Origin: Chrysogorgia sp. JL179-B06
Lineage: Eukaryota > Cnidaria > Anthozoa > Scleralcyonacea > Chrysogorgiidae
Length of the DNA: 64,000 nucleotides
Assembly (NCBI GenBank): GCA_035772405.1
Contig: JAYKKM010000452.1
Location: 1,149,001-1,213,000 of the forward strand
Direction of reading: 5' to 3'
Shown here: positions 1 to 64,000 of the stretch, in pieces
How positions within the stretch are numbered: position 1 is the first letter of the stretch
How the letters are laid out: each line of letters begins with the position of its first letter
Made by a program: the position numbers and the translations under genes
The notes under the pieces: generated by a model
What the model saw: only the letters and a program-made list of their open reading frames with translations
Databases searched by the model: none
Told to the model about the DNA's origin: nothing

Positions 1-103
1 CCGCCATGTTGGTGCTCAACAATACATTTTTAATTAATTTATTTTGTTACCGCCAAGCCCTTCGTCTTTTGGATCTTTGTCACATAACAAAAAAAAACAT
101 CTA

Positions 104-216
104 CACATTAGCTTAACCCTGAAATCCTAGAGCGTAATTCTCTGCAGTTAACGAGAAATTGCAGATCAAAGTTTGGAAAATCCGAATTTTGAAGTCATGT
201 TTTCTTTCTCGAGCAT
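104..216. repeat. Dispersed inverted repeat, left copy
   Basis: This stretch is the approximate reverse complement of 4173-4289. Both contain, in order, the blocks TTAACGAGAAAT, TCAAAG, TGGAAA and CTTTCTCGAGCA. It is probably two copies of one short dispersed repeat in opposite orientation, or the ends of a 4.2-kb element. No coding capacity was seen between that would support the second reading. Confidence 0.5.
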
Positions 217-239
217 ACGAGATCGAATTGACGTCACTG

Positions 240-1247
240 GGTGTTTTTTTTTGCGAGAAAAGAACAGAACTTAAACACGACTGCTAATTACTACCTTTTC
301 ATAAACTGGTTGGGTTATGGAAATGAGCAAAGTTTACAGGTTTTCCGCGAAATGTTATCAACACCGCGATGTGGGATTCCCATGCAGTGCCTTTATAGCG
401 AACAATCTCATTGTCCATCAGAATAGACTATGACGTCAATGCGAACCAGGAGCGATTAATAAGGGAAAATATATTTGTTGACCAAGCCAGGGCAAAATGA
501 AATTTCCAAAAGCTGCCTATATAGCCTTATAAATCTAACAAACATGCTGTTGACCTTGCTATTTTCTCGATGCATGGGTTTCCTGGTAGTTTTTTAGAAT
601 TTTGAGTGTTTGTAGGTGTTTAGTGCGTGAAGTTGATCTTAGTTGCCAACCTTCCATATTATATGCACAACAATCTGTGCATATAGCGTGTCGCGTGAAG
701 AGAGGAACGGGGTGCGTTTTCAATTCGCTCGTAGATACGCTTTATGCTTATCGCTTGCAAAACGTTAATATACTCAGATCAAGGGCTTTCGAAATGTCAG
801 TCTCCCTTCGTATTCTAATACTTCCCACGCAGCTAACACATTTTTAACCTAACCTTTGGAATATATCTTAGGTGCTCCTGCGAATATTGTCAAATAATGG
901 ATAAGGTAGAAGAGTGTATCTGTATGGAGATTAAATAGAAACAGAATAACTTATTCTTGTATAGCAGATATAACCCAGGAGTAAAGCAGTTTGCCGGGTT
1001 TCACAGGTTGGTTCCAATACCAGCATCATTATGGAACCAAAGTCTCCGAAGGACCAGAGCACAAAATCCGTAGACATGTTGCGTAGAAACAGCTAGTATG
1101 GTGGTGGTGGAAAGTTATTGGAAAGAGATCTGTGTTGTCCTTCCATCTTGTGCAGTTTCCAACTGTGGGAGAAGATGACTTTGGGTTTAACTTCACTTTG
1201 CTGATGAGTAACTAATTGTTACAGTGAGTTATATTTAGTTCCATTCA
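240..1247. other. Non-coding stretch, nothing recognised
   Basis: Only short chance open frames of 61-81 residues without recognisable motifs. I see no RNA gene, repeat array or splice-bounded exon that I can support. Confidence 0.5.
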
Positions 1248-1255
1248 AATCTGTA

Positions 1256-2101
1256 AATAGTCAGTAATCTCTCTCCTCCGTAGAGGCTTATATATTTTAT
1301 TAGAAAAGGCGTAGCGGGAGGAAAATCGGAGGCGCGCAGGGAATGACGGGAAGAGAGAAAGAAAATAAGCCTCTGCCAGATAACGTATCCAACATGGCGA
1401 CCAAATTCAGTGATGGACTGGGTCAGACTCGAGGGATACATTAATATCCAAGATAATAAACAAATAATTAATATCCAAAACGATAAACATTAATATTCAA
1501 GATAATAACAAGTGCCACAACAATTAACACACTGGTAACAATTTATAATGGCCGTTCCAATGAGTTTTTAAACTCAGAAATCAGCGAGCTCTTGACTAGA
1601 CGTTCAAATTGACTAGCATTCGGTAGTTTGCAGGTCAATATATAAACAACTTTATAAGACAGCTTGTACAGCAAAAATAAAAAAACAATTGGAGCTTCAA
1701 GCTCAAAAGCCAAATCAGTAAATCACTCAACTAGGCATATATATTAAAGTATAAACAAACTTAAAACTAGATGGTGTAAAATTGTCATTAATTTTAACTA
1801 AAACGACAACCTGGACAGAATGACATGAAACACCAATCTTCCAGTCTCAAATCATTCAAAGAACATTGTACGTCGTCCAAACTATCGTCGATTTCAGGAG
1901 AGAGTGCCATGTCAGAGAACCGCGAATTTGACCAGAGAACCGCACATTATCTGGCAGAGGCTCCTTTTCCGTCGTCCACCGCGCGCCTGCGATTTTCCTC
2001 GATCCACTCCCCGCGCGCTTCCCTATTTTGCCCGCACGCCTTCCTCTAATAAAACATTATGAATAAAAATAAGCCTCTGCGGAGGAGAGAGGTCAGTAAT
2101 T
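1256..2101. mobile_element. Short non-autonomous DNA transposon (MITE-like), about 846 bp
   Basis: Imperfect terminal inverted repeats are visible. The left end reads CTCTCTCCTCCG followed by TAGAGGCTTAT. The right end is its complement, with GCCTCTGCGGAGGAGAGAGG. The element is flanked by an 8-bp direct repeat AATCTGTA at 1248-1255 and 2102-2109. It contains no transposase. An 8-bp duplication would fit hAT-type mobilisation, but the family is not identified. Confidence 0.6.
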
Positions 2102-2109
2102 AATCTGTA

Positions 2110-2990
2110 TTTAACTCTGCACCAGATATAATACTATATCACGACTTCTTTTGTTTATGTGCCATCCGTGATTTAAATTATTGAATCACACGTTGTGAAT
2201 TGCTGCAATACATTTTGCTTGTATTGTTCAACCAATGTTCTTTCATTGCTTGACCAGAAGAACATCAATCGTCATAGTTTTAATATAACTGTATGACTTT
2301 TTCTCCCATGATTTATTTTGCCACCCACTTTTTAGGTTATTTTGCATTTTAAATCTCGTTTCTCCTTGATGAGGCTACTGCCTGGTTTCTGTTCAGATTA
2401 GAATTGCGATACAGAATGGCGAACTGTGTGTGAGCAACCGTTCCATTATAACTAAAAGCTCTCGCTTTGTAACATACTTTGTAACTTTAGCATAACTCAC
2501 CAGTTATACTAAATCATTTTTGTATACTTGTATACTTTTAGCATAACTCACCAGTTTGATGAAACTGATCTGCATGTGAGATTTGCAATATCTTTTAACA
2601 GCTTTTAGTTGGTGACAACTTCGTGTAAGGTAACATTGGTCAGCTTTAAGCCACTTAATACTTTTTTTATTTCAAGTTGCCCATAGTCTCTGAAAAAGCG
2701 ATGATCTCTCCATCAATGTTATATTCACAATATGATGAAGGATTGATGTCCACTTCTCCGCTAGCGCGTCAGGGTATATTCATCAGAGGTCGAGGTACTT
2801 CACCACCAATGATTTGAGATCGCCTGCATGGATCCATGGCATGGTTATCTAATTGCTCAAATGCCATATATCATACCGGTGCTTGATCTGAGGATATACA
2901 CTCCTTATTTTGGCAGTGATACTCGGGTAATGGCAAAAGGTCATAGGCGAGAGGAAGCTTCCAAAATGGCGGCCAAAATTTAGGTTTATG
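2110..2990. other. Non-coding stretch, nothing recognised
   Basis: AT-rich sequence without a supportable gene or repeat. A small local direct repeat (TATACTTTTAGCATAACTCACCAG-like, near 2480-2555) is the only structure noticed. Confidence 0.4.
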
Positions 2991-3057
2991 TTAGGTTATT
3001 ATTAGGGTTATTATTAGGGTTATTATTAGGGTTAGTATTAGGGTTATTATTAGGGTT
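2991..3057. repeat. Minisatellite, TTATTAGGG-type units
   Basis: About seven tandem units of roughly 9-12 bp with core TTATTAGGG. The unit resembles the animal telomeric hexamer TTAGGG with three extra bases. It is interstitial, short and degenerate, so an ordinary minisatellite is the simplest reading. Confidence 0.8.
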
Positions 3058-4172
3058 GTATTGGAGTTATTTTAAGGAACAAAGGATAAACCAGAGCTTT
3101 TCTGTGCTTAAGTACCATTCGTAGTCAGGATGGCGGCCATCATAGAAACTGCCTTCCTGCATGCATCTATAATTTAGTCACGACCGCGATTGTGGCCAGG
3201 ATTGTTGCTACGCAAATCACCATGACCAGGATTGCGCACCGCACACACCATAGTTATCAATACTGGGGATCTGCTTCAGCTGTTTAATTATCTCAGCTTG
3301 ATTTTCTTTCCAAGTGTGTTGGATTACTGGGAACAGATTTTTAATATGAGGAATTCACAAACTGTATACATTAACATATTTAGCAAAGTCATAAATGCGT
3401 ATTGTAATGGCCAGTGTGGCCATTTAGGCAAGTACCCTTAAATATTACCATGCTACCATGAGTATGTATATTTAGAATTATGTTCTCACATATGTGGAAC
3501 AATCATCACTGAAAAATGGTAGTAGTTGGTTCTCAGCTGGTCCTGGAGTCAGTTGATTCTCATCTGGTCCTCGACTTGGTTTGGCGTTTTGTAAGGGAGT
3601 TTTACTTGGACCCATAGAATAGTTGATGTTCCAGTAAGTTAATATCTTCAGACTGTGTATGCTTAATATTTGTGTTATATTAACAGTTCTAAAGGACTTA
3701 ACTACATTTGAAAGAAACGTTTGAACACCTTTTGCATGGGTTTTATTGGGTAAAATTGAGGGAGGTAATTCCATGTCTTCTATATTGTTTGGAAAACAAT
3801 ATTGAAAGTTCGAAGGTTTTTGCATTAATTGAAAATAAGTAAGCAACACGACGCATAGAATTTTGTTTATGCTGTGCCTACCTTTTCTTCTCGAACTCAA
3901 ATTTTCTTTACGCTTCACAAGTGATTCGCCTATTCTTTGTGAAAAGAAACATCATTGGAACTGTAGAGGGCTCTTTTGGTAGTCTGTGATAAGTTATATC
4001 AGTCCCTTTAGTCTGTCGCCATCTTTTTGAACACAGGAACCATGCAACGCGGCATTTCACTACTCTATGTATCGATCAATTAAATAAACAAATAAACAAA
4101 CGGAGTAGGATTTTAATTTCCCGCGATTGAGCGAATAGCACTTCAAAATTCGGAAACCGCTGACAATCCTGC
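3058..4172. other. Non-coding stretch with one unconvincing open frame
   Basis: A 146-codon minus-strand frame lies at 3478-3918. It has no recognisable domain, its C-terminal part contains a short internal duplication (two GPxENQL units), and it lacks any neighbouring exon signal I can support. I treat it as chance. Nothing else was identified. Confidence 0.4.
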
Positions 4173-4289
4173 TCGAGAAAGGAAACATGGCGTCCTTAAT
4201 TCGACGACTTTCCAGACTTTGACATGCATTTCTCGTTAACTATATTGAGAATCTCACTCTAACATTTCAGGATTAAGCTAAGCTAGGTA
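4173..4289. repeat. Dispersed inverted repeat, right copy
   Basis: Partner of 104-216 in opposite orientation. See that entry for the shared blocks. Confidence 0.5.
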
Positions 4290-5049
4290 CGATCTTACAT
4301 CTGAACTCCAGTTGTATTCACTTGACTGGAGTTCCCATTTAAATTTCTGTTTCCATTCCGAAAAGCATGCTTTTTAAAGAACAAGGGGATAATGTTACAT
4401 GAATTTATTTTGTGAAACAATTCCTGACATATTCAAGACCTAATGGTCATCTTAGGGATACTGGCTGTTAGTATCGAGATAAAAAGTGCAGGCGAAAAAT
4501 TCCTGTTTGTAAGTGGACCTAGGAAGTCCTATTCAAAATAAAAACCCAATTCGAACAGGCTAGGCCCAACATGCCTCAACTGGTATGCTTCTTTTAATGC
4601 TCTTTATTAAAACGTGAATAAAAAGGCTAAACTTTATTTTATAGAAAGGAGAAACTAATAGAATTAAGCTTTATTAAGTGATTGTGATAAAGGAGTTTGG
4701 GTGGATTATCAAAATATTATCAAAAAATATTTGTTAGTATTGAAATTAATTAATTCAATAAACAAAATTTCACATTGAAATGACATTCATAGACATGCTA
4801 TGCTTGATAAACGTCTGCATGGGCGATTTATAATTGTTGCATCACGTCCACAATGACGTAAAAGTTCTCAAGTTCTAATTTCCCCGTATATTTGATATAA
4901 TAACCTGAATATACAGTTATTTTGGGACCTTAGCAGCATCATTATATTTATTAATCAATCTGAATAAATATGAAAGGTGCTAACTTCTCAAAAGAACTGG
5001 ATATACTGTAATATGAAAAGCAGAATAAGAGAACTTCAATGTGTCGAAA
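4290..5049. other. Non-coding stretch, nothing recognised
   Basis: AT-rich, no frame longer than about 60 codons and no structure that I could support. Confidence 0.4.
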
Positions 5050-5165
5050 AATATTTAAGTAAGAGTACTAACGTATATTCATGGAGATGTTTCGGACGAT
5101 GTGTCTTTCTTCAGGTCGTCCGAAACGTCGACCATGAATATACATAAGTACTCTTAAGTATTCTC
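5050..5165. repeat. Foldback hairpin of about 115 bp
   Basis: The arms read AAGAGTACT...TATATTCATGG and CCATGAATATAC...AGTACTCTT. The inner arms are TTTCGGACGA and TCGTCCGAAA around a 16-nt loop. The arms pair over roughly 45 bp with a few mismatches. It is most likely a tiny foldback transposon or a retroelement end. No coding sequence. Confidence 0.7.
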
Positions 5166-5189
5166 TTATTTCTCCTCCTCAGGGACACT

Positions 5190-5372
5190 ACTAAATCAAC
5201 GGAAAATTGTTGACTCGAACGGGATTTTAATCCGTTAGTTCAAATTGTATTTAATTTCGTGCACACTGTTTCCAGTTGGCCCGCAGCTCAACCGGTAGAG
5301 CAACGCACAGGAATCCCGAAAGTACGAGTTCAAATCCCGTTGTAGTCAACGATTTTCCGTTGACTCGTAATG
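5190..5372 (+). mobile_element. tRNA-derived short repeat (SINE-like)
   Basis: Positions 5278-5347 have tRNA-like internal promoter boxes: an A-box-like AGCTCAACCGGTAGAGC and a B-box-like GAGTTCAAATCCC. The acceptor stem does not pair, so this is not a working tRNA gene. The flanks carry an inverted repeat (AATCAACGGAAAAT at about 5193 and ATTTTCCGTTGA at about 5352), placing the tRNA-like core inside a small repeat. Confidence 0.55.
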
Positions 5373-6183
5373 TGTGTAAATCATGTCGATAAATTAACTA
5401 AATTTCCTGTTATGATTTTTCAAACGTGTTTCATGTGGAAAAAGGTTTCGATTTTTAAAGTACTTATTGTAACTACATTATTTTGTGCTTTAATTTTACT
5501 TCTATGTCAATAATGTGTTTATATTTATTGCAAGTGGAAGGAATACATAAAAATCTAGCAATTATTAAAGCTTAAATACCTGACTTAGGCTTTAATAATA
5601 GCTACACTGACATTTTATCATAGGATTTATCAAATCCTGCAGACTTCCGAATTCAAATCAGGTATGTTTTCTTATATATTTGTTGCCCCAGACTTTAGCA
5701 AGCTTCTGTATGACACGGGTTTCGTGTATGCTCATACAAAATTCCCAGTTCATGTTTAGTTGCTTACCTTTGAATTGATATATTGATGAAGAAGCATTCG
5801 TAACTCTGAATTCTGAAGTTAAAAAAAATCGTACGAGTCGATTAAAAGTCAAATAACCAATGTACTGTACCAAAAGATATCAGCTACACGTTTAACCAGA
5901 ATACCTTGCGAGATTGACCTAATTAATTATATTAAAATATTTTCTTGTACAATTTAAATATGCTCGCAACTGCATGTGCTGATGTTTTTGTACATTCATT
6001 CATTCATTCATCTAATATTTAATCAGGATAAAGAACCCGTCAGCAAAAGCTGGTATCAATGGGTGTCCTGAACAATGGATTTACGGATAATTACAAACAA
6101 TGAACTATAAATTAAACATGCAAAATAATTAAATATTATTACTATTAACAATAAAAGATAAGAACTATGGTACAGTACTAAAA
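5373..6183. other. Non-coding stretch, nothing recognised
   Basis: AT-rich, with a short CATT microsatellite near 5997. No gene was supported. Confidence 0.4.
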
Positions 6184-8640
6184 TCAAAATCGACTGATGA
6201 AGTTACCTAAAAAATGTCTTTTAACCTTAGTTTTGAACACATCCAATGATTGCGGGTCCGATTTCAGTTCCTTAGGTAATAAATTAAATTCTCGCGCACC
6301 ATTAAAAAAAACAGATTTCCTAGCTATTTCTGTTTTTACCCGAGGAAGAATTAGATTATATCCATTTCCTCTGGTACCATAAGAATGGTTTGATACTTGG
6401 AAGTAATTGTTAAAAAGTATAGGAACTTTACATTTAATACATTTAAAGGTAAAAATAACAGTGTGCATTTTACAGCGAGCCGCCAATGGAATCCATTTCA
6501 ATTGTTCAGAGAGTCCCTCACTGGAATCTTGTCTTAGCACTAGTTTTGCCGCTCGCGAGGTTGCGATGCTCTTCCATATGAAGTCGCAGTAATCCAACCG
6601 GGGAAGAACCATGCACTTGTAAATCTGTTCCGCCGAAAACACAGTTATAATACAGGTATAGGTATATAGGTAATATAACACAGTTATATTACCTATAGGT
6701 AATGTCTTATCCTCCTAAGACCAAGTTGCCAAGAAATTTTTTTAATTAGGCGCGTTGAGTGTTCGCTAAAAGAGAGATGTTGATCTACGTATACGCCAAG
6801 GTATTTGTAGTGTTCCACTCTCTTGATCTCTCGACCATCAAGAGTAATTTTCACTTCTTTGTTTTGCCTGCATAGTCTTTGGGGAGTCCCAAATACTATA
6901 AACTCGGTCTTCTTTGGATGGATGAATACTTTGTTATTCGAAGCCCATTGGGCTACTTTATTCATCTCTAAATTAAGAATTGACCCTAAGTTAGCTAAAT
7001 CTGTGGCAGCAGTAAAAATTACCGTGTCATCTGCATAGGACAAAATATCTGCAACATTTATACTGCAAGGAAGATCATTCGTGTAGAGTATGAATAAAAG
7101 GGGGCCAATTATCGAACCCTGTGGGACCCCGGACAGAACAGGCTGAAATTCTGACAGTGAACCATTATAAGAGACAGCTTGGTACCGATTATGAAGATAG
7201 TTACGTATCCATTTCAGCTCGTCGTCACAGATTCCAAAGGAGGGTAATTTTTCCAAACGTTTCTGATGATCTATTGTATCAAATGCCTTTCTAAAGTCTA
7301 AGAACACGGCACCGGTCAAAAGACCGCCATCCATATTTCTGCGTATTCTATCGGTCAGGTATGTAACAGCTGCTTCGGTTGAGTGGTGATGTCGAAATGC
7401 AAACTGGTAAGGCGAGAAGAGATCATTTTCTTCCATGTGCTCTTTAAGCTGAATCTGAACGGCTCTTTCCAAAATCTTTGATACAATTGGGAGAACAGAT
7501 ATCGGGCGATAATTTTCCATATAATTTTGAGCTCCATCCTTGAATATTGGGATGACCTTGGCAAGTTTCCATTCCTCAGGCACAGACTGGGTTTGGAGGG
7601 ATAGGTTCACAATGAACATCAAAGCATGACAGATTTGATGAGCAGCTTCCTTAAGTAATTTTGTCGGAACACCGTCAAGGCCGGTGCTTTTATTAGGTTT
7701 CAAGGAAGTCAATTGCCTGCGTATAAAGCTATAATCTACAGGCTTTAGATGGAATATCTTGTCGGTAATAGGAGGAGTTCGAACCTGTTGAGATTGAGCC
7801 AATTGAGTTAGATAGGTTGCTGATGTGGAAATACGTTCAGCTACTGATGAAAAAAGCAACAAAATGCATTTGCGATGTCGCGTTTATTTACCAATATCTC
7901 ATCGCCGTACTTAATCGGGCTGTTTTGATTTTTGGGTGTTTTTGAATTGTTCGGGAGGACTTTCTTGATGGTTTTCCAAAAGTTACGTGGATTGTTTGTA
8001 TTTTCCTCTATGAGATTTTGGCTGTAACTAGCTTTTGAATAACGGATTTTGGATGTCACTTGATTTCTCAATGACCGATATGTTGACCAGTCAAGCTCTG
8101 CGCCAGATGCTCTTGCTTTACGCAAGAAGTAATCCCTGTCCTTGATCATTTTTTTTAATTTCAGCCGTTAACCATGGACAATCTAATCCTCGCACTTTTT
8201 TTCCATCACAGGGGCATGTTTATCGCAGATACTTAAGAAAATCTCTTTGAATTTCCCCCAGGATTCGTTAACATCAGACCCAAAGGCAGTTACCTCATCC
8301 CAACTTATTGTAATTCCTGCACGTAATTATCCTCGGCGGGAATTTTAATGAGTTTATCTTTCTAACACATCCAACCATTTGATGATCACTCAAGCCAAGC
8401 GGGATAACTGCACACAGGGGAATATTGAGAGGATAATTGTGGCGATAATGTCAATCAAAGAACTGCTGTTTCCCGCAATTCTTGTGGGGTTCTTAATTAA
8501 CTGAGAGAAACCAGCGCTTCTTAAAATGTCCTTTAAATCTTTAGAAACACCATAGCATCTTTGGTTAGGCATAAAATTACAGTTCATGTCGCCCATCAGG
8601 ATTATTTCTTTTGTACGTACCCTTTTCTCTAACATAAAAC
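6184..8640 (-). pseudogene. 5'-truncated, broken LINE (non-LTR retrotransposon)
   Basis: Read on the minus strand, pieces of one LINE ORF2 follow each other. A fragment at 8390-8635 has the endonuclease-like GDMNCN and SSLIDII motifs. A linker frame lies at 7841-8149. The reverse transcriptase at 6693-7862 shows NYRPISVLP, FLDFRKAFDTID, SGVPQGSIIGPLLF and catalytic YADD. A C-terminal piece with LPRLDYCDFIW lies at 6184-6681. Several frame breaks separate the pieces, so no complete product is possible. The 5' end, including most of the endonuclease and any ORF1, is missing, as is usual for LINE copies. The family is jockey/CR1-like by motif spacing, but the clade is not assigned. It is unrelated in sequence to the BEL reverse transcriptase further right. 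Confidence 0.85.
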
Positions 8641-9019
8641 GTAAAATAACTATTTATCTAAAATCTAACTTAAATATTATATAACAATTGTACAATGGAT
8701 AACAGGATACTAACGACTCTTGGTGGCACAAATATTACAATTATTTTCTATTAAATTCTCTAGATTTATTCCACTTTCAAATATTCTGTATTCCCACTGC
8801 TAGTTTAGTCGAACAATGTTGTAAAATGTTATAATATATTATTGTAAATGTTATTCTGTAATACCCAAGGGGGTGTGGTTAGTATATAGGTAAGGAGAGA
8901 ACTTTGTTTTTTCACTATTTGCATCGCCACATTCTACGTTTGGCTGGTAAATTATTTGACCCTTATTTGAAAAAGCTAGGGTGATAATTCCCCGCCGCAG
9001 GGATCAATTTCTCACCGAA

Positions 9020-9159
<140 letters not shown>

Positions 9160-9171
9160 CATCCTCAGACA

Positions 9172-9600
9172 CCGTCAGTTCCGCTGTTTATTCGTTTGAA
9201 ATGGCTGCCATTTTATGAAGATGCTAAAATAGCTAAATGTAGCATTGCTTTTCAAAGAACACGGGGTACTTTGCCTTCGTATCTTAATGAACTACTGAAG
9301 CTAAATAGTGACTTTCATAATAGGCAAACTAGATACTCTAATTATAATTTAGTCTGTCCAAGATTTACCCGTCAGACTGAAGGAGGAAGAACATTTACTA
9401 CAACTACTTGTCTATAAGCATTGAACAGTTTACCCCTATCTTTAAGAAAAAGAGACTCGTTGTACTCCTTTAAGCATGCTTTATGGAATAAAATTTATAA
9501 TCAACAGAAATTTTTAAATAATTTTACAGACTATAGTTTAGTTTTATATGTATTCTTATCTATTGTAATGTACATAGTTTTATCTATTTAACTCATTTGT
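9172..9600 (+). pseudogene. 3' end fragment of a second LINE
   Basis: The plus-strand translation from 9175 reads like the C-terminal tail of LINE ORF2 proteins: RLKWLPF, then LPSYLNELL, then after a stop and frame break near 9417 ALNSLPLSLR and a SFKHALW motif. This order is typical of the region after the reverse transcriptase in jockey/CR1-type elements. Only about 0.4 kb survives. It lies immediately after the TA array and in the opposite orientation to the LINE at 6184-8640. Confidence 0.65.
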
Positions 9601-10766
9601 AATTCTTAGCTTCATTACCTCCGTTCTTTGAAAAACCCGCTTTAAATTTCGGTTTTTATTCAGAAAGTTATGCGGGGTTTTTAAAAGAACGAGGTTACCC
9701 TCTGTATAAATAACGTCTTTACCTTATCGTTTTGGGTGATCCGTTTGAATCAGACAATATTTGGCGATTTGTGATCTGACGAAGTACATAAGCATAATAG
9801 ACACGTAATGTATTTAGACTCGGTAATTCCAAATCTGTTTTCAGAATTGAAAACGGTTAAATATTCACCGAGATAACGTTCAAAATCTACGACAAATAGC
9901 AAAAGTGCAATTTGTGACTTAGCAGCATGCAGTATCCTTGGTACAGTCTTATTGTCGGTTTTATAGAGGTTATTTTCCAAACGTTTGATTGAATACATTC
10001 ACTTTAGTTTGGTTTGTTGAGCTTTTTCATATTAACTGTTACAGAAACACATTATAAGTTCAAACTCAGTCAATGAAACAAAAACATTGGCTATAAAGAG
10101 TAAATATGACTTGTGAGTGTTGAATGATATCAGTAAGTTTTCATCCGTAACTTGTATTGCTTTCTTTTAAAGTTGAATAATCGAGATGCATTTGAAAAAA
10201 AATATATTTTGTAATAAGTATCTATGAGAGATGCAAAATAATGCAAAGATGCAAAGCCAGCTTGCCATTGCCCTATTGCATCACATAAACAGGCCTTTCG
10301 GCCTTTCCTTGAAACAAAAAAACTGAAAACATTGAGTATCATTGTAAAAAGAAAGTATAATATGGCGGTAAATAAGCAAATGCGAAACGTAAATGTGTAA
10401 ATGATACAAGTGTAAAAACATAAAATTTTTTAGAATAACGGCGTCGTGGTTCGGGTTCGCCAGCTGCACGGTAATAATTACTTCCTTTTGCTAACAATTT
10501 TTTTTATTTATTTTCGCATTATTTCGCTTTGTGTTTCTAAAGATATTTCACTGAGAAAACTGCTGCAGGAAGTTGGAATATGTTTTCATGTCTTGTCAGT
10601 CCCATTCCTAAATAGCGAACGCGAAGATCACCCAAATTCTATGTGAATTTGAAATGATATATTCATGAGAAAATAATAACTGCAGCTACAGAACTTATAA
10701 AAGTCAAACAGTAAACGGGCGACGGGTTGTTGGGTACACGTATTTCTAGTATATATTATAATTTAC
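9601..10766. other. Probable intron or 3' flank of the DRC1-like gene, nothing recognised
   Basis: No coding exon could be supported here, although the last exon of the DRC1-like gene should lie on this side of 10767, in this stretch or beyond. Short open frames (9750-9998, 10130-10342) have no recognisable motif. Confidence 0.4.
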
Positions 10767-10920
10767 CTGCTGATCTAGAGCATCTGTTTCTTGTATTAAA
10801 GCAGCCCGTTCAGTTAAAACAGACAGATATTTCTCAAATCCTTCAATCAACCCATCCCAAACATGCTCCTTGGGTTCATTTATAACCGACGTCATCTTCT
10901 TCCAATATTCTTCATCAAGA
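10767..10920 (-). CDS. Internal exon of a DRC1-like gene (dynein regulatory complex subunit 1)
   Basis: On the minus strand a 154-bp open block is bounded by an acceptor (TTTATAG before TCTTGATG) and a donor (CAGCAG followed by GTAAAT). It encodes about 51 residues, including EEYWKKM, KEHVWDGLIEGFEKY and LTERAALIQETDALDQQ. From memory of the family, this resembles the C-terminal part of DRC1/CCDC164, a nexin-link protein of motile cilia (pattern W-x-AL-x3-L-x-KY-x3-LT-x-R-x-x-L-x-x-E-x-x-x-L-x-x-QN). It starts in the phase (one base of a split codon) in which the exon at 62395-62473 ends. The final exon was not found. The BEL retrotransposon at 11353-55305 therefore appears to lie in an intron of this gene. 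Confidence 0.6.
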
Positions 10921-11352
10921 CTATAAAGTATAAATTCAGGGAAAAGGTAAAAATGTCTTCAATTTGGTGAAAACATAGTGTCTAGCTGTGGCTATATTAT
11001 CCGTACCAAGGCATCGAAAATCTACGAAGTTTAAAATAAACCTGCCCGTAGTACAGGAATTTCAATTCCATGCATTATAACGTTAGCGCAACGGAATAAT
11101 TTAGGATTCATTCCATGAGTGGAATAAATTCGATAGTTAAAGTTTAAAACTGAATTTTGCCCCAAATTATTGTAATTAGGTATTTACAACGTATAGACAA
11201 ATAACTTTAAAAAAAATAAACGATTTGGCTTTATATAATTATATTCAACTATACGACAACTTCGTAAACTCAACTGCAATTCTTGGTTAGTAAACATGGG
11301 CAGTGGAATATTTAAAATTGTTATTTCCTTGATAAAAAAAACAGTCTATGAC
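10921..11352. other. Intron sequence left of the BEL insertion
   Basis: AT-rich, without coding signal. It ends in TGAC (11349-11352), which is repeated at 55306-55309 as the target duplication of the BEL element. Confidence 0.6.
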
Positions 11353-11565
11353 TGTCCAGAATTTCCTCTTGTAGGATTAGTTTCCTGGGCAAATCACAGT
11401 TAAATCCTCACACCAAGTTTGATAACATTTAATATAAAACAGGGTTCTTAAAATCGCGCTCGAACAGTCTTCACACACTCTTATTTCGCATGCCTCTCAC
11501 GTGACGTGAGTCACGTTTTTCTAAGTAAGCTTCAAACGTCACATCCGGGTCAACAATTCCCGACA
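11353..11565 (-). repeat. BEL 3' LTR
   Basis: 213 bp, TG...CA ends, matching 55088-55305 except for a few substitutions and a missing 5-bp segment near 11380. On the minus strand the purine run directly upstream (GGGGGAGTG, plus strand 11566-11574) is the polypurine tract. Polinton 1 begins at the next base. Confidence 0.9.
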
Positions 11566-11763
11566 CACTCCCCCAGTAGTAAAGAGGGTAGGGCTGCGAG
11601 CCCACTTTTGACACATTCAATGTTGAACGCGAATATAATCGCCAAAACATCACCAAATTTACACCAAATCCCAAACCCCCAAAATTCGATGTCATTTCGG
11701 TAATTCTAAATTTATAACATACATCAAATAAGACCACAAACCCGATTTATACGCTAATAATGT

Positions 11764-11912
11764 GACATTTCAATATTTTTACATGTTTTTAAAAAAATAG
11801 AAAGTGTCGTTTCACATTTTTCACATATTTAAAAATAGAAAGTGTTGTTTCAACATTTTCACGTATTTAAAAAATAGTCGTTTCAACATTTTCACATTTT
11901 TTTTCAACAAAC
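11764..11912. repeat. AT-rich tandem repeats inside the Polinton 1 TIR
   Basis: Four imperfect units of about 35-38 bp built on GTTTCAACATTTTCACGTAT and TTAAAAAATAGAAAGTGTC. The mirror copy is at about 29403-29551 in the right TIR. They may serve as an origin-proximal or transcription-terminating region. That role is inferred only from position. Confidence 0.7.
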
Positions 11913-11944
11913 TACTGCTGTCTCAACTCACGCGCGAAAAAAAA

Positions 11945-11968
11945 CCACTAGATTTTCAAGTCTAGTGG
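11945..11968. terminator. Short hairpin downstream of the polymerase gene
   Basis: Arms CCACTAGA and TCTAGTGG with an 8-nt loop that itself partly pairs, directly beside an A/T run. The mirror copy is at 29347-29370. Polinton 2 has the equivalent at 30747-30769 and 49285-49307, with a different loop. The position just outside the last gene of each arm suggests an RNA 3'-end or processing signal. The role is inference. Confidence 0.5.
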
Positions 11969-12053
11969 TGATGTTTATCCAAATGGATAGCAAAATGGTG
12001 CTCTTTTGATTGGCTAACAACATTGACTAACAAATAGCCAACTACTCTACGAA

Positions 12054-15000
12054 TTAGTCTGTTTGTTCACTACTCTCAGTGGTATCTCTCACTACAATGT
12101 TTTTGTGGCCATACGCGTAGGAGTCAATACCATTCTCTAAAAGGTATCGTTTGTCGTCAAAGCAGGACAGCGATACTTTATTAATTTCGTAGCTACCAAT
12201 CTGATGTTTGACACTTCTAATGGTCTTCATTGTGTGTCGCAACTGTTTCTGCTCGAGTAACACGCTTTTGTAATCTTCGTGTCTGATTACCTTTTTAATT
12301 ATATTTTTTCTAATACCTTTAGCGGTTTTCCCGCCACCTCCACCCTCTTTCAAATAGCTGTACATTTTACTGCGCAACCCGACGAACTCGACAATTGGCG
12401 TTCCAGCGCACTCGTCCTTCATCTTCCCAATAACTTTCTTATTCTCTCTAAAAAAGAATGGGCTGTCATCGGGATAGTCGCTATTGTCAAACTTTTCGCA
12501 CTCCATCATAAAGTCAGAATAGACGTCATCGGTTTTGATTGTGTACAACAGACTGTCAGTGTCAGTGAAGTGTAATCTGCAGGTATTGCTAGAGTACTTT
12601 TTCATGATATAATTATAGTGAAAATCGTACATTAGCGTTTTACTCAAGTCTAGTATGCACATACCCACATATGCGGGTCTATTTAGTGTCAGCGTTTCTT
12701 TAACCTTATGGACAGCAACTAAGTTCTCGCTAAATATTTTGCAAGACACAAACGTTGGCTTCGAGACAAGCTTTTCTAATTTCTTCGCAGTGGTCACTAA
12801 CCTCACGTCCACACGCTTCCTCAAATTTTCCATCGTTTTTCCGAACACACTGTTGTTCATCAACTTGAAGAAATCCTTCTCAAAAGCGTTCTTAGCCGCG
12901 GTTCTTTTGACTGTGTTAAAGTCAATGTACTTGCCCAACCACTTGGACTGATCAAACTGTAGGACCCTATGAATCTTATTGATTTTTAACCCGAGATCCA
13001 TGTACAACTGCAGATTTCCGTAGTGACACACATACTATTTTTTATCCCTCAAATTAGTCACCAATTTCTTCACACCACCAACACTCACGTTAAACTTATT
13101 TTTGATTTTCGTGCAGTACTCTGACAACATGTCGACAGTTATCTCCATCTTCTCGGGAGCCACCGGGTAATCGTTATGCAGGTCATGCAAATGGGTTGGG
13201 TACTCCAAGTCGACCTCGAGCAGTAAACCTTTTTTACTATTGTTGTGATAGTCGTGCAGATTAACTTTTTCTATTTCTTTCTCAGTCAACCACTTGAAGC
13301 CACCCGTAGGTAGACTTCGACTCATTGCCCATCCGTACAAATTGTTGGCGTCAAGGTACATCAAATACTTCGACTCTCGCGCTTTATCGTACCCCTCCAT
13401 GTACTTATTATTCGCCACGCCATGTCTGTTGCATATGTAGCTCACACCACCACGCATACCCATTTCTACGAACTGGAACATGTCAATGTCAGACAATAAT
13501 TCAAGCTCCACTCCAGTCATCTTTAGCATGGCGTCCCAAGCCAATCCAGGCGATGTGAAATAATGGCAAGGGTCTAATTTATACTCGCGGTGGCACGTCT
13601 TTCTAAAGTTCTCGAAAACGTCGGCGAGCAAGAGCACATCGCTTTTCAAATACAGGTCGTGATACCCACCCATACTTTCAACGTCGAAGTAGTCCCACAC
13701 ATCGATGGCGCGCTCGTGCATTTCTTCCGTAATGTGCTCGTCATTCAGAACGCTGTAGAAGTCCTTTTTGGAGGGTAGCTCGCATTCATTGAATTTATCA
13801 AAGGAGTCCATATAATCGTAGGGATAGACTCCCTTTCTTGTCATGAGTGCCAAACCCTCGTCGTGAAACACTTCCGATGTGTATTTGAAAGCGTCCCTTG
13901 GTAGGTTCTTCACCAAGTTGTCTAGACCACTACTCATAAACTGAAAGCTGTCCAAGAATACCAAGTTTTTTCCAAGCATGAACGCCATGTACTTCTCCAT
14001 GTTGTTTGGTATCACATTTATGTCTTGGCCAAACTTGCCAATCTCCTGCATGATGAAATGGCTATCGTAACCACGTAAGTTATGAAAGATCACAGGAATT
14101 TTATCAGTCAATCTAAAGTTCACGTTACACTCACGATGTGCAGACCCTCTATACTTACCTGACACGTGACAGTGGTCTCTCACTCTAACGTCAGCGCCAG
14201 TGTACTCAACACTGCAAATATGACAACTTTTAGCCTCGTCAAAGTTCTTCTTATCGGCATCAGTCAGTATCATTTCTTTGTTAAAGTGACTCTCAGATGT
14301 CTCTTTACAATATTCAACAATTTCTAACATCTCCCCAATGAACTTGTTGACTGCGTTTTCACCACGGTACACTTTTACTGGCTTACTGTACTCGTTGTCG
14401 TAGCAACAAACCAATTTATACCCATAACCACAGTCAACGTGCCTCTGGTAAGCATTTGTGTAGCTACACTCGCTCGATGGTGTCGCCGCATGCACCTTCT
14501 GTGTGATAGCCTCGAAGTCTGCATACACCACAAATGGTACGTTTAGCTGTCTACTAAAATTCTCGTATTTCACTTTCGCACCTTTTTGTGGCATTTTAAT
14601 AGCTTGCTTCCCATTGATGACCAAACATACTTCCACATGGCGTTCAAGCACGTCCTCGCGACTAAAACACTGCAAACAATACCTACAAAAGTGCTTTCTC
14701 GCCTTATACTTTGTCTGACGGTGCATGAATTTGTTAAAATCGCGAATGTACACATAATGCTTGTTGCCCACGTCATTAGTTATCAACAATAGGTCCATAT
14801 GGTCAGGATACGCCTCCTTAGAAACGTACACAGGGAATGGCTGCTTATTTTCATACCCAAAAACATTTATGCTAATATCGTTCGCCTTTTCGATCTTGTT
14901 GTAGTCTTTGAGTGTGACTGGGAAGTCAATTCCGTCATAATTCAGCTCACCGACATGCCTAGCGTACTTCGACGTTCTATCAGAGTGTTTTCCAACAGGA

Positions 15001-15740
15001 AACTTATGTGCAAGGTGGCACCATCTAAAGCACTCGTTGTCATCCCCATTATTCACGTTTATCAGACCCTTCATACTGTTGCACAGCTCCTTTGGCAACG
15101 CAATGTGGCTACTCCCATGCAAAGGTCTGTAAATAGCGACATTGACGTAGTGTGCGTCTATTTTGTCGATAGTCCATCCAGACCCCTCAGATAACCACCC
15201 AGCTATCCGCGTCAAGATCTGTTCCGACCCACGGTTGGCAACACCTTCAATGTCGCGCTCGTTAATGACGACGAACGTCTCGCTGTTAAAGTAGGCAGTT
15301 TTGTATGTGGTCTTATTGAGTTCTAAAGCCTTCTCAAAAGTGACCTTAACTGTCTCTACCACTTTCATTCCGTTGGTCTCACCTAGTTCACGTCTCAAAA
15401 GATTAATGACAGCGCTTCTACTACCATTCACCTGGTTTATGTCTCTGTCGTTAACCACCTCAACTCCATAAGACCTTGCGAACCCTCTCAGTGCTCGGTC
15501 CAACAGCCGTGGGCTATGGTCTTCAACTGTGGGTTGTGCCTCCTGGTTTCTGACAAGACGGTTGTGTGTCCGACTGCCAATGTTAACTCGTCTGTTTGTC
15601 AGCGGATTAACAATAGTCGCATTTGTCGTGTCACTAAAAACACCATCTCTAACAAGTTGATTGTAGACTCGCCCATGAACGTTGACTGCTCTACCTGTTA
15701 GTGGATTTACAACAGCACCAGTTCTAGCGACGTCACCCAT
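12054..15740 (-). pseudogene. Protein-primed family B DNA polymerase, one in-frame nonsense codon
   Basis: About 1,228 codons. Replicative enzyme of the element, expected to initiate synthesis from a protein bound to the DNA ends. Exonuclease motifs are YADFEA (about residue 405), YDSHF and KSDVLLLADVF. Polymerase motifs are A (LDANNLYGWAM), B (LMNNSVFGKTMENLRKR) and C (FTDTDSLLY). Between them are a C2H2-like finger (CRYCLQCF...HVEVC) and an HNH-like knot (CHIC...DHCHVSGKYRG...H..CN), both common in Polinton polymerases. The N-terminus has two NPLT-x-R units like 2-cysteine adaptor modules of large DNA viruses. A TAG at 13035-13037 interrupts the frame between motifs A and B; Polinton 2 has a lysine codon there. 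The last codons and stop lie inside the TIR. Start ATG at 15740 follows a TATATA run by about 10 nt. Confidence 0.95.
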
Positions 15741-15758
15741 GGCTTCTATATACTACAC

Positions 15759-16316
15759 TTATATTTTTTTCCTAAGCCACTCGTTGTAATAACGATCGCC
15801 ACTTTCGCACCATCCCAACTTTGGATACACCACCCCAAACAGATTGTTGTCAAACTTCTCTTTCACCTTTCCGTCTTTAAGGTCTGACACCTTCTCGAGT
15901 GTCTCGAGTTGTCTTCTATGACACAACCTAATAATGTAGTATCCGTATCTGCTGACATTTCTACCCTTTATCAAATCACATGAGTACAACACACTGACAA
16001 CTTTCAAGAAGTCCTCTTTTATCAACTCAAGGTGCTCACCCTTCACAACGTTCCGTAGTCTCCTCCCCATCCACCAAGACCGTTTGTGGACGCTTTTTAG
16101 TCGTGTGAGTCTCATGTCACCATAACTCTGAATGTAACCCCACTCGATGTCGCCACACTTTGGACACGCGTACCCACCACAGTCAGTCATGTTTTTCACA
16201 ACGTCACAATCCGAGCAGTAGTGAATCCTGAAGGTGTCTCCACACTCAGTTTGCGTCTCACTCGCGATCTCATCAATTGTGTAACCGTAGCTCATCTGCC
16301 TCATAAGTTTGTCCAT
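15759..16316 (-). CDS. Zinc-ribbon protein, possible VLTF3-like late transcription factor
   Basis: 185 residues. The N-terminal half has a four-cysteine ribbon (CSDC at about 34-37 and CPKCG at about 52-56). A basic helical C-terminal half follows (RSWWMGRRLRNVV, then KEDFLKVV and YGYYIIRLCHRR). This layout recalls the poxvirus/NCLDV late transcription factor 3 family, which some Polintons also encode. If so, it would activate late (virion) genes in the host nucleus or cytoplasm. I have no decisive motif, so a generic zinc-ribbon DNA-binding protein is the alternative. It is read with the polymerase downstream (18 nt apart) and the coiled-coil protein upstream. I chose ATG 16316 because the Polinton 2 copy lacks the extra upstream methionine. 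Confidence 0.55.
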   Translation of the reverse strand: MDKLMRQMSYGYTIDEIASETQTECGDTFRIHYCSDCDVVKNMTDCGGYACPKCGDIEWGYIQSYGDMRLTRLKSVHKRSWWMGRRLRNVVKGEHLELIKEDFLKVVSVLYSCDLIKGRNVSRYGYYIIRLCHRRQLETLEKVSDLKDGKVKEKFDNNLFGVVYPKLGWCESGDRYYNEWLRKKI

Positions 16317-16343
16317 CACTCTTATACTACTCCAACATTTCTT

Positions 16344-16763
16344 TTACCGAGTTAGCACCCACACCGCTATTCCACTACCCAAACCTAGCGCACCAACAAA
16401 CAATAATTGGTATTCCTTCATTTCCGCACTCGGTTGGTAGTAATCCGCAATCTTCGGACTCTCAGTGAACACTCGACCGCTGTAGTGAATGGTCATTACG
16501 CTTCTAAGTTCTTCCAACGCATGGTTTGTGTCATTGATGTCAGCATTAGCGTCAGAGAGTCGTTGTCGTAAACGCTGGATCTTATCTTTCTTGGCGACCT
16601 CATTCTCATACCACACTTCTTTCGCACTGGCTAGCTGTTCCAACGCATGGTTGTGTCTTTTCATCTCAGCTTCATAGCCTGAATGATTAAACTTCGAGAA
16701 CATAAAGCCAGCGCCTGCAAAAGCCACTGCATTAAAAATCCCTCCAGCCACAACACTCACCAT
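16344..16763 (-). CDS. Coiled-coil protein with two membrane segments
   Basis: 139 residues, not recognised by name. An N-terminal hydrophobic glycine/alanine segment (about 3-22) and a C-terminal one (about 119-137) flank a charged heptad-like helix (about 30-95; QRLRQRLSDANADINDTNHA). The layout suggests a protein embedded in or bridging a membrane, such as a virion or assembly membrane. The copy in Polinton 2 is nearly identical (139 residues), which argues for selection before insertion. It overlaps nothing and lies 4 nt from the next gene upstream, consistent with a compact co-oriented block. Confidence 0.75.
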   Translation of the reverse strand: MVSVVAGGIFNAVAFAGAGFMFSKFNHSGYEAEMKRHNHALEQLASAKEVWYENEVAKKDKIQRLRQRLSDANADINDTNHALEELRSVMTIHYSGRVFTESPKIADYYQPSAEMKEYQLLFVGALGLGSGIAVWVLTR

Positions 16764-16767
16764 TAAC

Positions 16768-17010
16768 TTACGTTGATTTGAATGGATCTGTCGGTATCCA
16801 CTTTTTCGATTGCGCCCATTTTACTAGCAGCGTTCCTGCACCAACAGCTGCAGCAAGTTTCACTGTGCCTTTCACAGTCTCTGGTGTTCCCAATGGTTCT
16901 CCCAAAGCCTTTTTAGAAATCATACTCACTACCACAGCACCAGTCGTGACAAGAAGCGCATCGTACAATTCGTTCATAAGCTCTTTTCGATCGATCGCAG
17001 TCATATACAT
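16768..17010 (-). CDS. Small membrane protein, 80 residues
   Basis: Two hydrophobic segments (about 19-32 and 50-65), separated by a short loop with GEPLGTPETVKG, and a basic/aromatic C-terminus (SKKWIPTDPFKST). No family name is recognised. Similar short two-span proteins occur in invertebrate Polintons, in my recollection. Conserved in Polinton 2, where a 2-nt insertion near 43624 moves the usable start two codons inward. Confidence 0.75.
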   Translation of the reverse strand: MYMTAIDRKELMNELYDALLVTTGAVVVSMISKKALGEPLGTPETVKGTVKLAAAVGAGTLLVKWAQSKKWIPTDPFKST

Positions 17011-17025
17011 TGTCGTGTGTTTTGT

Positions 17026-17370
17026 TCAAGAATCAAATGTGTCTAACGCTGGACGAGTTTTATGACTTTCTGACACACTAGCTGGTGCAGTACTCACAGG
17101 TTCTAATTGCGTCTCTTTTTCACTGCTAATTGTGTACCATAACGAAGCAGCAGCAATGATAACACCAAGTGTTCCAACAATATAACCATAGCTCCACTCA
17201 CTACCCTGTTCTTCGTTGACTATCATTTCACGCATTTTCTTTTCTTTCGCAGCTTTCGATATCTCAGCCAACTTTTTACCAGCAGCGACGCGCTTTGGGT
17301 CCTTCACCTTAACACTTTTCACATCAGTTGTGATCTTAGCGTCGACAGCCGTCTGTGGGTCCTCAGCCAT
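17026..17370 (-). CDS. Basic single-span membrane protein
   Basis: 114 residues: a lysine-rich N-terminal half (KVKDPKRVAAGKKLAEISKA, about 21-40), one membrane span (about 61-80, YIVGTLGVIIAAASLWYTI) and a Ser/Thr/Pro-rich tail. The basic segment could face nucleic acid. It is the first gene of the minus-strand block that ends in the polymerase, and it faces the zinc-finger gene across a 131-bp divergent promoter. Function unknown. Polinton 2 has a 111-residue copy with three residues fewer after the membrane span. Confidence 0.75.
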   Translation of the reverse strand: MAEDPQTAVDAKITTDVKSVKVKDPKRVAAGKKLAEISKAAKEKKMREMIVNEEQGSEWSYGYIVGTLGVIIAAASLWYTISSEKETQLEPVSTAPASVSESHKTRPALDTFDS

Positions 17371-17501
17371 CTATTACACTATCACGTGTTATCTTACTCA
17401 CAGTTGACCTCACAGGTGTCTCACAGTTGACCTCACAGGTATCTCACAGTTCCAGACCAAACGCACTAAAAATTAGGGTTTTTTTCTGGGAGTATAACAT
17501 A
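17371..17501. promoter_or_regulatory. Divergent promoter region with tandem repeats
   Basis: 131 bp between two outward-facing start codons. It contains 2.5 tandem units of about 24 bp (TCACAGTTGACCTCACAGGT, from about 17398), a CACGTG-like box (ATCACGTGTTAT) near the left gene and GTATAACATA 6-16 nt before the right ATG. Polinton 2 keeps the same arrangement at 43138-43268 with slightly diverged repeats. These are the best candidate shared control elements in the element. Confidence 0.6.
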
Positions 17502-18239
17502 ATGACTCAAGACCGAGAGGTTAGCGAAGAAGTTATTGACCGCTTGCTGAGAACGGCCTTTGTCAGTGTGTCTACCCCACGAGTCGACAATGGACCCAAC
17601 GTCTTAAACGAGTACTTTTCAATATACAATCTGCTTGACCTCAGACGTGAAGAGGTGTTAATAAAACAGCCTATCCCCCAGGTCGACTGTGCGAGGCATC
17701 TTCACGACGCTTGGATCGATCTTCGAGAAGATAGAGCCAAGGAGATTGCTGATAGATTAGCTAGCATAATCCCTGTGTGGTGTTACTCATCATTCAAGTA
17801 CCTTATGTTAGCAAGTGATGTCTACTTGAACAACCCTAGTGGGTCCAACGGTACGTTACTCGGTAACTCCCTCCAAGTGTTCTTAGTGACCCTTATATGG
17901 AAACCATGCCCAACCAAAGCCAAAGCGTGGCTAGAGCTCGCCGCAAACCGCGACGTTCACGTTTGCAAGGTGGGGTGTAATGAGATACTGGGTGCGGATG
18001 ATATCAGGGACCACGTACTCTCGCCCGCCCACAGACACTTTGCGAGAGATGAAAACGTGTACACCTGTCACCCGTGCGGTGTGGTCACCAACGACCCACT
18101 GCATCGCTTGAGACACGAGAGCTCGAGGTCCCACCTTAAAAACTTAGAGCTTCAGCGGATATTTAACAATGAACAACAGTTGCCGCAACAGGAGAGAACA
18201 TTTCTCTGGAGGTATAGTAATCATGAAGAAACTCGGTAA
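17502..18239 (+). CDS. Zinc-finger protein of unknown function
   Basis: 245 residues. The N-terminal two thirds have no recognised fold. The C-terminal part has two finger-like groups: C-x3-C...H (CKVGC...HVLSPAHRH, about 155-180) and CHPC...H-x5-H (about 188-209), a spacing like U1/matrin-type fingers of RNA- or DNA-binding proteins. ATG 17502 was chosen because the Polinton 2 protein begins with the same MTQ. The open frame extends upstream but without conservation. The 3' end overlaps the thymidine kinase start by 17 nt, implying coupled expression. Confidence 0.75.
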   Translation: MTQDREVSEEVIDRLLRTAFVSVSTPRVDNGPNVLNEYFSIYNLLDLRREEVLIKQPIPQVDCARHLHDAWIDLREDRAKEIADRLASIIPVWCYSSFKYLMLASDVYLNNPSGSNGTLLGNSLQVFLVTLIWKPCPTKAKAWLELAANRDVHVCKVGCNEILGADDIRDHVLSPAHRHFARDENVYTCHPCGVVTNDPLHRLRHESSRSHLKNLELQRIFNNEQQLPQQERTFLWRYSNHEETR

Positions 18240-18765
18240 GCTAGAAATCGTGATTGGTCCCATGTTTGCAGGAAAAACAACAGAGACTCTTCGTAGGTTA
18301 ATCACGTTAAGTAAGTCAGGGCTCAAAGTCCTTTACATGAACAACACAGGTGACACTAGGCGAACTGACCACGCGTTCTCCACACATCGTCAGACCATTG
18401 TCGTTGGATCAGACAGTTTACCTGCGAAGTTAATCACCAACCTCCCAAGCTCTTCTGAGATAGCTGATTACGACGTCATCGGCATTGATGAAGGCCATTG
18501 GTACTCTGATCTACTCCCAGTTATTCACGAGTACATCAAAGCTGGCATTCATGTCATTATTTGTGGTCTCATAACAACGGAGCACTTAAAAAGACTTGGT
18601 GAACTTGACACGTTGTTCCCAATGGCAGACGACATCACATTTCTAAAAGCGCATTGCGTCGTTTGTCGTGACACTTACGGAACAACTGTTGAAGCACCAT
18701 TCAATTGGAGATATAATCCAGGACCATCGTTTGTTGGTGGTGCTGAGCAATATCGTGCAGTGTGA
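18223..18765 (+). CDS. tk: Type II thymidine kinase, C-terminally shortened by nonsense mutation
   Basis: 180 residues. Phosphorylates thymidine to dTMP, supplying precursors for DNA synthesis in non-dividing cells. Seen here: P-loop GPMFAGKTTE (about 12-21), the Mg-binding IDEGHWY (about 88-94), an HVIICGL strand, and the CVVC half of the structural zinc site (about 145-148). The frame stops at TGA 18763-18765, where Polinton 2 has a cysteine codon followed by a basic, histidine-containing tail. The second half of the zinc site is therefore lost and the product is probably impaired. The cellular and NCLDV families use the same fold. Thymidine kinase is not a standard Polinton gene. Confidence 0.92.
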   Translation: MKKLGKLEIVIGPMFAGKTTETLRRLITLSKSGLKVLYMNNTGDTRRTDHAFSTHRQTIVVGSDSLPAKLITNLPSSSEIADYDVIGIDEGHWYSDLLPVIHEYIKAGIHVIICGLITTEHLKRLGELDTLFPMADDITFLKAHCVVCRDTYGTTVEAPFNWRYNPGPSFVGGAEQYRAV

Positions 18766-19030
18766 AGACGTCATCATCCTTCCACACAAAATTAAGGGTG
18801 TTCTCGGATACCCCACTTTTTAAATTTATACATTGGTAACATGAAACGTCCAATGTCATAGAAACATTTTTTCACACAGTGGTCAGAAGGTTTGTGAAAT
18901 AAAGAGAGAGAGTTTCACAGATATTTTTAACGAGTTAAAAAAACGTCTTTAAAAAACGCTAGAGCAGTTGTCACTTCAAGCATCGTCTCAACAACAAGAA
19001 CGAGCGCTAACTCGACTTATTACTCGTTGT
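18766..19030. other. Convergent intergenic region
   Basis: 265 bp between the 3' ends of thymidine kinase (+) and the BRO protein (-). It contains AATAAAG-type A-rich motifs (near 18898) and short T-runs on the complementary strand that could serve as polyadenylation signals for both genes. No gene seen. The Polinton 2 counterpart is 41610-41846. Confidence 0.5.
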
Positions 19031-19792
19031 CTAAAAAGTCTCTTTACAATAGTGTCTCTCGTGGTTACTTAACGCCGACTTATTTTTAAATTTACGAAAA
19101 CACTGGGAACACTGAAACCCAACGTCAAAGAAATATTTTATCACCGTGGTGATAGCGTCATCGTATGAGTCGCACAACAATGTTAGATAACCAGCGGATT
19201 TGTATCTGAGCAGCAGAGAGTCTTGCTCTTCAGATGTCTTACCTGTGCCACCTGGGTTCTTGAACTCAATCACGAGTCCGCTGTGCTGTCGGTTTGCGTT
19301 GGCAATAATCAAGTCAGGCGTTCCACGTTGGTAACCTTTTTTCCACGAATTTATTCTTTTACTCGAAGTGTCTTGATTCTCACCACAAGCGGCTATCAAA
19401 ATAGCCTCTGGATAATATTTCCTAAGAAAACCAACGACTTTTGTGTGAAGATCGAACTCAGTGATCATTTTAAACTGATTGTGTTTGAGACCAACGTCGG
19501 CTAAACTTTTTCTAACGCTTGGTAAGACTTCTGAGTGCACCCACCTTCCGAAGTGTCTCGCACGCTCCATTTTACTCGAGAACACCAATGAGTAGACTCC
19601 AAGTTCGTTGATAAACGAGGCCTGCTCTATCTTCATTTTACAATCAGGTTCGACGTGGTCGTTGACCGCATCCTTTGGTCGAGCGTAACCTAGAGCGCTT
19701 GCGACTTCTCTTGCTTTGAACCATATGTCACCGTTGTGATTAGCCATCGTGATTTGGTGACCATCGAATAATTGCACTGAGTTGGTTGCCAT
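19031..19792 (-). CDS. BRO-N / VRR-NUC-like nuclease / zinc-finger fusion protein
   Basis: 253 residues with three parts. (1) A BRO-N (Bro/KilA-type) DNA-binding domain, about 5-110, with WFKAREVASALGY and VHSEVLPSVRKS. (2) A PD-(D/E)xK nuclease-like region, about 130-215, resembling VRR-NUC: RGTPDLIIAN, VIEFKNPGGTGK and LLLRYKSAGY supply the D...E-x-K and Q/Y residues expected. (3) A C-terminal C2HC finger (CSQCF...SNHERHYC). BRO proteins are common in large insect and protist viruses. The fused nuclease suggests DNA processing or host-DNA attack rather than simple regulation. Intact in both Polintons. An A/T-rich TACTATAATAG box precedes the start by few bases. Confidence 0.85.
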   Translation of the reverse strand: MATNSVQLFDGHQITMANHNGDIWFKAREVASALGYARPKDAVNDHVEPDCKMKIEQASFINELGVYSLVFSSKMERARHFGRWVHSEVLPSVRKSLADVGLKHNQFKMITEFDLHTKVVGFLRKYYPEAILIAACGENQDTSSKRINSWKKGYQRGTPDLIIANANRQHSGLVIEFKNPGGTGKTSEEQDSLLLRYKSAGYLTLLCDSYDDAITTVIKYFFDVGFQCSQCFRKFKNKSALSNHERHYCKETF

Positions 19793-19812
19793 TACTATAG
19801 CCTCACAAAAGA

Positions 19813-19953
19813 CTACTCGACATAGGTGTCAGGTTTTTTATAGATCTGGTTTGTTGTGTACCAATGCAGCAGGTGTGTTTTATTAGTCTTCAGTTTTCTA
19901 CGTCGTCTGAAAAAGTTTCTAATGTTACGAGCCAGTTTTCTAAGCCAGCCCAT
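19813..19953 (-). CDS. Small strongly basic peptide, 46 residues
   Basis: A short frame begins MGWLRKLARNIRNFF, continues with four arginines and lysine-rich residues and ends TYVE. The N-terminal 22 residues form an amphipathic cationic helix candidate. The identical-length frame occurs in Polinton 2 (40671-40811), with changes mainly conservative (Ala to Val, Lys to Arg), so it is unlikely to be chance. It lies 8 nt downstream of the acylated protein gene. Possible roles by analogy are adenovirus mu-like DNA condensation or membrane lysis during entry. Neither is demonstrated. Confidence 0.65.
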   Translation of the reverse strand: MGWLRKLARNIRNFFRRRRKLKTNKTHLLHWYTTNQIYKKPDTYVE

Positions 19954-19961
19954 TACATAAC

Positions 19962-20168
19962 TTAAGTCACGTCTCCTATCACTCCCACAGTGTCTGTTTC
20001 TGGTAACATAATAGGTTTGCCGTAAGTCTTTTTAGACCTCATACCAATCTCAGCGTGGAGCTCGAGAGTAACGTCACCGCGACCAAATGATCCACCAGCT
20101 TTGAACATGTGATCAGTCGTCTTATTTATCTTATATATTTCATGAGGTCTCGAAAAACATGCTCCCAT
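19962..20168 (-). CDS. Probable N-acylated small protein, 68 residues
   Basis: Begins MGACFSR: Gly2 and Ser6 fit the N-myristoylation consensus MG-x3-S/T, and Cys4 is a likely palmitoylation site, as in Src-family and Galpha termini. The rest (TDHMFKAGGSFGRGDVTLELHAEIG) has no named fold. Dual acylation would anchor it to a membrane. The start directly follows the stop of the fiber-like gene (no gap). Polinton 2 preserves Gly2, Cys4 and Ser6. Confidence 0.7.
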   Translation of the reverse strand: MGACFSRPHEIYKINKTTDHMFKAGGSFGRGDVTLELHAEIGMRSKKTYGKPIMLPETDTVGVIGDVT

Positions 20169-21116
20169 TTACTTTATACCATATTCCTTCATCATTTCTC
20201 CACCCATGATTATGATGTCTCGGTTTGTCATGTAACCACTCACAATTTTCACACCGTAGAATTCTACCAACGATGGGTACGCATAAGGTGCGAGTGGTAT
20301 TCTTGGTCGGTGTATTCCAAAAATTGTTCCATAAGGCGTGCCTATCTTTTTCATATTTGCTATGAAGTCTGAATCGGTTGACTTGGTGTTATTGACCCTG
20401 ACGTGTGAATTGTCCATTTGCCAGTGTATTGATATCATATGCATTTTACTTATGTCAACACCACTCGGAATAGTGCATATGCTCTCCATTGCTGGGATGC
20501 TACCACCATACGCGAGTCCATTAGTCATACCAGTCTTGTACCCTATGAACTTATCCCACTGACCGTCGTCGTTTGATATAATTGTCTCCCAATTTGATCC
20601 AGCGGTGCGAGTGGGTAACCTCACCACAACAAAAATGGAGAGGTCACACCATTGCATACTCGGACAATTAAAGTGAAGACCTGACTCAAGTGGGAGTGGT
20701 GTTAACACAGGGGACAGAAAACTATGGCCTGCACTGTTAACGCCAATAATAGGGCCATAAGCTAGGTTGTTTTGCACTAATTTACTTGTTTCACCAATGG
20801 CTTTCACTTTGTTTGAACCATTGGTGTGAAACTCCACGTTTTTCAAGGCGTGTGTGCTAACGTTGAAGTCAAGCACAACATAGGACTGACTCTTGAGGAA
20901 ACCTGCTAACAATCGCTCTAGAGTTCTTTTGTTTGTCGCATCTGAGTCATCGACTGGGTCTGCTACGTTTTTTATTGCTGAGCCTTGCATGTCTATTAGT
21001 CCAGACATCCTTCCACCGGTCGCGCTTAGTTTAGGATCTTCGTCCAGATGCCTTTTCGTTCTCTTTAGTATTTTATCGTGAGGGTCGTCAGACTCATACC
21101 CGTAGTTTAGACTCAT
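20169..21116 (-). CDS. Fiber/spike-like protein with lectin-like C-terminal domain
   Basis: 315 residues. The N-terminal part (about 36-70) carries the trimeric fiber signature M-x-G-x-I-DM-x-G-x2-I-x-NV-x-DP-x3-SDA-x-NKR, shared with phage tail fibers and other spikes. The C-terminal 200 residues (strands such as LSIFVVVRLP, WETIISNDDGQWDKFIGYK and MISIHWQMDNSHVRVNN) look like a concanavalin A/laminin-G sandwich. I infer a vertex spike that binds a host receptor, standing on the penton-like protein. Intact in both copies (315 and 316 residues). It is followed without gap by the acylated protein. Confidence 0.75.
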   Translation of the reverse strand: MSLNYGYESDDPHDKILKRTKRHLDEDPKLSATGGRMSGLIDMQGSAIKNVADPVDDSDATNKRTLERLLAGFLKSQSYVVLDFNVSTHALKNVEFHTNGSNKVKAIGETSKLVQNNLAYGPIIGVNSAGHSFLSPVLTPLPLESGLHFNCPSMQWCDLSIFVVVRLPTRTAGSNWETIISNDDGQWDKFIGYKTGMTNGLAYGGSIPAMESICTIPSGVDISKMHMISIHWQMDNSHVRVNNTKSTDSDFIANMKKIGTPYGTIFGIHRPRIPLAPYAYPSLVEFYGVKIVSGYMTNRDIIIMGGEMMKEYGIK

Positions 21117-21118
21117 TA

Positions 21119-22603
21119 CTACCTGAAGGTGTATTTGGTTAGCAGATAACCAGAGACTGCTGAGAACCCTAACACTATCGCCAGCGTTGTCGTGTCTGAC
21201 TTACTTGTGGCCACTGCTTCTCTCATGGGAAGTGGTGCCGCACTTTCTTGGTAAACTTTTTTAGCCACGAGATTAGTTGGCGCCGCCACATTTTCTTGGT
21301 GAGCTTTTTTCTTCACGGTTGTTGGCACTACTAATGAGTGAGTCACCACGTTTTCTTGGTGGACTTTTTTAGCCGTAATTGTTGGTGTTGTTGCATTCAA
21401 GCGAGTGTTCACTCCAAATTTCATAGACTCTGTGGCAATCTTTAATAAGTTGTTGTACCTAGCGATTTTATTCTTGAGAATCACTAGGTTACTTGGCATT
21501 AACCATGTACTTGGCGACACTGCAAGATTTTGGACAACGTTGGTGTCTCTAATCGATTTGTTCATGTTGAGAATCCACGTCGACACGTCATACTGAATAA
21601 CACTGTCAGAAAACAACTTGCGGAATTCTTGTTGGGTTTCTAGACTTCCTGCAGAACCACCAACGACTGACACACGTGTTCTCGCTTGCGCACCAAGTGT
21701 GGAGTACACAAAGGCTTCTATGCTTTGATTTAGATATTGCAGTCCAATGTTGGTAAAGCCGTCTGACAATCGCGCGACGTATCGTTTATAATCATTATGG
21801 ATGTCGTTGAGTGTGTAGACTCTGGATTCGCCTAAAGTGCCATCGCTCAGGACTTTATTCTGGTAGTAATGTTTTCTGGGGATTTTGGAAATCTTACCAT
21901 ACAATTCGGAAGCGTTAAATTCTCTACTTATCGATTTCATGGTCTCACCACCTTCCATTCTTCTGAGAAGTCTTCTAATGGTGAAGTACACATGAAATCT
22001 CATCACACTTGTGACCACAGGGTGAACTTCTTGTGACACTGATAAATGTTGCAACGACACTCCACAACAGAAACTAGCACAATACGTCGCAAACACAACA
22101 CGATAGTAAGATTCGCTGTCGTCCCACTCTGACATGGTCTTTGACGTGGTGATTTGTAAGGTTGGTAGCTTTGACATGAAGTAGCTATTTTGGTTAACGA
22201 AGACTTTGAAATTATTCACTGGATAATTCAACACATTTTCTGTTGGATAGCCATCCCAAAGCCCCCAGTGGTTTTTATGACCTTTTGGTAGTGGTTGGAT
22301 AGTTCCACCACCTTGCCATATTATTGGGAACTTACTATTGTGCAGCCACTTCCACATGTTTTTATCGTTTTTGAAGGTTGTGCTGGTTATGTCTGTGCTG
22401 AGGATGTCGTTGTTTTTGAAATATATGTCAACACTCATGATTTTACCATCTTGCGAAATATTTGGGTAGAACTCGAATTTGCTTAAAGTAGCGTGGGGGT
22501 ACTTTTTGATGAGGTCTGCCTTTGCATCGTGTGTAGCCTTCGATGTGTTCGCCATCGCACGTTCGTAGTGCTTCCCATAGTAGTTATGAAGGGCTTTCTG
22601 CAT
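21119..22603 (-). CDS. Large C-terminally anchored protein, 494 residues
   Basis: Not recognised. The N-terminal 390 residues are mixed alpha/beta with a tryptophan-rich stretch (NMWKWLHNSKFP, WGLWDGYP). Residues about 405-465 contain three degenerate repeats around KK-[VA]-[HY]-QE-[NS] separated by about 20 residues. A final hydrophobic segment (about 472-491) ends in YTFR. The layout fits a membrane or internal capsid-associated scaffold protein. Same length in Polinton 2, so it is under constraint. It is divergently transcribed from the penton-like gene with only 21 bp between the start codons. Confidence 0.7.
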   Translation of the reverse strand: MQKALHNYYGKHYERAMANTSKATHDAKADLIKKYPHATLSKFEFYPNISQDGKIMSVDIYFKNNDILSTDITSTTFKNDKNMWKWLHNSKFPIIWQGGGTIQPLPKGHKNHWGLWDGYPTENVLNYPVNNFKVFVNQNSYFMSKLPTLQITTSKTMSEWDDSESYYRVVFATYCASFCCGVSLQHLSVSQEVHPVVTSVMRFHVYFTIRRLLRRMEGGETMKSISREFNASELYGKISKIPRKHYYQNKVLSDGTLGESRVYTLNDIHNDYKRYVARLSDGFTNIGLQYLNQSIEAFVYSTLGAQARTRVSVVGGSAGSLETQQEFRKLFSDSVIQYDVSTWILNMNKSIRDTNVVQNLAVSPSTWLMPSNLVILKNKIARYNNLLKIATESMKFGVNTRLNATTPTITAKKVHQENVVTHSLVVPTTVKKKAHQENVAAPTNLVAKKVYQESAAPLPMREAVATSKSDTTTLAIVLGFSAVSGYLLTKYTFR

Positions 22604-22624
22604 ATAATATACCGTATGTTATAC
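22604..22624. promoter_or_regulatory. 21-bp divergent start region
   Basis: The sequence between two outward ATGs is ATATAATATACCGTATGTTA-like, entirely AT-rich with overlapping TATA-type boxes on both strands. Leaders must be extremely short or lie within the opposing gene. The counterpart in Polinton 2 is 37997-38017. Confidence 0.5.
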
Positions 22625-23326
22625 ATGACGCGAAAGTTGACGGTATTCATTGAAGGTGCAGAAAAAGTTGTGTCCTTTGACAACGCGATGATGGTCATAC
22701 ACGATAACCCATACATTGTGGTCAAGACAGCTACTGTGTTTTGGGACTACCATAACACAACAAATGACGACAGCATTCAGGTCTTCACGCTGGATGACTC
22801 TAGGGTTGGCTCTTTTAAAAAGATTAAAGTGGGTGAAGGGTACTTTAGCTTCGACGCACTGGTCAAAGTCTTGAAACATGAGTCTAACGAGCGTAAGGTG
22901 AATCTCGAGATAGAGAAACTGACACCCACAGGCAAATGTAGAATCAAGGTTAGTAGTTCGGCTGTGTTAGACACCCTTGGGCCTCTACTTGGTTTCGCGA
23001 GAGATGAGGTGATTCAGAATGACTCACAGTGGCACACTAGCCCAAACGAGGTCGATATGTATAGAGGCCTGAAGTACATAGAAGTTTCGTGTGACGTTGT
23101 CGAGACGGAGAGCAATGTAGGTATTGATGGGAAGCGCAGCGATGTGATCACAACATTACCAATACCCACTGAGCAGTCTTTGAAAGGGTCAGTGCAACGT
23201 CATGTGGACATTGAATCCAAGGTGGGTATTAAAAAAGGTGTTTACTCAAGTATGACGTTTCGCGTCAAACCAAATAACGACGATCTTAAAATTGGCGCGG
23301 TGCTGTTGGAACTGTATATTGTGTGA
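22625..23326 (+). CDS. Penton-like minor capsid protein
   Basis: 233 residues. Contains DTLGPLLGF (about 117-125), then VDMYRGLKYIEVSCDVVE and a VGIDGKRSDVITTLPIP segment. This series matches, in my recollection, the single jelly-roll penton/minor capsid family of invertebrate Polintons (LGFLLGF ... YVYCDLVE ... LLRTVPV). It would fill the five-fold vertices of the capsid. The start at 22625 was chosen because the upstream extension overlaps the opposite gene. Intact here, frameshifted in Polinton 2. Confidence 0.7.
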   Translation: MTRKLTVFIEGAEKVVSFDNAMMVIHDNPYIVVKTATVFWDYHNTTNDDSIQVFTLDDSRVGSFKKIKVGEGYFSFDALVKVLKHESNERKVNLEIEKLTPTGKCRIKVSSSAVLDTLGPLLGFARDEVIQNDSQWHTSPNEVDMYRGLKYIEVSCDVVETESNVGIDGKRSDVITTLPIPTEQSLKGSVQRHVDIESKVGIKKGVYSSMTFRVKPNNDDLKIGAVLLELYIV

Positions 23327-23331
23327 ATTAT

Positions 23332-24429
23332 ATGGAACTTGGTGTGGAGACAGAGCAAGGGTTGAGAGACATTTATTACAATCCTAAGACAGGGTACACT
23401 GGTGCAGAGAGGTTGTATCAAAGCGCATTAGGAGACGGATTGAAAGTGACTAGAAAAACAGTGAAAGAATGGTTGACAGCGCAGGACACTTACACTAGGT
23501 ACAAACCCATTGTGAGAAGACATAAGTTCCGTGCTACCTTTGTTGGATTTCTTGGTGAAGAGCTCCAAATGGACTTAGTGGACATGAGTAAGTACTCAAA
23601 ACAGAACAAAGGGTATTATTGGATATTGACAGGCATTGAAATATTAAGTAGATATGCTTTTGCAGTTTATAGAAAAGACACTAAGAACATGACTAAGGCT
23701 GTTGGAGAGCTATTGAGTGACTTTAAAGATCGGTTTGGAACCACACCTAAGTTAGCGCAATTTGATGATGGACTCGAGTTCTACAATGTTGGGGTGAAAA
23801 GTTTGTTGAAAGAGCATGGTGTTGAATATTTCAGCACTAAGAGCGATAAAAAGGCTGCTGTTGTTGAGCGTTTTAATAGAAGCCTCAAGAGCATTATGTG
23901 GAAGTACTTTTATACTCGTGGAACGTACAAATGGATTGACGTCCTTGACCAGTTTGTGAGCAATTACAATAGCAATGTGAATCGAAGCATTATGATGAAG
24001 CCAAAGGATGTCGATAAGTCAAATGAAGGCGAAGTTTGGACCACTTTGTTTGGTCACCAATTTGCGGACAACCCATTGCCGAAGTTCAAGGTTGGCGAGT
24101 CAGTGAGAATTAGTAAATACAAGAGTGTGTTCACAAAGGGTTATGAGGCTAACTTCACTGAGGAGCTGTTTAGAGTGGTGAAAGTCATTCGCGGTGATCC
24201 GAATGTGTATGAAATTGAGGACATAAGTGGTGAACAGATTATTGGTAAATTTTACGAACAGGAATTATCGCTGGTCAATAAGAAACATGATGGCGATGTG
24301 TACAGAGTTGATAAGGTGTTGAAAAGAAAGAAAGTCGGAGGGAAGAAGATGGCGCTGGTCAAATGGTTGGGTTATGAGAGCAAACATAATTCGTGGATAC
24401 CAGAAAGCGATATTCAAAATGTGAGCTAA
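23332..24429 (+). CDS. Retrovirus-like integrase with chromodomain
   Basis: 365 residues. Catalyses insertion of the element with 6-bp target duplication. RVE core: Asp in LQMDLVDMS (about 81), Asp in AQFDDGLEF (about 144) and Glu in VVERFNRSLK (about 179). An SH3-like segment follows and a chromodomain (about 322-364; YRVDKVLKRKK, VKWLGYESKHNSWIPE) that could steer integration to methylated-histone chromatin. Compared with Polinton 2 it lacks two residues after SRYAF (near 23660), an in-frame 6-nt deletion that may matter. Catalytic residues are present. The penton stop lies six bases before the ATG. Confidence 0.95.
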   Translation: MELGVETEQGLRDIYYNPKTGYTGAERLYQSALGDGLKVTRKTVKEWLTAQDTYTRYKPIVRRHKFRATFVGFLGEELQMDLVDMSKYSKQNKGYYWILTGIEILSRYAFAVYRKDTKNMTKAVGELLSDFKDRFGTTPKLAQFDDGLEFYNVGVKSLLKEHGVEYFSTKSDKKAAVVERFNRSLKSIMWKYFYTRGTYKWIDVLDQFVSNYNSNVNRSIMMKPKDVDKSNEGEVWTTLFGHQFADNPLPKFKVGESVRISKYKSVFTKGYEANFTEELFRVVKVIRGDPNVYEIEDISGEQIIGKFYEQELSLVNKKHDGDVYRVDKVLKRKKVGGKKMALVKWLGYESKHNSWIPESDIQNVS

Positions 24430-24435
24430 TATAAT

Positions 24436-25391
24436 ATGGCTGAGGGCGGTTTCGACGACCTTGAGATGGGGAGATCTAATGAATACAAAGATGTCACTGA
24501 CGATGAACTAAAGTATAGTCTTGAAAAAGCCACTCAAGATAGCGAACTAGCTTGGGACGACCCAAACGTCGCAGTCGGTGAGAAAATTAGACTAACTAAA
24601 GTGAGGAGTGGGCTGGTTTTTGAGCATGGTAGAAGAATGCGTCAACACATGAAGGAGGCCTTTAGTGATATTGAGGCGCGGATTAATGACAACGCAAAAG
24701 ACTACGAAGACGTCGCGAGGAGTGCGCCATTGTTAGACACCACACACGCAGAGTACGTCAACATACTTGGACTAACACCAACCGAGAACCGAGAGTTGGA
24801 TGGCACGCTCAACCCAAGCGAGAACGTGTCGCGTGAGTCGAGAATATAGGCGACGCTGGTGCATTGCAAATAGAAGCGGATCACTATCGAGACTTGATAA
24901 ATGAAACGAACGAAAGAATAGTGGAGCTTGAGGGAAGAAGAGACCCCACGATCGCGGAGACTGAAGAGCTACTCGATCTAGCTGAAAGAATGGTTGGACT
25001 TAGACAGGCTAGAGACATGGTTATTGAACAGCGGGAAATGGAGGAGGTTAGAGAGCGACAAGAGATCGACATTGACAGGTTGCAGAAGTTCAAGAAATGG
25101 GCTAGAGAAAATATGGTTGGGTTGAGTGCTTTAGCGATTTCAGTAGCCGCGATTATAACAACTATTATTATCGCTGGGAGGTCTAATGTTATGAAAGGCG
25201 CTATGGTCACGAGGTCGTTCGCACAGGCTGTTAAAAACGCGATAATGAAGATGGGTCCATGGGCTGTTGGATTGGCTAATTTAGTTTATGACGCGCTGGT
25301 GGTAGGTGCGAAGGGTCTCGCCTGGTTAGCTCAAAATCTGTGGGTGTTTGCAGCAACATTCGCGTGGCTTGCGTACAATTATTTAAACTAA
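24436..25391 (+). pseudogene. Membrane protein 1, frameshifted
   Basis: Begins MAEGGFDD and reads 137 codons to an early stop near 24849, then resumes in another frame from about 24850. Compared with Polinton 2 (35153-36178, intact, 341 residues) two extra bases sit at about 24845. The N-terminal part is also shorter here by internal deletion. The C-terminal module has an acidic/basic coiled coil, a span (MVGLSALAISVAAIITTIII), and a tryptophan-rich double span (GPWAVGLANLVYDALV ... WLAQNLWVFAA). The same module occurs in the next gene, so the pair arose by tandem duplication. Confidence 0.85.
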
Positions 25392-25394
25392 AAG

Positions 25395-25449
25395 CAAACG
25401 TGATTCATAGATACCAGAAAGCAATATTCAAAATGTGAGCTAATGTAAT
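25395..25449 (+). repeat. Duplicated integrase 3' end
   Basis: Bases GATACCAGAAAGC, ATATTCAAAATGTGAGCTAAT and TAATATGGCTGA repeat the end of the integrase gene and the start of membrane protein 1 (24397-24442). This shows that the duplication unit began inside the last integrase codons. The same scar is present in Polinton 2 at about 35094-35152. Confidence 0.85.
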
Positions 25450-26868
25450 ATGGCTGAAGGTGGGGAAGGTTTTGACGAGATCGAGATGGAGAACCTTGGT
25501 AGAGCCTACACTGATGATCAAATAGATGCCGAACTTGAAAGTGTTACTCAAGATTACATTTTACTTGACGATAAGTACGCCGGCGATGCTATGCCAGACG
25601 TCGAGCGCGTTGAGTATGATAAATTGTTTGAGAAAATGATTAGATTGCAGAATGAGCAAGAGAAAAGGTTTCGAGAAAAAGAGACGTCATTTATCGACAC
25701 TGATGATGGTAAGACGGTGACAATAAGGGGGACTAACACAGAAGTCCCAACAGTAGAGTTTGTTGAACAGGAGTCATATGGTGACGTCAATGACGTAAGT
25801 TTCAGTCTAGCTTTTGAAGAGGAGGAGGAAATTAAGAAAAGACTGGGTGAGCTAAAAGCATCCAACAAAAAGCTAACAGAAAACAACGTAAAAAGAATCA
25901 AGCTAATAAACAAGAAAATACGTAAATTAAGCAAAAAGGCACTCGGCCAAGACGACGCGTCAAGGAAAATAGTCAACAGGTCGTGGGTTACGGACTCAGG
26001 GGCTATTCTTTTCAAACCGATAAACAAAGATGGTAAATATGGAAAACCCAAACGAATTCTAATACCTGGGAAAAAAGGCTTGATCTACAGTAAAGACGCG
26101 AGTAGTAAAAACGCGATTGAACAGTTCAGACAGTTAGTTAGTCAAATCCCTGAGAATACAGAGACAACAGCTGTCACAACAGAAGTAACCTCGGATGACT
26201 TCCCAGTAATTGAGACAAGAGTGGGCTATGTCGACATACCTGGGCTAACACCAGACGAAAACCGCGAGCTCAATGGTGTGCTTAATCCAGGTGATGGTGT
26301 GTTGCGTGAATCAAGAGTGGGTGATGATGGCGCACTGCAAGTGCAGGCAGACCACTTTCAAGAGACGATAGATGAGACGAATGGGAGATTGGTGGAGCTT
26401 GATAGAGAAAACCTCACGATTGCAGAGGGTGAAGAGTATATTGATCTACATGAAAGAGTGATTGGACTAACGCGAGCTAAATACATAACTTTAGGGCAGC
26501 GGCAAATAGAGGAGGTTAGAGAGCAACAAGAAGTCGACATTGACAGGTTTCAGAAATTTAAGGAATGGGCTAAAGAGAATATGGTTGGGTTGAGCGCTGT
26601 GGCAATTTCAGTGGCTGGGATTATAACAACTATTATTATCGCTGGTAGATCTGCTGTTGTGAAAGGCGCTATGGCCACAAAGTCGTTCGCAGAGGCTGTT
26701 AAGAATGCGATAACGAAAATGGGTCCATGGGCTGTTGGATTGGCTAACTTAGTTTACAATGCGTTGACGTTGGGTGCAAAGGGTCTCGCATGGTTGGCTC
26801 AAAATCTGTGGGTACTCGCGGTGGTACTTGCGTGGTTTATGTACGATTATTACAAGCTAAAACGGTAG
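25450..26868 (+). CDS. Membrane protein 2 (paralog of membrane protein 1)
   Basis: 472 residues. Acidic N-terminus (MAEGGEGFDEIEME), a central highly charged region with coiled coils (about 110-160, and about 300-370 EEVREQQEVDIDRFQKFKEW), then three hydrophobic segments (about 375-400, about 425-445, about 450-468). It would sit in a membrane with a long charged ectodomain. Proteins ending in this W/L-rich module are frequent in invertebrate Polintons, in my recollection, and are probably virion components. The specific function is unknown. Intact in both copies (472 and 476 residues), unlike its neighbour. Confidence 0.8.
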   Translation: MAEGGEGFDEIEMENLGRAYTDDQIDAELESVTQDYILLDDKYAGDAMPDVERVEYDKLFEKMIRLQNEQEKRFREKETSFIDTDDGKTVTIRGTNTEVPTVEFVEQESYGDVNDVSFSLAFEEEEEIKKRLGELKASNKKLTENNVKRIKLINKKIRKLSKKALGQDDASRKIVNRSWVTDSGAILFKPINKDGKYGKPKRILIPGKKGLIYSKDASSKNAIEQFRQLVSQIPENTETTAVTTEVTSDDFPVIETRVGYVDIPGLTPDENRELNGVLNPGDGVLRESRVGDDGALQVQADHFQETIDETNGRLVELDRENLTIAEGEEYIDLHERVIGLTRAKYITLGQRQIEEVREQQEVDIDRFQKFKEWAKENMVGLSAVAISVAGIITTIIIAGRSAVVKGAMATKSFAEAVKNAITKMGPWAVGLANLVYNALTLGAKGLAWLAQNLWVLAVVLAWFMYDYYKLKR

Positions 26869-26890
26869 TGATAAAACATATGTAAAGTAT

Positions 26891-28129
26891 ATGAACGTCA
26901 CATCAGCAGAGTTGAGTCCCGGTTTTAGACGAGCAACCATGGGTGTCATAAAAGGGGTGAGAACGCAACACGTAATCACGTTGAACCCTAATAAGGTCAG
27001 TCCTGGCGAGGAACTTTACATTGATATACCGAAGCTCAAGGTTAGCAGCTGTTTGGTGCCTGGGTCGTTGGGTCTAGTGTTTGACTTTAAGAATGCAAAC
27101 GCCAAAAGCTGGTTCTTGAATAATGTTAGTAAGTTGTTGGTTGAAAAACTTACTGTGAGACTAGCTGGGGAAATTGTGTATGACAACAATGGGGAAAATC
27201 ACATTGGTGTTTATCGCGACCTTTGGGAAAGTGTTACTGCGCGAGACCAAATGATTGACTATGGTATTGGTGGTGAGAACTTGAGAAAGCTAATTTCTAA
27301 GGATGACAGTGGTGCGACGAGTGGGAACGTCGCTAAAGTTAGTGACGCGTTGATGTTTGGTGTGATTGGAACGAAACAGCGGATTAAGCTCGGCAAGATC
27401 ATGAATGACCACGGGTTGTACGCTCCTTTTAGCATGAACAACAACTTGCAGTATGTGATCACACTTCCGAAGGCCACAGACATCATGGTGGCGCAATCCG
27501 GTAGCGCTGTGGGCGGATACACTCTGGAGAACCTCGAGCTTGAGTATGAGACGATTGATAACCAGGAGCTCGCTGACGAAATAGCGTCGGGCTATGCAAG
27601 TGGTCGTAGTTTGTCATATGAGCACATCACGTTGATGAAAACCACCGAATGGGACAAAGGTACGACCATCGTGAACGAGAATGTTAATCTACCAAGAAAA
27701 AGCATGAAGGCGATTGTGTTGCTATTCACGAATAAGGTGCGAACAGACAGTGAGGAGTTTCTTTACCCAAATATTGAGAGTGTTAGAGTCACAATTGAAG
27801 GTGTGCCAAATAGTGTGTACTCACAAGGCATCCCAAAGTCGAAGTTCTATGCAGAAGCGAAACGATTGTTTGGGTTGGGTGAAGAACACGCTCAGTTCAT
27901 GACCATACAGAAGTTCTACAAAGATGGCTTTGCGTTGGTCATCGACTTGAGGAGCGTTCAAGATAATTACAACATCGCCACTGGCAGGAATATCGTAAAC
28001 ACACAATCTGGTGTGCTTCTTGAAATCACTAAGGAAGCGACGACTACAAATGTTATGTGCAGGGTGTTTGTGATGAGTGATGGGTTGGTCAACTTCGTGA
28101 ACAATGGGTTGCATTCAATCGGGTATTAA
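26891..28129 (+). CDS. Major capsid protein (double jelly-roll, hexon type)
   Basis: 412 residues, the size expected for Polinton/adintovirus major capsid proteins. Forms the pseudo-hexameric trimers of the icosahedral shell. Seen: an N-terminal RATMGVIKGVRTQHVI, the first barrel with LVFDFKNANAKSWFLNN and KLTVRLAGEIVYDN, a central long segment around YETIDNQELADEIASGY, and a second barrel ending in GVLLEITKEATTTNVMCRVF. No inactivating change is seen. It sits between membrane protein 2 and the packaging ATPase, the usual morphogenesis block. A TATATG-type box (AAAGTATATG) overlaps the start codon. Confidence 0.92.
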   Translation: MNVTSAELSPGFRRATMGVIKGVRTQHVITLNPNKVSPGEELYIDIPKLKVSSCLVPGSLGLVFDFKNANAKSWFLNNVSKLLVEKLTVRLAGEIVYDNNGENHIGVYRDLWESVTARDQMIDYGIGGENLRKLISKDDSGATSGNVAKVSDALMFGVIGTKQRIKLGKIMNDHGLYAPFSMNNNLQYVITLPKATDIMVAQSGSAVGGYTLENLELEYETIDNQELADEIASGYASGRSLSYEHITLMKTTEWDKGTTIVNENVNLPRKSMKAIVLLFTNKVRTDSEEFLYPNIESVRVTIEGVPNSVYSQGIPKSKFYAEAKRLFGLGEEHAQFMTIQKFYKDGFALVIDLRSVQDNYNIATGRNIVNTQSGVLLEITKEATTTNVMCRVFVMSDGLVNFVNNGLHSIGY

Positions 28130-28144
28130 ATCAAACGTGGGTTA

Positions 28145-28744
28145 ATGGAGACTCCGTTTAATATGTTAATTGTTGGTATGACAGCTTGTGGTAAGACACA
28201 TTATTTGCTGGAAACACTAGAGTCTGAGTATCGTGGTAAATTTGACTACATTGTGTTGATTTGCCCTACTTTCGAGTGGAACAAAGCGTATCAAGATTGG
28301 AAATATGTGCGTGACCCTGATGTGTTAGCGATAGACTGTGCGCAGGACAGTGTCGACGCTGTTCTCAAGTGTGTGACTAGCATTTTTAAAGGCACTAACA
28401 CTCTGATTGTGTTGGACGACTGTGCGAGTGGGCAGGACGTCAAGAATAGGACTAGTCAATTGGTCAACTTGGCTTTTAGTGCGCGACATTTTATGTTGAG
28501 CGTTATTGTCATCACACAACAACTTACGTCGATCGCAAAACCGTATAGAGAAAACATTAGTAAGCTCATTTGCTTTTACTGTCCGAGCAGGAGTGACATG
28601 AAGGTTGTTATTGACGATTACCTTGGAAACATTAGCAGAGAAAAATCGTCGGCGATTGCGACTGCATTAAAAAATAATAAGTACGCCAGACTTGAAATCT
28701 CACTGCGTTATCCATACAATTACGAAGTTGTTATTCCGCAATAA
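28145..28744 (+). CDS. DNA packaging ATPase (FtsK/HerA type)
   Basis: 199 residues. Walker A GMTACGKT (about 11-18), Walker B LIVLDD (about 88-93), and a following VIVITQQLTSI sensor strand, as in A32-like packaging ATPases of Polintons, virophages and NCLDVs. Uses ATP to pump genome DNA into the procapsid. The ORF starts 15 nt after the capsid stop. Polinton 2 copy is 199 residues and nearly identical. Both look functional. Confidence 0.95.
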   Translation: METPFNMLIVGMTACGKTHYLLETLESEYRGKFDYIVLICPTFEWNKAYQDWKYVRDPDVLAIDCAQDSVDAVLKCVTSIFKGTNTLIVLDDCASGQDVKNRTSQLVNLAFSARHFMLSVIVITQQLTSIAKPYRENISKLICFYCPSRSDMKVVIDDYLGNISREKSSAIATALKNNKYARLEISLRYPYNYEVVIPQ

Positions 28745-28747
28745 AAT

Positions 28748-29260
28748 ATGAGTATAAGTAATAGCGTGATGGTAAAACGCAAAAGTGAGGAAAATCCTAC
28801 GATTGAGGAATTAGTTGAGGAGACTGACGACACCTCAACTGTGGAAGACAACATTGACGTTAGGAGATCCGAACTTATTAGACTGTCCGGTGACGGTGTG
28901 GTAAGTCAGTCCGAAGCGTACATTAAAAAAGCGTCCGCGAAAGTTATTGATAAGATATGGCGCCAACACGAGTTGAAGAGAATGGAGATCGCAAACGCTT
29001 TTCTCACCGACTTGCTAATCAGCAAATTCGCCAGCTTACTAGATGGGTTGAACGCTATCGAGAACCCTGAGGAACTAAACGACGAACTACAAAAAGATCC
29101 GTTACTAAAGAAAGACGTTGAGAGCATTGTCGCGGATTGTGACACCGTACGTGCCTTTCTTAGGCTTGCTGTCGGGAGGAATTATAACATCGAAACATGT
29201 GTACGATCACCATTTTAGGAGCGAGGTGGTAGACACTGAGAGTAGTGAACAAACAGACTA
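28748..29260 (+). pseudogene. Distal helical protein, frameshifted near its 3' end
   Basis: About 156 codons read to a stop at 29216-29218. An extra base near 29133 relative to Polinton 2 shifts the frame in the last quarter. In the original frame the gene would run into the right TIR and share its final codons and stop with the polymerase gene of the opposite arm, since both genes end outward in the same repeat. The product is acidic and helical at the N-terminus (KRKSEENPTIEELVEETDD), with a hydrophobic patch near the C-terminus. Function unknown. Starts 3 nt after the ATPase stop. Confidence 0.75.
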
Positions 29261-29740
29261 ATTCGTAGAGTAGTTGGCTATTTGTTAGTCAATGTTGTTA
29301 GCCAATCAAAAGAGCACCATTTTGCTATCCATTTGGATAAACATCACCACTAGACTTGAAAATCTAGTGGTTTTTTTTCGCGCGTGAGTTGAGACAGCAG
29401 TAGTTTGTTGAAAAAAAATGTGAAAATGTTGAAACGACTATTTTTTAAATACGTGAAAATGTTGAAACAACACTTTCTATTTTTAAATATGTGAAAAATG
29501 TGAAACGACACTTTCTATTTTTTTAAAAACATGTAAAAATATTGAAATGTCACATTATTAGCGTATAAATCGGGTTTGTGGTCTTATTTGATGTATGTTA
29601 TAAATTTAGAATTACCGAAATGACATCGAATTATGGGGGTTTGGGATTTGGTGTAAATTTGGTGATGTTTTGGCGATTATATTCGCGTTCAACATTGAAT
29701 GTGTCAAAAGTGGGCTCGCAGCCCTACCCTCTTTACTACT
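29234..29740. repeat. Polinton 1 right terminal inverted repeat
   Basis: Reverse complement of 11575-12081, 507 bp, with the same tandem repeats and hairpin. It is followed by TCCCCC (29741-29746), the second copy of the target duplication. Confidence 0.95.
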
Positions 29741-29854
29741 TCCCCCCATGTTTCCTTAGGAAATATGAGTTACTTCAATAGATAAATTACGATAGTAAAT
29801 GTTTTAAAATGTCAAAACGAATAAGCTGTTTTTATATTTAATAATGGGCTCTTG

Positions 29855-29936
29855 TTAAGTGTTCCTCTGCTCTTCTTTTGCAATGTCTTCTAATCGTAAT
29901 TTGGCTGCCTCAGCTGCATCTCTTCTACGTCGGAAT
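29855..29936 (-). pseudogene. BEL polyprotein C-terminal codons, detached
   Basis: The minus-strand frame RRRRDAAEAAKLRLEDIAKE, ending in a TAA at 29855-29857, is the usual alanine/lysine-rich tail of BEL/Pao polyproteins. It continues the frame that is interrupted at 50114-50122 by the small DNA transposon. The stretch 29747-29854 is the BEL 3' untranslated region leading to the polypurine tract. Confidence 0.75.
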
Positions 29937-30355
29937 CAATCTCGTACCCAGAGCCTGCGATCCCCCTGTCCTGCGGAGGGGAAACGGAGGCTCTGGGGAA
30001 CTCCGATGAAACTCGACATTTGATTGGTTGATGCTGAGCTCTCGCACCAGTTTCTTTAGGAGCTAATTGCTCGAGCGAAGTTTTGCATTTTCGAATCGCG
30101 GTTTAAAAATAAACAGTTCTTTTCAGAACTATGGCTGGTAAAGATTTATTCGATACACCTGCAACACATAATTATACACGACAGACTCAAAATACAATTG
30201 AACACATGAAATAAGTTAAAACTTAAAACTATTATTAATATTATTCTCGCTTCGTCGCCAAACAAACATCCATCGTCTGACTCGTCTCGTAATTCTTCAG
30301 AGTTTCGCCTCAGAACTTTAAAATTATATTAGAGACTACAAGGTCGATGTAGTTT

Positions 30356-30524
30356 AGTAGTATAGTAAGTAGGGCTGCGAGCTCAATCGACCTCAATCGT
30401 GAGTATAAACACCAAAACGTCACCAAATTTGGCCAAGTCGCGACTCGACAAATTTGGCGATGTTTTGGTGTTTATATTCACGATTGACGTCGAATAAGCT
30501 CGCAGCCCTACTTACTATACTACT
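30356..30524. repeat. Terminal 169-bp palindrome, left
   Basis: The outer arm starts AGTAGTATAGTAAGTAGGGC and the inner arm ends with its exact complement at 30524. The middle parts (TATAAACACCAAAACGTCACC versus the complement of GGCGATGTTTTGGTGTTTATA) pair with about 85 percent identity, leaving a short centre around CAAGTCGCGACTCG. The same 169 bp occurs inverted at 49530-49698. A single strand could fold into a hairpin terminus. The Polinton 1 ends do not have this. Confidence 0.9.
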
Positions 30525-30878
30525 ACAGCGATCGTTAGTCAATCTAAACACCCCTCCCACGTTTTCTACTAAATTGATGTCAAACACACGCGAGACTCAC
30601 GAGACAACACCAAATCGCTATTTTAACGAAATACGACACATTTCGTCAAATTTAGAGAAAGTTTTGTGTCACCATTTTCGCATTTGTGTTCAACAAACTA
30701 CAACAGACGCGCTCTACCATTGTTTCAATTCATGCGCGAAAAAAAGCCACTAGATTATGATTCTAGTGACGATGTTTAATAAATTTCAGCGAGAGAGCCA
30801 CTAGAGTTTAGTGTTAAATAGATTTCATATGCGAGAGCGCTCTACCTGCTATACGAATCAAGGTCACCTGTTGATGTT
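30525..30878. other. Polinton 2 TIR interior, non-coding
   Basis: Contains the hairpin CCACTAGA/TCTAGTG at 30747-30769 beside an A-run, in the position equivalent to 11945-11968 of Polinton 1. The longest open frame here is an artefact of the palindrome. No gene seen. Confidence 0.6.
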
Positions 30879-31054
30879 GCTAACAACAACATTCCATTGC
30901 GAATAGCAACCACGACTTTTCAAAAAAATGTTTTCACTTTTAAAAAATATTTTCACTTTTAAAAAATATTTTCACTTTGAAAAAATATTTTCATTTTAAA
31001 ATATTTTTTTCAAAAAGTTGTGGTTGCTATTCGCAATGGAATGTTGTTGTTAGC
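30879..31054. repeat. 176-bp AT-rich foldback in the TIR
   Basis: Arms of about 44 bp (GCTAACAACAACATTCCATTG, CGAATAGCAACCAC) flank four tandem units TTTTCACTTTTAAAAAATAT. Mirror copy at 49000-49175. It could be a foldback MITE captured before the TIRs were homogenised, or a native structural element. Confidence 0.8.
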
Positions 31055-31271
31055 GACACACCACGTACAACCACCTGCTGTCGTGCGAGGTGGAGATAGC
31101 TGACTACGAGAGAAGAATCGCGATGTTTGAAGAAGGGGTGAGGCCCACCATGCTAAGACTGTCTAACTTTGAGCGCACTCGTTAAATCATACACTATAAA
31201 TATCGTGAATAAAAAACCGTTGTGTGAATGGACTCGCGCGGTTGTTATGAAGCCACCTGCTAACATGCAAA

Positions 31272-31782
31272 TTAGTCCACCCGCTCGCTATTTTCAGTGT
31301 TTGTCGCACTTCTGAAATGGTGGTCGTACACATATTTAGACGTTGTGATTCCTCCCGACAACAAGCCCAAGAAAGGCACGTACGGTGTCACAATCGCGAC
31401 AATGCTCTCGACGTCTTTCTTTAATAGCGGGTCTTTTTGTAGTTCGTCATTTAGTTCGTCAGGATTTTCAATAGCGTTCAACCCATCCAGTAAGCTGGCG
31501 AATTTGCTGATTAGCAAGTCGGTGAGAAAAGCGTTTGCGATTTCCATTCTCTTCAACTCATATTGACGCCATATCTTGTCGATAACCTTTGCGGACGCTT
31601 TTTTAATATACGCTTCGGACTGACTCACCACACCATCGCCAGACAGTCTAATAAGTTCGGATCTCCTAACGTCAATGTTGTCTTCCACAGTCGAAGTGTC
31701 ATCAGTCTCCTCAACTAATTCCTCAATCGTAGGATTCTCCTCACTTTTTGCGTTTCACCATCACGTTATTACTTATACCCAT
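31272..31782 (-). pseudogene. Distal helical protein, 5' frameshift
   Basis: Homolog of 28748-29260. A homopolymer A-run (31746-31750) has one base more than in Polinton 1, so the frame from ATG 31782 stops after about a dozen codons. The rest stays open from 31688. It retains the C-terminal part that is frameshifted in Polinton 1 (hydrophobic PYVPFLGLLSGG followed by YVYDHHF). The 3' half lies in the TIR and is therefore duplicated beside the polymerase gene. Confidence 0.75.
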
Positions 31783-31785
31783 ATT

Positions 31786-32385
31786 TTATTGCGGAATAAC
31801 AACTTCGTGACTGTATGGATAGCGCAGTGAGATTTCGAGTCTGGCGTACTTATTATTTTTTAGTGCGGTCACGATCGCCGACGATTTTTCTCTGCTAATG
31901 TTTCCAAGGTAATCATCGATAACGACCTTCATATCACTTCTGCTCGGACAGTAAAAGCAAATGAGCTTACTAATGTTTTCTCTATACGGTTTTGCGATCG
32001 ACGTCAGTTGTTGTGTGATGACAATAACGCTCAACATAAAATGTCGCGCGCTAAAAGCCAAGTTGACCAATTGACTAGTCCTATTCTTAACATCTTGAGA
32101 GCTCGCACAGTCATCCAACACGATCAGAGTGTTAGTGCCTTTAAAAACATTTGTTACACACTTGAGAACAGCGTCGACACTGTCCTGTGTGCAGTCTATC
32201 GCTAGCACGTCGGGGTCGCGCACATATTTCCAATCTTGATACGCTTTGTTCCACTCAAAAGTAGGACAAATCAACACAATGTAGTCAAATTTACTAAAGT
32301 ACTCAGATTCCAATGTTTCCAGCAAATAATGCGTCTTACCACAAGCTGTCATACCAACAATTAACATATTAAACGGAGTCTCCAT
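31786..32385 (-). CDS. DNA packaging ATPase (Polinton 2)
   Basis: 199 residues with Walker A GMTACGKT and Walker B LIVLDD. Differs from the Polinton 1 copy at few positions (for example YFSKF for YRGKF, and FKGTN kept). No lesion seen. Starts 15 nt after the capsid gene stop, as in the sister copy. Confidence 0.95.
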   Translation of the reverse strand: METPFNMLIVGMTACGKTHYLLETLESEYFSKFDYIVLICPTFEWNKAYQDWKYVRDPDVLAIDCTQDSVDAVLKCVTNVFKGTNTLIVLDDCASSQDVKNRTSQLVNLAFSARHFMLSVIVITQQLTSIAKPYRENISKLICFYCPSRSDMKVVIDDYLGNISREKSSAIVTALKNNKYARLEISLRYPYSHEVVIPQ

Positions 32386-32400
32386 TAACTCACGTTTGAT

Positions 32401-33639
32401 TTAATACTGGATTGATTGCAGCCCATTGTTCATAAAGTTGACCAACCCATCACTTATCACAAACACCCTGCACATGACATTTGCGGTCGTCGCTTTCTTT
32501 GTGATTTCAAGAAGCACGCCGGATTGTGTGTTTACAATGTTCTTGCCAGTGGCGACGTTGTAATTATCTTGGACGCTCCTCAAGTCGATGACCAACGCAA
32601 AACCATCTTTATAGAACTTCTGTATGGTCATGAACTGAGCGTGTTCTTCACCCAACCCAAACAATCGTTTCGCTTCTGCATAGAACTTCGACTTTGGGAT
32701 GCCTTGTGAGTACACGCTATTCGGCACACCTTCGATTGTGACTCTAACACTCTCAATATTTGGATAAAGAAACTCCTCACTGTCTGTTCGCACCTTATTC
32801 GTGAATAGCAACACAATCGCCTTCATGCTTTTTCTTGGAAGATTAATGTTTTCATTCACAATGGTCGTGCCTTTGTCCCATTCGGTGGTTTTCATCAACG
32901 TGATGTGCTCATATGACAAACTACGACCACTTGCATAGCCCGACGCTATTTCGTCAGCGAGCTCCTGGTTATCGATCGTCTCATACTCAAGCTCGAGGTT
33001 CTCCAGAGTGTATCCACCCACAGCGCTACCAGATTGCGCCACCATGATGTCTGTGGCCTTCGGAAGTGTGATGACATACTGCAAGTTGTTGTTCATGCTA
33101 AAAGGAGCGTACAACCCGTGGTCATTCATGATTTTACCAAGCTTAATCCGCTGCTTCGTCCCAATCACACCAAACATTAACGCGTCACTAACTTTAGCAA
33201 CGTTCCCACTCGTCGCACCACTGTCATCCTTAGAAATTAGCTTTCTCAAGTTCTCACCACCAACACCATAATCAATCATTTGGTCTCGCGCAGTGACACT
33301 CTCCCAAAGGTCGCGATAAACACCAGTGTAATTTTCCCCATTGTTGTCGTACACAGTTTCCCCGGCTAGTCTCACAACAAGCTTCTCAACCAATAACTTG
33401 CTAGCGTTATTCAAGAACCAGCTTTTAGCGTTCGCGTTCTTAAAGTCGAACACTAGACCCAACGATCCAGGAACCAAACAGCTACTAACCTTAAGCTTCG
33501 GTATATCGATGTAAAGTTCCTCACCAGGACTGACCTTATTAGGGTTCAACGTGATTACGTGTTGCGTTCTCACCCCTTTTATGCCACCCATGGTCGCTCG
33601 TCTAAAACCAGGGCTCAACTCTGCTGACGTGGCGTTCAT
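32401..33639 (-). CDS. Major capsid protein (Polinton 2)
   Basis: 412 residues, same length as in Polinton 1 and about 96 percent identical by eye, with mostly conservative changes (for example Val to Ala, Ile to Thr). Full length, no lesion. Conservation of length and pattern in two diverged elements argues for selection on the shell protein up to insertion. Confidence 0.92.
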   Translation of the reverse strand: MNATSAELSPGFRRATMGGIKGVRTQHVITLNPNKVSPGEELYIDIPKLKVSSCLVPGSLGLVFDFKNANAKSWFLNNASKLLVEKLVVRLAGETVYDNNGENYTGVYRDLWESVTARDQMIDYGVGGENLRKLISKDDSGATSGNVAKVSDALMFGVIGTKQRIKLGKIMNDHGLYAPFSMNNNLQYVITLPKATDIMVAQSGSAVGGYTLENLELEYETIDNQELADEIASGYASGRSLSYEHITLMKTTEWDKGTTIVNENINLPRKSMKAIVLLFTNKVRTDSEEFLYPNIESVRVTIEGVPNSVYSQGIPKSKFYAEAKRLFGLGEEHAQFMTIQKFYKDGFALVIDLRSVQDNYNVATGKNIVNTQSGVLLEITKKATTANVMCRVFVISDGLVNFMNNGLQSIQY

Positions 33640-33662
33640 ATACCTTTACATATGTTTTATCG

Positions 33663-35093
33663 CTACCGTTTTAGCTTGTAGTAATCATAAGCAAACCACG
33701 CAAGTACCACCGCGAGTACCCACAGATTTTGAGCCAACCATGCGAGACCCTTCGCACCCAGCGTCAACGCATTGTAAACTAAATTAGCCAACCCAACAGC
33801 CCATGGACCCATCTTCATTATCGCGTTCTTAACAGCCTGTGCGAATGACTTTGTAGCCATAGCGCCCCTCATAACAGCAGACCTCCCAGCGATGATAATA
33901 GTTGTTATAATTCCAGCCACTGAAATTGCCACAGCGCTCAACCCAACCATATTTTCTTTAGCCCATTCCTTAAACTTCTGCAATCTGTCAATGTCGACTT
34001 CTTGTTGTGCTCTAACCTCTTCAAGCTCACGCTGTGCCAAGGTTTTGTCTCTAGCCTGCTCAAGTCCTCTCACTCTTTCAAGCAGAGTGGCGCGCTCTTG
34101 CTCTTCATCACTCGTAAGACCACTTTGCTTAGCTTTTCTGTTAAGCTCTGCCAATCTCTTGTTCAATTCGTCTATCGCTTCTTGAAAATAGTCTGCTTGT
34201 ATTTGCAACGCACCAGTGTCACCTATTCTCGACTCACGCAACACGCTATCGCTTGGGTTAAGCACACCATTCAGCCCGCGGTTCTCGTCTGATGATAGCC
34301 CAGGTATGTCATCATTATCCACTCTTGTCTCAATCACTGGGAAGTCGTCTGGGGCCACTTCTGTTGTGACAGCTGTTGTTTCTGTACTCTCAGGGATTTG
34401 ACTAACTAACTTTTTGAACTGCCCAATCGCATTTTTACTACGAGCGTCTTTACTATAGTTCAATTTGTTTCCCCAAGGTACTAGAATTCGTTTGGGTGCT
34501 CCATATTTACCATCTTTGTTTATCGGTTTGAAAAGAATAGCCCCTGAGTCCGCAACCTGCGACCTGTTGACTATTTCCCTTGACGCGTCGTCTTGGCCGA
34601 GTACCTTTTTGTTGAATCCACGTATTTTCTCGTTTATTAGCTTGATTCTTTTTACGTTGTCTTCTGTTAGCTTTTTGTTGGACGCTTTTAGCTCGCCCAG
34701 TCTTTTCTCAATTTCTTCCTCCTCTTCAAAAGCTATACTAAAACTCTCGTCATTGACGTCACCATACAACTTCTGTTCAACAAACTCTACTGTTGGGACT
34801 TCTGTGTTAGTCCCCCTTATTGTCACCGTCTTACCATCATCAGTGTCAGTGAACGACGTCTCTGTTTCTCGAGACCTTCTATCCAGTTCACCCTGCAATC
34901 TATTCGCTCTCCCATTCAATTTCTCATACTTGACACGTTCGATGTGTGGTATATTGTCGTTGGTGTATATTTTCTCAATTGAATCTATACGTTTAGTGAG
35001 TTCTTCAAGTTCGACGTTTATTTGATCATTAGTGTAAGCTCTACCAAGGTTCTCCATCTGAATCTCGTCAAAAACTTCCCCACCTTTAGCCAT
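33663..35093 (-). CDS. Membrane protein 2 (Polinton 2)
   Basis: 476 residues, intact. Same acidic start (MAKGGEVFDEIQME), charged centre and tryptophan-rich membrane module as 25450-26868. It differs in a more divergent linker (about 310-350, LNRKAKQSGLTSDEEQERA), suggesting that this exposed region tolerates or favours change. Confidence 0.8.
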   Translation of the reverse strand: MAKGGEVFDEIQMENLGRAYTNDQINVELEELTKRIDSIEKIYTNDNIPHIERVKYEKLNGRANRLQGELDRRSRETETSFTDTDDGKTVTIRGTNTEVPTVEFVEQKLYGDVNDESFSIAFEEEEEIEKRLGELKASNKKLTEDNVKRIKLINEKIRGFNKKVLGQDDASREIVNRSQVADSGAILFKPINKDGKYGAPKRILVPWGNKLNYSKDARSKNAIGQFKKLVSQIPESTETTAVTTEVAPDDFPVIETRVDNDDIPGLSSDENRGLNGVLNPSDSVLRESRIGDTGALQIQADYFQEAIDELNKRLAELNRKAKQSGLTSDEEQERATLLERVRGLEQARDKTLAQRELEEVRAQQEVDIDRLQKFKEWAKENMVGLSAVAISVAGIITTIIIAGRSAVMRGAMATKSFAQAVKNAIMKMGPWAVGLANLVYNALTLGAKGLAWLAQNLWVLAVVLAWFAYDYYKLKR

Positions 35094-35152
35094 ATTACAT
35101 TAGCTCACATTTTGAATATCGCTCTCTGACTCCCACGAATCACATTTTCTCT

Positions 35153-36178
35153 CTAGTTTAGATAATTGTACGCAAGCCACGCGAATGTCACCGCAAACAC
35201 CCACAGATTTTGAGCTAACCAAGCGAGGCCCTTTGCGCCTGTCACCAGCGCGTCATAAACTAAGTTCGCCAATCCAACAGCCCATGGACCCATCCTCATT
35301 ATCACGTTTTTAACAGCCTGTGCAAACGACCTCGTGGTCATAGCGCCTCTCATAACATTAGACCTCCCAGCGATAATAATGGTTGTTATAATTGCAGCTA
35401 TTGCAATCGCTAAAGCGCTAGACCCAACCATATTTTCTCTAACCCATTTCTTGAAATTCTGCAATCTGCTAATGTCAACTTCCTGTTGCTCTCTAACCTC
35501 CTCTATTTGTCGCTGTTCAATAACCATGTCTCTAGCCTTTTTAAGTCCGATCACTCTTTCAGCTAGATCGATGAACTCTTCGTTCTCTGCAGTCGTGAGG
35601 TCTTTCACTGCAAGCTCTGCTACTCTTTTGTTCGCTTCATTTATCAAGTCTCGATAGCGATCTATCTCTATTTGTAACGTACCAGTGTCGCCTATTCTTG
35701 ACTCAGACATCACACTCTCACTTGGATTAAGTAGCGCGCTCAACTTGCGGTTCTCGATTGGTCTTAGTTCGGGTATGTTGACGTACTCTGCGTGTGTGGT
35801 GTCTAACAACGGTACACTCCTCGCGACGTCTTCACGATCTTTTGCGTTGTCAATAGTCTGCGTTGCGAGATCGTTAAAAACCTTCTCCACATGTTGAGGC
35901 ACTCCTCCACCACTCCTCGCAATGTTTTTAATCCGCGCTACGAGATCGCCAGTGGTCCTCCCCATGTGTTGGCGAAATCTTACATCACGTTCACGCCTCA
36001 GTCCACTCTCCACTCTAATTAGTCTAATTTTCTCACCGACTGTGACGTTTGGATCACCCTGAGATAGTTTGCGATCTAGAGTGGCTTTTTCGAGACTATA
36101 CTTTAGTTCGTCGTCAGTGACATCTTTGTATTCGTCAGATCTATCCATCTCAAAGTCGTCGAAGCCACCTTCAGCCAT
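35153..36178 (-). CDS. Membrane protein 1 (Polinton 2), intact
   Basis: 341 residues. MAEGGFDDFEMD start, coiled-coil middle with an extra segment (around 80-115) missing in Polinton 1, a span near residues 236-258 and a double span at the C-terminus (WAVGLANLVYDALV, WLAQNLWVFAVTFAWLAYNY). This is the reference copy for the frameshifted gene at 24436-25391. Paralogous to the adjacent membrane protein 2. Confidence 0.8.
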   Translation of the reverse strand: MAEGGFDDFEMDRSDEYKDVTDDELKYSLEKATLDRKLSQGDPNVTVGEKIRLIRVESGLRRERDVRFRQHMGRTTGDLVARIKNIARSGGGVPQHVEKVFNDLATQTIDNAKDREDVARSVPLLDTTHAEYVNIPELRPIENRKLSALLNPSESVMSESRIGDTGTLQIEIDRYRDLINEANKRVAELAVKDLTTAENEEFIDLAERVIGLKKARDMVIEQRQIEEVREQQEVDISRLQNFKKWVRENMVGSSALAIAIAAIITTIIIAGRSNVMRGAMTTRSFAQAVKNVIMRMGPWAVGLANLVYDALVTGAKGLAWLAQNLWVFAVTFAWLAYNYLN

Positions 36179-36184
36179 ATTACA

Positions 36185-37288
36185 CTAGCTCACATTTTGA
36201 ATATCGCTCTCTGGTATCCACGAATTATGTTTGCTCTCATAACCCAACCATTTGACCAGCGCCATCTTCTTCCCTCTGACTTTCTTTCTTTTCAACACCT
36301 TTTCAACTCTGTACACATCGTCGCCATGTTTCTTATTGACCAGCGATAATTCCTGTTCGTAAAATTTACCAATAATCTGTTCACCACTTATGTCCTCAAT
36401 TTCATACACATTTGGATCACCGCGAATAACTTTCACCACTTTAAACAGCTCTTCAGTGAAGTTGGCTTCGTAGCCCTTTGTGAACACACTCTTGTACTTA
36501 CTAATTCTCACTGACTCACCAACTCTAAACTTTGGCAACGGGTTGTCTGCAAAATGATGACCAAACAAAGTGGTCCACACTTCACCCTCATTTGACTTAT
36601 TGACATCCTTCGGTTTCATCATAATGCTTCGATTCACATTGCTATTATAATTGCTCACAAACTGGTCGAGAACGTCGATCCATTTATACGTTCCACGGGT
36701 GTAAAAGTACTTCCACATAATGCTCTTGAGACTTCTATTAAAACGCTCGACAACAGCGGCCTTTTTGTCGCTCTTAGTGCTGAAATATTCAATGCCATGT
36801 TCTTTCAGCAAACTTTTAACACCAACGTTATAGAACTCAAGTCCATCGTCAAATTGCGCTAACTTAGGTGTGGCCCCAAACCGATCTTTAAAGTCAACCA
36901 ACAATTTTCCAACAGCCTTAGTCATGTTCTTAGTGTCTTTTCTATAAACTGCAATACCAAAAGCGTATCTACTCAATATTTCAATGCCTGTCAATATCCA
37001 ATAATAACCACCATTCTGTTTTGAATACTTACTCATGTCCACTAAGTCCATTTGGAGCTCTTCACCAAGAAATCCAACAAAAGTCGCACGGAATTTATGC
37101 CTTCTCACAATGGGTTTGTACCTAGTGTAAGTGTCCTGCGCTGTCAACCATTCTTTCACTGTTTTTCTAGTTACTTTCAATCCGTCTCCCAATGCACTTT
37201 GATACAACCTCTCTACACCACTGAACCCTGTCTTAGGATTATAGTAAATGTCTCTCAACCCCTGCTCTGTTTCCACACCAAGCTCCAT
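36185..37288 (-). CDS. Chromodomain integrase (Polinton 2)
   Basis: 367 residues from ATG 37288. Same D, D, E residues as in Polinton 1, and it retains the two residues (Gly-Ile after SRYAF) missing there. Chromodomain at the C-terminus. No lesion visible. The stop is followed after 6 nt by membrane protein 1. Confidence 0.95.
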   Translation of the reverse strand: MELGVETEQGLRDIYYNPKTGFSGVERLYQSALGDGLKVTRKTVKEWLTAQDTYTRYKPIVRRHKFRATFVGFLGEELQMDLVDMSKYSKQNGGYYWILTGIEILSRYAFGIAVYRKDTKNMTKAVGKLLVDFKDRFGATPKLAQFDDGLEFYNVGVKSLLKEHGIEYFSTKSDKKAAVVERFNRSLKSIMWKYFYTRGTYKWIDVLDQFVSNYNSNVNRSIMMKPKDVNKSNEGEVWTTLFGHHFADNPLPKFRVGESVRISKYKSVFTKGYEANFTEELFKVVKVIRGDPNVYEIEDISGEQIIGKFYEQELSLVNKKHGDDVYRVEKVLKRKKVRGKKMALVKWLGYESKHNSWIPESDIQNVS

Positions 37289-37293
37289 ATAAT

Positions 37294-37996
37294 TCACACA
37301 ATATACAGTTCCAATAACACCGCGCCAATTTTGAGATCGTCGTTATTTGGTTTGACGCGAAACGTCATACTTGAGTAAACACCTTTTTTAATGCCCACCT
37401 TTGACTCAATGTCTACATGGCGTTGCACTGACCCTTTCAATGACTGTTCGGTAGGTATTGGCAACGTTGTGATCACATCGCTACGCTTCCCATCAATACC
37501 CACGTCGCTCTCCGTCTCAACGACGTCACACGAGACTTCTATGTACTTCAGGCCTCTATACATGTCGACCTCGTTTGGGCTAGTGTGCCACTGTGAGTCA
37601 TTCTGAATCACCTCACCCTTCGCGAAGCCAAGTAGAGGCCCAAGGGTGTCTAACACAGCTGAGCTACTAACCTTAACCCTACACTTGCCTGTGGGCACTA
37701 GTTTTCTCTATCTCAAGATCCACCTTAAGCTCGCTAGACTTGTGTTTCAAGACTTTGACCAATGCGTCGAAGCTAAAGTACCCTTCACCCACTTTAATCT
37801 TTTTAAAAGAGCCAACCCTAGAGTTATCCAACGTGAAGACCTGAATGCTGTCGTCGTTTGTTGTGTTATGGTAGTCCCAAAACACAGTGGCTGTCTTGAC
37901 CACAATGTACGGGTTATCGTGTATGACCATCATCGCGTTGTCAAAGGACACAACTTTTTCCGCACCTTCAATGAGTACCGTCAACTTTCGCGTCAT
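37294..37996 (-). pseudogene. Penton-like minor capsid protein, frameshifted
   Basis: Homolog of 22625-23326. The frame from ATG 37996 runs to about 37700, where one extra base in an A-rich stretch (plus strand 37698-37707) shifts it. The second part, from 37698 to the stop at 37294, holds TLGPLLGF and the VDMYRGLKYIEVSCDVVE segment in another frame. No full-length product is possible, so this copy could not build a complete capsid alone. Confidence 0.8.
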
Positions 37997-38017
37997 GTAT
38001 AACATACAGTATATTAT

Positions 38018-39502
38018 ATGCAGAAAGCCCTTCATGACTACTATGGAAAGTACTACAAACTCGCGATGGCTAACACATCGAAGGCTACACACGATGCGAA
38101 GGCAGACCTCATCAAAAAGTACCCCCACGCTACTTTAAGCAAATTCGAGTTCAATCCAAATATTTCGCAAGATGGTAAAATCGTGAGTGTCGACGTGTAT
38201 TTCAGAAACAATGACATCCTTAGCACAGACATAACCAGCGCAACCTTCAAAAATAACAAAAACATGTGGAAGTGGCTACACAATAGCAAGTTCCCAATAA
38301 TATGGCAAGGTGGTGGAGCTATCCAACCACTGCCAAAAGGTCATAAGAACCACTGGGGGCTTTGGGACGGCTACCCAACGGAAAATGTGTTAAATTATCC
38401 AGTGAATAACTTCAAAGTTTTTGTTAACCAAAATAGCTACTTCATGTCAAAGTTACCAACCTTGCGAGTCACCACGTCAAAGACAAAATCAGAGTGGGAT
38501 GACAACGAGTCTTACTATCGCGTTGTGTTTGCGACGTATTGTGCGAGTTTCTGTTGTGGGGTGTCACTGCAACATTTGTCAGTGTCACAAGAAGTTCATC
38601 CTGTGGTCACAAGTGTGATGAGATTTCATTTGTACTTCACCATTAGAAGACTTCTCAGAAGAATGGAAGGTGGTGAGACCATGAAATCAATAAGTAGAGA
38701 ATTCAACGCTTCCGAATTGTACGGTAGGATTTCCAAAATCCCCAGAAGGCACTACTACCAGAATAAAGTCCTGAGCGATGGCACTTTAGGCGAATCCAGA
38801 GTCTTCACACTCAACGACATCCATAACGATTACAGACGATACGTCGCGCGATTGTCAGACGGCTTCACCAACATTGGACTGCAATATCTAAATCAAAGCA
38901 TAGAGTCCTTTGTGTACTCCACACTTGGTGCGCAAGCGAGAACACGTGTATCAGTCGTTGGTGGTTCTGCAGGAAGTCTAGAGACCCAACAAGAATTCCG
39001 CAAGTTGTTTTCTGACAGTGTTATCAACTATGACGTGTCAACATGGATTCTCAACATGAATAAATCGATTAGAGACACCAACGTTGTCCAAAATCTTGCA
39101 GTGTCACCAAGTACGTGGTTAATGCCAAGTAACGTGGTGATTCTCAAGAATAAAATCGCTGGGTACAACAACTTACTAAAGGTTGCCACAGAGTCCATGA
39201 GATTTGGGGTGAACACTCGCTTGAATGCAACAACACCAACAATTACGGCTAAAAAAGTCCACCAAGAAAATGTGGTGACTCACTCGTTAGTAGTACCAAC
39301 AATCGTGAAGAAAAAAGCTCACCAAGAAAATGTGACGGCGTCAACTAATCTCGTGGCTAAAAAAGTTTACCAAGAAAATGCGGCACCACTTCCCATGAGA
39401 GAAGCACTTCCCACAAGCGAGTCAGACACGACAACGCTGGCGATAATCTTAGGGTTCTCAGCAGTCTCTGGTTATCTGCTAACCAAATACACCTTCAGGT
39501 AG
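38018..39502 (+). CDS. Large C-terminally anchored protein (Polinton 2)
   Basis: 494 residues, same length as 21119-22603, with the three KK-x-[HY]-QEN repeats and final hydrophobic anchor. Differences are scattered substitutions. The stop overlaps the start region of the fiber-like gene by a few bases. Confidence 0.75.
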   Translation: MQKALHDYYGKYYKLAMANTSKATHDAKADLIKKYPHATLSKFEFNPNISQDGKIVSVDVYFRNNDILSTDITSATFKNNKNMWKWLHNSKFPIIWQGGGAIQPLPKGHKNHWGLWDGYPTENVLNYPVNNFKVFVNQNSYFMSKLPTLRVTTSKTKSEWDDNESYYRVVFATYCASFCCGVSLQHLSVSQEVHPVVTSVMRFHLYFTIRRLLRRMEGGETMKSISREFNASELYGRISKIPRRHYYQNKVLSDGTLGESRVFTLNDIHNDYRRYVARLSDGFTNIGLQYLNQSIESFVYSTLGAQARTRVSVVGGSAGSLETQQEFRKLFSDSVINYDVSTWILNMNKSIRDTNVVQNLAVSPSTWLMPSNVVILKNKIAGYNNLLKVATESMRFGVNTRLNATTPTITAKKVHQENVVTHSLVVPTIVKKKAHQENVTASTNLVAKKVYQENAAPLPMREALPTSESDTTTLAIILGFSAVSGYLLTKYTFR

Positions 39503-39504
39503 TG

Positions 39505-40455
39505 ATGAGTCTAAACTATGGGTATGAGTCTGACGACCCTCACGATAAAATACTAAAGAGAACGAAAAGGCATCTGGACGAAGATCCCAAATTAAGCGCG
39601 ACCGGTGGAAGGATGTCTGGAATAATAGACATGCAAGGCTCAGCGATAAAAAACGTAGCAGACCCAGTCGATGACTCAGACGCCACCAATAAAAGAACTC
39701 TAGAGCAACTATTATCAGGTTTCCTCAAGAGTCAGTCATATAATCTTGTGCTCGACTTCAACGTTAGCACACACGCCTTGAAAAACGTGGAGTTTCACAC
39801 CAATGGTTCAAACAAAGTGAAAGCCATTGGTGAAACAAGTAAATTAGTGCAAAACAACCCGGCTTATGGTCCTATTGTCGGCATCAGCGGTGTGAGTCAA
39901 AGTTTTCTATCCCCTGTGTTAACACCAATCCCACTTGAGTCGGGTCTTCATTTTAACTGCCCCAGTATGCAATGGTGTGATCTCTCCATTTTTGTTGTGG
40001 TGAGGTTACCTACTCGCACCGCTGGATCAAATTGGGAGACAATTATATCGAACGACGATGGTCAGTGGGATAAGTTCATAGGGTACAAGACTGGCGTGAC
40101 CAACGGACTCGCATATGGTGGTGGCGTCCCAGCGATGGAGAGCATATGCACTATTCCAAGTGGCGTTGACATAAGTGAAATGCATATGATATCAATACAC
40201 TGGCAAATGGACAATTCGCACGTCAGAGTCAACAACGTCAAGTCAACTGACTCAGACTTCGTAGCGAATATGAAAAAGATAGGCACACCCTATGGAACAA
40301 TTTTTGGAATACATCGACCAAGAATACCACTCGCACCTTATGCATACCCATCGTTGATAGAATTCTACGGCGTGAAAATTGTGAGTGGTTACATGACGAA
40401 CCGAGACATCATAATCATGGGTGGAGAAATGATGAAGGAATATGGTGTAAAGTAA
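39505..40455 (+). CDS. Fiber/spike-like protein (Polinton 2)
   Basis: 316 residues. Same fiber-type motif DMQGSAIKNVADP near the N-terminus and lectin-like C-terminal domain. The middle region (about residues 120-140, GPIVGISGVSQSFLSP) differs more from Polinton 1 (GVNSAGHSFLSP) than the rest. The start was set at ATG 39505 by comparison with the sister gene. Confidence 0.75.
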   Translation: MSLNYGYESDDPHDKILKRTKRHLDEDPKLSATGGRMSGIIDMQGSAIKNVADPVDDSDATNKRTLEQLLSGFLKSQSYNLVLDFNVSTHALKNVEFHTNGSNKVKAIGETSKLVQNNPAYGPIVGISGVSQSFLSPVLTPIPLESGLHFNCPSMQWCDLSIFVVVRLPTRTAGSNWETIISNDDGQWDKFIGYKTGVTNGLAYGGGVPAMESICTIPSGVDISEMHMISIHWQMDNSHVRVNNVKSTDSDFVANMKKIGTPYGTIFGIHRPRIPLAPYAYPSLIEFYGVKIVSGYMTNRDIIIMGGEMMKEYGVK

Positions 40456-40662
40456 ATGGGAGCATGTATTTCGAGACCTCACGAAACATATAAAATAAAT
40501 AAAACGACTGATCACATGTTCAAAGCTGGTGGATCATTTGGTCGCGGTGACGTTACTCTCGAGCTTCACGCTGAGATTGGTATGAGGTCTAAAAAGACTT
40601 ACGGCGAACCTATTATGTTACCAGAGTCAGACACTGTAGGAGTGGTAGGAGACGTGACTTAA
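40456..40662 (+). CDS. Probable N-acylated small protein (Polinton 2)
   Basis: 68 residues starting MGACISR. Gly2, Cys4 and Ser6 are conserved with Polinton 1 while Phe5 is replaced by Ile, consistent with selection on the acylation residues. Starts immediately after the fiber-like stop. Confidence 0.7.
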   Translation: MGACISRPHETYKINKTTDHMFKAGGSFGRGDVTLELHAEIGMRSKKTYGEPIMLPESDTVGVVGDVT

Positions 40663-40670
40663 GTTATGTA

Positions 40671-40811
40671 ATGGGTTGGCTTAGAAAACTGGTTCGTAAC
40701 ATTAGAAACTTTTTCAGACGACGTAGAAAACTGAGGACTAATAAAACACACCTGCTGCATTGGTACACAACAAACCAGATCTATAAAAAACCTGACACCT
40801 ATGTCGAGTAG
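40671..40811 (+). CDS. Small strongly basic peptide (Polinton 2)
   Basis: 46 residues, MGWLRKLVRNIRNFF followed by four Arg and Lys-rich residues. Same length and end (TYVE) as 19813-19953. It lies 8 nt after the acylated protein stop and before the BRO gene promoter. Confidence 0.65.
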   Translation: MGWLRKLVRNIRNFFRRRRKLRTNKTHLLHWYTTNQIYKKPDTYVE

Positions 40812-40841
40812 TTTTTTTTTGTAGGAGACTATAATATAGTG

Positions 40842-41609
40842 ATGACCTCCACAGCGCTTCGATTATTCGACTTCGATGGCCACCAAATCACAACGGTCAT
40901 GGACAACGGTGAAATATGGTTCAAAGCAAGAGAAGTCGCGAGCGCTCTAGGCTATGCTAGACCAAAAGATGCAGTCAACGACCACGTCGAACCTGATTGT
41001 AAAATGAAGATGGAACAGGCCTCGTTTATCAACGAACTTGGGGTCTACTCACTGACGTTCTCGAGTAAATTGGAGCGTGCGAAACACTTCGGAAGGTGGG
41101 TGCACTCAGAAGTTTTACCAAGCGTTAAAAAAAGTTTAGCTAACGTTGGTCTCAAACACAATCAATTCGTAATGATCACCGAGTTCGACCTTCATACGAA
41201 AGTTGTTGGTTTTCTTAGGAAATATTATCCAGAAGCTATTTTGATAGCCGCTTGTGGTGAGAATCAAGACACTTCGAGTAAAAGAATAAATTCGTGGAAA
41301 AAAGGTTATCAACGTGGAACGCCTGACTTGATTATTGCCAATGCAAACCGACAGCACAGCGGGCTTGTGATTGAGTTCAAGAACCCAGGTGGTACAGGCA
41401 AGACGTCCAAAGAGCAGGAGTCTCTGTTGCTCAGATATAAATCCGCTGGTTATCTAACGTTGTTGTGCGACTCATACGACGACGCTATTACCACGGTAAT
41501 AAAATATCTCTTTGACGTTGGGTTTCAGTGCTCTCAGTGTTTTCGTAAATTTAAAAATAAATCAGCGTTGAGCAACCATGAGAGACGTTATTGTAAAGAG
41601 ACTTTTTAG
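40842..41609 (+). CDS. BRO-N / VRR-NUC-like / zinc-finger fusion (Polinton 2)
   Basis: 255 residues, intact, same three-part layout as 19031-19792 (FKAREVASALGY; RGTPDLIIAN and VIEFKNPGGTGK; CSQCF...NHERRYC). The N-terminus is two residues longer. It is preceded by ACTATAATATAGTG, a TATA-like box ending at the start codon. Confidence 0.85.
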   Translation: MTSTALRLFDFDGHQITTVMDNGEIWFKAREVASALGYARPKDAVNDHVEPDCKMKMEQASFINELGVYSLTFSSKLERAKHFGRWVHSEVLPSVKKSLANVGLKHNQFVMITEFDLHTKVVGFLRKYYPEAILIAACGENQDTSSKRINSWKKGYQRGTPDLIIANANRQHSGLVIEFKNPGGTGKTSKEQESLLLRYKSAGYLTLLCDSYDDAITTVIKYLFDVGFQCSQCFRKFKNKSALSNHERRYCKETF

Positions 41610-41846
41610 ACAGTGAGTAATAAGTTGAATTAACGCTCGTTCTCGTTGTTGAGACGACGTCTGAAGCGACAACTGTTCTAACATTTTTAAAAGATATTTT
41701 TAACTTGACAAAAAATATCTGCGAAACTCTCTCTCTTTATTTCACAAACCTTCTGACCACTGTGTGAAAAAATGTTTCTACGGTACATTGGACGCTTCAT
41801 GTGACCAATGTATAAATTTAAAAAGTGAGGCGTATTGAGAACACCT

Positions 41847-42419
41847 TTAATTTTGTGTGGAAGGATGGTGGCGTCTGCACACTGCGCGATATTGCTCAGC
41901 ACCACCAACGAATGATGGCCCTGGGTTATATCTCCAATTGAATGGTGCGTCAACAGTTGTTCCGTAAGTGTCACGACAAACGGCGCAATACGCTTTTAGA
42001 AATGTGATGTCGTCTGCCATTGGGAACAGTGTGTCGAGCTCACCAAGTCTTTTTAAATGCTCTGTTGTTATGAGGCCACAAATAATGACGTGAATGCCAG
42101 CTTTAATGTATTCGTGAATAACTGGGAGTAACCCAGAGTACCAATGGCCCTCATCAATGCCGATGACGTCATAATCGGCTATCTCGGAAGAACTTGGGAG
42201 GTTGGTGATTAACTTCGCAGGTAAACTGTCTGACCCAACAACAATGGTCTGACGATGTGTGGAGAACGCGTGGTCAGTTCGCCTAGTGTCGCCTACGTTG
42301 TTCATGTAGAGGACTTTGAGCCCTGATTTACTTAACGTGATTAACCTACGAAGAGTCTCTGTTGTTTTTCCTGCAAACATGGGACCAATCACAATTTCTA
42401 GTTTACCGATTTTCTTCAT
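41847..42419 (-). CDS. tk: Type II thymidine kinase (Polinton 2), full length
   Basis: 190 residues. P-loop GPMFAGKTTE, IDEGHWY, CAVC, and the C-terminal cysteine/histidine pair (VCRRHH) that completes the zinc site lost in Polinton 1. No lesion. Overlaps the 3' end of the zinc-finger gene by 17 nt, exactly as in the sister element. Confidence 0.93.
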   Translation of the reverse strand: MKKIGKLEIVIGPMFAGKTTETLRRLITLSKSGLKVLYMNNVGDTRRTDHAFSTHRQTIVVGSDSLPAKLITNLPSSSEIADYDVIGIDEGHWYSGLLPVIHEYIKAGIHVIICGLITTEHLKRLGELDTLFPMADDITFLKAYCAVCRDTYGTTVDAPFNWRYNPGPSFVGGAEQYRAVCRRHHPSTQN

Positions 42420-43137
42420 GATTACTATACCTCCAGAGAAATGTTCTCTCCTGTTGCGGCAACTGTTGTTCGTTGTTAAATATCCGTTGGAGCTCTAAGT
42501 TTTCAAGATGGGACTTCGAGCTCTCGTGTCTCAAGCGATGCAGTGGGTCGTTGGTGGCCACACCGCATGGGTGACAGGTGTACACGCTCTCATCTCTCGC
42601 AAAGTGTCTGTGGGCGGGCGAGAGTACGTGGTCCCTGATATCATCCGCACCTAGTATCTCATTACACCCCACCTTGCAAACGTGAACGTCGCGGTTTGCG
42701 GCGAGCTCTAGCCATGCTTTGGCTTTGGTTGGGCATGGTTTCCATAGAAGGGTCGCTAAGAACACTTGGAGGAAATTACCGAGTAACGTGGCTGTGGACC
42801 CACTAGGGTCGTTCAAGTAGACGTCACTCGCTAACATAAGGTACTTGAATGATGAGTAACACCACACAGGGATTATGCCAGCTAACACACCAGCAAGCTC
42901 GTTGGCTCTGTCTTCTCGAAGATCGATCCAAGCGTCGAGAAGATACCTCGTATGGCGGACCTGAGAGCCAAGCCGTTTTGGTGGTCCTTCAGGGTCGGGG
43001 TCGAACATTGTGTATGTTGAGAAGTACTCGTTTAAGACGATAGGTCCAGAGGCGCCTTGTAGGGTGGGCACACTGATAAAGGCTGTTCTCAACATGTTGG
43101 CAATATCTTCTTCGCTGATTTCTCGGGCTTGAGTCAT
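42403..43137 (-). CDS. Zinc-finger protein of unknown function (Polinton 2)
   Basis: 244 residues. The C-terminal finger region (CKVGC...HRHF, CHPCGV...H...H) is almost identical to 17502-18239. Residues about 10-75 are much more diverged, with several radical changes. This is the most divergent part among all gene pairs here, suggesting diversifying selection or local recombination in its N-terminal domain. Confidence 0.75.
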   Translation of the reverse strand: MTQAREISEEDIANMLRTAFISVPTLQGASGPIVLNEYFSTYTMFDPDPEGPPKRLGSQVRHTRYLLDAWIDLREDRANELAGVLAGIIPVWCYSSFKYLMLASDVYLNDPSGSTATLLGNFLQVFLATLLWKPCPTKAKAWLELAANRDVHVCKVGCNEILGADDIRDHVLSPAHRHFARDESVYTCHPCGVATNDPLHRLRHESSKSHLENLELQRIFNNEQQLPQQERTFLWRYSNHEENR

Positions 43138-43268
43138 TATGTTATACTCTCAGAGAAAATCCTAATTTTTTAGTGCGTTTGGTCTGGAGCTGTGAGATAC
43201 CTGTGAGGTCATCTGTGAGACACCTGTGAGGTCAACTGTGAGTAAGATAACACGTGATAGTGTATTAG
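43138..43268. promoter_or_regulatory. Divergent promoter region with tandem repeats (Polinton 2)
   Basis: Counterpart of 17371-17501: GATACCTGTGAGGTCA and ACACCTGTGAGGTCAACTGTGAG repeats, an ATAACACGTGAT box and TATAC near the left start. Conservation of repeat number and spacing in both elements supports function. Confidence 0.6.
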
Positions 43269-43604
43269 ATGGCTGAGGACTCACAGACGGCTGTTGAGGC
43301 GAAGATTACGGCTGATGTGAAAAGTGTTAAGGTGAAGGACCCAAAGCGCGTCGCTGCTGGTAAAAAGTTGGCTGAGATATCGAAAGCTGCGAAAGAAAAG
43401 AAAATGCGTGAAATGATAGTCAACGAGGAACAGGGTGGTGAGTGGAGCTATGGTTACATTGTTGGAACACTTGGTGTGATCATTGCTGGTGCTTCGCTAT
43501 GGTACACAATTAGCAGTGAAAAAGAACCTGTGAGTACTGCACCAGCACCTGCGTCAGAAAATCGTAGAACTTGTCGTCCAACACTTGACACATTTGATTC
43601 TTGA
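43269..43604 (+). CDS. Basic single-span membrane protein (Polinton 2)
   Basis: 111 residues. KVKDPKRVAAGKKLAEISKA basic stretch, one membrane span, Pro/Ser tail. Three residues shorter after the span than the 114-residue sister. Start of the plus-strand block that ends in the polymerase. Confidence 0.75.
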   Translation: MAEDSQTAVEAKITADVKSVKVKDPKRVAAGKKLAEISKAAKEKKMREMIVNEEQGGEWSYGYIVGTLGVIIAGASLWYTISSEKEPVSTAPAPASENRRTCRPTLDTFDS

Positions 43605-43627
43605 ACAAAACACACGACAATGTATAT

Positions 43628-43864
43628 ATGACTGCGATCGATCGAAAAGAACTTATGAACGAATTGTACGACGCACTACTTGTTACGACTGGTGCTGTGG
43701 CAGTGAGTATGATTTCTAAAAAGGCTTTGGGAGAACCATTGGGAACACCAGAGACTGTGAAAGGCACAGTGAAACTTGCTGCAGCTGTTGGTGCAGGAAC
43801 GCTGTTAGTAAAATGGATGCAATCGAAAAAGTGGATACCGACAGATCCATTCAAATCAACGTAA
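43628..43864 (+). CDS. Small two-span membrane protein (Polinton 2)
   Basis: 78 residues from ATG 43628. A TATATA expansion just upstream puts the first ATG of the sister gene out of frame here, so the second conserved methionine is the likely start. Otherwise the same as 16768-17010. Confidence 0.7.
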   Translation: MTAIDRKELMNELYDALLVTTGAVAVSMISKKALGEPLGTPETVKGTVKLAAAVGAGTLLVKWMQSKKWIPTDPFKST

Positions 43865-43868
43865 GTTA

Positions 43869-44288
43869 ATGGTGAGTGTTGTGGCTGGAGGGATTTTTAA
43901 TGCAGTGGCTTTTGCGGGCGCTGGTTTTATGTTTTCAAAGTTTAATCACTCAGGCTATGAAGCTGAGATGAAAAGACATAACCATGCGTTGGAACAGTTA
44001 GCCAGTGCGAAAGAAGTGTGGTATGAAAATGAGGTCGCCAAGAAAGATAAGATCCAGCGTTTGCGACAACGGCTCTCAGATGCTAATGCTGACATCAATG
44101 ACACAAACCACGCGTTGGAAGAACTTAGAAGCGTAATGACCATTCAGTACAGCGGACGAGTGTTCACTAACTCCCCGAAGATTGCGGATTACTACCAACC
44201 GAGTGCGGAAATGAAGGAATACCAATTATTGTTTGTTAGCGCGTTAGGTTTGGGTAGTGGAATAGCGGTGTGGGTGCTAACTCAGTGA
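43869..44288 (+). CDS. Coiled-coil two-span membrane protein (Polinton 2)
   Basis: 139 residues, nearly identical to 16344-16763: glycine-rich hydrophobic N-terminus, central heptads, C-terminal span. Confidence 0.75.
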   Translation: MVSVVAGGIFNAVAFAGAGFMFSKFNHSGYEAEMKRHNHALEQLASAKEVWYENEVAKKDKIQRLRQRLSDANADINDTNHALEELRSVMTIQYSGRVFTNSPKIADYYQPSAEMKEYQLLFVSALGLGSGIAVWVLTQ

Positions 44289-44317
44289 GAAAAATATGTT
44301 GGAGTAGTATAAGAGTG

Positions 44318-44881
44318 ATGGACAAACTTATGAGGCAGATGAGTTATGGCTTGACAATTGACGAAATCGCGAATGAGACGCAAATTGAGTGTGGAGGCGC
44401 CTTCAGAATTTACTACTGCTCAGATTGCAACGTTGTGAAACATGTAACTGACTGTGGTGGGTACGCATGTCCAAAGTGTGGCGACACCGAATGGGGTTAC
44501 GTTCAGAGCTATAGCGACATGAGACTCACACGACCAAAAAGCGTTCACAAACGGTCTTGGTGGATGGGGAGGAGACTGCGGAACGTTGTGAAGGGCGAGC
44601 ACCTTGAGTTGATAAAAGAGGACTTCTTGAAAGTTGTCAATGTGCTGCACTCATGCAATTTGATAAAGGGTAGAAATGTCAGCAGATATGGATACTACAT
44701 TATTAGGTTGTGTCATAGAAGACGAGTCGAGACACTCAAGAAGGTGTCAGACCTCAAAGACGGGAAGGTGAAAGACTTGTTTGACGATAATTTGTTTGGG
44801 GTGGTGTACCCAAAGCTGGGATGGTGTGAAAGTGGTGATATTTATTACAATGAGTGGGCTAAGAAAAAAAGTGTAGTGTAA
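44318..44881 (+). CDS. Zinc-ribbon, possible VLTF3-like protein (Polinton 2)
   Basis: 187 residues with the CSDC/CPKCG ribbon and basic helical C-terminal half as in 15759-16316. The C-terminus ends in KKKSVV. TAGTATAAGAGTG lies directly before the ATG, the same box as in the sister gene. Confidence 0.55.
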   Translation: MDKLMRQMSYGLTIDEIANETQIECGGAFRIYYCSDCNVVKHVTDCGGYACPKCGDTEWGYVQSYSDMRLTRPKSVHKRSWWMGRRLRNVVKGEHLELIKEDFLKVVNVLHSCNLIKGRNVSRYGYYIIRLCHRRRVETLKKVSDLKDGKVKDLFDDNLFGVVYPKLGWCESGDIYYNEWAKKKSVV

Positions 44882-44891
44882 GTATAAGCCA

Positions 44892-47800
44892 ATGAGTCGG
44901 ACTGTGAGAAACCCGCTGAAAAAAAGACGGGCGCATAAGACGAGTGCAGCCGTTGTCAATTCACTAACAGATGAAGCGACCAACGTTCACGGCTTCTTTA
45001 GAGATCAGGAGGGACAACCTGCAGTCGAAGACCTCGCACCGTCGACGCATCTGTTGGATCGAGCACTGAGAGGGTTCACAAGGTCTTATGGAGTCGAGGT
45101 AATTGACGACAGAGACATCAATCAGGTAAATGGTAGTAGAAGTGCTGTCACTAACCTTTTGAGACGTGAGCTGGGTGAGACCAACGGAATGAAAGTGGTG
45201 GAGACAGTCAAGGTCACTTTTGAGAAAGTTTTAGAACTCAATAAGACCACATACAAAACTGCCTACTTTAACAGCGAAACGTTCGTCGTCATTAACGAGC
45301 GTGACATCGAGGGTGTCGCCAATCGTGGGTCGGAGCAGATTTTGACGCGGATAGCTGGGTGGCTATCTGAGGGGTCTGGATGGACTATCGACAAAATAGA
45401 CGCACACTACGTTAATGTCGCTATTTACAGACCTTTGCATGGGAGTAGCTACATTGTGTTGCCAAAGGAGCTGCGCAACAGTATGAAGGGTCTGATAAAC
45501 GTGAATAACGATGATGACAACGAGTGCTTTAGATGGTGCCACCTTGCACACAAATTCCCTGTTGGAAAAAACTCTGACAGAACGTCAAAGTACGCTAGGC
45601 ATGTCGGTGAGCTGAGTTATGACGGAGTTGACTTCCCAGTCACACTCAAAGACTACAACAAGATCGAAAAGGCGAACGATATTAGCATAAATGTTTTTGG
45701 GTATGAAAATAAGCAGCCATTCCCTGTGTACGTTTCTAAGGAGGCGTATCCTGACCATATGGACCTATTGTTGATAACTAATGACGTGGGCAACAAGCAT
45801 TATGTGTACATTCGCGATTTTAACAAATTCATGTACCGTCAGACAAAGTATAAGGCGAGAAAGCACTTTTGTAGGTATTGTTTGCAGTGTTTTACTCGAG
45901 AGGACGTGCTTGAAAGTCATATTGAAGTGTGTTTGGTCATTAATGGGAAGCAAGCTATTAAAATGCCACAAAAAGGCGCGAAAGTAAAATATGAGAATTT
46001 TAGCAGACAATTAAATGTACCATTTGTGGTGTATGCAGACTTCGAGGCTATCACACAGAAGGTGCACACAGCGACGCCATCAAGCGAGTGTAGCTACACA
46101 AATGCTTACCAGAGGCATGTTGACTGTGGTTATGGGTATAAATTGGTTTGTTGCTATGACAATGCGTATAGTAAGCCAGTGAAGGTGTATCGCGGTGAAA
46201 ATGCAGTCAACAAGTTCATTGGGGAGATGTTAGAAATTGTCGAATATTGTAAAGAGACATCTGAGAGTCACTTTAACAAAGAAATGATACTGACTGACGC
46301 CGATAAGAAGAACTTTGACGAGGCTAAAAGTTGTCATATTTGCAGTGTTGAGTACACTGGTGCTGACGTTAGAGTGAGAGACCACTGTCATGTCTCAGGT
46401 AAGTACAGAGGGTCCGCACATCGTCAGTGTAATGTGAACTTTAAGTTGACTGACAAAATTCCTGTGATCTTTCATAACTTACGTGGTTACGATAGCCATT
46501 TCATCATGCAGGAGATTGGTAAGTTTGGTCAAGACATAAATGTGATACCAAACAACATGGAGAAGTACATGGCGTTCATGCTTGGAAAAAACTTAGTATT
46601 TTTGGACAGCTTTCAGTTCATGAGTAGCGGCCTAGACAACTTGGTGAAGAACCTACCAAGGGACGCTTTCAAGTACACGTCAGAAGTGTTTCGTGACGAG
46701 GGGTTGGCACTTATGACAAGAAAGGGGGTCTATCCCTATGATTATATGGACTCCTTTGAAAAATTCGACGAGCGCGAGCTACCCTCCAAAAAAGATTTCT
46801 ACAGCGTTCTGAACGATGAGCACATTACGGAAGAAATGCATGAGCGCGCCATCGATGTGTGGGACTACTTCGACGTTGAAAGTATGGGTGGGTATCACGA
46901 CCTGTATTTGAAAAGTGATGTGCTCTTGCTTGCCGACGTTTTTGAGAACTTTAGAAAGACATGCCATCGCGAGTATAAATTAGACCCGTGTCACTATTTC
47001 ACGTCGCCTGGATTGGCTTGGGATGCCATGTTAAAGATGACTGGAGTAGAACTCGAGTTATTGTCCGACATCGACATGTTCCAGTTCGTAGAATTAGGTA
47101 TGCGTGGTGGTGTGAGCTACATATGCAACAGACATGGTGTGGCGAACAATAAATATATGAAGGGGTACGATAAAGCGCAAGAGTCGAAGTATTTGATGTA
47201 CCTTGACGCCAACAATTTGTATGGATGGGCGATGAGTCGAAGTCTACCTACAGGTGGCTTCAAGTGGTTGACTGAGAAAGAAATAAAAAAGGTTAATCTA
47301 CACGACTATCACAACAATAGTGAAAAGGGCCTGCTGCTTGAAGTCGACTTGGAGTATCCAGCCCATTTGCATGACCTACATAACGACTACCCGTTGGCTC
47401 CCGAGAAGATGGAGATAACTGTTGACATGTTGTCGGAGTACTGCACGAAAATCAAAAATAAATTTAATGTGAGTGTTGGCGGCGTGAAAAAGTTGGTGAC
47501 TAATTTGATGGACAAAAAAAAGTATGTGTGTCACTATGGAAATCTGCAGTTGTACACAGGTCTTGGACTAAAAATCAAAAAGGTGCATAGGGTCCTACAG
47601 TTTGACCAGTCTAAGTGGTTGGGCAAGTACATCGACTTTAACACAGTCAAGAGAACTGCGGCTAAGAACGCTTTTGAGAAGGACTTCTTCAAGTTGATGA
47701 ATAACAGTGTGTTCGGAAAAACGATGGAAAACTTGAGGAAGCGTGTGGACGTAAGATTAGTGACCACCGAGAAAAAGTTAGAAAAGCTTGTCTCAAAGCC

Positions 47801-48484
47801 TACGTTTGTGTCTTGCAAGATATTTAGCGAGAATCTAGTCGCTGTCCACAAAGTCAAAGAGACGCTAACATTAAATAGACCTGCATATGTGGGTATGTGC
47901 ATACTAGACTTGAGCAAAACGTTGATGTATGATTTTCACTATAATTATATCATGAAAAAGTACTCTAGCGACACCTGTAGATTACACTTCACTGACACTG
48001 ACAGTCTGTTGTACTCAATCAAAACTGGCGACGTTTATTCCGACTTCATGGAGGAGCGTGAAAAGTTTGACAATAGCGATTACCCTGCAGACAACCCGTT
48101 CGCTTTCAAAGAGAATAAGAAAGTTATTGGCAAGATGAAAGACGAGTGCGCTGGAACACCAATTATTGAGTTCGTTGGGTTGCGCAGTAAAATGTACAGC
48201 TATTTGAAAGAGGATGGGGGTGGTGGGAAAACCGCTAAAGGCATTAGAAAGAACATAATTAAAAAAGTGATCAAGCATGAAGATTATAAAAGTGTGTTAC
48301 TTGAGCAGAAACAATTGCGACACACAATGAAGACCATTAGAAGTGTCAAACATCAGCTAGGTAGTTTACGAAAATTAATAAAGTGTCGCTATCTTGTTTT
48401 GATGATAAACGATACCTTTTAGAAAATGGTATTGACTCCTACGCGTATGGTCACAAAAACATTGTAGTGAGAGACATACCTTAA
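44892..48484 (+). pseudogene. Protein-primed DNA polymerase B (Polinton 2), 3' frameshift
   Basis: The first 1,150 or so codons are open and contain all exonuclease (about 381, 533, 675) and polymerase motifs A (about 770), B (about 940) and C (about 1036). Between 48360 and 48376 small insertions relative to Polinton 1 shift the frame, so the last 40 or so residues are replaced and the frame ends at 48422. The native stop position would be 48482-48484. It lacks the second N-terminal NPLT-x-R unit present in Polinton 1. Catalytic motifs are intact, so loss of function is likely but not certain. Confidence 0.93.
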
Positions 48485-48533
48485 ACACTGCGACGTGATT
48501 CCCATAAGGTCGCTCTCCCCACGCGTGCGAGAT

Positions 48534-48781
48534 TGCAAACGCTTTTCTCACCGACTTGTTAATCAGCAAATTCGCTAGCTTACTGGACGGGTTGAACGCT
48601 ATTGAAAATCCTGATGAGCTAAATGACGAGTTAAAAAAGACGTCGAGAGCATTGTCGCGATTGTGACACCGTACGTGCCTTTCTTGGGCTTGTTGTCGGG
48701 AGGAATCACAACGTCTAAATATGTGTACGACCACCATTTCAGAAGTGCGACAAACACTGAAAATAGCGAGCGGGTGGACTA
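48534..48781 (+). pseudogene. Duplicated 3' fragment of the distal helical gene
   Basis: Matches the 3' part of 31272-31782 (in the other TIR) but lacks the first part. It has a deletion of about 20 nt near 48634 and no start codon. It is a by-product of TIR expansion past the gene, not a functional gene. Confidence 0.85.
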
Positions 48782-49529
48782 ATTTGCATGTTAGCAGGTG
48801 GCTTCATAACAACCGCGCGAGTCCATTCACACAACGGTTTTTTATTCACGATATTTATAGTGTACGATTTAACGAGTGCGCTCAAAGTTAGACAGTCTTA
48901 GCATGGTGGGCCTCACCCCTTCTTCAAACATCGCGATTCTTCTCTCGTAGTCAGCTATCTCCACCTCGCACGACAGCAGGTGGTTGTACGTGGTGTGTCG
49001 CTAACAACAACATTCCATTGCGAATAGCAACCACAACTTTTTGAAAAAAATATTTTAAAATGAAAATATTTTTTCAAAGTGAAAATATTTTTTAAAAGTG
49101 AAAATATTTTTTAAAAGTGAAAACATTTTTTTGAAAAGTCGTGGTTGCTATTCGCAATGGAATGTTGTTGTTAGCAACATCAACAGGTGACCTTGATTCG
49201 TATAGCAGGTAGAGCGCTCTCGCATATGAAATCTATTTAACACTAAACTCTAGTGGCTCTCTCGCTGAAATTTATTAAACATCGTCACTAGAATCATAAT
49301 CTAGTGGCTTTTTTTCGCGCATGAATTGAAACAATGGTAGAGCGCGTCTGTTGTAGTTTGTTGAACACAAATGCGAAAATGGTGACACAAAACTTTCTCT
49401 AAATTTGACGAAATGTGTCGTATTTCGTTAAAATAGCGATTTGGTGTTGTCTCGTGAGTCTCGCGTGTGTTTGACATCAATTTAGTAGAAAACGTGGGAG
49501 GGGTGTTTAGATTGACTAACGATCGCTGT

Positions 49530-49698
49530 AGTAGTATAGTAAGTAGGGCTGCGAGCTTATTCGACGTCAATCGTGAATATAAACACCAAAACATCGCCAA
49601 ATTTGTCGAGTCGCGACTTGGCCAAATTTGGTGACGTTTTGGTGTTTATACTCACGATTGAGGTCGATTGAGCTCGCAGCCCTACTTACTATACTACT
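49530..49698. repeat. Terminal 169-bp palindrome, right
   Basis: Same palindrome as 30356-30524 in inverted orientation. Flanked outside by TAGTTT (49699-49704). Confidence 0.9.
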
Positions 49699-50122
49699 TA
49701 GTTTAGGCAAAGTTCTTGACAGAAAGTACAATTCCTTACATTTTAATGTGTTCTGTGTAACCTGAGTCTACCTGAGCGGCTGAGCCGATCACTGCCGACG
49801 CGGACATATAAAACACTCTCGTCAATCCTCCGGTTGACGATTTAGCGAAAAGCTAAGAAAGACCATTTGCATCGCAACGCTTTGCCAAGAGCTTTGTAAA
49901 ACATACTGGGCCATTCTTTATCGGTAAACAAATATTTTTCCTGGTCTTCGAACAAGCTAAACATCGTCGATGACAGTAGCAAATTATAGAGAACTGGAAA
50001 CCAGAGGACTGGGAACAAAAACCCAATTTTGGGGACTTTTTCATCGGAGTTCCCCAGAGCCTCTGTTTTCTTGGCGCAGGCCAAAAGGAACGCAGGCTCT
50101 GGGTACGAGATTGCGTCGGAAT

Positions 50123-53100
50123 GTGGGCGCTGTCGGATTTAGTGTTTCTTTTGGTGCCTTGTCACAAGAGAGTTCCAGTGGGTATAACTGTTGGATGGCC
50201 CGTTCTAGAATCCCTTTTCATGCGCGCAACTTCGCAGCCCAAACCACTCCGTCCTTTCCTTTGACAAGCTCTTGTACTACCCCAAGCTTCCATTGGTTCC
50301 GATTACTTTGATCTCCTTGGATGATCACCGCGTCTCCTACTGCTGGATGAACTGACTGCTTCCCTCCGGCTTGTCGGTGTTGTTTACGTAAGCTGCGGAT
50401 ATACTCTCTAGACCATCGTCTCCACATCGCGTCTTTGCAGCGGCTCAAGTGTCTCGCTCGTTTTCTTAGGCTTGATTCAGGCAGGTGATGAGCCTCCAAT
50501 TCGGGTAATAGATTAGGATTCTGGTGTTGCATCGCGTATGGAGTAAGTAATGGTAGTTGTATGTCGTCCACATTGAGGACGACATACATTGAATTCTAAC
50601 GGCCGGTTGTTAATTGCGATGTCTACGTCAAGTACGATTTCTTCCAGCTCTTTCCAACGCAAGATCCCATTGCCAATTACTTTATAGAAAGCGTTCTTGA
50701 ATATTCCAATCAACCGTTCAAATTGACCGCCCCACCATGGAGCCTTACTGAGGTTGAAGCACCACTTGATGGACTGACGGGCAAGGTAGTCGTGAAACTT
50801 CTCATCTATTTGTACCTTTTTAAGCCATGTCGCTGCAGCTTTGAATGTTCCGCCATTATCGGAGTAGATAATTTGGGGTCTACCGCGTCGAGCAATAAAC
50901 CGTTTCAGACTGGTCAGGAACTGGTCCGTTTCAAGGGACGGCAGTAGTTCCAAGTAAACTCCTCTTGTTAAACTGCACGCATAAATTACCAAATACGCTT
51001 TGCTCACGGTCTTGGCTCGAATTTGATACTTGATGGGCCCAGCGAAATCAACCCCGATTACTTGATATGGCTTGTCTCCTTGCGTTCGCGTGGTGGGTAG
51101 ATTACCAGGAGGTGGCGACTCGAAAGCTCTCAGTTGAAACCGCTTGCAACCCCAGCATTTCCTTCTGATTTTCTTCACCAAGCATCTCAGTCTTGGAACC
51201 CAGTATCTTTCCCGTATCTTCGCCATGGTGAGTGATACTCCCCCATGCAACGTTTCAAGATGAGCTTCTTGAACTAACTTCATGGTGAAGGGATGGTGAT
51301 CAGGAAGATATATAGGGTGTTCACCTTGAAGTCTTCCTCTACACTCCAGGATTTTGTCCATCAGAGTATTGAATGCATTTGTAGGAACGACGACAGCTAG
51401 CACCTCTTTAGTCATCTTGGCTTCGGCTTTACTCGCGGCACACCGCACCGGTGTTATGTCCGGTGGCCACTGCTCTGAATCTGCTAACCACGACGGGCCA
51501 CTGCTCCATAATTGTGACTTGGTCACACTCCCCCCACGACTACCCAAATCTGCTGGATTCTCACTGGTTGGTACATGATGCCACTTGATGTTGGTGTGTT
51601 CTCTGATCTTGTTCACACGGTTTGAGACAAATTGCTTGTATTGACCACTGCCTTGAATCCAATACAACGCCACTGTACTATCTAGCCAACAGTGGAGTTC
51701 TCTTGCAACCATTGGTCTAAGTGATTGATGAACGTTGTTAATCAGGTTAGCAGCCATGTGCCCAGCTACTAATTCTAATCTTGGTATCGTCAACCCACGT
51801 TTAGCTAGACGTGACTTTGCTGTGACGATGCCCTGCGTTATTCCGTCCTTTTGATCCACCACCGCGTATACTACTGCGCAAACTCCTTGGATACTGGCAT
51901 CTCCGAATGCGTGTAAGGATATGTTCTGTATAGGCTGTTGATGTGGTGCGACTGATCTTGGAAGACTGATAGACTCTGGCAATTTCTCGTACCAGTTATT
52001 CAACGCTTTTGAATTTCGTGAGGCAACTCAGTATCCCACGCTAGCTTCTTGTCGCTGATCGCTCGGAAAATCATCTTTCCTCATAAGACTGTCGGCGAGG
52101 CTATCCCCAATGGATCACAAACTTTCGCAAGACTTGATAAAACTCCCCTTTTCGTGGGCTCCCCCTTCTCTTGTGGAAATTCTACTCTTAAAGTGTCGCT
52201 TGCTTTATTCCACGGTAGACCGAGAATCTTTGTTTCCACAGCGGTAGTTCCGAGTTGTTGTTTAGCGTAAGACAGTTCGTCTGCTCCGGTCGCTTCATCG
52301 TTAAATTCTGCTTCCAGCTGGATTGCGTTACTGTGAAACTTGTGCAATTTGAAGCAGCCATCTTCGAAAATCTCTTTGGCGATTTCTTTCTTACTCTTTG
52401 CTTCGGAGACGTTGTTTCCACCAAGCAGTAGATCATCCACGTACATGCTGCTACGTAATTCCTCCACCATCTCGGGATGTCGATCTTCCCACGCCGCTAG
52501 GTGTTGGTTAAGGACTCCTCCCAATAAGAACGGTGAGCAAGTTAAACCAAAAAGAGCTCCAGTGAATCGATACGTTTCTATGTTGGAGGATTGAGGATGT
52601 CTCCAGTGAAATCGTAGAGCGTCACGCTCTTCAGATCGAATACGGATTTGCAGAAATGCCTTCTGCAAATCTCCGGTGACCATGACAGGATGGAATCTTG
52701 TCTTCACAAGGACGTTCCATAGAAGATTCTGAAGAGGCGGTCCAGGGTTAAGACAGTCGTTCAACGATGGTTGATCATTTCGTTCTATCGCAGAGGCATC
52801 GTATACCACTCTTAGCTTGGTACTTTCTGCATCTTGTCGGACAACAGCTTTGTGGGGGATGTAGAATTCTCTACCCGTGACGACTTCGGGGGCTTTCTCC
52901 ACGACTCCATACTCTATCTGATCTTGGATGATCTCGTCGTACTTCGAGTAATCGCCATTGCGTTCCAACTTGCGAACCAGTTGTTGCAGTCTACTGAGGC
53001 TGCCCATCTTGTTGGTTGATAACTCTGGATGGTTGGCTTTCCAAGGAAGTCCAGTTTCATACAATCCGTCCTTATTTCGCTGTAATTGTTCCTTGAATTC

Positions 53101-55021
53101 TTGGTAGACTGTGTTTTGATCATGCTCTGGTGCATCCTCCAAACCAAGAACATCAAGGTTACATAACTGCTCGTAGTCGGTACTCGTGGAACGTGTAAGC
53201 ATCAAGGGACTGGTGTCGACTTCTCGGCCAGGTGACATTATCGTCCATCCAAGAAGAGTCTTCTCTGCCACTGGTTGTCCAGGCAATCCAACTCTTGGTG
53301 CGGTCTTGGATTTAATTGCAGCATACTCGCTCGCACCCAGCACAATATGAATAGGCAGCTCTTGTTTAGCATCAACATCATGAATTTGTATTCCATGAAG
53401 GTGTGGATATTTATTCAACCAACTTTGGTAGTTTGGATTATCTAAACACATCAACTCTGGTTTGTCCACCTTAGTTAAGTTGATGTCCATTAAGAAATCA
53501 CCGTCTATGGATTTCATCTGAGCGCTGTAGGTTTCCACTTTTATTGTAGTTGCACCAAACATCATTTCAATGCGCTTGGTTTTGGTTTCGGTTGGCTTTT
53601 TGTGAAGGGCGTTGATCAACTTAGCTGAGGCATATGAGCTTCCAGCTCCAGTATCAAGGAGTGCTCTCGTCTTGATGCCATCTATCTCCAGAAGTACCAC
53701 CGGATATATCACTTCGCCGTTATCTGATTGATGTGCTGAATACATTTTCTCTGATTCAGGCTTTTCGTCACATATGGATGTGTGGTGCCGCTTTGCACAT
53801 TTCCGACAGGTTGTTGTACTTCGACATTCAGCTGCGCGATGTGATCTACCCGTACAGTTATAGCACAGTTTCTTTTCTGCAAGGATTTTCTTTCGATCTT
53901 CCGAAGACTTGACCGTTGAGCACTCTACCGACTTATGCTCTGATGACTCGCAATATACACACAGGTTTGGCTTCGTTTGATCCCTTTTCTGATGTGTTTT
54001 GTAAACTTTGCTCGACTTTTCTCGCTTTCGGGGTGGATCTTCTGGTTTTAAAGTGTCGACAGGATTTCGACGTGTCATGCAAAGACGAAGAGCTTCGGTA
54101 AGCTGCACAAAGTTCCATTTCTCCCAGTTGGTGTCTGTACGGACAAGGTCTCCTCGAATTGCAGTTAATTTGTCTAGCGTCATCGAAACGGCACCATCTA
54201 CCTGGCTTATTTTGTTGAGGGTTTCAAGCGACTGCACGTTGTATGTTAACTTTTCATGGAACTCGTGGACCTTCTTCGTGTTGGCTGTTGGAATATATGG
54301 GAGCTCTAGTATTTCCTTTATATGCGTTTTGACTATCTCACTCTCTTTACCATATCTATCATGAAGTATCGCTTTGGCGCGGTTATATCCTTCCGGTATA
54401 TACGGTAATGCTTCAACAACTTTCTTTACTTTGTCGTCTAACAACTCTCTAAGGTAAGCAAATTTTGTGATTGGGGCAACGTTAGTTTTTTCAATAGTCT
54501 CCGAAAATTGTCCCCAGAATCTGGGCCAATCGGTGTATAATCCACTGAATTTCGTAACAACAAGCTTTGGCAATTTGGCATGACTATTAATTACTTCGCT
54601 TGTCGCTTGTCGCTTCTGCTTGATTTGATTTGACTGTTGCGAGTTCTGATTGTAATTTCATCTTAGTTTCATGCAGTTTCACCTCGAATTTTATCTGCTC
54701 TTAAAGCTCGTGAATTTCTTGCTTTGTTTTCTGGTCTTTGGTCCACTGTTTCAGGCGTTCTACGCTCTGGTCTGCTTCAGCGATTTCTGTTTCAATCTTG
54801 ATATTCTACGCATCGATCTCATCTGCTTGTTGTTTATCCTCGATTTTGAAGGCTTCCACCGTTCTTCGCAGGTTATCCGTTTCAGCTGTTATGGTTTTAA
54901 CGGCAACTTGATGTCTTTCTATCGCTTCAGTTTGGCCAGCATCAAGAAGTGCCTCGGTTCGCTTCGTTGTTATTCTTAGTTGAGTTAATTTCGTGCTGAG
55001 TTTAGTTTCGGCTTCGTCCAT
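50123..55021 (-). pseudogene. BEL/Pao Gag-Pol polyprotein, multiply broken
   Basis: Starts at ATG 55021 (coiled-coil N-terminus). In order it then has the DUF1759-type capsid (FSGLYTDWPRFWGQF), zinc knuckle CYNCTGRSHRAAEC and a second CRKC finger, aspartic protease ALLDTGAGSSYA, reverse transcriptase with YVDDLLLGG, and RNase H (HAFGDAS near 51910). The integrase follows with HHCC finger (H...H...CWGC) and core (VGVDFAGP-like, SDNGGTF, WGGQFERLIG), then a DUF5641-like tail. Breaks: TAG 54806-54808, TAA 54701-54703, a shift near 54590, TGA 52081-52083, a shift near 52005 and another near 50580. The last codons are at 29855-29936. The product would have driven reverse transcription and integration of the BEL element. 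Confidence 0.92.
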
Positions 55022-55067
55022 TGTTGATGTTAGTTTAAATATATTTTTGGTTTCGCTATCGTTCGTT

Positions 55068-55085
55068 GCCCCACGTTGGGCGCCA
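55068..55085 (-). other. BEL primer-binding site
   Basis: On the minus strand, two bases after the 5' LTR, TGGCGCCCAACGTGGGGC is complementary to a tRNA 3' end (TGG is the complement of CCA). This sets the orientation of the element and the LTR boundary. Confidence 0.8.
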
Positions 55086-55087
55086 CG

Positions 55088-55305
55088 TGTCCAGAATTTC
55101 CTCTTGTAGGATTATTATAGTTTCCTGGGCAAATCACAGTTAAATCCTCACACCAAGTTTGAGAACATTTAATATAAAACAGGGTTCTTAAAATCGCGCT
55201 CGAACAGTCTTCACACACTCTTATTTCGCATGCCTCTCACGTGACGCGAGTCACATTTTTCTAAGTAAGCTTCAAACGTCACATCCGGGTCAACAATTCC
55301 CGACA
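55088..55305 (-). repeat. BEL 5' LTR
   Basis: 218 bp, TG...CA ends, nearly identical to 11353-11565. Contains an AATATAAA-type TATA candidate (plus strand near 55170, ACATTTAATATAAAAC) and GC-rich CACGTGACG boxes that may form its promoter. Followed outside by TGAC. Confidence 0.9.
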
Positions 55306-55426
55306 TGACGGATCTATTTATATATTTATACAATCACGTGACTTATATACGCATTTTCATTGGTTATTGCCCACGAGCTATTATTATTAAGAAAGTAGAG
55401 TGATGCGTAGACAGTGTTTTGAATAT

Positions 55427-55496
55427 ATAGCAAAGTGAAAAGGTGGTAAAAAGTCACTAAATTCTTGGCAGTTTACCACCTTTTCACATTGCTATT
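55427..55496. repeat. Short hairpin MITE
   Basis: Arms AGCAAAGTGAAAAGGTGGTAAA and TTTACCACCTTTTCACATTGCT around a 21-nt loop, nearly perfect. Flanks share TATTATTATTAAG-like motifs (55381 and 55493). No coding sequence. Confidence 0.6.
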
Positions 55497-55805
55497 ATTA
55501 TTAAGGACAGATACATGGATGGCGTCAGATCACGTCAGCAGCTGTGTTTTTCTTTTTTTCATGCCCCAACAGCTTTGATAAACCTTTGGGGTTGTTTTTG
55601 ATTGTATAAAACAAATAGATTCCATCTTTTGTTGTCCGTTCAGATTAGATACATAGAGGATGTCAGAACGTACCTTCGCTACTTTGGGAAGTGCGCTCGA
55701 GAGTCCTTTCTCCACATTATGGTTAGATGCGATGTCTGCCTGTTGGTGTTAAGTGAAAGCGACGAATTTAATATGTATATGGTAAAATCACTGACTGTTC
55801 TGACC

Positions 55806-55880
55806 GTGTCTCATTAGCTCAAAGGTCAGAGCGCCAAAACGTTGATTCGGAGACCAGGGTTCGATTCCCGGTTGGGGCAG
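55806..55880 (+). tRNA. tRNA-like pseudogene (SINE promoter)
   Basis: A-box-like TTAGCTCAAAGGTCAGAGCG and B-box GGGTTCGATTCCC with T-stem pairing. The acceptor ends do not pair well and the anticodon arm is unclear. Most likely the RNA polymerase III promoter of a SINE. Confidence 0.5.
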
Positions 55881-56017
55881 TCACTTTTTCCATATATGTA
55901 TTTGACAATATATATATATATATAAAATGTTGAAAGGATTTATGGTGAAGGAAAATTTCGAGTGTTGGAATACATACATTTTAAGACCAAACCAGGACCA
56001 GTTGCGAAAAATGCAAC

Positions 56018-56096
56018 TTTAAGGCCTTCCGGCTGGGAATTGAACCCGCGATCCTGCGATGCTAGTGCAGTGCTCTGGCCACTGAGCTACGGAAGC
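56018..56096 (-). tRNA. tRNA-like sequence (Ala-type), probably a SINE core
   Basis: On the minus strand GGCTTCCGTAGCTCAGTGGC, an AGAGCAC A-box, an anticodon-like loop CTAGCAT and GGGTTCAATTCCC T-arm are followed by GGAAGGC, which nearly pairs with the 5' end. It could be read as tRNA-Ala(AGC) with a 7-bp acceptor having one mismatch. A diverged second copy in opposite orientation (56425-56515) speaks for a repeat family. Confidence 0.45.
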
Positions 56097-56303
56097 CATT
56101 GCCGAGAGCCTAGTCACGAGTTCTGTATATATGGTGGTGGTAATGCCGGGATAAGATTCTGGGTATATTATAGGTAATATTTATGTATTCCAACACTCTT
56201 TATGTATTACAACAATATATATGTATTCCAACACTCGACATTTTCCTTCACCATAAATCCTTTCAACATGTAGTTTGATCGAGTGAAATGCCAAATATTA
56301 CCT

Positions 56304-56307
<4 letters not shown>

Positions 56308-56335
<28 letters not shown>

Positions 56336-56336
56336 A

Positions 56337-56395
<59 letters not shown>
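56308..56395. repeat. (TA)n microsatellite
   Basis: TA-rich array with two interruptions, within the foldback region. Confidence 0.9.
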
Positions 56396-56399
<4 letters not shown>

Positions 56400-56749
56400 A
56401 CTCGTGACTATAGGCCCTCGGCAACGGCTCCCTTAGCTCAGTAGTCAGAACACTGCACTAGCATCGCAATTCCAACCGGAAGGCCTCGATGTTGCATTTT
56501 TCGCAACTGGTCCCGGTTTGGTCACGGCAGATAAACAAACTAATAATTAATGAGATGCGAAAAGTTAAATCATTTGCTATTTTTACAGTCGATTTCCGAT
56601 CTAACCTTTGAGATATTGAGACGCTGTCAGAACACTCAGTGATTTCTCCATATACATATTAAATTCGCCGCTTTCATTCGACACCAACAGGCAGACATCT
56701 CATCTAACCATAACGTGATAATAATAATGGTAATATCAACGAATTATAT

Positions 56750-56946
56750 ATAGATATTAAAGTTTTTGGAGGTACGAAAGATCTATTTGTCTCAGTCCAC
56801 CTATTGCAAAAGAAATTTTCTTTGTATAATCAACTTGAAAAGACCAACTGAGAGTTTCATCAAAATATAATCCAAATGACTTGCTACTCTTTACCCCAAA
56901 TAATTGGTTATCCACCAATGCACAAATTTGGTGGATTTACGTTATC
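56750..56946 (-). pseudogene. LINE reverse transcriptase fragment, downstream part
   Basis: The minus-strand translation includes VKSSKSFGLYFDETLSWSFQ and VDYTKKISFAIGGLRQ. This is the conserved segment after the YADD motif in LINE reverse transcriptases (LGVYIDE-L-W...I...K...). It continues the fragment at 58323-58430 across a transposon inserted at 56947-58322. Confidence 0.65.
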
Positions 56947-58322
56947 TACAATCCTGGACAAAATTCATGTGGACACTGCTAGTGCTTTTGCATTATTAAA
57001 AGCATTTACTCGGAACGAACAAAATGCGGTCTCCCCTCCCCTAGGCAATGTTGGTGAATCTACACGCGAAAAAAACCGAGCGTTTGTTTTTGTTTATCGT
57101 GGAATAATAATGTAATATAACATTGACGTGGGGAAAGGGGAAGGAACGTTTAATTTGGGCACAAATTGGGCAATAAAAAGAAAGTAGGTAATTAACGTTG
57201 TTTATTTTTTGCGGTCGGTATCCATCTGATTCGCGCACTCTGATTGGCTAGCGAGCGGTCCGGTATCCTACAATACGGACCCCGATACCGGACCGCTGCG
57301 GGTTTAAAAACAAAAACAAAATAGTTTTTTTAATATTTCGTATACTCGTCGCTTTTTACTACCTTTTGAGACAATAGGCGCCAGTAAAAACAAAATAAGA
57401 AGGATATAGTGACAATGAAAGCTATCACAGCGAAAACGAATTTTATTTTCCCGAAGTTGAAGATTTTATATACGAAAAAGAAAAAGTCCAGCGAAGTGGC
57501 AACATTGTGCAAGATAACTTGGACGAAATTCAAAATTTTATTTAAGAACAACGGCCTGAAAATACAGTTAAGTGTACCTACGAGATGAATGTGTGGAACC
57601 GCTTCTGTGCTACAGTAAACGAACATGAGAAATGTTCTCTTCTGTCGGTTTTTCATGCGATAACAGAGAAAGACGGCGGTGTCGGAAAGGCTTGAAATAC
57701 AAAGCAGCATCAGTTGTCCACCACCGCAATATTTCAAACGTCCCGAATTGCTTAACAGTATCGCAATAACGTCAACAACCACAGCAATTACATACTTGTT
57801 TTCCGGAGCAAAAATTGGCAAGTTTGAAGGATATATACTTTCAATTTCAACTTCGCTTCAACTTTAGTTCTGGCGACACATCGAGTGAGAAGCCGACAAA
57901 GACAAGGCAAGATTCCGATTACATGCATCATACGAGACAAACAATGTTTTCAATTTTGCTTTTGCATGATCAATGATAAATATTAGTCCTGGTTAACTCT
58001 GTTCAACTGTACCTGTCGAATTTCCAATCTTGTTTATTAAAAAGTTGATTTTTGTCAGGTGATTTTCTATATATGGTTCGCCTCTTTCCAAATATGGGCA
58101 GCGGAAGTGACCGCTAGCGTTTTAGCTTCCTGTGGTTTTTACACGGCGGCAGATTTTCTTGTCTTACAATTATTTATAACAAAAAAATTAATATGTTATT
58201 TACCGTTTTGGTCGGTCCGTATAGAAAAATATTTGCCCTCGGTCTCAACCATTTTTGAGACCTAGCCGGCAAATAACATATATATGTTTTGCGTTGTCCA
58301 CATAATTTTGTCCAGGATTGTA
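56947..58322. mobile_element. Tc1/mariner-like non-autonomous element, 1.38 kb
   Basis: TIRs TACAATCCTGGACAAAATT at the left and the complement at the right (about 28 bp). The ends are TA, consistent with a TA target. It splits a LINE fragment. The interior has a 163-codon hydrophobic minus-strand frame (57330-57821) without transposase motifs, and a perfect 14-bp hairpin AGCGGTCCGGTATC...GATACCGGACCGCT at 57254-57297. The termini resemble those of 60614-60874. Confidence 0.65.
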
Positions 58323-58430
58323 GTTTACACCTTGATCAACATGCATGTATTCCGTCTTAGCGACACTGAGGCTTAGTCTATTAGCTATTACTAGTGATAA
58401 ACTTCGTTTAAATCGTAATTGAATTACTAT
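58323..58430 (-). pseudogene. LINE reverse transcriptase fragment, upstream part
   Basis: The minus-strand translation IANRLSLSVAKTEYMH matches the W-x-x-AN-x-L-x-LN-x-x-KT-E-[FY] segment following YADD in LINE reverse transcriptases. Its continuation lies beyond the inserted element at 56750-56946. Confidence 0.6.
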
Positions 58431-58699
58431 TGAACTTTGTAATATACCGAGCCTCAAAGTATTGTACACTATTGTACTATACGTTAGATATATTAATAAT
58501 TTGTTAGTTTGTACTTGGTTTAGCAATAGCATTATATCTTATTTAAAGCTGGAAATCAGCTTTAAAAGTCAGGTTACATTGTTTATTACATGTTGTGCGG
58601 AAATATGGAATTTATTTCGAGTGCTGTTTTTTATTTCGAATTAATTTTTCCCCACATAACTAGCTTTCAAGCCAAGTGACTAGCTTTCACCAGCTGGAT

Positions 58700-58740
58700 C
58701 GTTTCACCAGCAAGGGGGGCAGGGGGGGGGGGGGGGGGGG
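58700..58740 (+). repeat. G-rich homopolymer tract
   Basis: GGGGGGCAGG followed by about 18-20 consecutive G. Possible G-quadruplex and sequencing-error-prone site. No gene nearby. Confidence 0.85.
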
Positions 58741-59079
58741 CGCTAAGGAAAAGACCCTTCAGGCTACGAAGATGACAAAAATAAAGTAAACTTACCTGGA
58801 ATTCCGTTCAACACCACATCCTATCTTAAAGGTATGTTTTTTGCCCTCTCTGCCAAAAAGAAAGGAAAACATTTCAATAGTTACTAAAAGCGAAACCTCT
58901 GAAAAAATATTTAATTAAATTTTTGATAAAAAAATTAAAATAAAAAAGGAAATAATAATGCAAATAAAAAGAAAGATAACTACCATTCAAATAATAGTAT
59001 ACGTTTGTCCGGGTTTCTGTAACGCGATCGAAACGAGTGACGTAATAAAAACACGAGAGAAGTGTACATACATTTGCCC

Positions 59080-59640
59080 GGTAAGTCAATAATAAAGTAA
59101 CATGACTTCTGAGTTTAGCTCATTAACTGCTAGGGTTAAAAAGTGATATATTTTATACTGATAGATGTTTAACTGTAAACATGTAGTACTAAAGGTTTTA
59201 CTGGTTGCACTGTATTGTATGTGCTAGCAAAAACTTGTCAAGTTTGCCTCATTTTGCAGAAAGCCAAGAAAAGAAAGTTGCAAAAGCTCACTCAAGGTTA
59301 GATTTTGACGGTGGAAATTGAGAATGGCGGCATAAATGAAAAGTGACGAGTCAATTATTTTGCATATTAGGGACAATACTGTGTTGCAATTGACGCATAC
59401 TACCACAAGAACTGCTATGTTAACTACACCAACTTTTTAAACTATGAACGAGTGGAAGATAAAGCAGAAGGGTTTATATGAAAAGTACTAATTCTGTAAA
59501 GAAGTTGCAGAGAAAATAATTGTCATCAGCAAAGAAATCATGTTCATGAGAAACCTGTTAAAAGAGTTTGTTCAAGTTGTTTCTGATAAGGAAGGGTTAG
59601 ATGCCTCGAATTATATTTGAAAACAAGGTTAAATAACACA
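59080..59640 (+). pseudogene. Gene-like repeat, plus copy (degenerate)
   Basis: Inverted copy of part of 60040-61657, without the two transposons found there. The translation (KLQKLTQ ... HKNCYVNYTNFLNYERVEDK) corresponds to the LTQSQTFDGGKLR ... YVNYTNFLNYEQVEDK segment of the other copy but has several stops. A donor-like CCGGTAAGTC near 59080 suggests an exon-intron structure was copied. The encoded family (cysteine/histidine-containing, repetitive in invertebrate genomes) is not named. Confidence 0.55.
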
Positions 59641-60039
59641 AACCCACAGTTGGTTTTCCATATGCCTGGTAACAGGACAATTAGTGACTTGTTTTCAGTG
59701 AGGATCTGAGCAAGGGTGACATTGCTGAGGAAAACTAATTGTGGGTGTGTATTCTTTGACCTTCAATCTGAGAGTAATTCATTGGGACACTAAAGCATCA
59801 ATTAGCTTCGTTCTTGTTTCTTTTACTACCGTGAGAATGGTGAGATAAATAACGGTGTTTCACCCACCCCCTATCGCCCCCCCCCCCACCACCAATCAAT
59901 GTTGATTTCCAGACACCATTCCTGAGCTCGAGCAAACAAAACTTGGGTCACAACCTTGATTGGAGGGGGAAGGGGAGCGCACATTTTAAATATATATTGC
60001 GTGCGCACAGAAGTCACGTGACATCCGCGGTGTCCCAAT
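59641..60039. other. Spacer between inverted copies, nothing recognised
   Basis: Contains a C-run (59875-59887) and GC-rich CACGTGACATCC. No gene seen. Confidence 0.4.
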
Positions 60040-60123
60040 GTAATTATTCTACGATTGTTGTTTGCAAACGGTGTACTCTATAATTTGAGAAATCTAACCC
60101 TTCCTTATCAGAAACAACCTTGA

Positions 60124-60544
60124 GGGTGTTCGGACGTATTGTGTTGTAAGACAATCGGTTGCTAAGGACAGGTCATTAAGGCCAATATTCTTCAGGAGTG
60201 GGTGTCATGTAAACCTAAAGTACTTCCTACAAAAAAGTACGTATGGATTTATCGATAAATTAAATAAAAACGAAGTTATCAATATTTTATGGTGTTTATT
60301 CACATTAAAAATTCGATATCCCGGCTACTTTTTAAAAAATTCGTAAAAACCATATGTACTTTTTTGAAGATAACAGTCCAGATTAATTAATTTCACTTAA
60401 AACCCTTAGAAGATTATAGGAATTTTCGTGACAAATGAATTTTGCCCACATATACCACATATAGACTGTCTTGATGGGTTCTTAAATCTGTGAATCATTA
60501 ACAACGGATATAAGGTCTGCAAATCTACATACGTCCGAACACCC
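60124..60544. mobile_element. Small MITE with TTGA target duplication
   Basis: 421 bp. Perfect TIRs GGGTGTTCGGACGTA and complement, flanked by TTGA on both sides (60120-60123, 60545-60548). The sister copy at about 59555-59575 has uninterrupted sequence with a single TTGA, which is the empty site. No coding capacity. Confidence 0.75.
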
Positions 60545-60613
60545 TTGACAAATTCTTTTAACGTGATTTATTTGTTGATGACAATTATTTTCCCTACAAC
60601 TTCTTTACATAAG

Positions 60614-60874
60614 TACAATCATTGACAAAATTAGTTGGAACAAATTGAGAAAACTATATCATCATAATTGTTTTTGGGAAATTTAATAATTACTTTCATG
60701 CGATCCCCCCTCCCCCTATTCAATGTTGGTTTTACAATGATGGAAAGCTATTAATTGGTAAATAACTGAGAACAAACCGTTAACATTTTGGGGTTTTGCA
60801 ACAATGTTTAGGGGGAAGGGAGGCCATAAACCTTTCGTGATACGTTTGTTCCAACAATTTTGTCAATGATTGTA
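60614..60874. mobile_element. Small Tc1/mariner-like MITE
   Basis: 261 bp, TIRs TACAATCATTGACAAAATT and complement, ending in TA. The sister copy near 59487-59500 lacks it, giving an empty site. The termini resemble those of the 1.38-kb element at 56947-58322. Confidence 0.75.
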
Positions 60875-60886
60875 GTTGTACTACTC

Positions 60887-61657
60887 TTAATAAAGCCCTT
60901 CTGTTTTATCTTCTACTTGTTCATAGTTTAGAAAGTTGGTGTAGTTAACATAGCAAACGCATTCTTTGTCCCTAATATGCAAAATAATTGGTTCATCACT
61001 TTTCATTGCTGCAGACATTCTCAATTTTCCACCATCAAAAGTCTGGCTTTGAGTGAGCTTTTGCAACCTTTTATTTTTGGTTTTCTGCAAAAAATATATC
61101 AGTGGCTAAACGTCTTTTTATACTGCAGTTAAATGAAACGAGGTAGATTAGTGCTACATGTTTACAATTAAATATCTATCACTATGAAACATTTCACTTT
61201 TTAACCCTAACAGTTTCTGAGCTAAACTCAGAAGTTATTTTTGTTTATTATTGACTTACTGGGCTAGTGTATGTGAGTTCTCCTTTTTTGCGAATAAGGC
61301 ACATTCTCGGGAGGACAGGTGTTGATGTTGGCCTAGCGAGGTTCACTGCTTTCACTTTCACAGGATCCTGTTTTTTTGTCTTGATTGACTTAAACGCTGT
61401 GCTCTCTCAATTCTCGTTTTATCAGTGAACTTTTGATAACATTCAATATTATATTGAAACTTTGTTGGCCTTTCATTCAAATATTGAACTGTTCCATCCC
61501 TAACGAATATCTCTTCATTAACCTCAGAGAAACACTCTAAAGACTTTGATGTAGCTACATCACTTTGAGTTCCGTACAAAGAGAGCCATTTATTAGCGTA
61601 ACTGGAGTAAAATCCTTTATGTCTCCGTTCAAAACTTCGCCGGTATGAATAACTCAT
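60887..61657 (-). pseudogene. Gene-like repeat, minus copy (two exons)
   Basis: The N-terminal block 61278-61657 includes a 99-codon frame from ATG 61657 (YNIECYQKFTDKTRIERAQR) and then, after a one-base shift near 61370, VNLARPTSTPVLPRM up to a donor CCCAGTAAGT. A second block 60887-61083 holds LQKLTQSQTFDGGKLRMSAA and RDKECVCYVNYTNFLNYEQV. I recognise the pattern as a repeated Cys/His-containing family of invertebrate genomes but cannot name it. The frameshift suggests a pseudogene. Confidence 0.5.
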
Positions 61658-61659
61658 GA

Positions 61660-62394
61660 AGACTTGTTATCTTCCACGTTGTTTACATTTGTCAGTACTA
61701 AGCTATATTGCATACCTCAAAAGAACTCGCACTGAACTGTTCTTGTATGATGTTTTCTATGGCGCGTAAAGACGTGTTCCAAGGATAATCTTTTTTTAGT
61801 TATGTCATCTAGTATCGACCTATACTTAGTTCCTCGCTGCAGCATAATTTCGAAAACCGAAATTTTGAAGATTTTGATCGACAAGTACAAAAAAAGCTGC
61901 AGGAGAAACTTGCATTAGTTAACGTTATTGACGTCATTCTGGTCTCCCTAGCCTGATCGAGACAGGCAAGCTGACCAATCACAGCGTACAGTAAACATTA
62001 TTTTATAAAAGCCACATACCGGTGGTAGTTGCATATAGTAGTTGTCTTACTTTTTTGTTAATTTTGATTATTATCCTTTTCTTTTTTCTTTTAATTTTTA
62101 CAGCAGTTTCTTACAGCAATTTTTACAGATTATTTGACATACACCAGATACCTCTGTCTCTGTTATTCTTTTGTGGATACAGAGAGGATATTATGTTCTT
62201 GAAAATATAACTACCATTTTGGTGACCGATTTTTCCACGTTTTTAATCAATTGTCGTCAATCAGAAGATTGATGAAATCAGAAAACTTTGTCTGACTTAA
62301 TTATTTAATCATTCACAGAGAACCATCTAAATAATTATGCATGAAACGTAAAAGCATTCCCTGGGACAATGTGATTTTCAAAGCAAAGTCTTAC
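61660..62394. other. Probable intron of the DRC1-like gene, nothing recognised
   Basis: AT-rich sequence without supported features. A low-complexity 62-codon frame at 62022-62210 is hydrophobic by composition only. Confidence 0.4.
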
Positions 62395-62473
62395 TTCGCT
62401 ACTTGCCGGCTTTCTTCGACGAAGTCTCTTAAACTTTTGACGACATCATTTGGATGAATAAGATCCGGTAATT
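62395..62473 (-). CDS. Exon of the DRC1-like gene
   Basis: 79 bp between acceptor CTCTTTTCTTCAAG and donor GCGAA/GTAAGA on the minus strand. Encodes LPDLIHPNDVVKSLRDFVEE and a few more residues. It begins one base into a codon and ends two bases into the next, which joins in frame to the exon at 10767-10920 (starting with the third base). The spliced distance of about 51 kb contains the whole BEL nest. The LIHP...L..FV pattern occurs upstream of the C-terminal region in DRC1 proteins as I recall them. Confidence 0.5.
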
Positions 62474-62582
62474 CTTGAAGAAAAGAGCTGCACGTAAGTA
62501 AACACAATAAATAAATAAACATACCAATTAGGGAATATAAAGTGACAGAAACCTGAAATTTTATTCATTGGAATTAAAATAC

Positions 62583-62680
62583 CTTTCAATGTTTTCCTGC
62601 TTCTCGATTCGTCTTTTACCATTAATCCACTAGGGATAGCATCAGTTTGGATGACTTCCCTAGTTTGTGTGTCTTTAATG
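62583..62680 (-). CDS. Upstream exon of the DRC1-like gene
   Basis: 98 bp between acceptor TTGATTTAG and donor GAAAG/GTATTT. Encodes IKDTQTREVIQTDAIPSGLM and VKDESRSRKTLK. Its end phase fits the exon at 62395-62473. A possible further exon (about 62876-62940, donor GCAG/GTAAAC) is in compatible phase but has a weak acceptor. Confidence 0.4.
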
Positions 62681-62949
62681 CTAAATCAATGTTAGATAAA
62701 TAAATTGTTAAAACATTTATTAACCGCGAGCGAGAGGTCTGTAGGGAAGCCTGAGGTTTTGGTACTGTGTAAAATTCCGGCAAATATTTTCCCATACAGA
62801 AACAGCGAACGAGATTATTTATTGCATTTTCTTCTGTTTCTAACGCTGTTTTCGTCTGCAGAAGCCGTCGTTTACCTGCTTTTAGATATAAGCAATACTG
62901 ATGGTCCAGCGCATTTTTTAATTGCTTGGTATTTAGCTCTCTTGTTTTC

Positions 62950-64000
62950 ATTCAAACCAACTCAGAATTTTATCAAAGAAATTTTATCGCCAAAACTTAC
63001 CGACCCGGAAAAGGTGTATGGCCCTCACAGCATATAAGCAGGGAGGGCCATATCGTAGGATTCAGGACAAATCAGCGTGCAATATTTGGCGCACAGGCCT
63101 GAAAACGGGCTCAGCAATGTAATATATTTCAGTGAAGTTTCCTCATTTCTCCGTATTCTATATTATATCCAGTTCTTTTGAGAAATTAACAACGTCTTTG
63201 TTAATATTTGTCATTCTCCTGCAAGAGAGCAGTTAACCTTGGAAAGGCGCCAAGGGAGGAGGCATTGCAGAAAGGAGCGCCAACAACTGTGGCTAATCAT
63301 TTTGTAATATACGCAAAATTTCCATTGGCGAAAAAATAAACAAAGCAACTATCAAAGTCAAATCATCACACCAGCGGTATAATTATAGATTGACCTCTAT
63401 TTAACAGTTTTTAAGTTTATAAATTTAGCCCAACAATACAGTATACACGAGATGACAATGTGAAACAAAAGTCGTGTTTCTCTGTTTATATATTTATTTA
63501 AATTCTCTAACGCGCTGAAAATTCGCTGATTTGCGAAACATCAGCATTTTTAACCATTTGAGTCGTAGAACAATTAAACGTTTCTTGCATCCAGTGCAAT
63601 TTCATAAAGGCTCGAGGGTATTTAATCTTAATTACACAATTGAATTATTAACTTGCTGTTGCAACAGGAATACCCAAATCCTTAACTTCTGCTTATTCAG
63701 CTCTAGCACTCCAATGCTTCGTGCTGCACCTGTAGCACATCCTTGCTGGTAATTTTCCTTTTCGGCCTTGGTTGGCTTGGTATCGTTTGAGTTTCAGTGA
63801 CGTCAATTTCTGCCGGTATGGGGTTTGGAAAACGTCACTCAACCATGCGCCCAACATGAGCTAGCTCCTGTTGGTACATCCTGTTCCATATTGTTGGCAA
63901 TCGTGGATTCATTTTGCTTCATTTCTGTGCGATATGCGCGTTTATATTACGTTAAATGTCATATTACGTCACTAAGTGGCGTGGAACAAAAATTGACTGA
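62950..64000. other. Non-coding or intronic, nothing recognised
   Basis: A small palindrome (ATGGCCCTC...GAGGGCCAT, about 63019-63052) is the only structure noticed. The open frame at 63531-63752 has no motif. Further upstream DRC1 exons may lie beyond the window. Confidence 0.4.

What the first reader, a model, noticed from the sequence alone, without database searches (positions are those of the whole stretch)
11353..55305. Four-element nest: two sister Polintons trapped in one BEL retrotransposon
Target duplications (TGAC, TCCCCC, CGTCGGAAT, TAGTTT) date the order directly: BEL first, then Polinton 1 and the small transposon into BEL, then Polinton 2 into the small transposon. Two independent Polinton insertions within about 0.4 kb of original BEL sequence, in opposite orientation, are unlikely by chance. 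Targeting of silenced retroelement chromatin through the integrase chromodomain is a natural hypothesis.
Basis: partly seen in the sequence, partly recalled or inferred. Interest (0 to 1): 0.8.

Follow-up and report, generated by a model that had tools for sequence, protein, structure and literature searches.

The report
Nested Polintons in a BEL retrotransposon
Four mobile elements really are nested inside one another here, including two virus-like Polintons, but this genome carries so many Polintons that such neighbours are expected by chance somewhere in it, so the nest alone does not show targeted insertion.

Summary
The nest is real. A BEL/Pao retrotransposon (11353-55305) holds Polinton 1 (11575-29740) and a small 9-bp-TSD transposon (29937-50113), which holds Polinton 2 (30356-49698). 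All four target duplications are exact. Corrections: Polinton 2 lies in the small element, not in BEL, and the duplications leave part of the order open. The Polintons are separate lineages (89% alike overall; dN/dS under 0.15 in 11 of 16 comparisons), not daughter copies. 'Unlikely by chance' fails genome-wide: the family covers 4.8% of the bases at 80 random points and 22.5% of 20 longer stretches of this 781-Mb genome, so a few to tens of equally close pairs are expected. One other copy appears to hold a second Polinton. Ten of ten examined pairs have 6-bp duplications without a shared motif. Chromodomain targeting stays open: the chromodomain resembles HP1 and keeps its aromatic cage (70 of 71 relatives covering it), but 0 of 19 short flanks code for a retroelement (background 33 of 650), while two of three Polintons with longer neighbouring sequence lie near LTR elements. 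The ends of Polinton 2 also show concerted evolution of inverted repeats.

The parts
11349..11352 (.). BEL target duplication, left copy (TGAC; right copy 55306-55309)
11353..11565 (-). BEL 3' LTR
   Evidence: 210 of 213 aligned bases identical to the other LTR, 5 gap columns
11569..11574 (.). P1 target duplication TCCCCC (right copy 29741-29746), in the polypurine-tract-like G-run of BEL next to the LTR
   Evidence: empty site of short flanks
11575..29740 (+). Polinton 1, 18,166 bp; inverted repeats 11575-12081 / 29234-29740
   Evidence: 506 of 507 identical
12054..15752 (-). P1 B-family DNA polymerase, interrupted by one in-frame stop (ORFs 12054-13034 and 13035-15752); endonuclease VII-like stretch (below Pfam's cut-off)
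   Evidence: polymerase blocks read on the P2 copy
18148..18765 (+). P1 thymidine kinase
   Evidence: PF00265 5.4e-25
19031..19828 (-). P1 Bro-N / VRR-NUC protein
   Evidence: PF02498 3.7e-20
23290..24429 (+). P1 integrase with C-terminal chromodomain
   Evidence: PF00665 4.1e-6 (below its cut-off), PF00385 1.9e-10; D-D-E blocks and Y/W/Y cage present
26861..28129 (+). P1 capsid candidate (422 aa; no family match)
   Evidence: 439 relatives; purifying selection
28130..28744 (+). P1 packaging ATPase (A32-like)
   Evidence: PF04665 1.4e-16
29747..29927 (-). BEL 3' region between P1 and ST
29928..29936 (.). ST target duplication CGTCGGAAT (right copy 50114-50122)
29937..50113 (.). small non-autonomous transposon (419 + 409 bp of its own, ends 85% alike over 75 bp), split by P2
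30350..30355 (.). P2 target duplication TAGTTT (right copy 49699-49704)
30356..49698 (-). Polinton 2, 19,343 bp, opposite to P1; inverted repeats 30356-31421 / 48633-49698
   Evidence: 1064 of 1066 identical
30356..30524 (.). terminal palindrome of P2: an extra inward-facing copy of the element end (mirror copy 49530-49698)
   Evidence: arms 69 of 75
36185..37342 (-). P2 integrase with chromodomain
   Evidence: PF00385 6.9e-11
44877..48422 (+). P2 DNA polymerase, one open frame of 1181 aa
48529..48638 (.). inner part of the expanded P2 repeat: fragment of the gene at 31272-31754 copied to the other end
   Evidence: 100 of 110 identical
50224..54657 (-). BEL/Pao pol pieces (DUF1759, weak aspartic protease, RT, A17, integrase, DUF5641)
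55088..55305 (-). BEL 5' LTR, followed by a primer-binding-site-like TGGCGCCC...

Best explanation
An ordinary, if spectacular, nest of independent insertions in a genome overrun by one Polinton family. A BEL/Pao element inserted; a Polinton integrated into its polypurine-tract-like G-run and a small 9-bp-TSD transposon near the end of its pol region; a second Polinton of a related lineage integrated into the small transposon. Each Polinton integrates by its own integrase (6-bp duplication, AGTAGTA... ends) after copying by its own polymerase (inferred from the genes). With thousands of copies present, two landing 0.6 kb apart somewhere needs no special targeting. Shown: borders, duplications, abundance, lineage separation. 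Inferred: mechanism, and absence of strong targeting.
For: Exact duplications of 4, 6, 9 and 6 bp. Each Polinton has the same duplication at both its own ends, so the inverted pair has not been flipped or mis-joined. Abundance: Polinton family in 5 of 80 random points (2,682 of 56,000 bases; 95% interval 2-14% of points) and in 7 of 20 ten-kb stretches (44,920 of 200,000 bases); 2,638 first-look candidates for the P1 repeat, 40 scored. Expected pairs within 609 bp: 0.6 at 2% of the genome, 3.2 at 4.8%, 70 at 22.5%. Ten of ten examined pairs, of 15 others found, show exact 6-bp duplications with no common motif. The 46.3-kb copy on C416 appears to hold a second Polinton: 4 of 7 points inside match Polinton in an order that fits. 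P1 and P2 differ at dS 0.13-0.61; dN/dS is under 0.15 in 11 of 16 comparisons and 0.21-0.56 in 5, so neither is a local copy of the other.
Against: Genome-wide expectation is not the chance for this one window: for a given 64-kb window such a pair has about 0.03-0.6% chance (my arithmetic), so a modest preference is not excluded. At the lower bound of abundance only 0.6 pairs are expected. The two abundance samples disagree (4.8% against 22.5%). Two of three sampled Polintons with longer neighbouring sequence lie near an LTR-retrotransposon pol: L011, Ty3/gypsy 585 bp from the Polinton end; L023, BEL pol 1.5 kb from where Polinton similarity begins in mid-gene; the third, L013, showed none in the four ORFs scanned. 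One of 13 Polinton-free stretches (L019) has BEL and three have LINE.
Confidence: 0.75

Rival explanations
1. The integrase chromodomain binds H3K9-methylated nucleosomes and directs Polintons to silenced retroelements, so the nest is a product of targeting.
For: Chromodomain in both integrases (PF00385 1.9e-10 and 6.9e-11); best PDB sequence match CBX5/HP1 alpha 1.4e-7; the three cage positions are aromatic in 70 of the 71 relatives that cover them (120 listed relatives tested of 975 found; 76 had a chromodomain hit). P1 hit BEL directly; the L011 and L023 Polintons lie near LTR elements. Precedent, from passages: the MAGGY group I chromodomain targets H3K9me2/3 heterochromatin (PMC3350952).
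Against: 0 of 19 200-bp flanks of ten related copies have a retroelement protein match, against 33 of 650 background pieces (weak test, about 1 expected); none matches this BEL or ST. P2 went into a DNA transposon. Abundance explains proximity.
Confidence: 0.18
2. P2 came in as cargo: it entered ST elsewhere and ST jumped into BEL carrying it, so only one Polinton inserted at this locus.
For: The duplications do not order the two steps.
Against: Mobilising a 20-kb cargo by an 0.8-kb non-autonomous element is unlikely (general knowledge).
Confidence: 0.05
3. Assembly artefact joining two Polinton loci.
For: Two 18-19 kb inverted copies about 89% alike are hard to assemble; no reads were available.
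Against: Four different, self-consistent duplications; no N in the window.
Confidence: 0.02

Closest known systems
Polinton/Maverick elements (adintovirus-like endogenous viruses) of animals
   Same: 18-19 kb, long inverted repeats with AGT-type ends, 6-bp duplications, integrase, B-family polymerase with endonuclease-like stretch, A32 ATPase. Vertebrate Mavericks: (AGT)2 end motif and 6-bp TSDs (PMC8097293, passages).
   Different: Polymerase gives no DNA_pol_B_2 hit; thymidine kinase and Bro-N/VRR-NUC genes; doubled palindromic ends and gene-bearing expanded repeats in P2; no capsid or protease family match among the ORFs scanned.
BEL/Pao LTR retrotransposons
   Same: DUF1759, weak aspartic protease match, RT, Peptidase_A17, integrase, DUF5641, LTRs with TG...CA ends.
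   Different: 4-bp duplication; broken by two insertions.
Cafeteria EMALE virophages with Ngaro retrotransposons; cryptophyte polinton-like viruses with retrotransposons
   Same: Nested virus-like elements and retroelements (PMC8547959, PMC12220804, PMC12747079; passages).
   Different: There retroelements sit inside the virus-like elements; here the direction is reversed. EMALE sites showed no sequence specificity and 18 of 29 were within 10 kb of repeats.
Trichomonas vaginalis Mavericks
   Same: Massive amplification: about 3,000 copies, about 37% of the genome (PMC4021607, passage).
   Different: Here a 781-Mb, probably animal genome, sampled at 4.8% and 22.5%.
Mutator-like transposons (for ST)
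   Same: 9-bp duplication, imperfect inverted repeats (class recalled).
   Different: No transposase seen in ST; class not tested.

Membership tests
Polinton/Maverick | Retrovirus-like integrase | tested here: met
   rve + chromodomain in both, D-D-E blocks; rve scores lie below Pfam's cut-off, but most listed relatives carry PF00665
Polinton/Maverick | Protein-primed B-family DNA polymerase | tested here: inconclusive
   No PF03175 hit, no PDB hit; DANNLYG, KLMNNS and TDTDS blocks invariant in 16 sequences (motif names recalled); protein priming untested
Polinton/Maverick | A32/FtsK-type packaging ATPase | tested here: met
   PF04665 1.4e-16 in P1; the P2 ORF is 95% identical to it
[quoted passage not shown]
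Polinton/Maverick | Ulp1/adenain-type protease | tested here: inconclusive
   No Pfam match among the 25 Polinton ORFs scanned (7 P2 ORFs of 150 aa or more were not scanned); weak evidence in a divergent lineage
Polinton/Maverick | Long inverted repeats and 6-bp duplication | tested here: met
   Both window copies and 10 of 10 further pairs examined
BEL/Pao | Pol with A17 domain and integrase between LTRs | tested here: met
   PF05380 2e-18, PF03564 3.9e-20, PF18701 3.2e-15; LTRs
HP1-like methyl-lysine-reading chromodomain | Three aromatic cage residues | tested here: met
   Y/W/Y in both, aromatic in 70 of 71 covered relatives; cage positions as described for Y24, W45, Y48 in PMC3350952 (passage)
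HP1-like methyl-lysine-reading chromodomain | Binding to methylated H3K9 | not testable with these tools
   needs a binding assay
Mutator-like transposon (ST) | Related transposase mobilising these ends | not tested
   only duplication length and ends seen

The most novel reading that the evidence does not exclude
A group of animal Polintons carries an HP1-class chromodomain that steers integration into H3K9-methylated retroelements, so that virus-like DNA elements pile up in silenced LTR elements; this nest and the neighbours in L011 and L023 are products of that steering.
Probability: 0.18. Interest if true: 0.65.

Novelty: new member of a known kind. Interest (0 to 1): 0.4.

Why it matters
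It shows how a striking nest can mislead without a copy-number baseline. The by-products matter more: a probably cnidarian genome in which one Polinton family makes up several to perhaps twenty percent of the DNA, with conserved HP1-like chromodomains and intact duplications, is a good place to test whether Polinton integration reads chromatin. The ends of P2 give a sequence record of how inverted repeats of such elements are kept alike and replaced.

Tried and rejected
Relatives in IMG/VR and GTDB contigs: none confirmed. PDB search with the capsid candidate and with the polymerase profile: none. Structure prediction: off. PHROGs, 8 ORFs: endonuclease VII in the polymerase, one weak tail-fibre and one weak unknown match. 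Considered and dropped: P2 as a local copy of P1 (dS too large); a preferred target motif (11 duplications at copies with P1-type repeats, window P1 included, and that of P2 share none); 30356-30524 as a separate mini-element inserted in P2 (no duplication of its own seen). In one search I gave a wrong right-end coordinate for C94; it landed inside the repeat, was left out of the flank count (19 of 20), and was redone. The low silent divergence of the chromodomain codons (1 synonymous change, p 0.0016 post hoc) is reported but not interpreted. Of the 16 paired copies only C416 was sampled inside; three others are 21-23 kb long and their extra DNA was not looked at. The first 20 control stretches were at round-number positions chosen by me on 7 large contigs; the 80 points were drawn by seed from 57 contigs, those printed less four with very short bounds, plus the window's own; both frames favour contigs with a PF03175 match. 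The gypsy query used came from L011 itself, so L011 is a biased success. The first full report draft said 92% for the cores and 36 scanned ORFs; on recount these are 89% overall and 25 Polinton ORFs.

Full report
What is there. The window lies on contig C452 of a 781-Mb assembly in 522 contigs. Reading outside in: a BEL/Pao element on the minus strand, 11353-55305, with LTRs alike at 210 of 213 aligned bases and a 4-bp duplication TGAC; pol pieces carry DUF1759, a weak aspartic protease match, reverse transcriptase, Peptidase_A17, integrase and DUF5641. P1 (11575-29740) sits in what looks like the polypurine tract: the short-flank empty site reads ...ATGGGGGGAGTG|LTR. A small transposon (29937-50113, 828 bp of its own, 9-bp duplication) sits 181 bp of BEL away, near the end of the pol region as judged from the flanks, and is split by P2 (30356-49698). 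All duplications are exact.

Two Polintons. Both carry integrase with chromodomain and a Bro-N/VRR-NUC protein. A32-type ATPase and thymidine kinase were recognised in P1; the P2 ORFs are 95% and 96% identical to these. The long polymerase ORF gives no DNA_pol_B_2 hit but has the three B-family blocks, invariant in 16 relatives (motif names recalled). In P1 it is broken by one in-frame stop; in P2 it is open. A 422-aa ORF beside the ATPase is my capsid candidate; 35 of its 120 listed relatives are named as from the octocoral Paramuricea clavata and no other listed relative names an organism, so the host is probably a cnidarian (inference). Homologous ORFs of P1 and P2 are 77-97% identical in protein; dS runs from 0.13 to 0.61, and dN/dS is under 0.15 in 11 of 16 comparisons and 0.21-0.56 in the other 5. 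They are two lineages that were both under selection for long before they landed here. The two repeats of each element differ by 1 of 507 and 2 of 1066 bases, so neither can be called older.

Was it chance? In 20 ten-kb stretches (positions chosen by me) the family covered 44,920 of 200,000 bases, in 7 of 20 stretches. In 80 points drawn by seed it covered 2,682 of 56,000 bases; 5 of 80 points had at least 100 bp of it by nucleotide match and 6 of 80 by protein match. The two estimates differ and both frames lean to contigs with a Polinton polymerase; I take 5-20%. That is about 2,000 to 9,500 element equivalents, and 3 to 70 pairs of insertion points within 609 bp are expected under random insertion; at the lower confidence bound, 0.6. 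So 'unlikely by chance' does not hold for the genome, though for one window taken at random such a pair would still be rare (about 0.03-0.6%, my arithmetic). A search with the P1 repeat returned 40 scored matches out of 2,638 candidates, giving 16 elements with both ends, P1 included, and 8 with one end. Of ten pairs examined all have exact 6-bp duplications: CATATA, CTGGGA, AACTTT, CAAGGG, GAGTTG, TGCATT, GTTATC, TCTCAT, AGGAAA, GTCCAC. The pair on C416 is 46.3 kb apart; of seven 200-bp points inside it, four match Polinton, in an order that fits a second Polinton, with a P2-type end, nested in the first; three match nothing in hand. One such case among 16 paired elements, of which only this one was sampled inside, is in line with random insertion (expected 0.05-0.2 per element, my arithmetic).

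Is there targeting? For: the chromodomain aligns with HP1 alpha (E 1.4e-7) and keeps an aromatic cage in both copies and in 70 of 71 relatives covering it. One Polinton hit BEL itself. Of three sampled Polintons with more than 1 kb of neighbouring sequence, one (L011) has its end 585 bp from a Ty3/gypsy pol, one (L023) begins in mid-gene 1.5 kb from a BEL pol, and the third (L013) has no TE domain in the four ORFs scanned. Among 13 Polinton-free stretches one has BEL and three have LINE; among the 80 points none has BEL and three have LINE. Against: 0 of 19 200-bp flanks have a retroelement protein match, background 33 of 650; none matches the window's BEL or ST, and 5 of 19 have short matches to other sampled DNA. 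These samples are too small to decide. Published context, from passages only: virophage insertions showed no sequence specificity and 18 of 29 sites lay within 10 kb of repeats (PMC8547959); Ty3/gypsy elements are often seen near protist virus insertions (PMC10120064 legend); the group I chromodomain of MAGGY targets H3K9 methylation (PMC3350952). Four searches of the open-licence library listed no paper that I could recognise as testing chromatin targeting of Polintons; I saw the listings, and passages of seven of the papers listed there (PMC8547959, PMC8097293, PMC12220804, PMC12910113, PMC12220107, PMC12747079; and PMC3350952 and PMC10120064 from other searches).

Ends of P2. The two repeats of P2 reach into a gene: a piece of the gene at 31272-31754 has been copied to the other end. 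The outer 1066 bp are 1064/1066 identical, the next 110 bp of the same duplication only 100/110 (Fisher 2e-9), and the border lies at a length difference between the copies. Each repeat also begins with a 169-bp palindrome whose arms are 69/75 alike, although each arm is identical at both element ends (the only differences between the repeats are at 31189 and 31419). The simplest reading is that the repeats were renewed from each other during replication, long after the duplication arose: concerted evolution of ends, as known for adenovirus repeats (recalled). The repeats of P1 are quite different from those of P2 (bins of 55-77% identity), so ends have also been exchanged or replaced between lineages.

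Verdict. Real nest, ordinary in kind; the strong statement about chance is not borne out; targeting open at about 0.18.

Noticed in passing
30356-31421 and 48633-49698: P2 repeats are 99.8% alike over 1066 bp while the next 110 bp of the same duplication are 91% alike; sign of repeated end-to-end homogenisation.
   Followed up: partly
30356-30524, 30875-31058 (mirrored 49530-49698, 48996-49179): Two palindromes inside each P2 repeat; the outer one is a second, inward-facing element end.
   Followed up: partly
whole genome G000: One Polinton family covers 4.8% (80 random points) to 22.5% (20 longer stretches) of sampled DNA, which seems high for an animal-type genome.
   Followed up: partly
G000 C416:2062305-2108602: A 46.3-kb Polinton that appears to hold a second Polinton with a P2-type end (4 of 7 sampled points), exact 6-bp duplication GAGTTG.
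   Followed up: partly
window about 21210 (P1 base 9636); L027, L028: Nucleotide similarity to two sampled relatives breaks off at the same point, suggesting a variable gene module at 21119-22618 (in L028 that protein is only 40% identical).
   Followed up: no
24837-26868 and 33663-36184: Internal duplication: the C-terminal part of one ORF is shared by its neighbour in both Polintons (69% identical within P1).
   Followed up: no
6693-7883: Reverse transcriptase ORF (PF00078 1.7e-39) left of the nest, probably a LINE.
   Followed up: no
55713-55833 / 56597-56717: 121-bp inverted repeats 763 bp apart, probably another small transposon.
   Followed up: no
about 24298-24426 versus 36188-36316: Chromodomain codons of the two integrases have 1 synonymous difference where the rest of the gene predicts about 7; possible recent exchange.
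   Followed up: no
L023:6976-7438: Recent 232-bp tandem duplication inside the ATPase gene of a relative.
   Followed up: no
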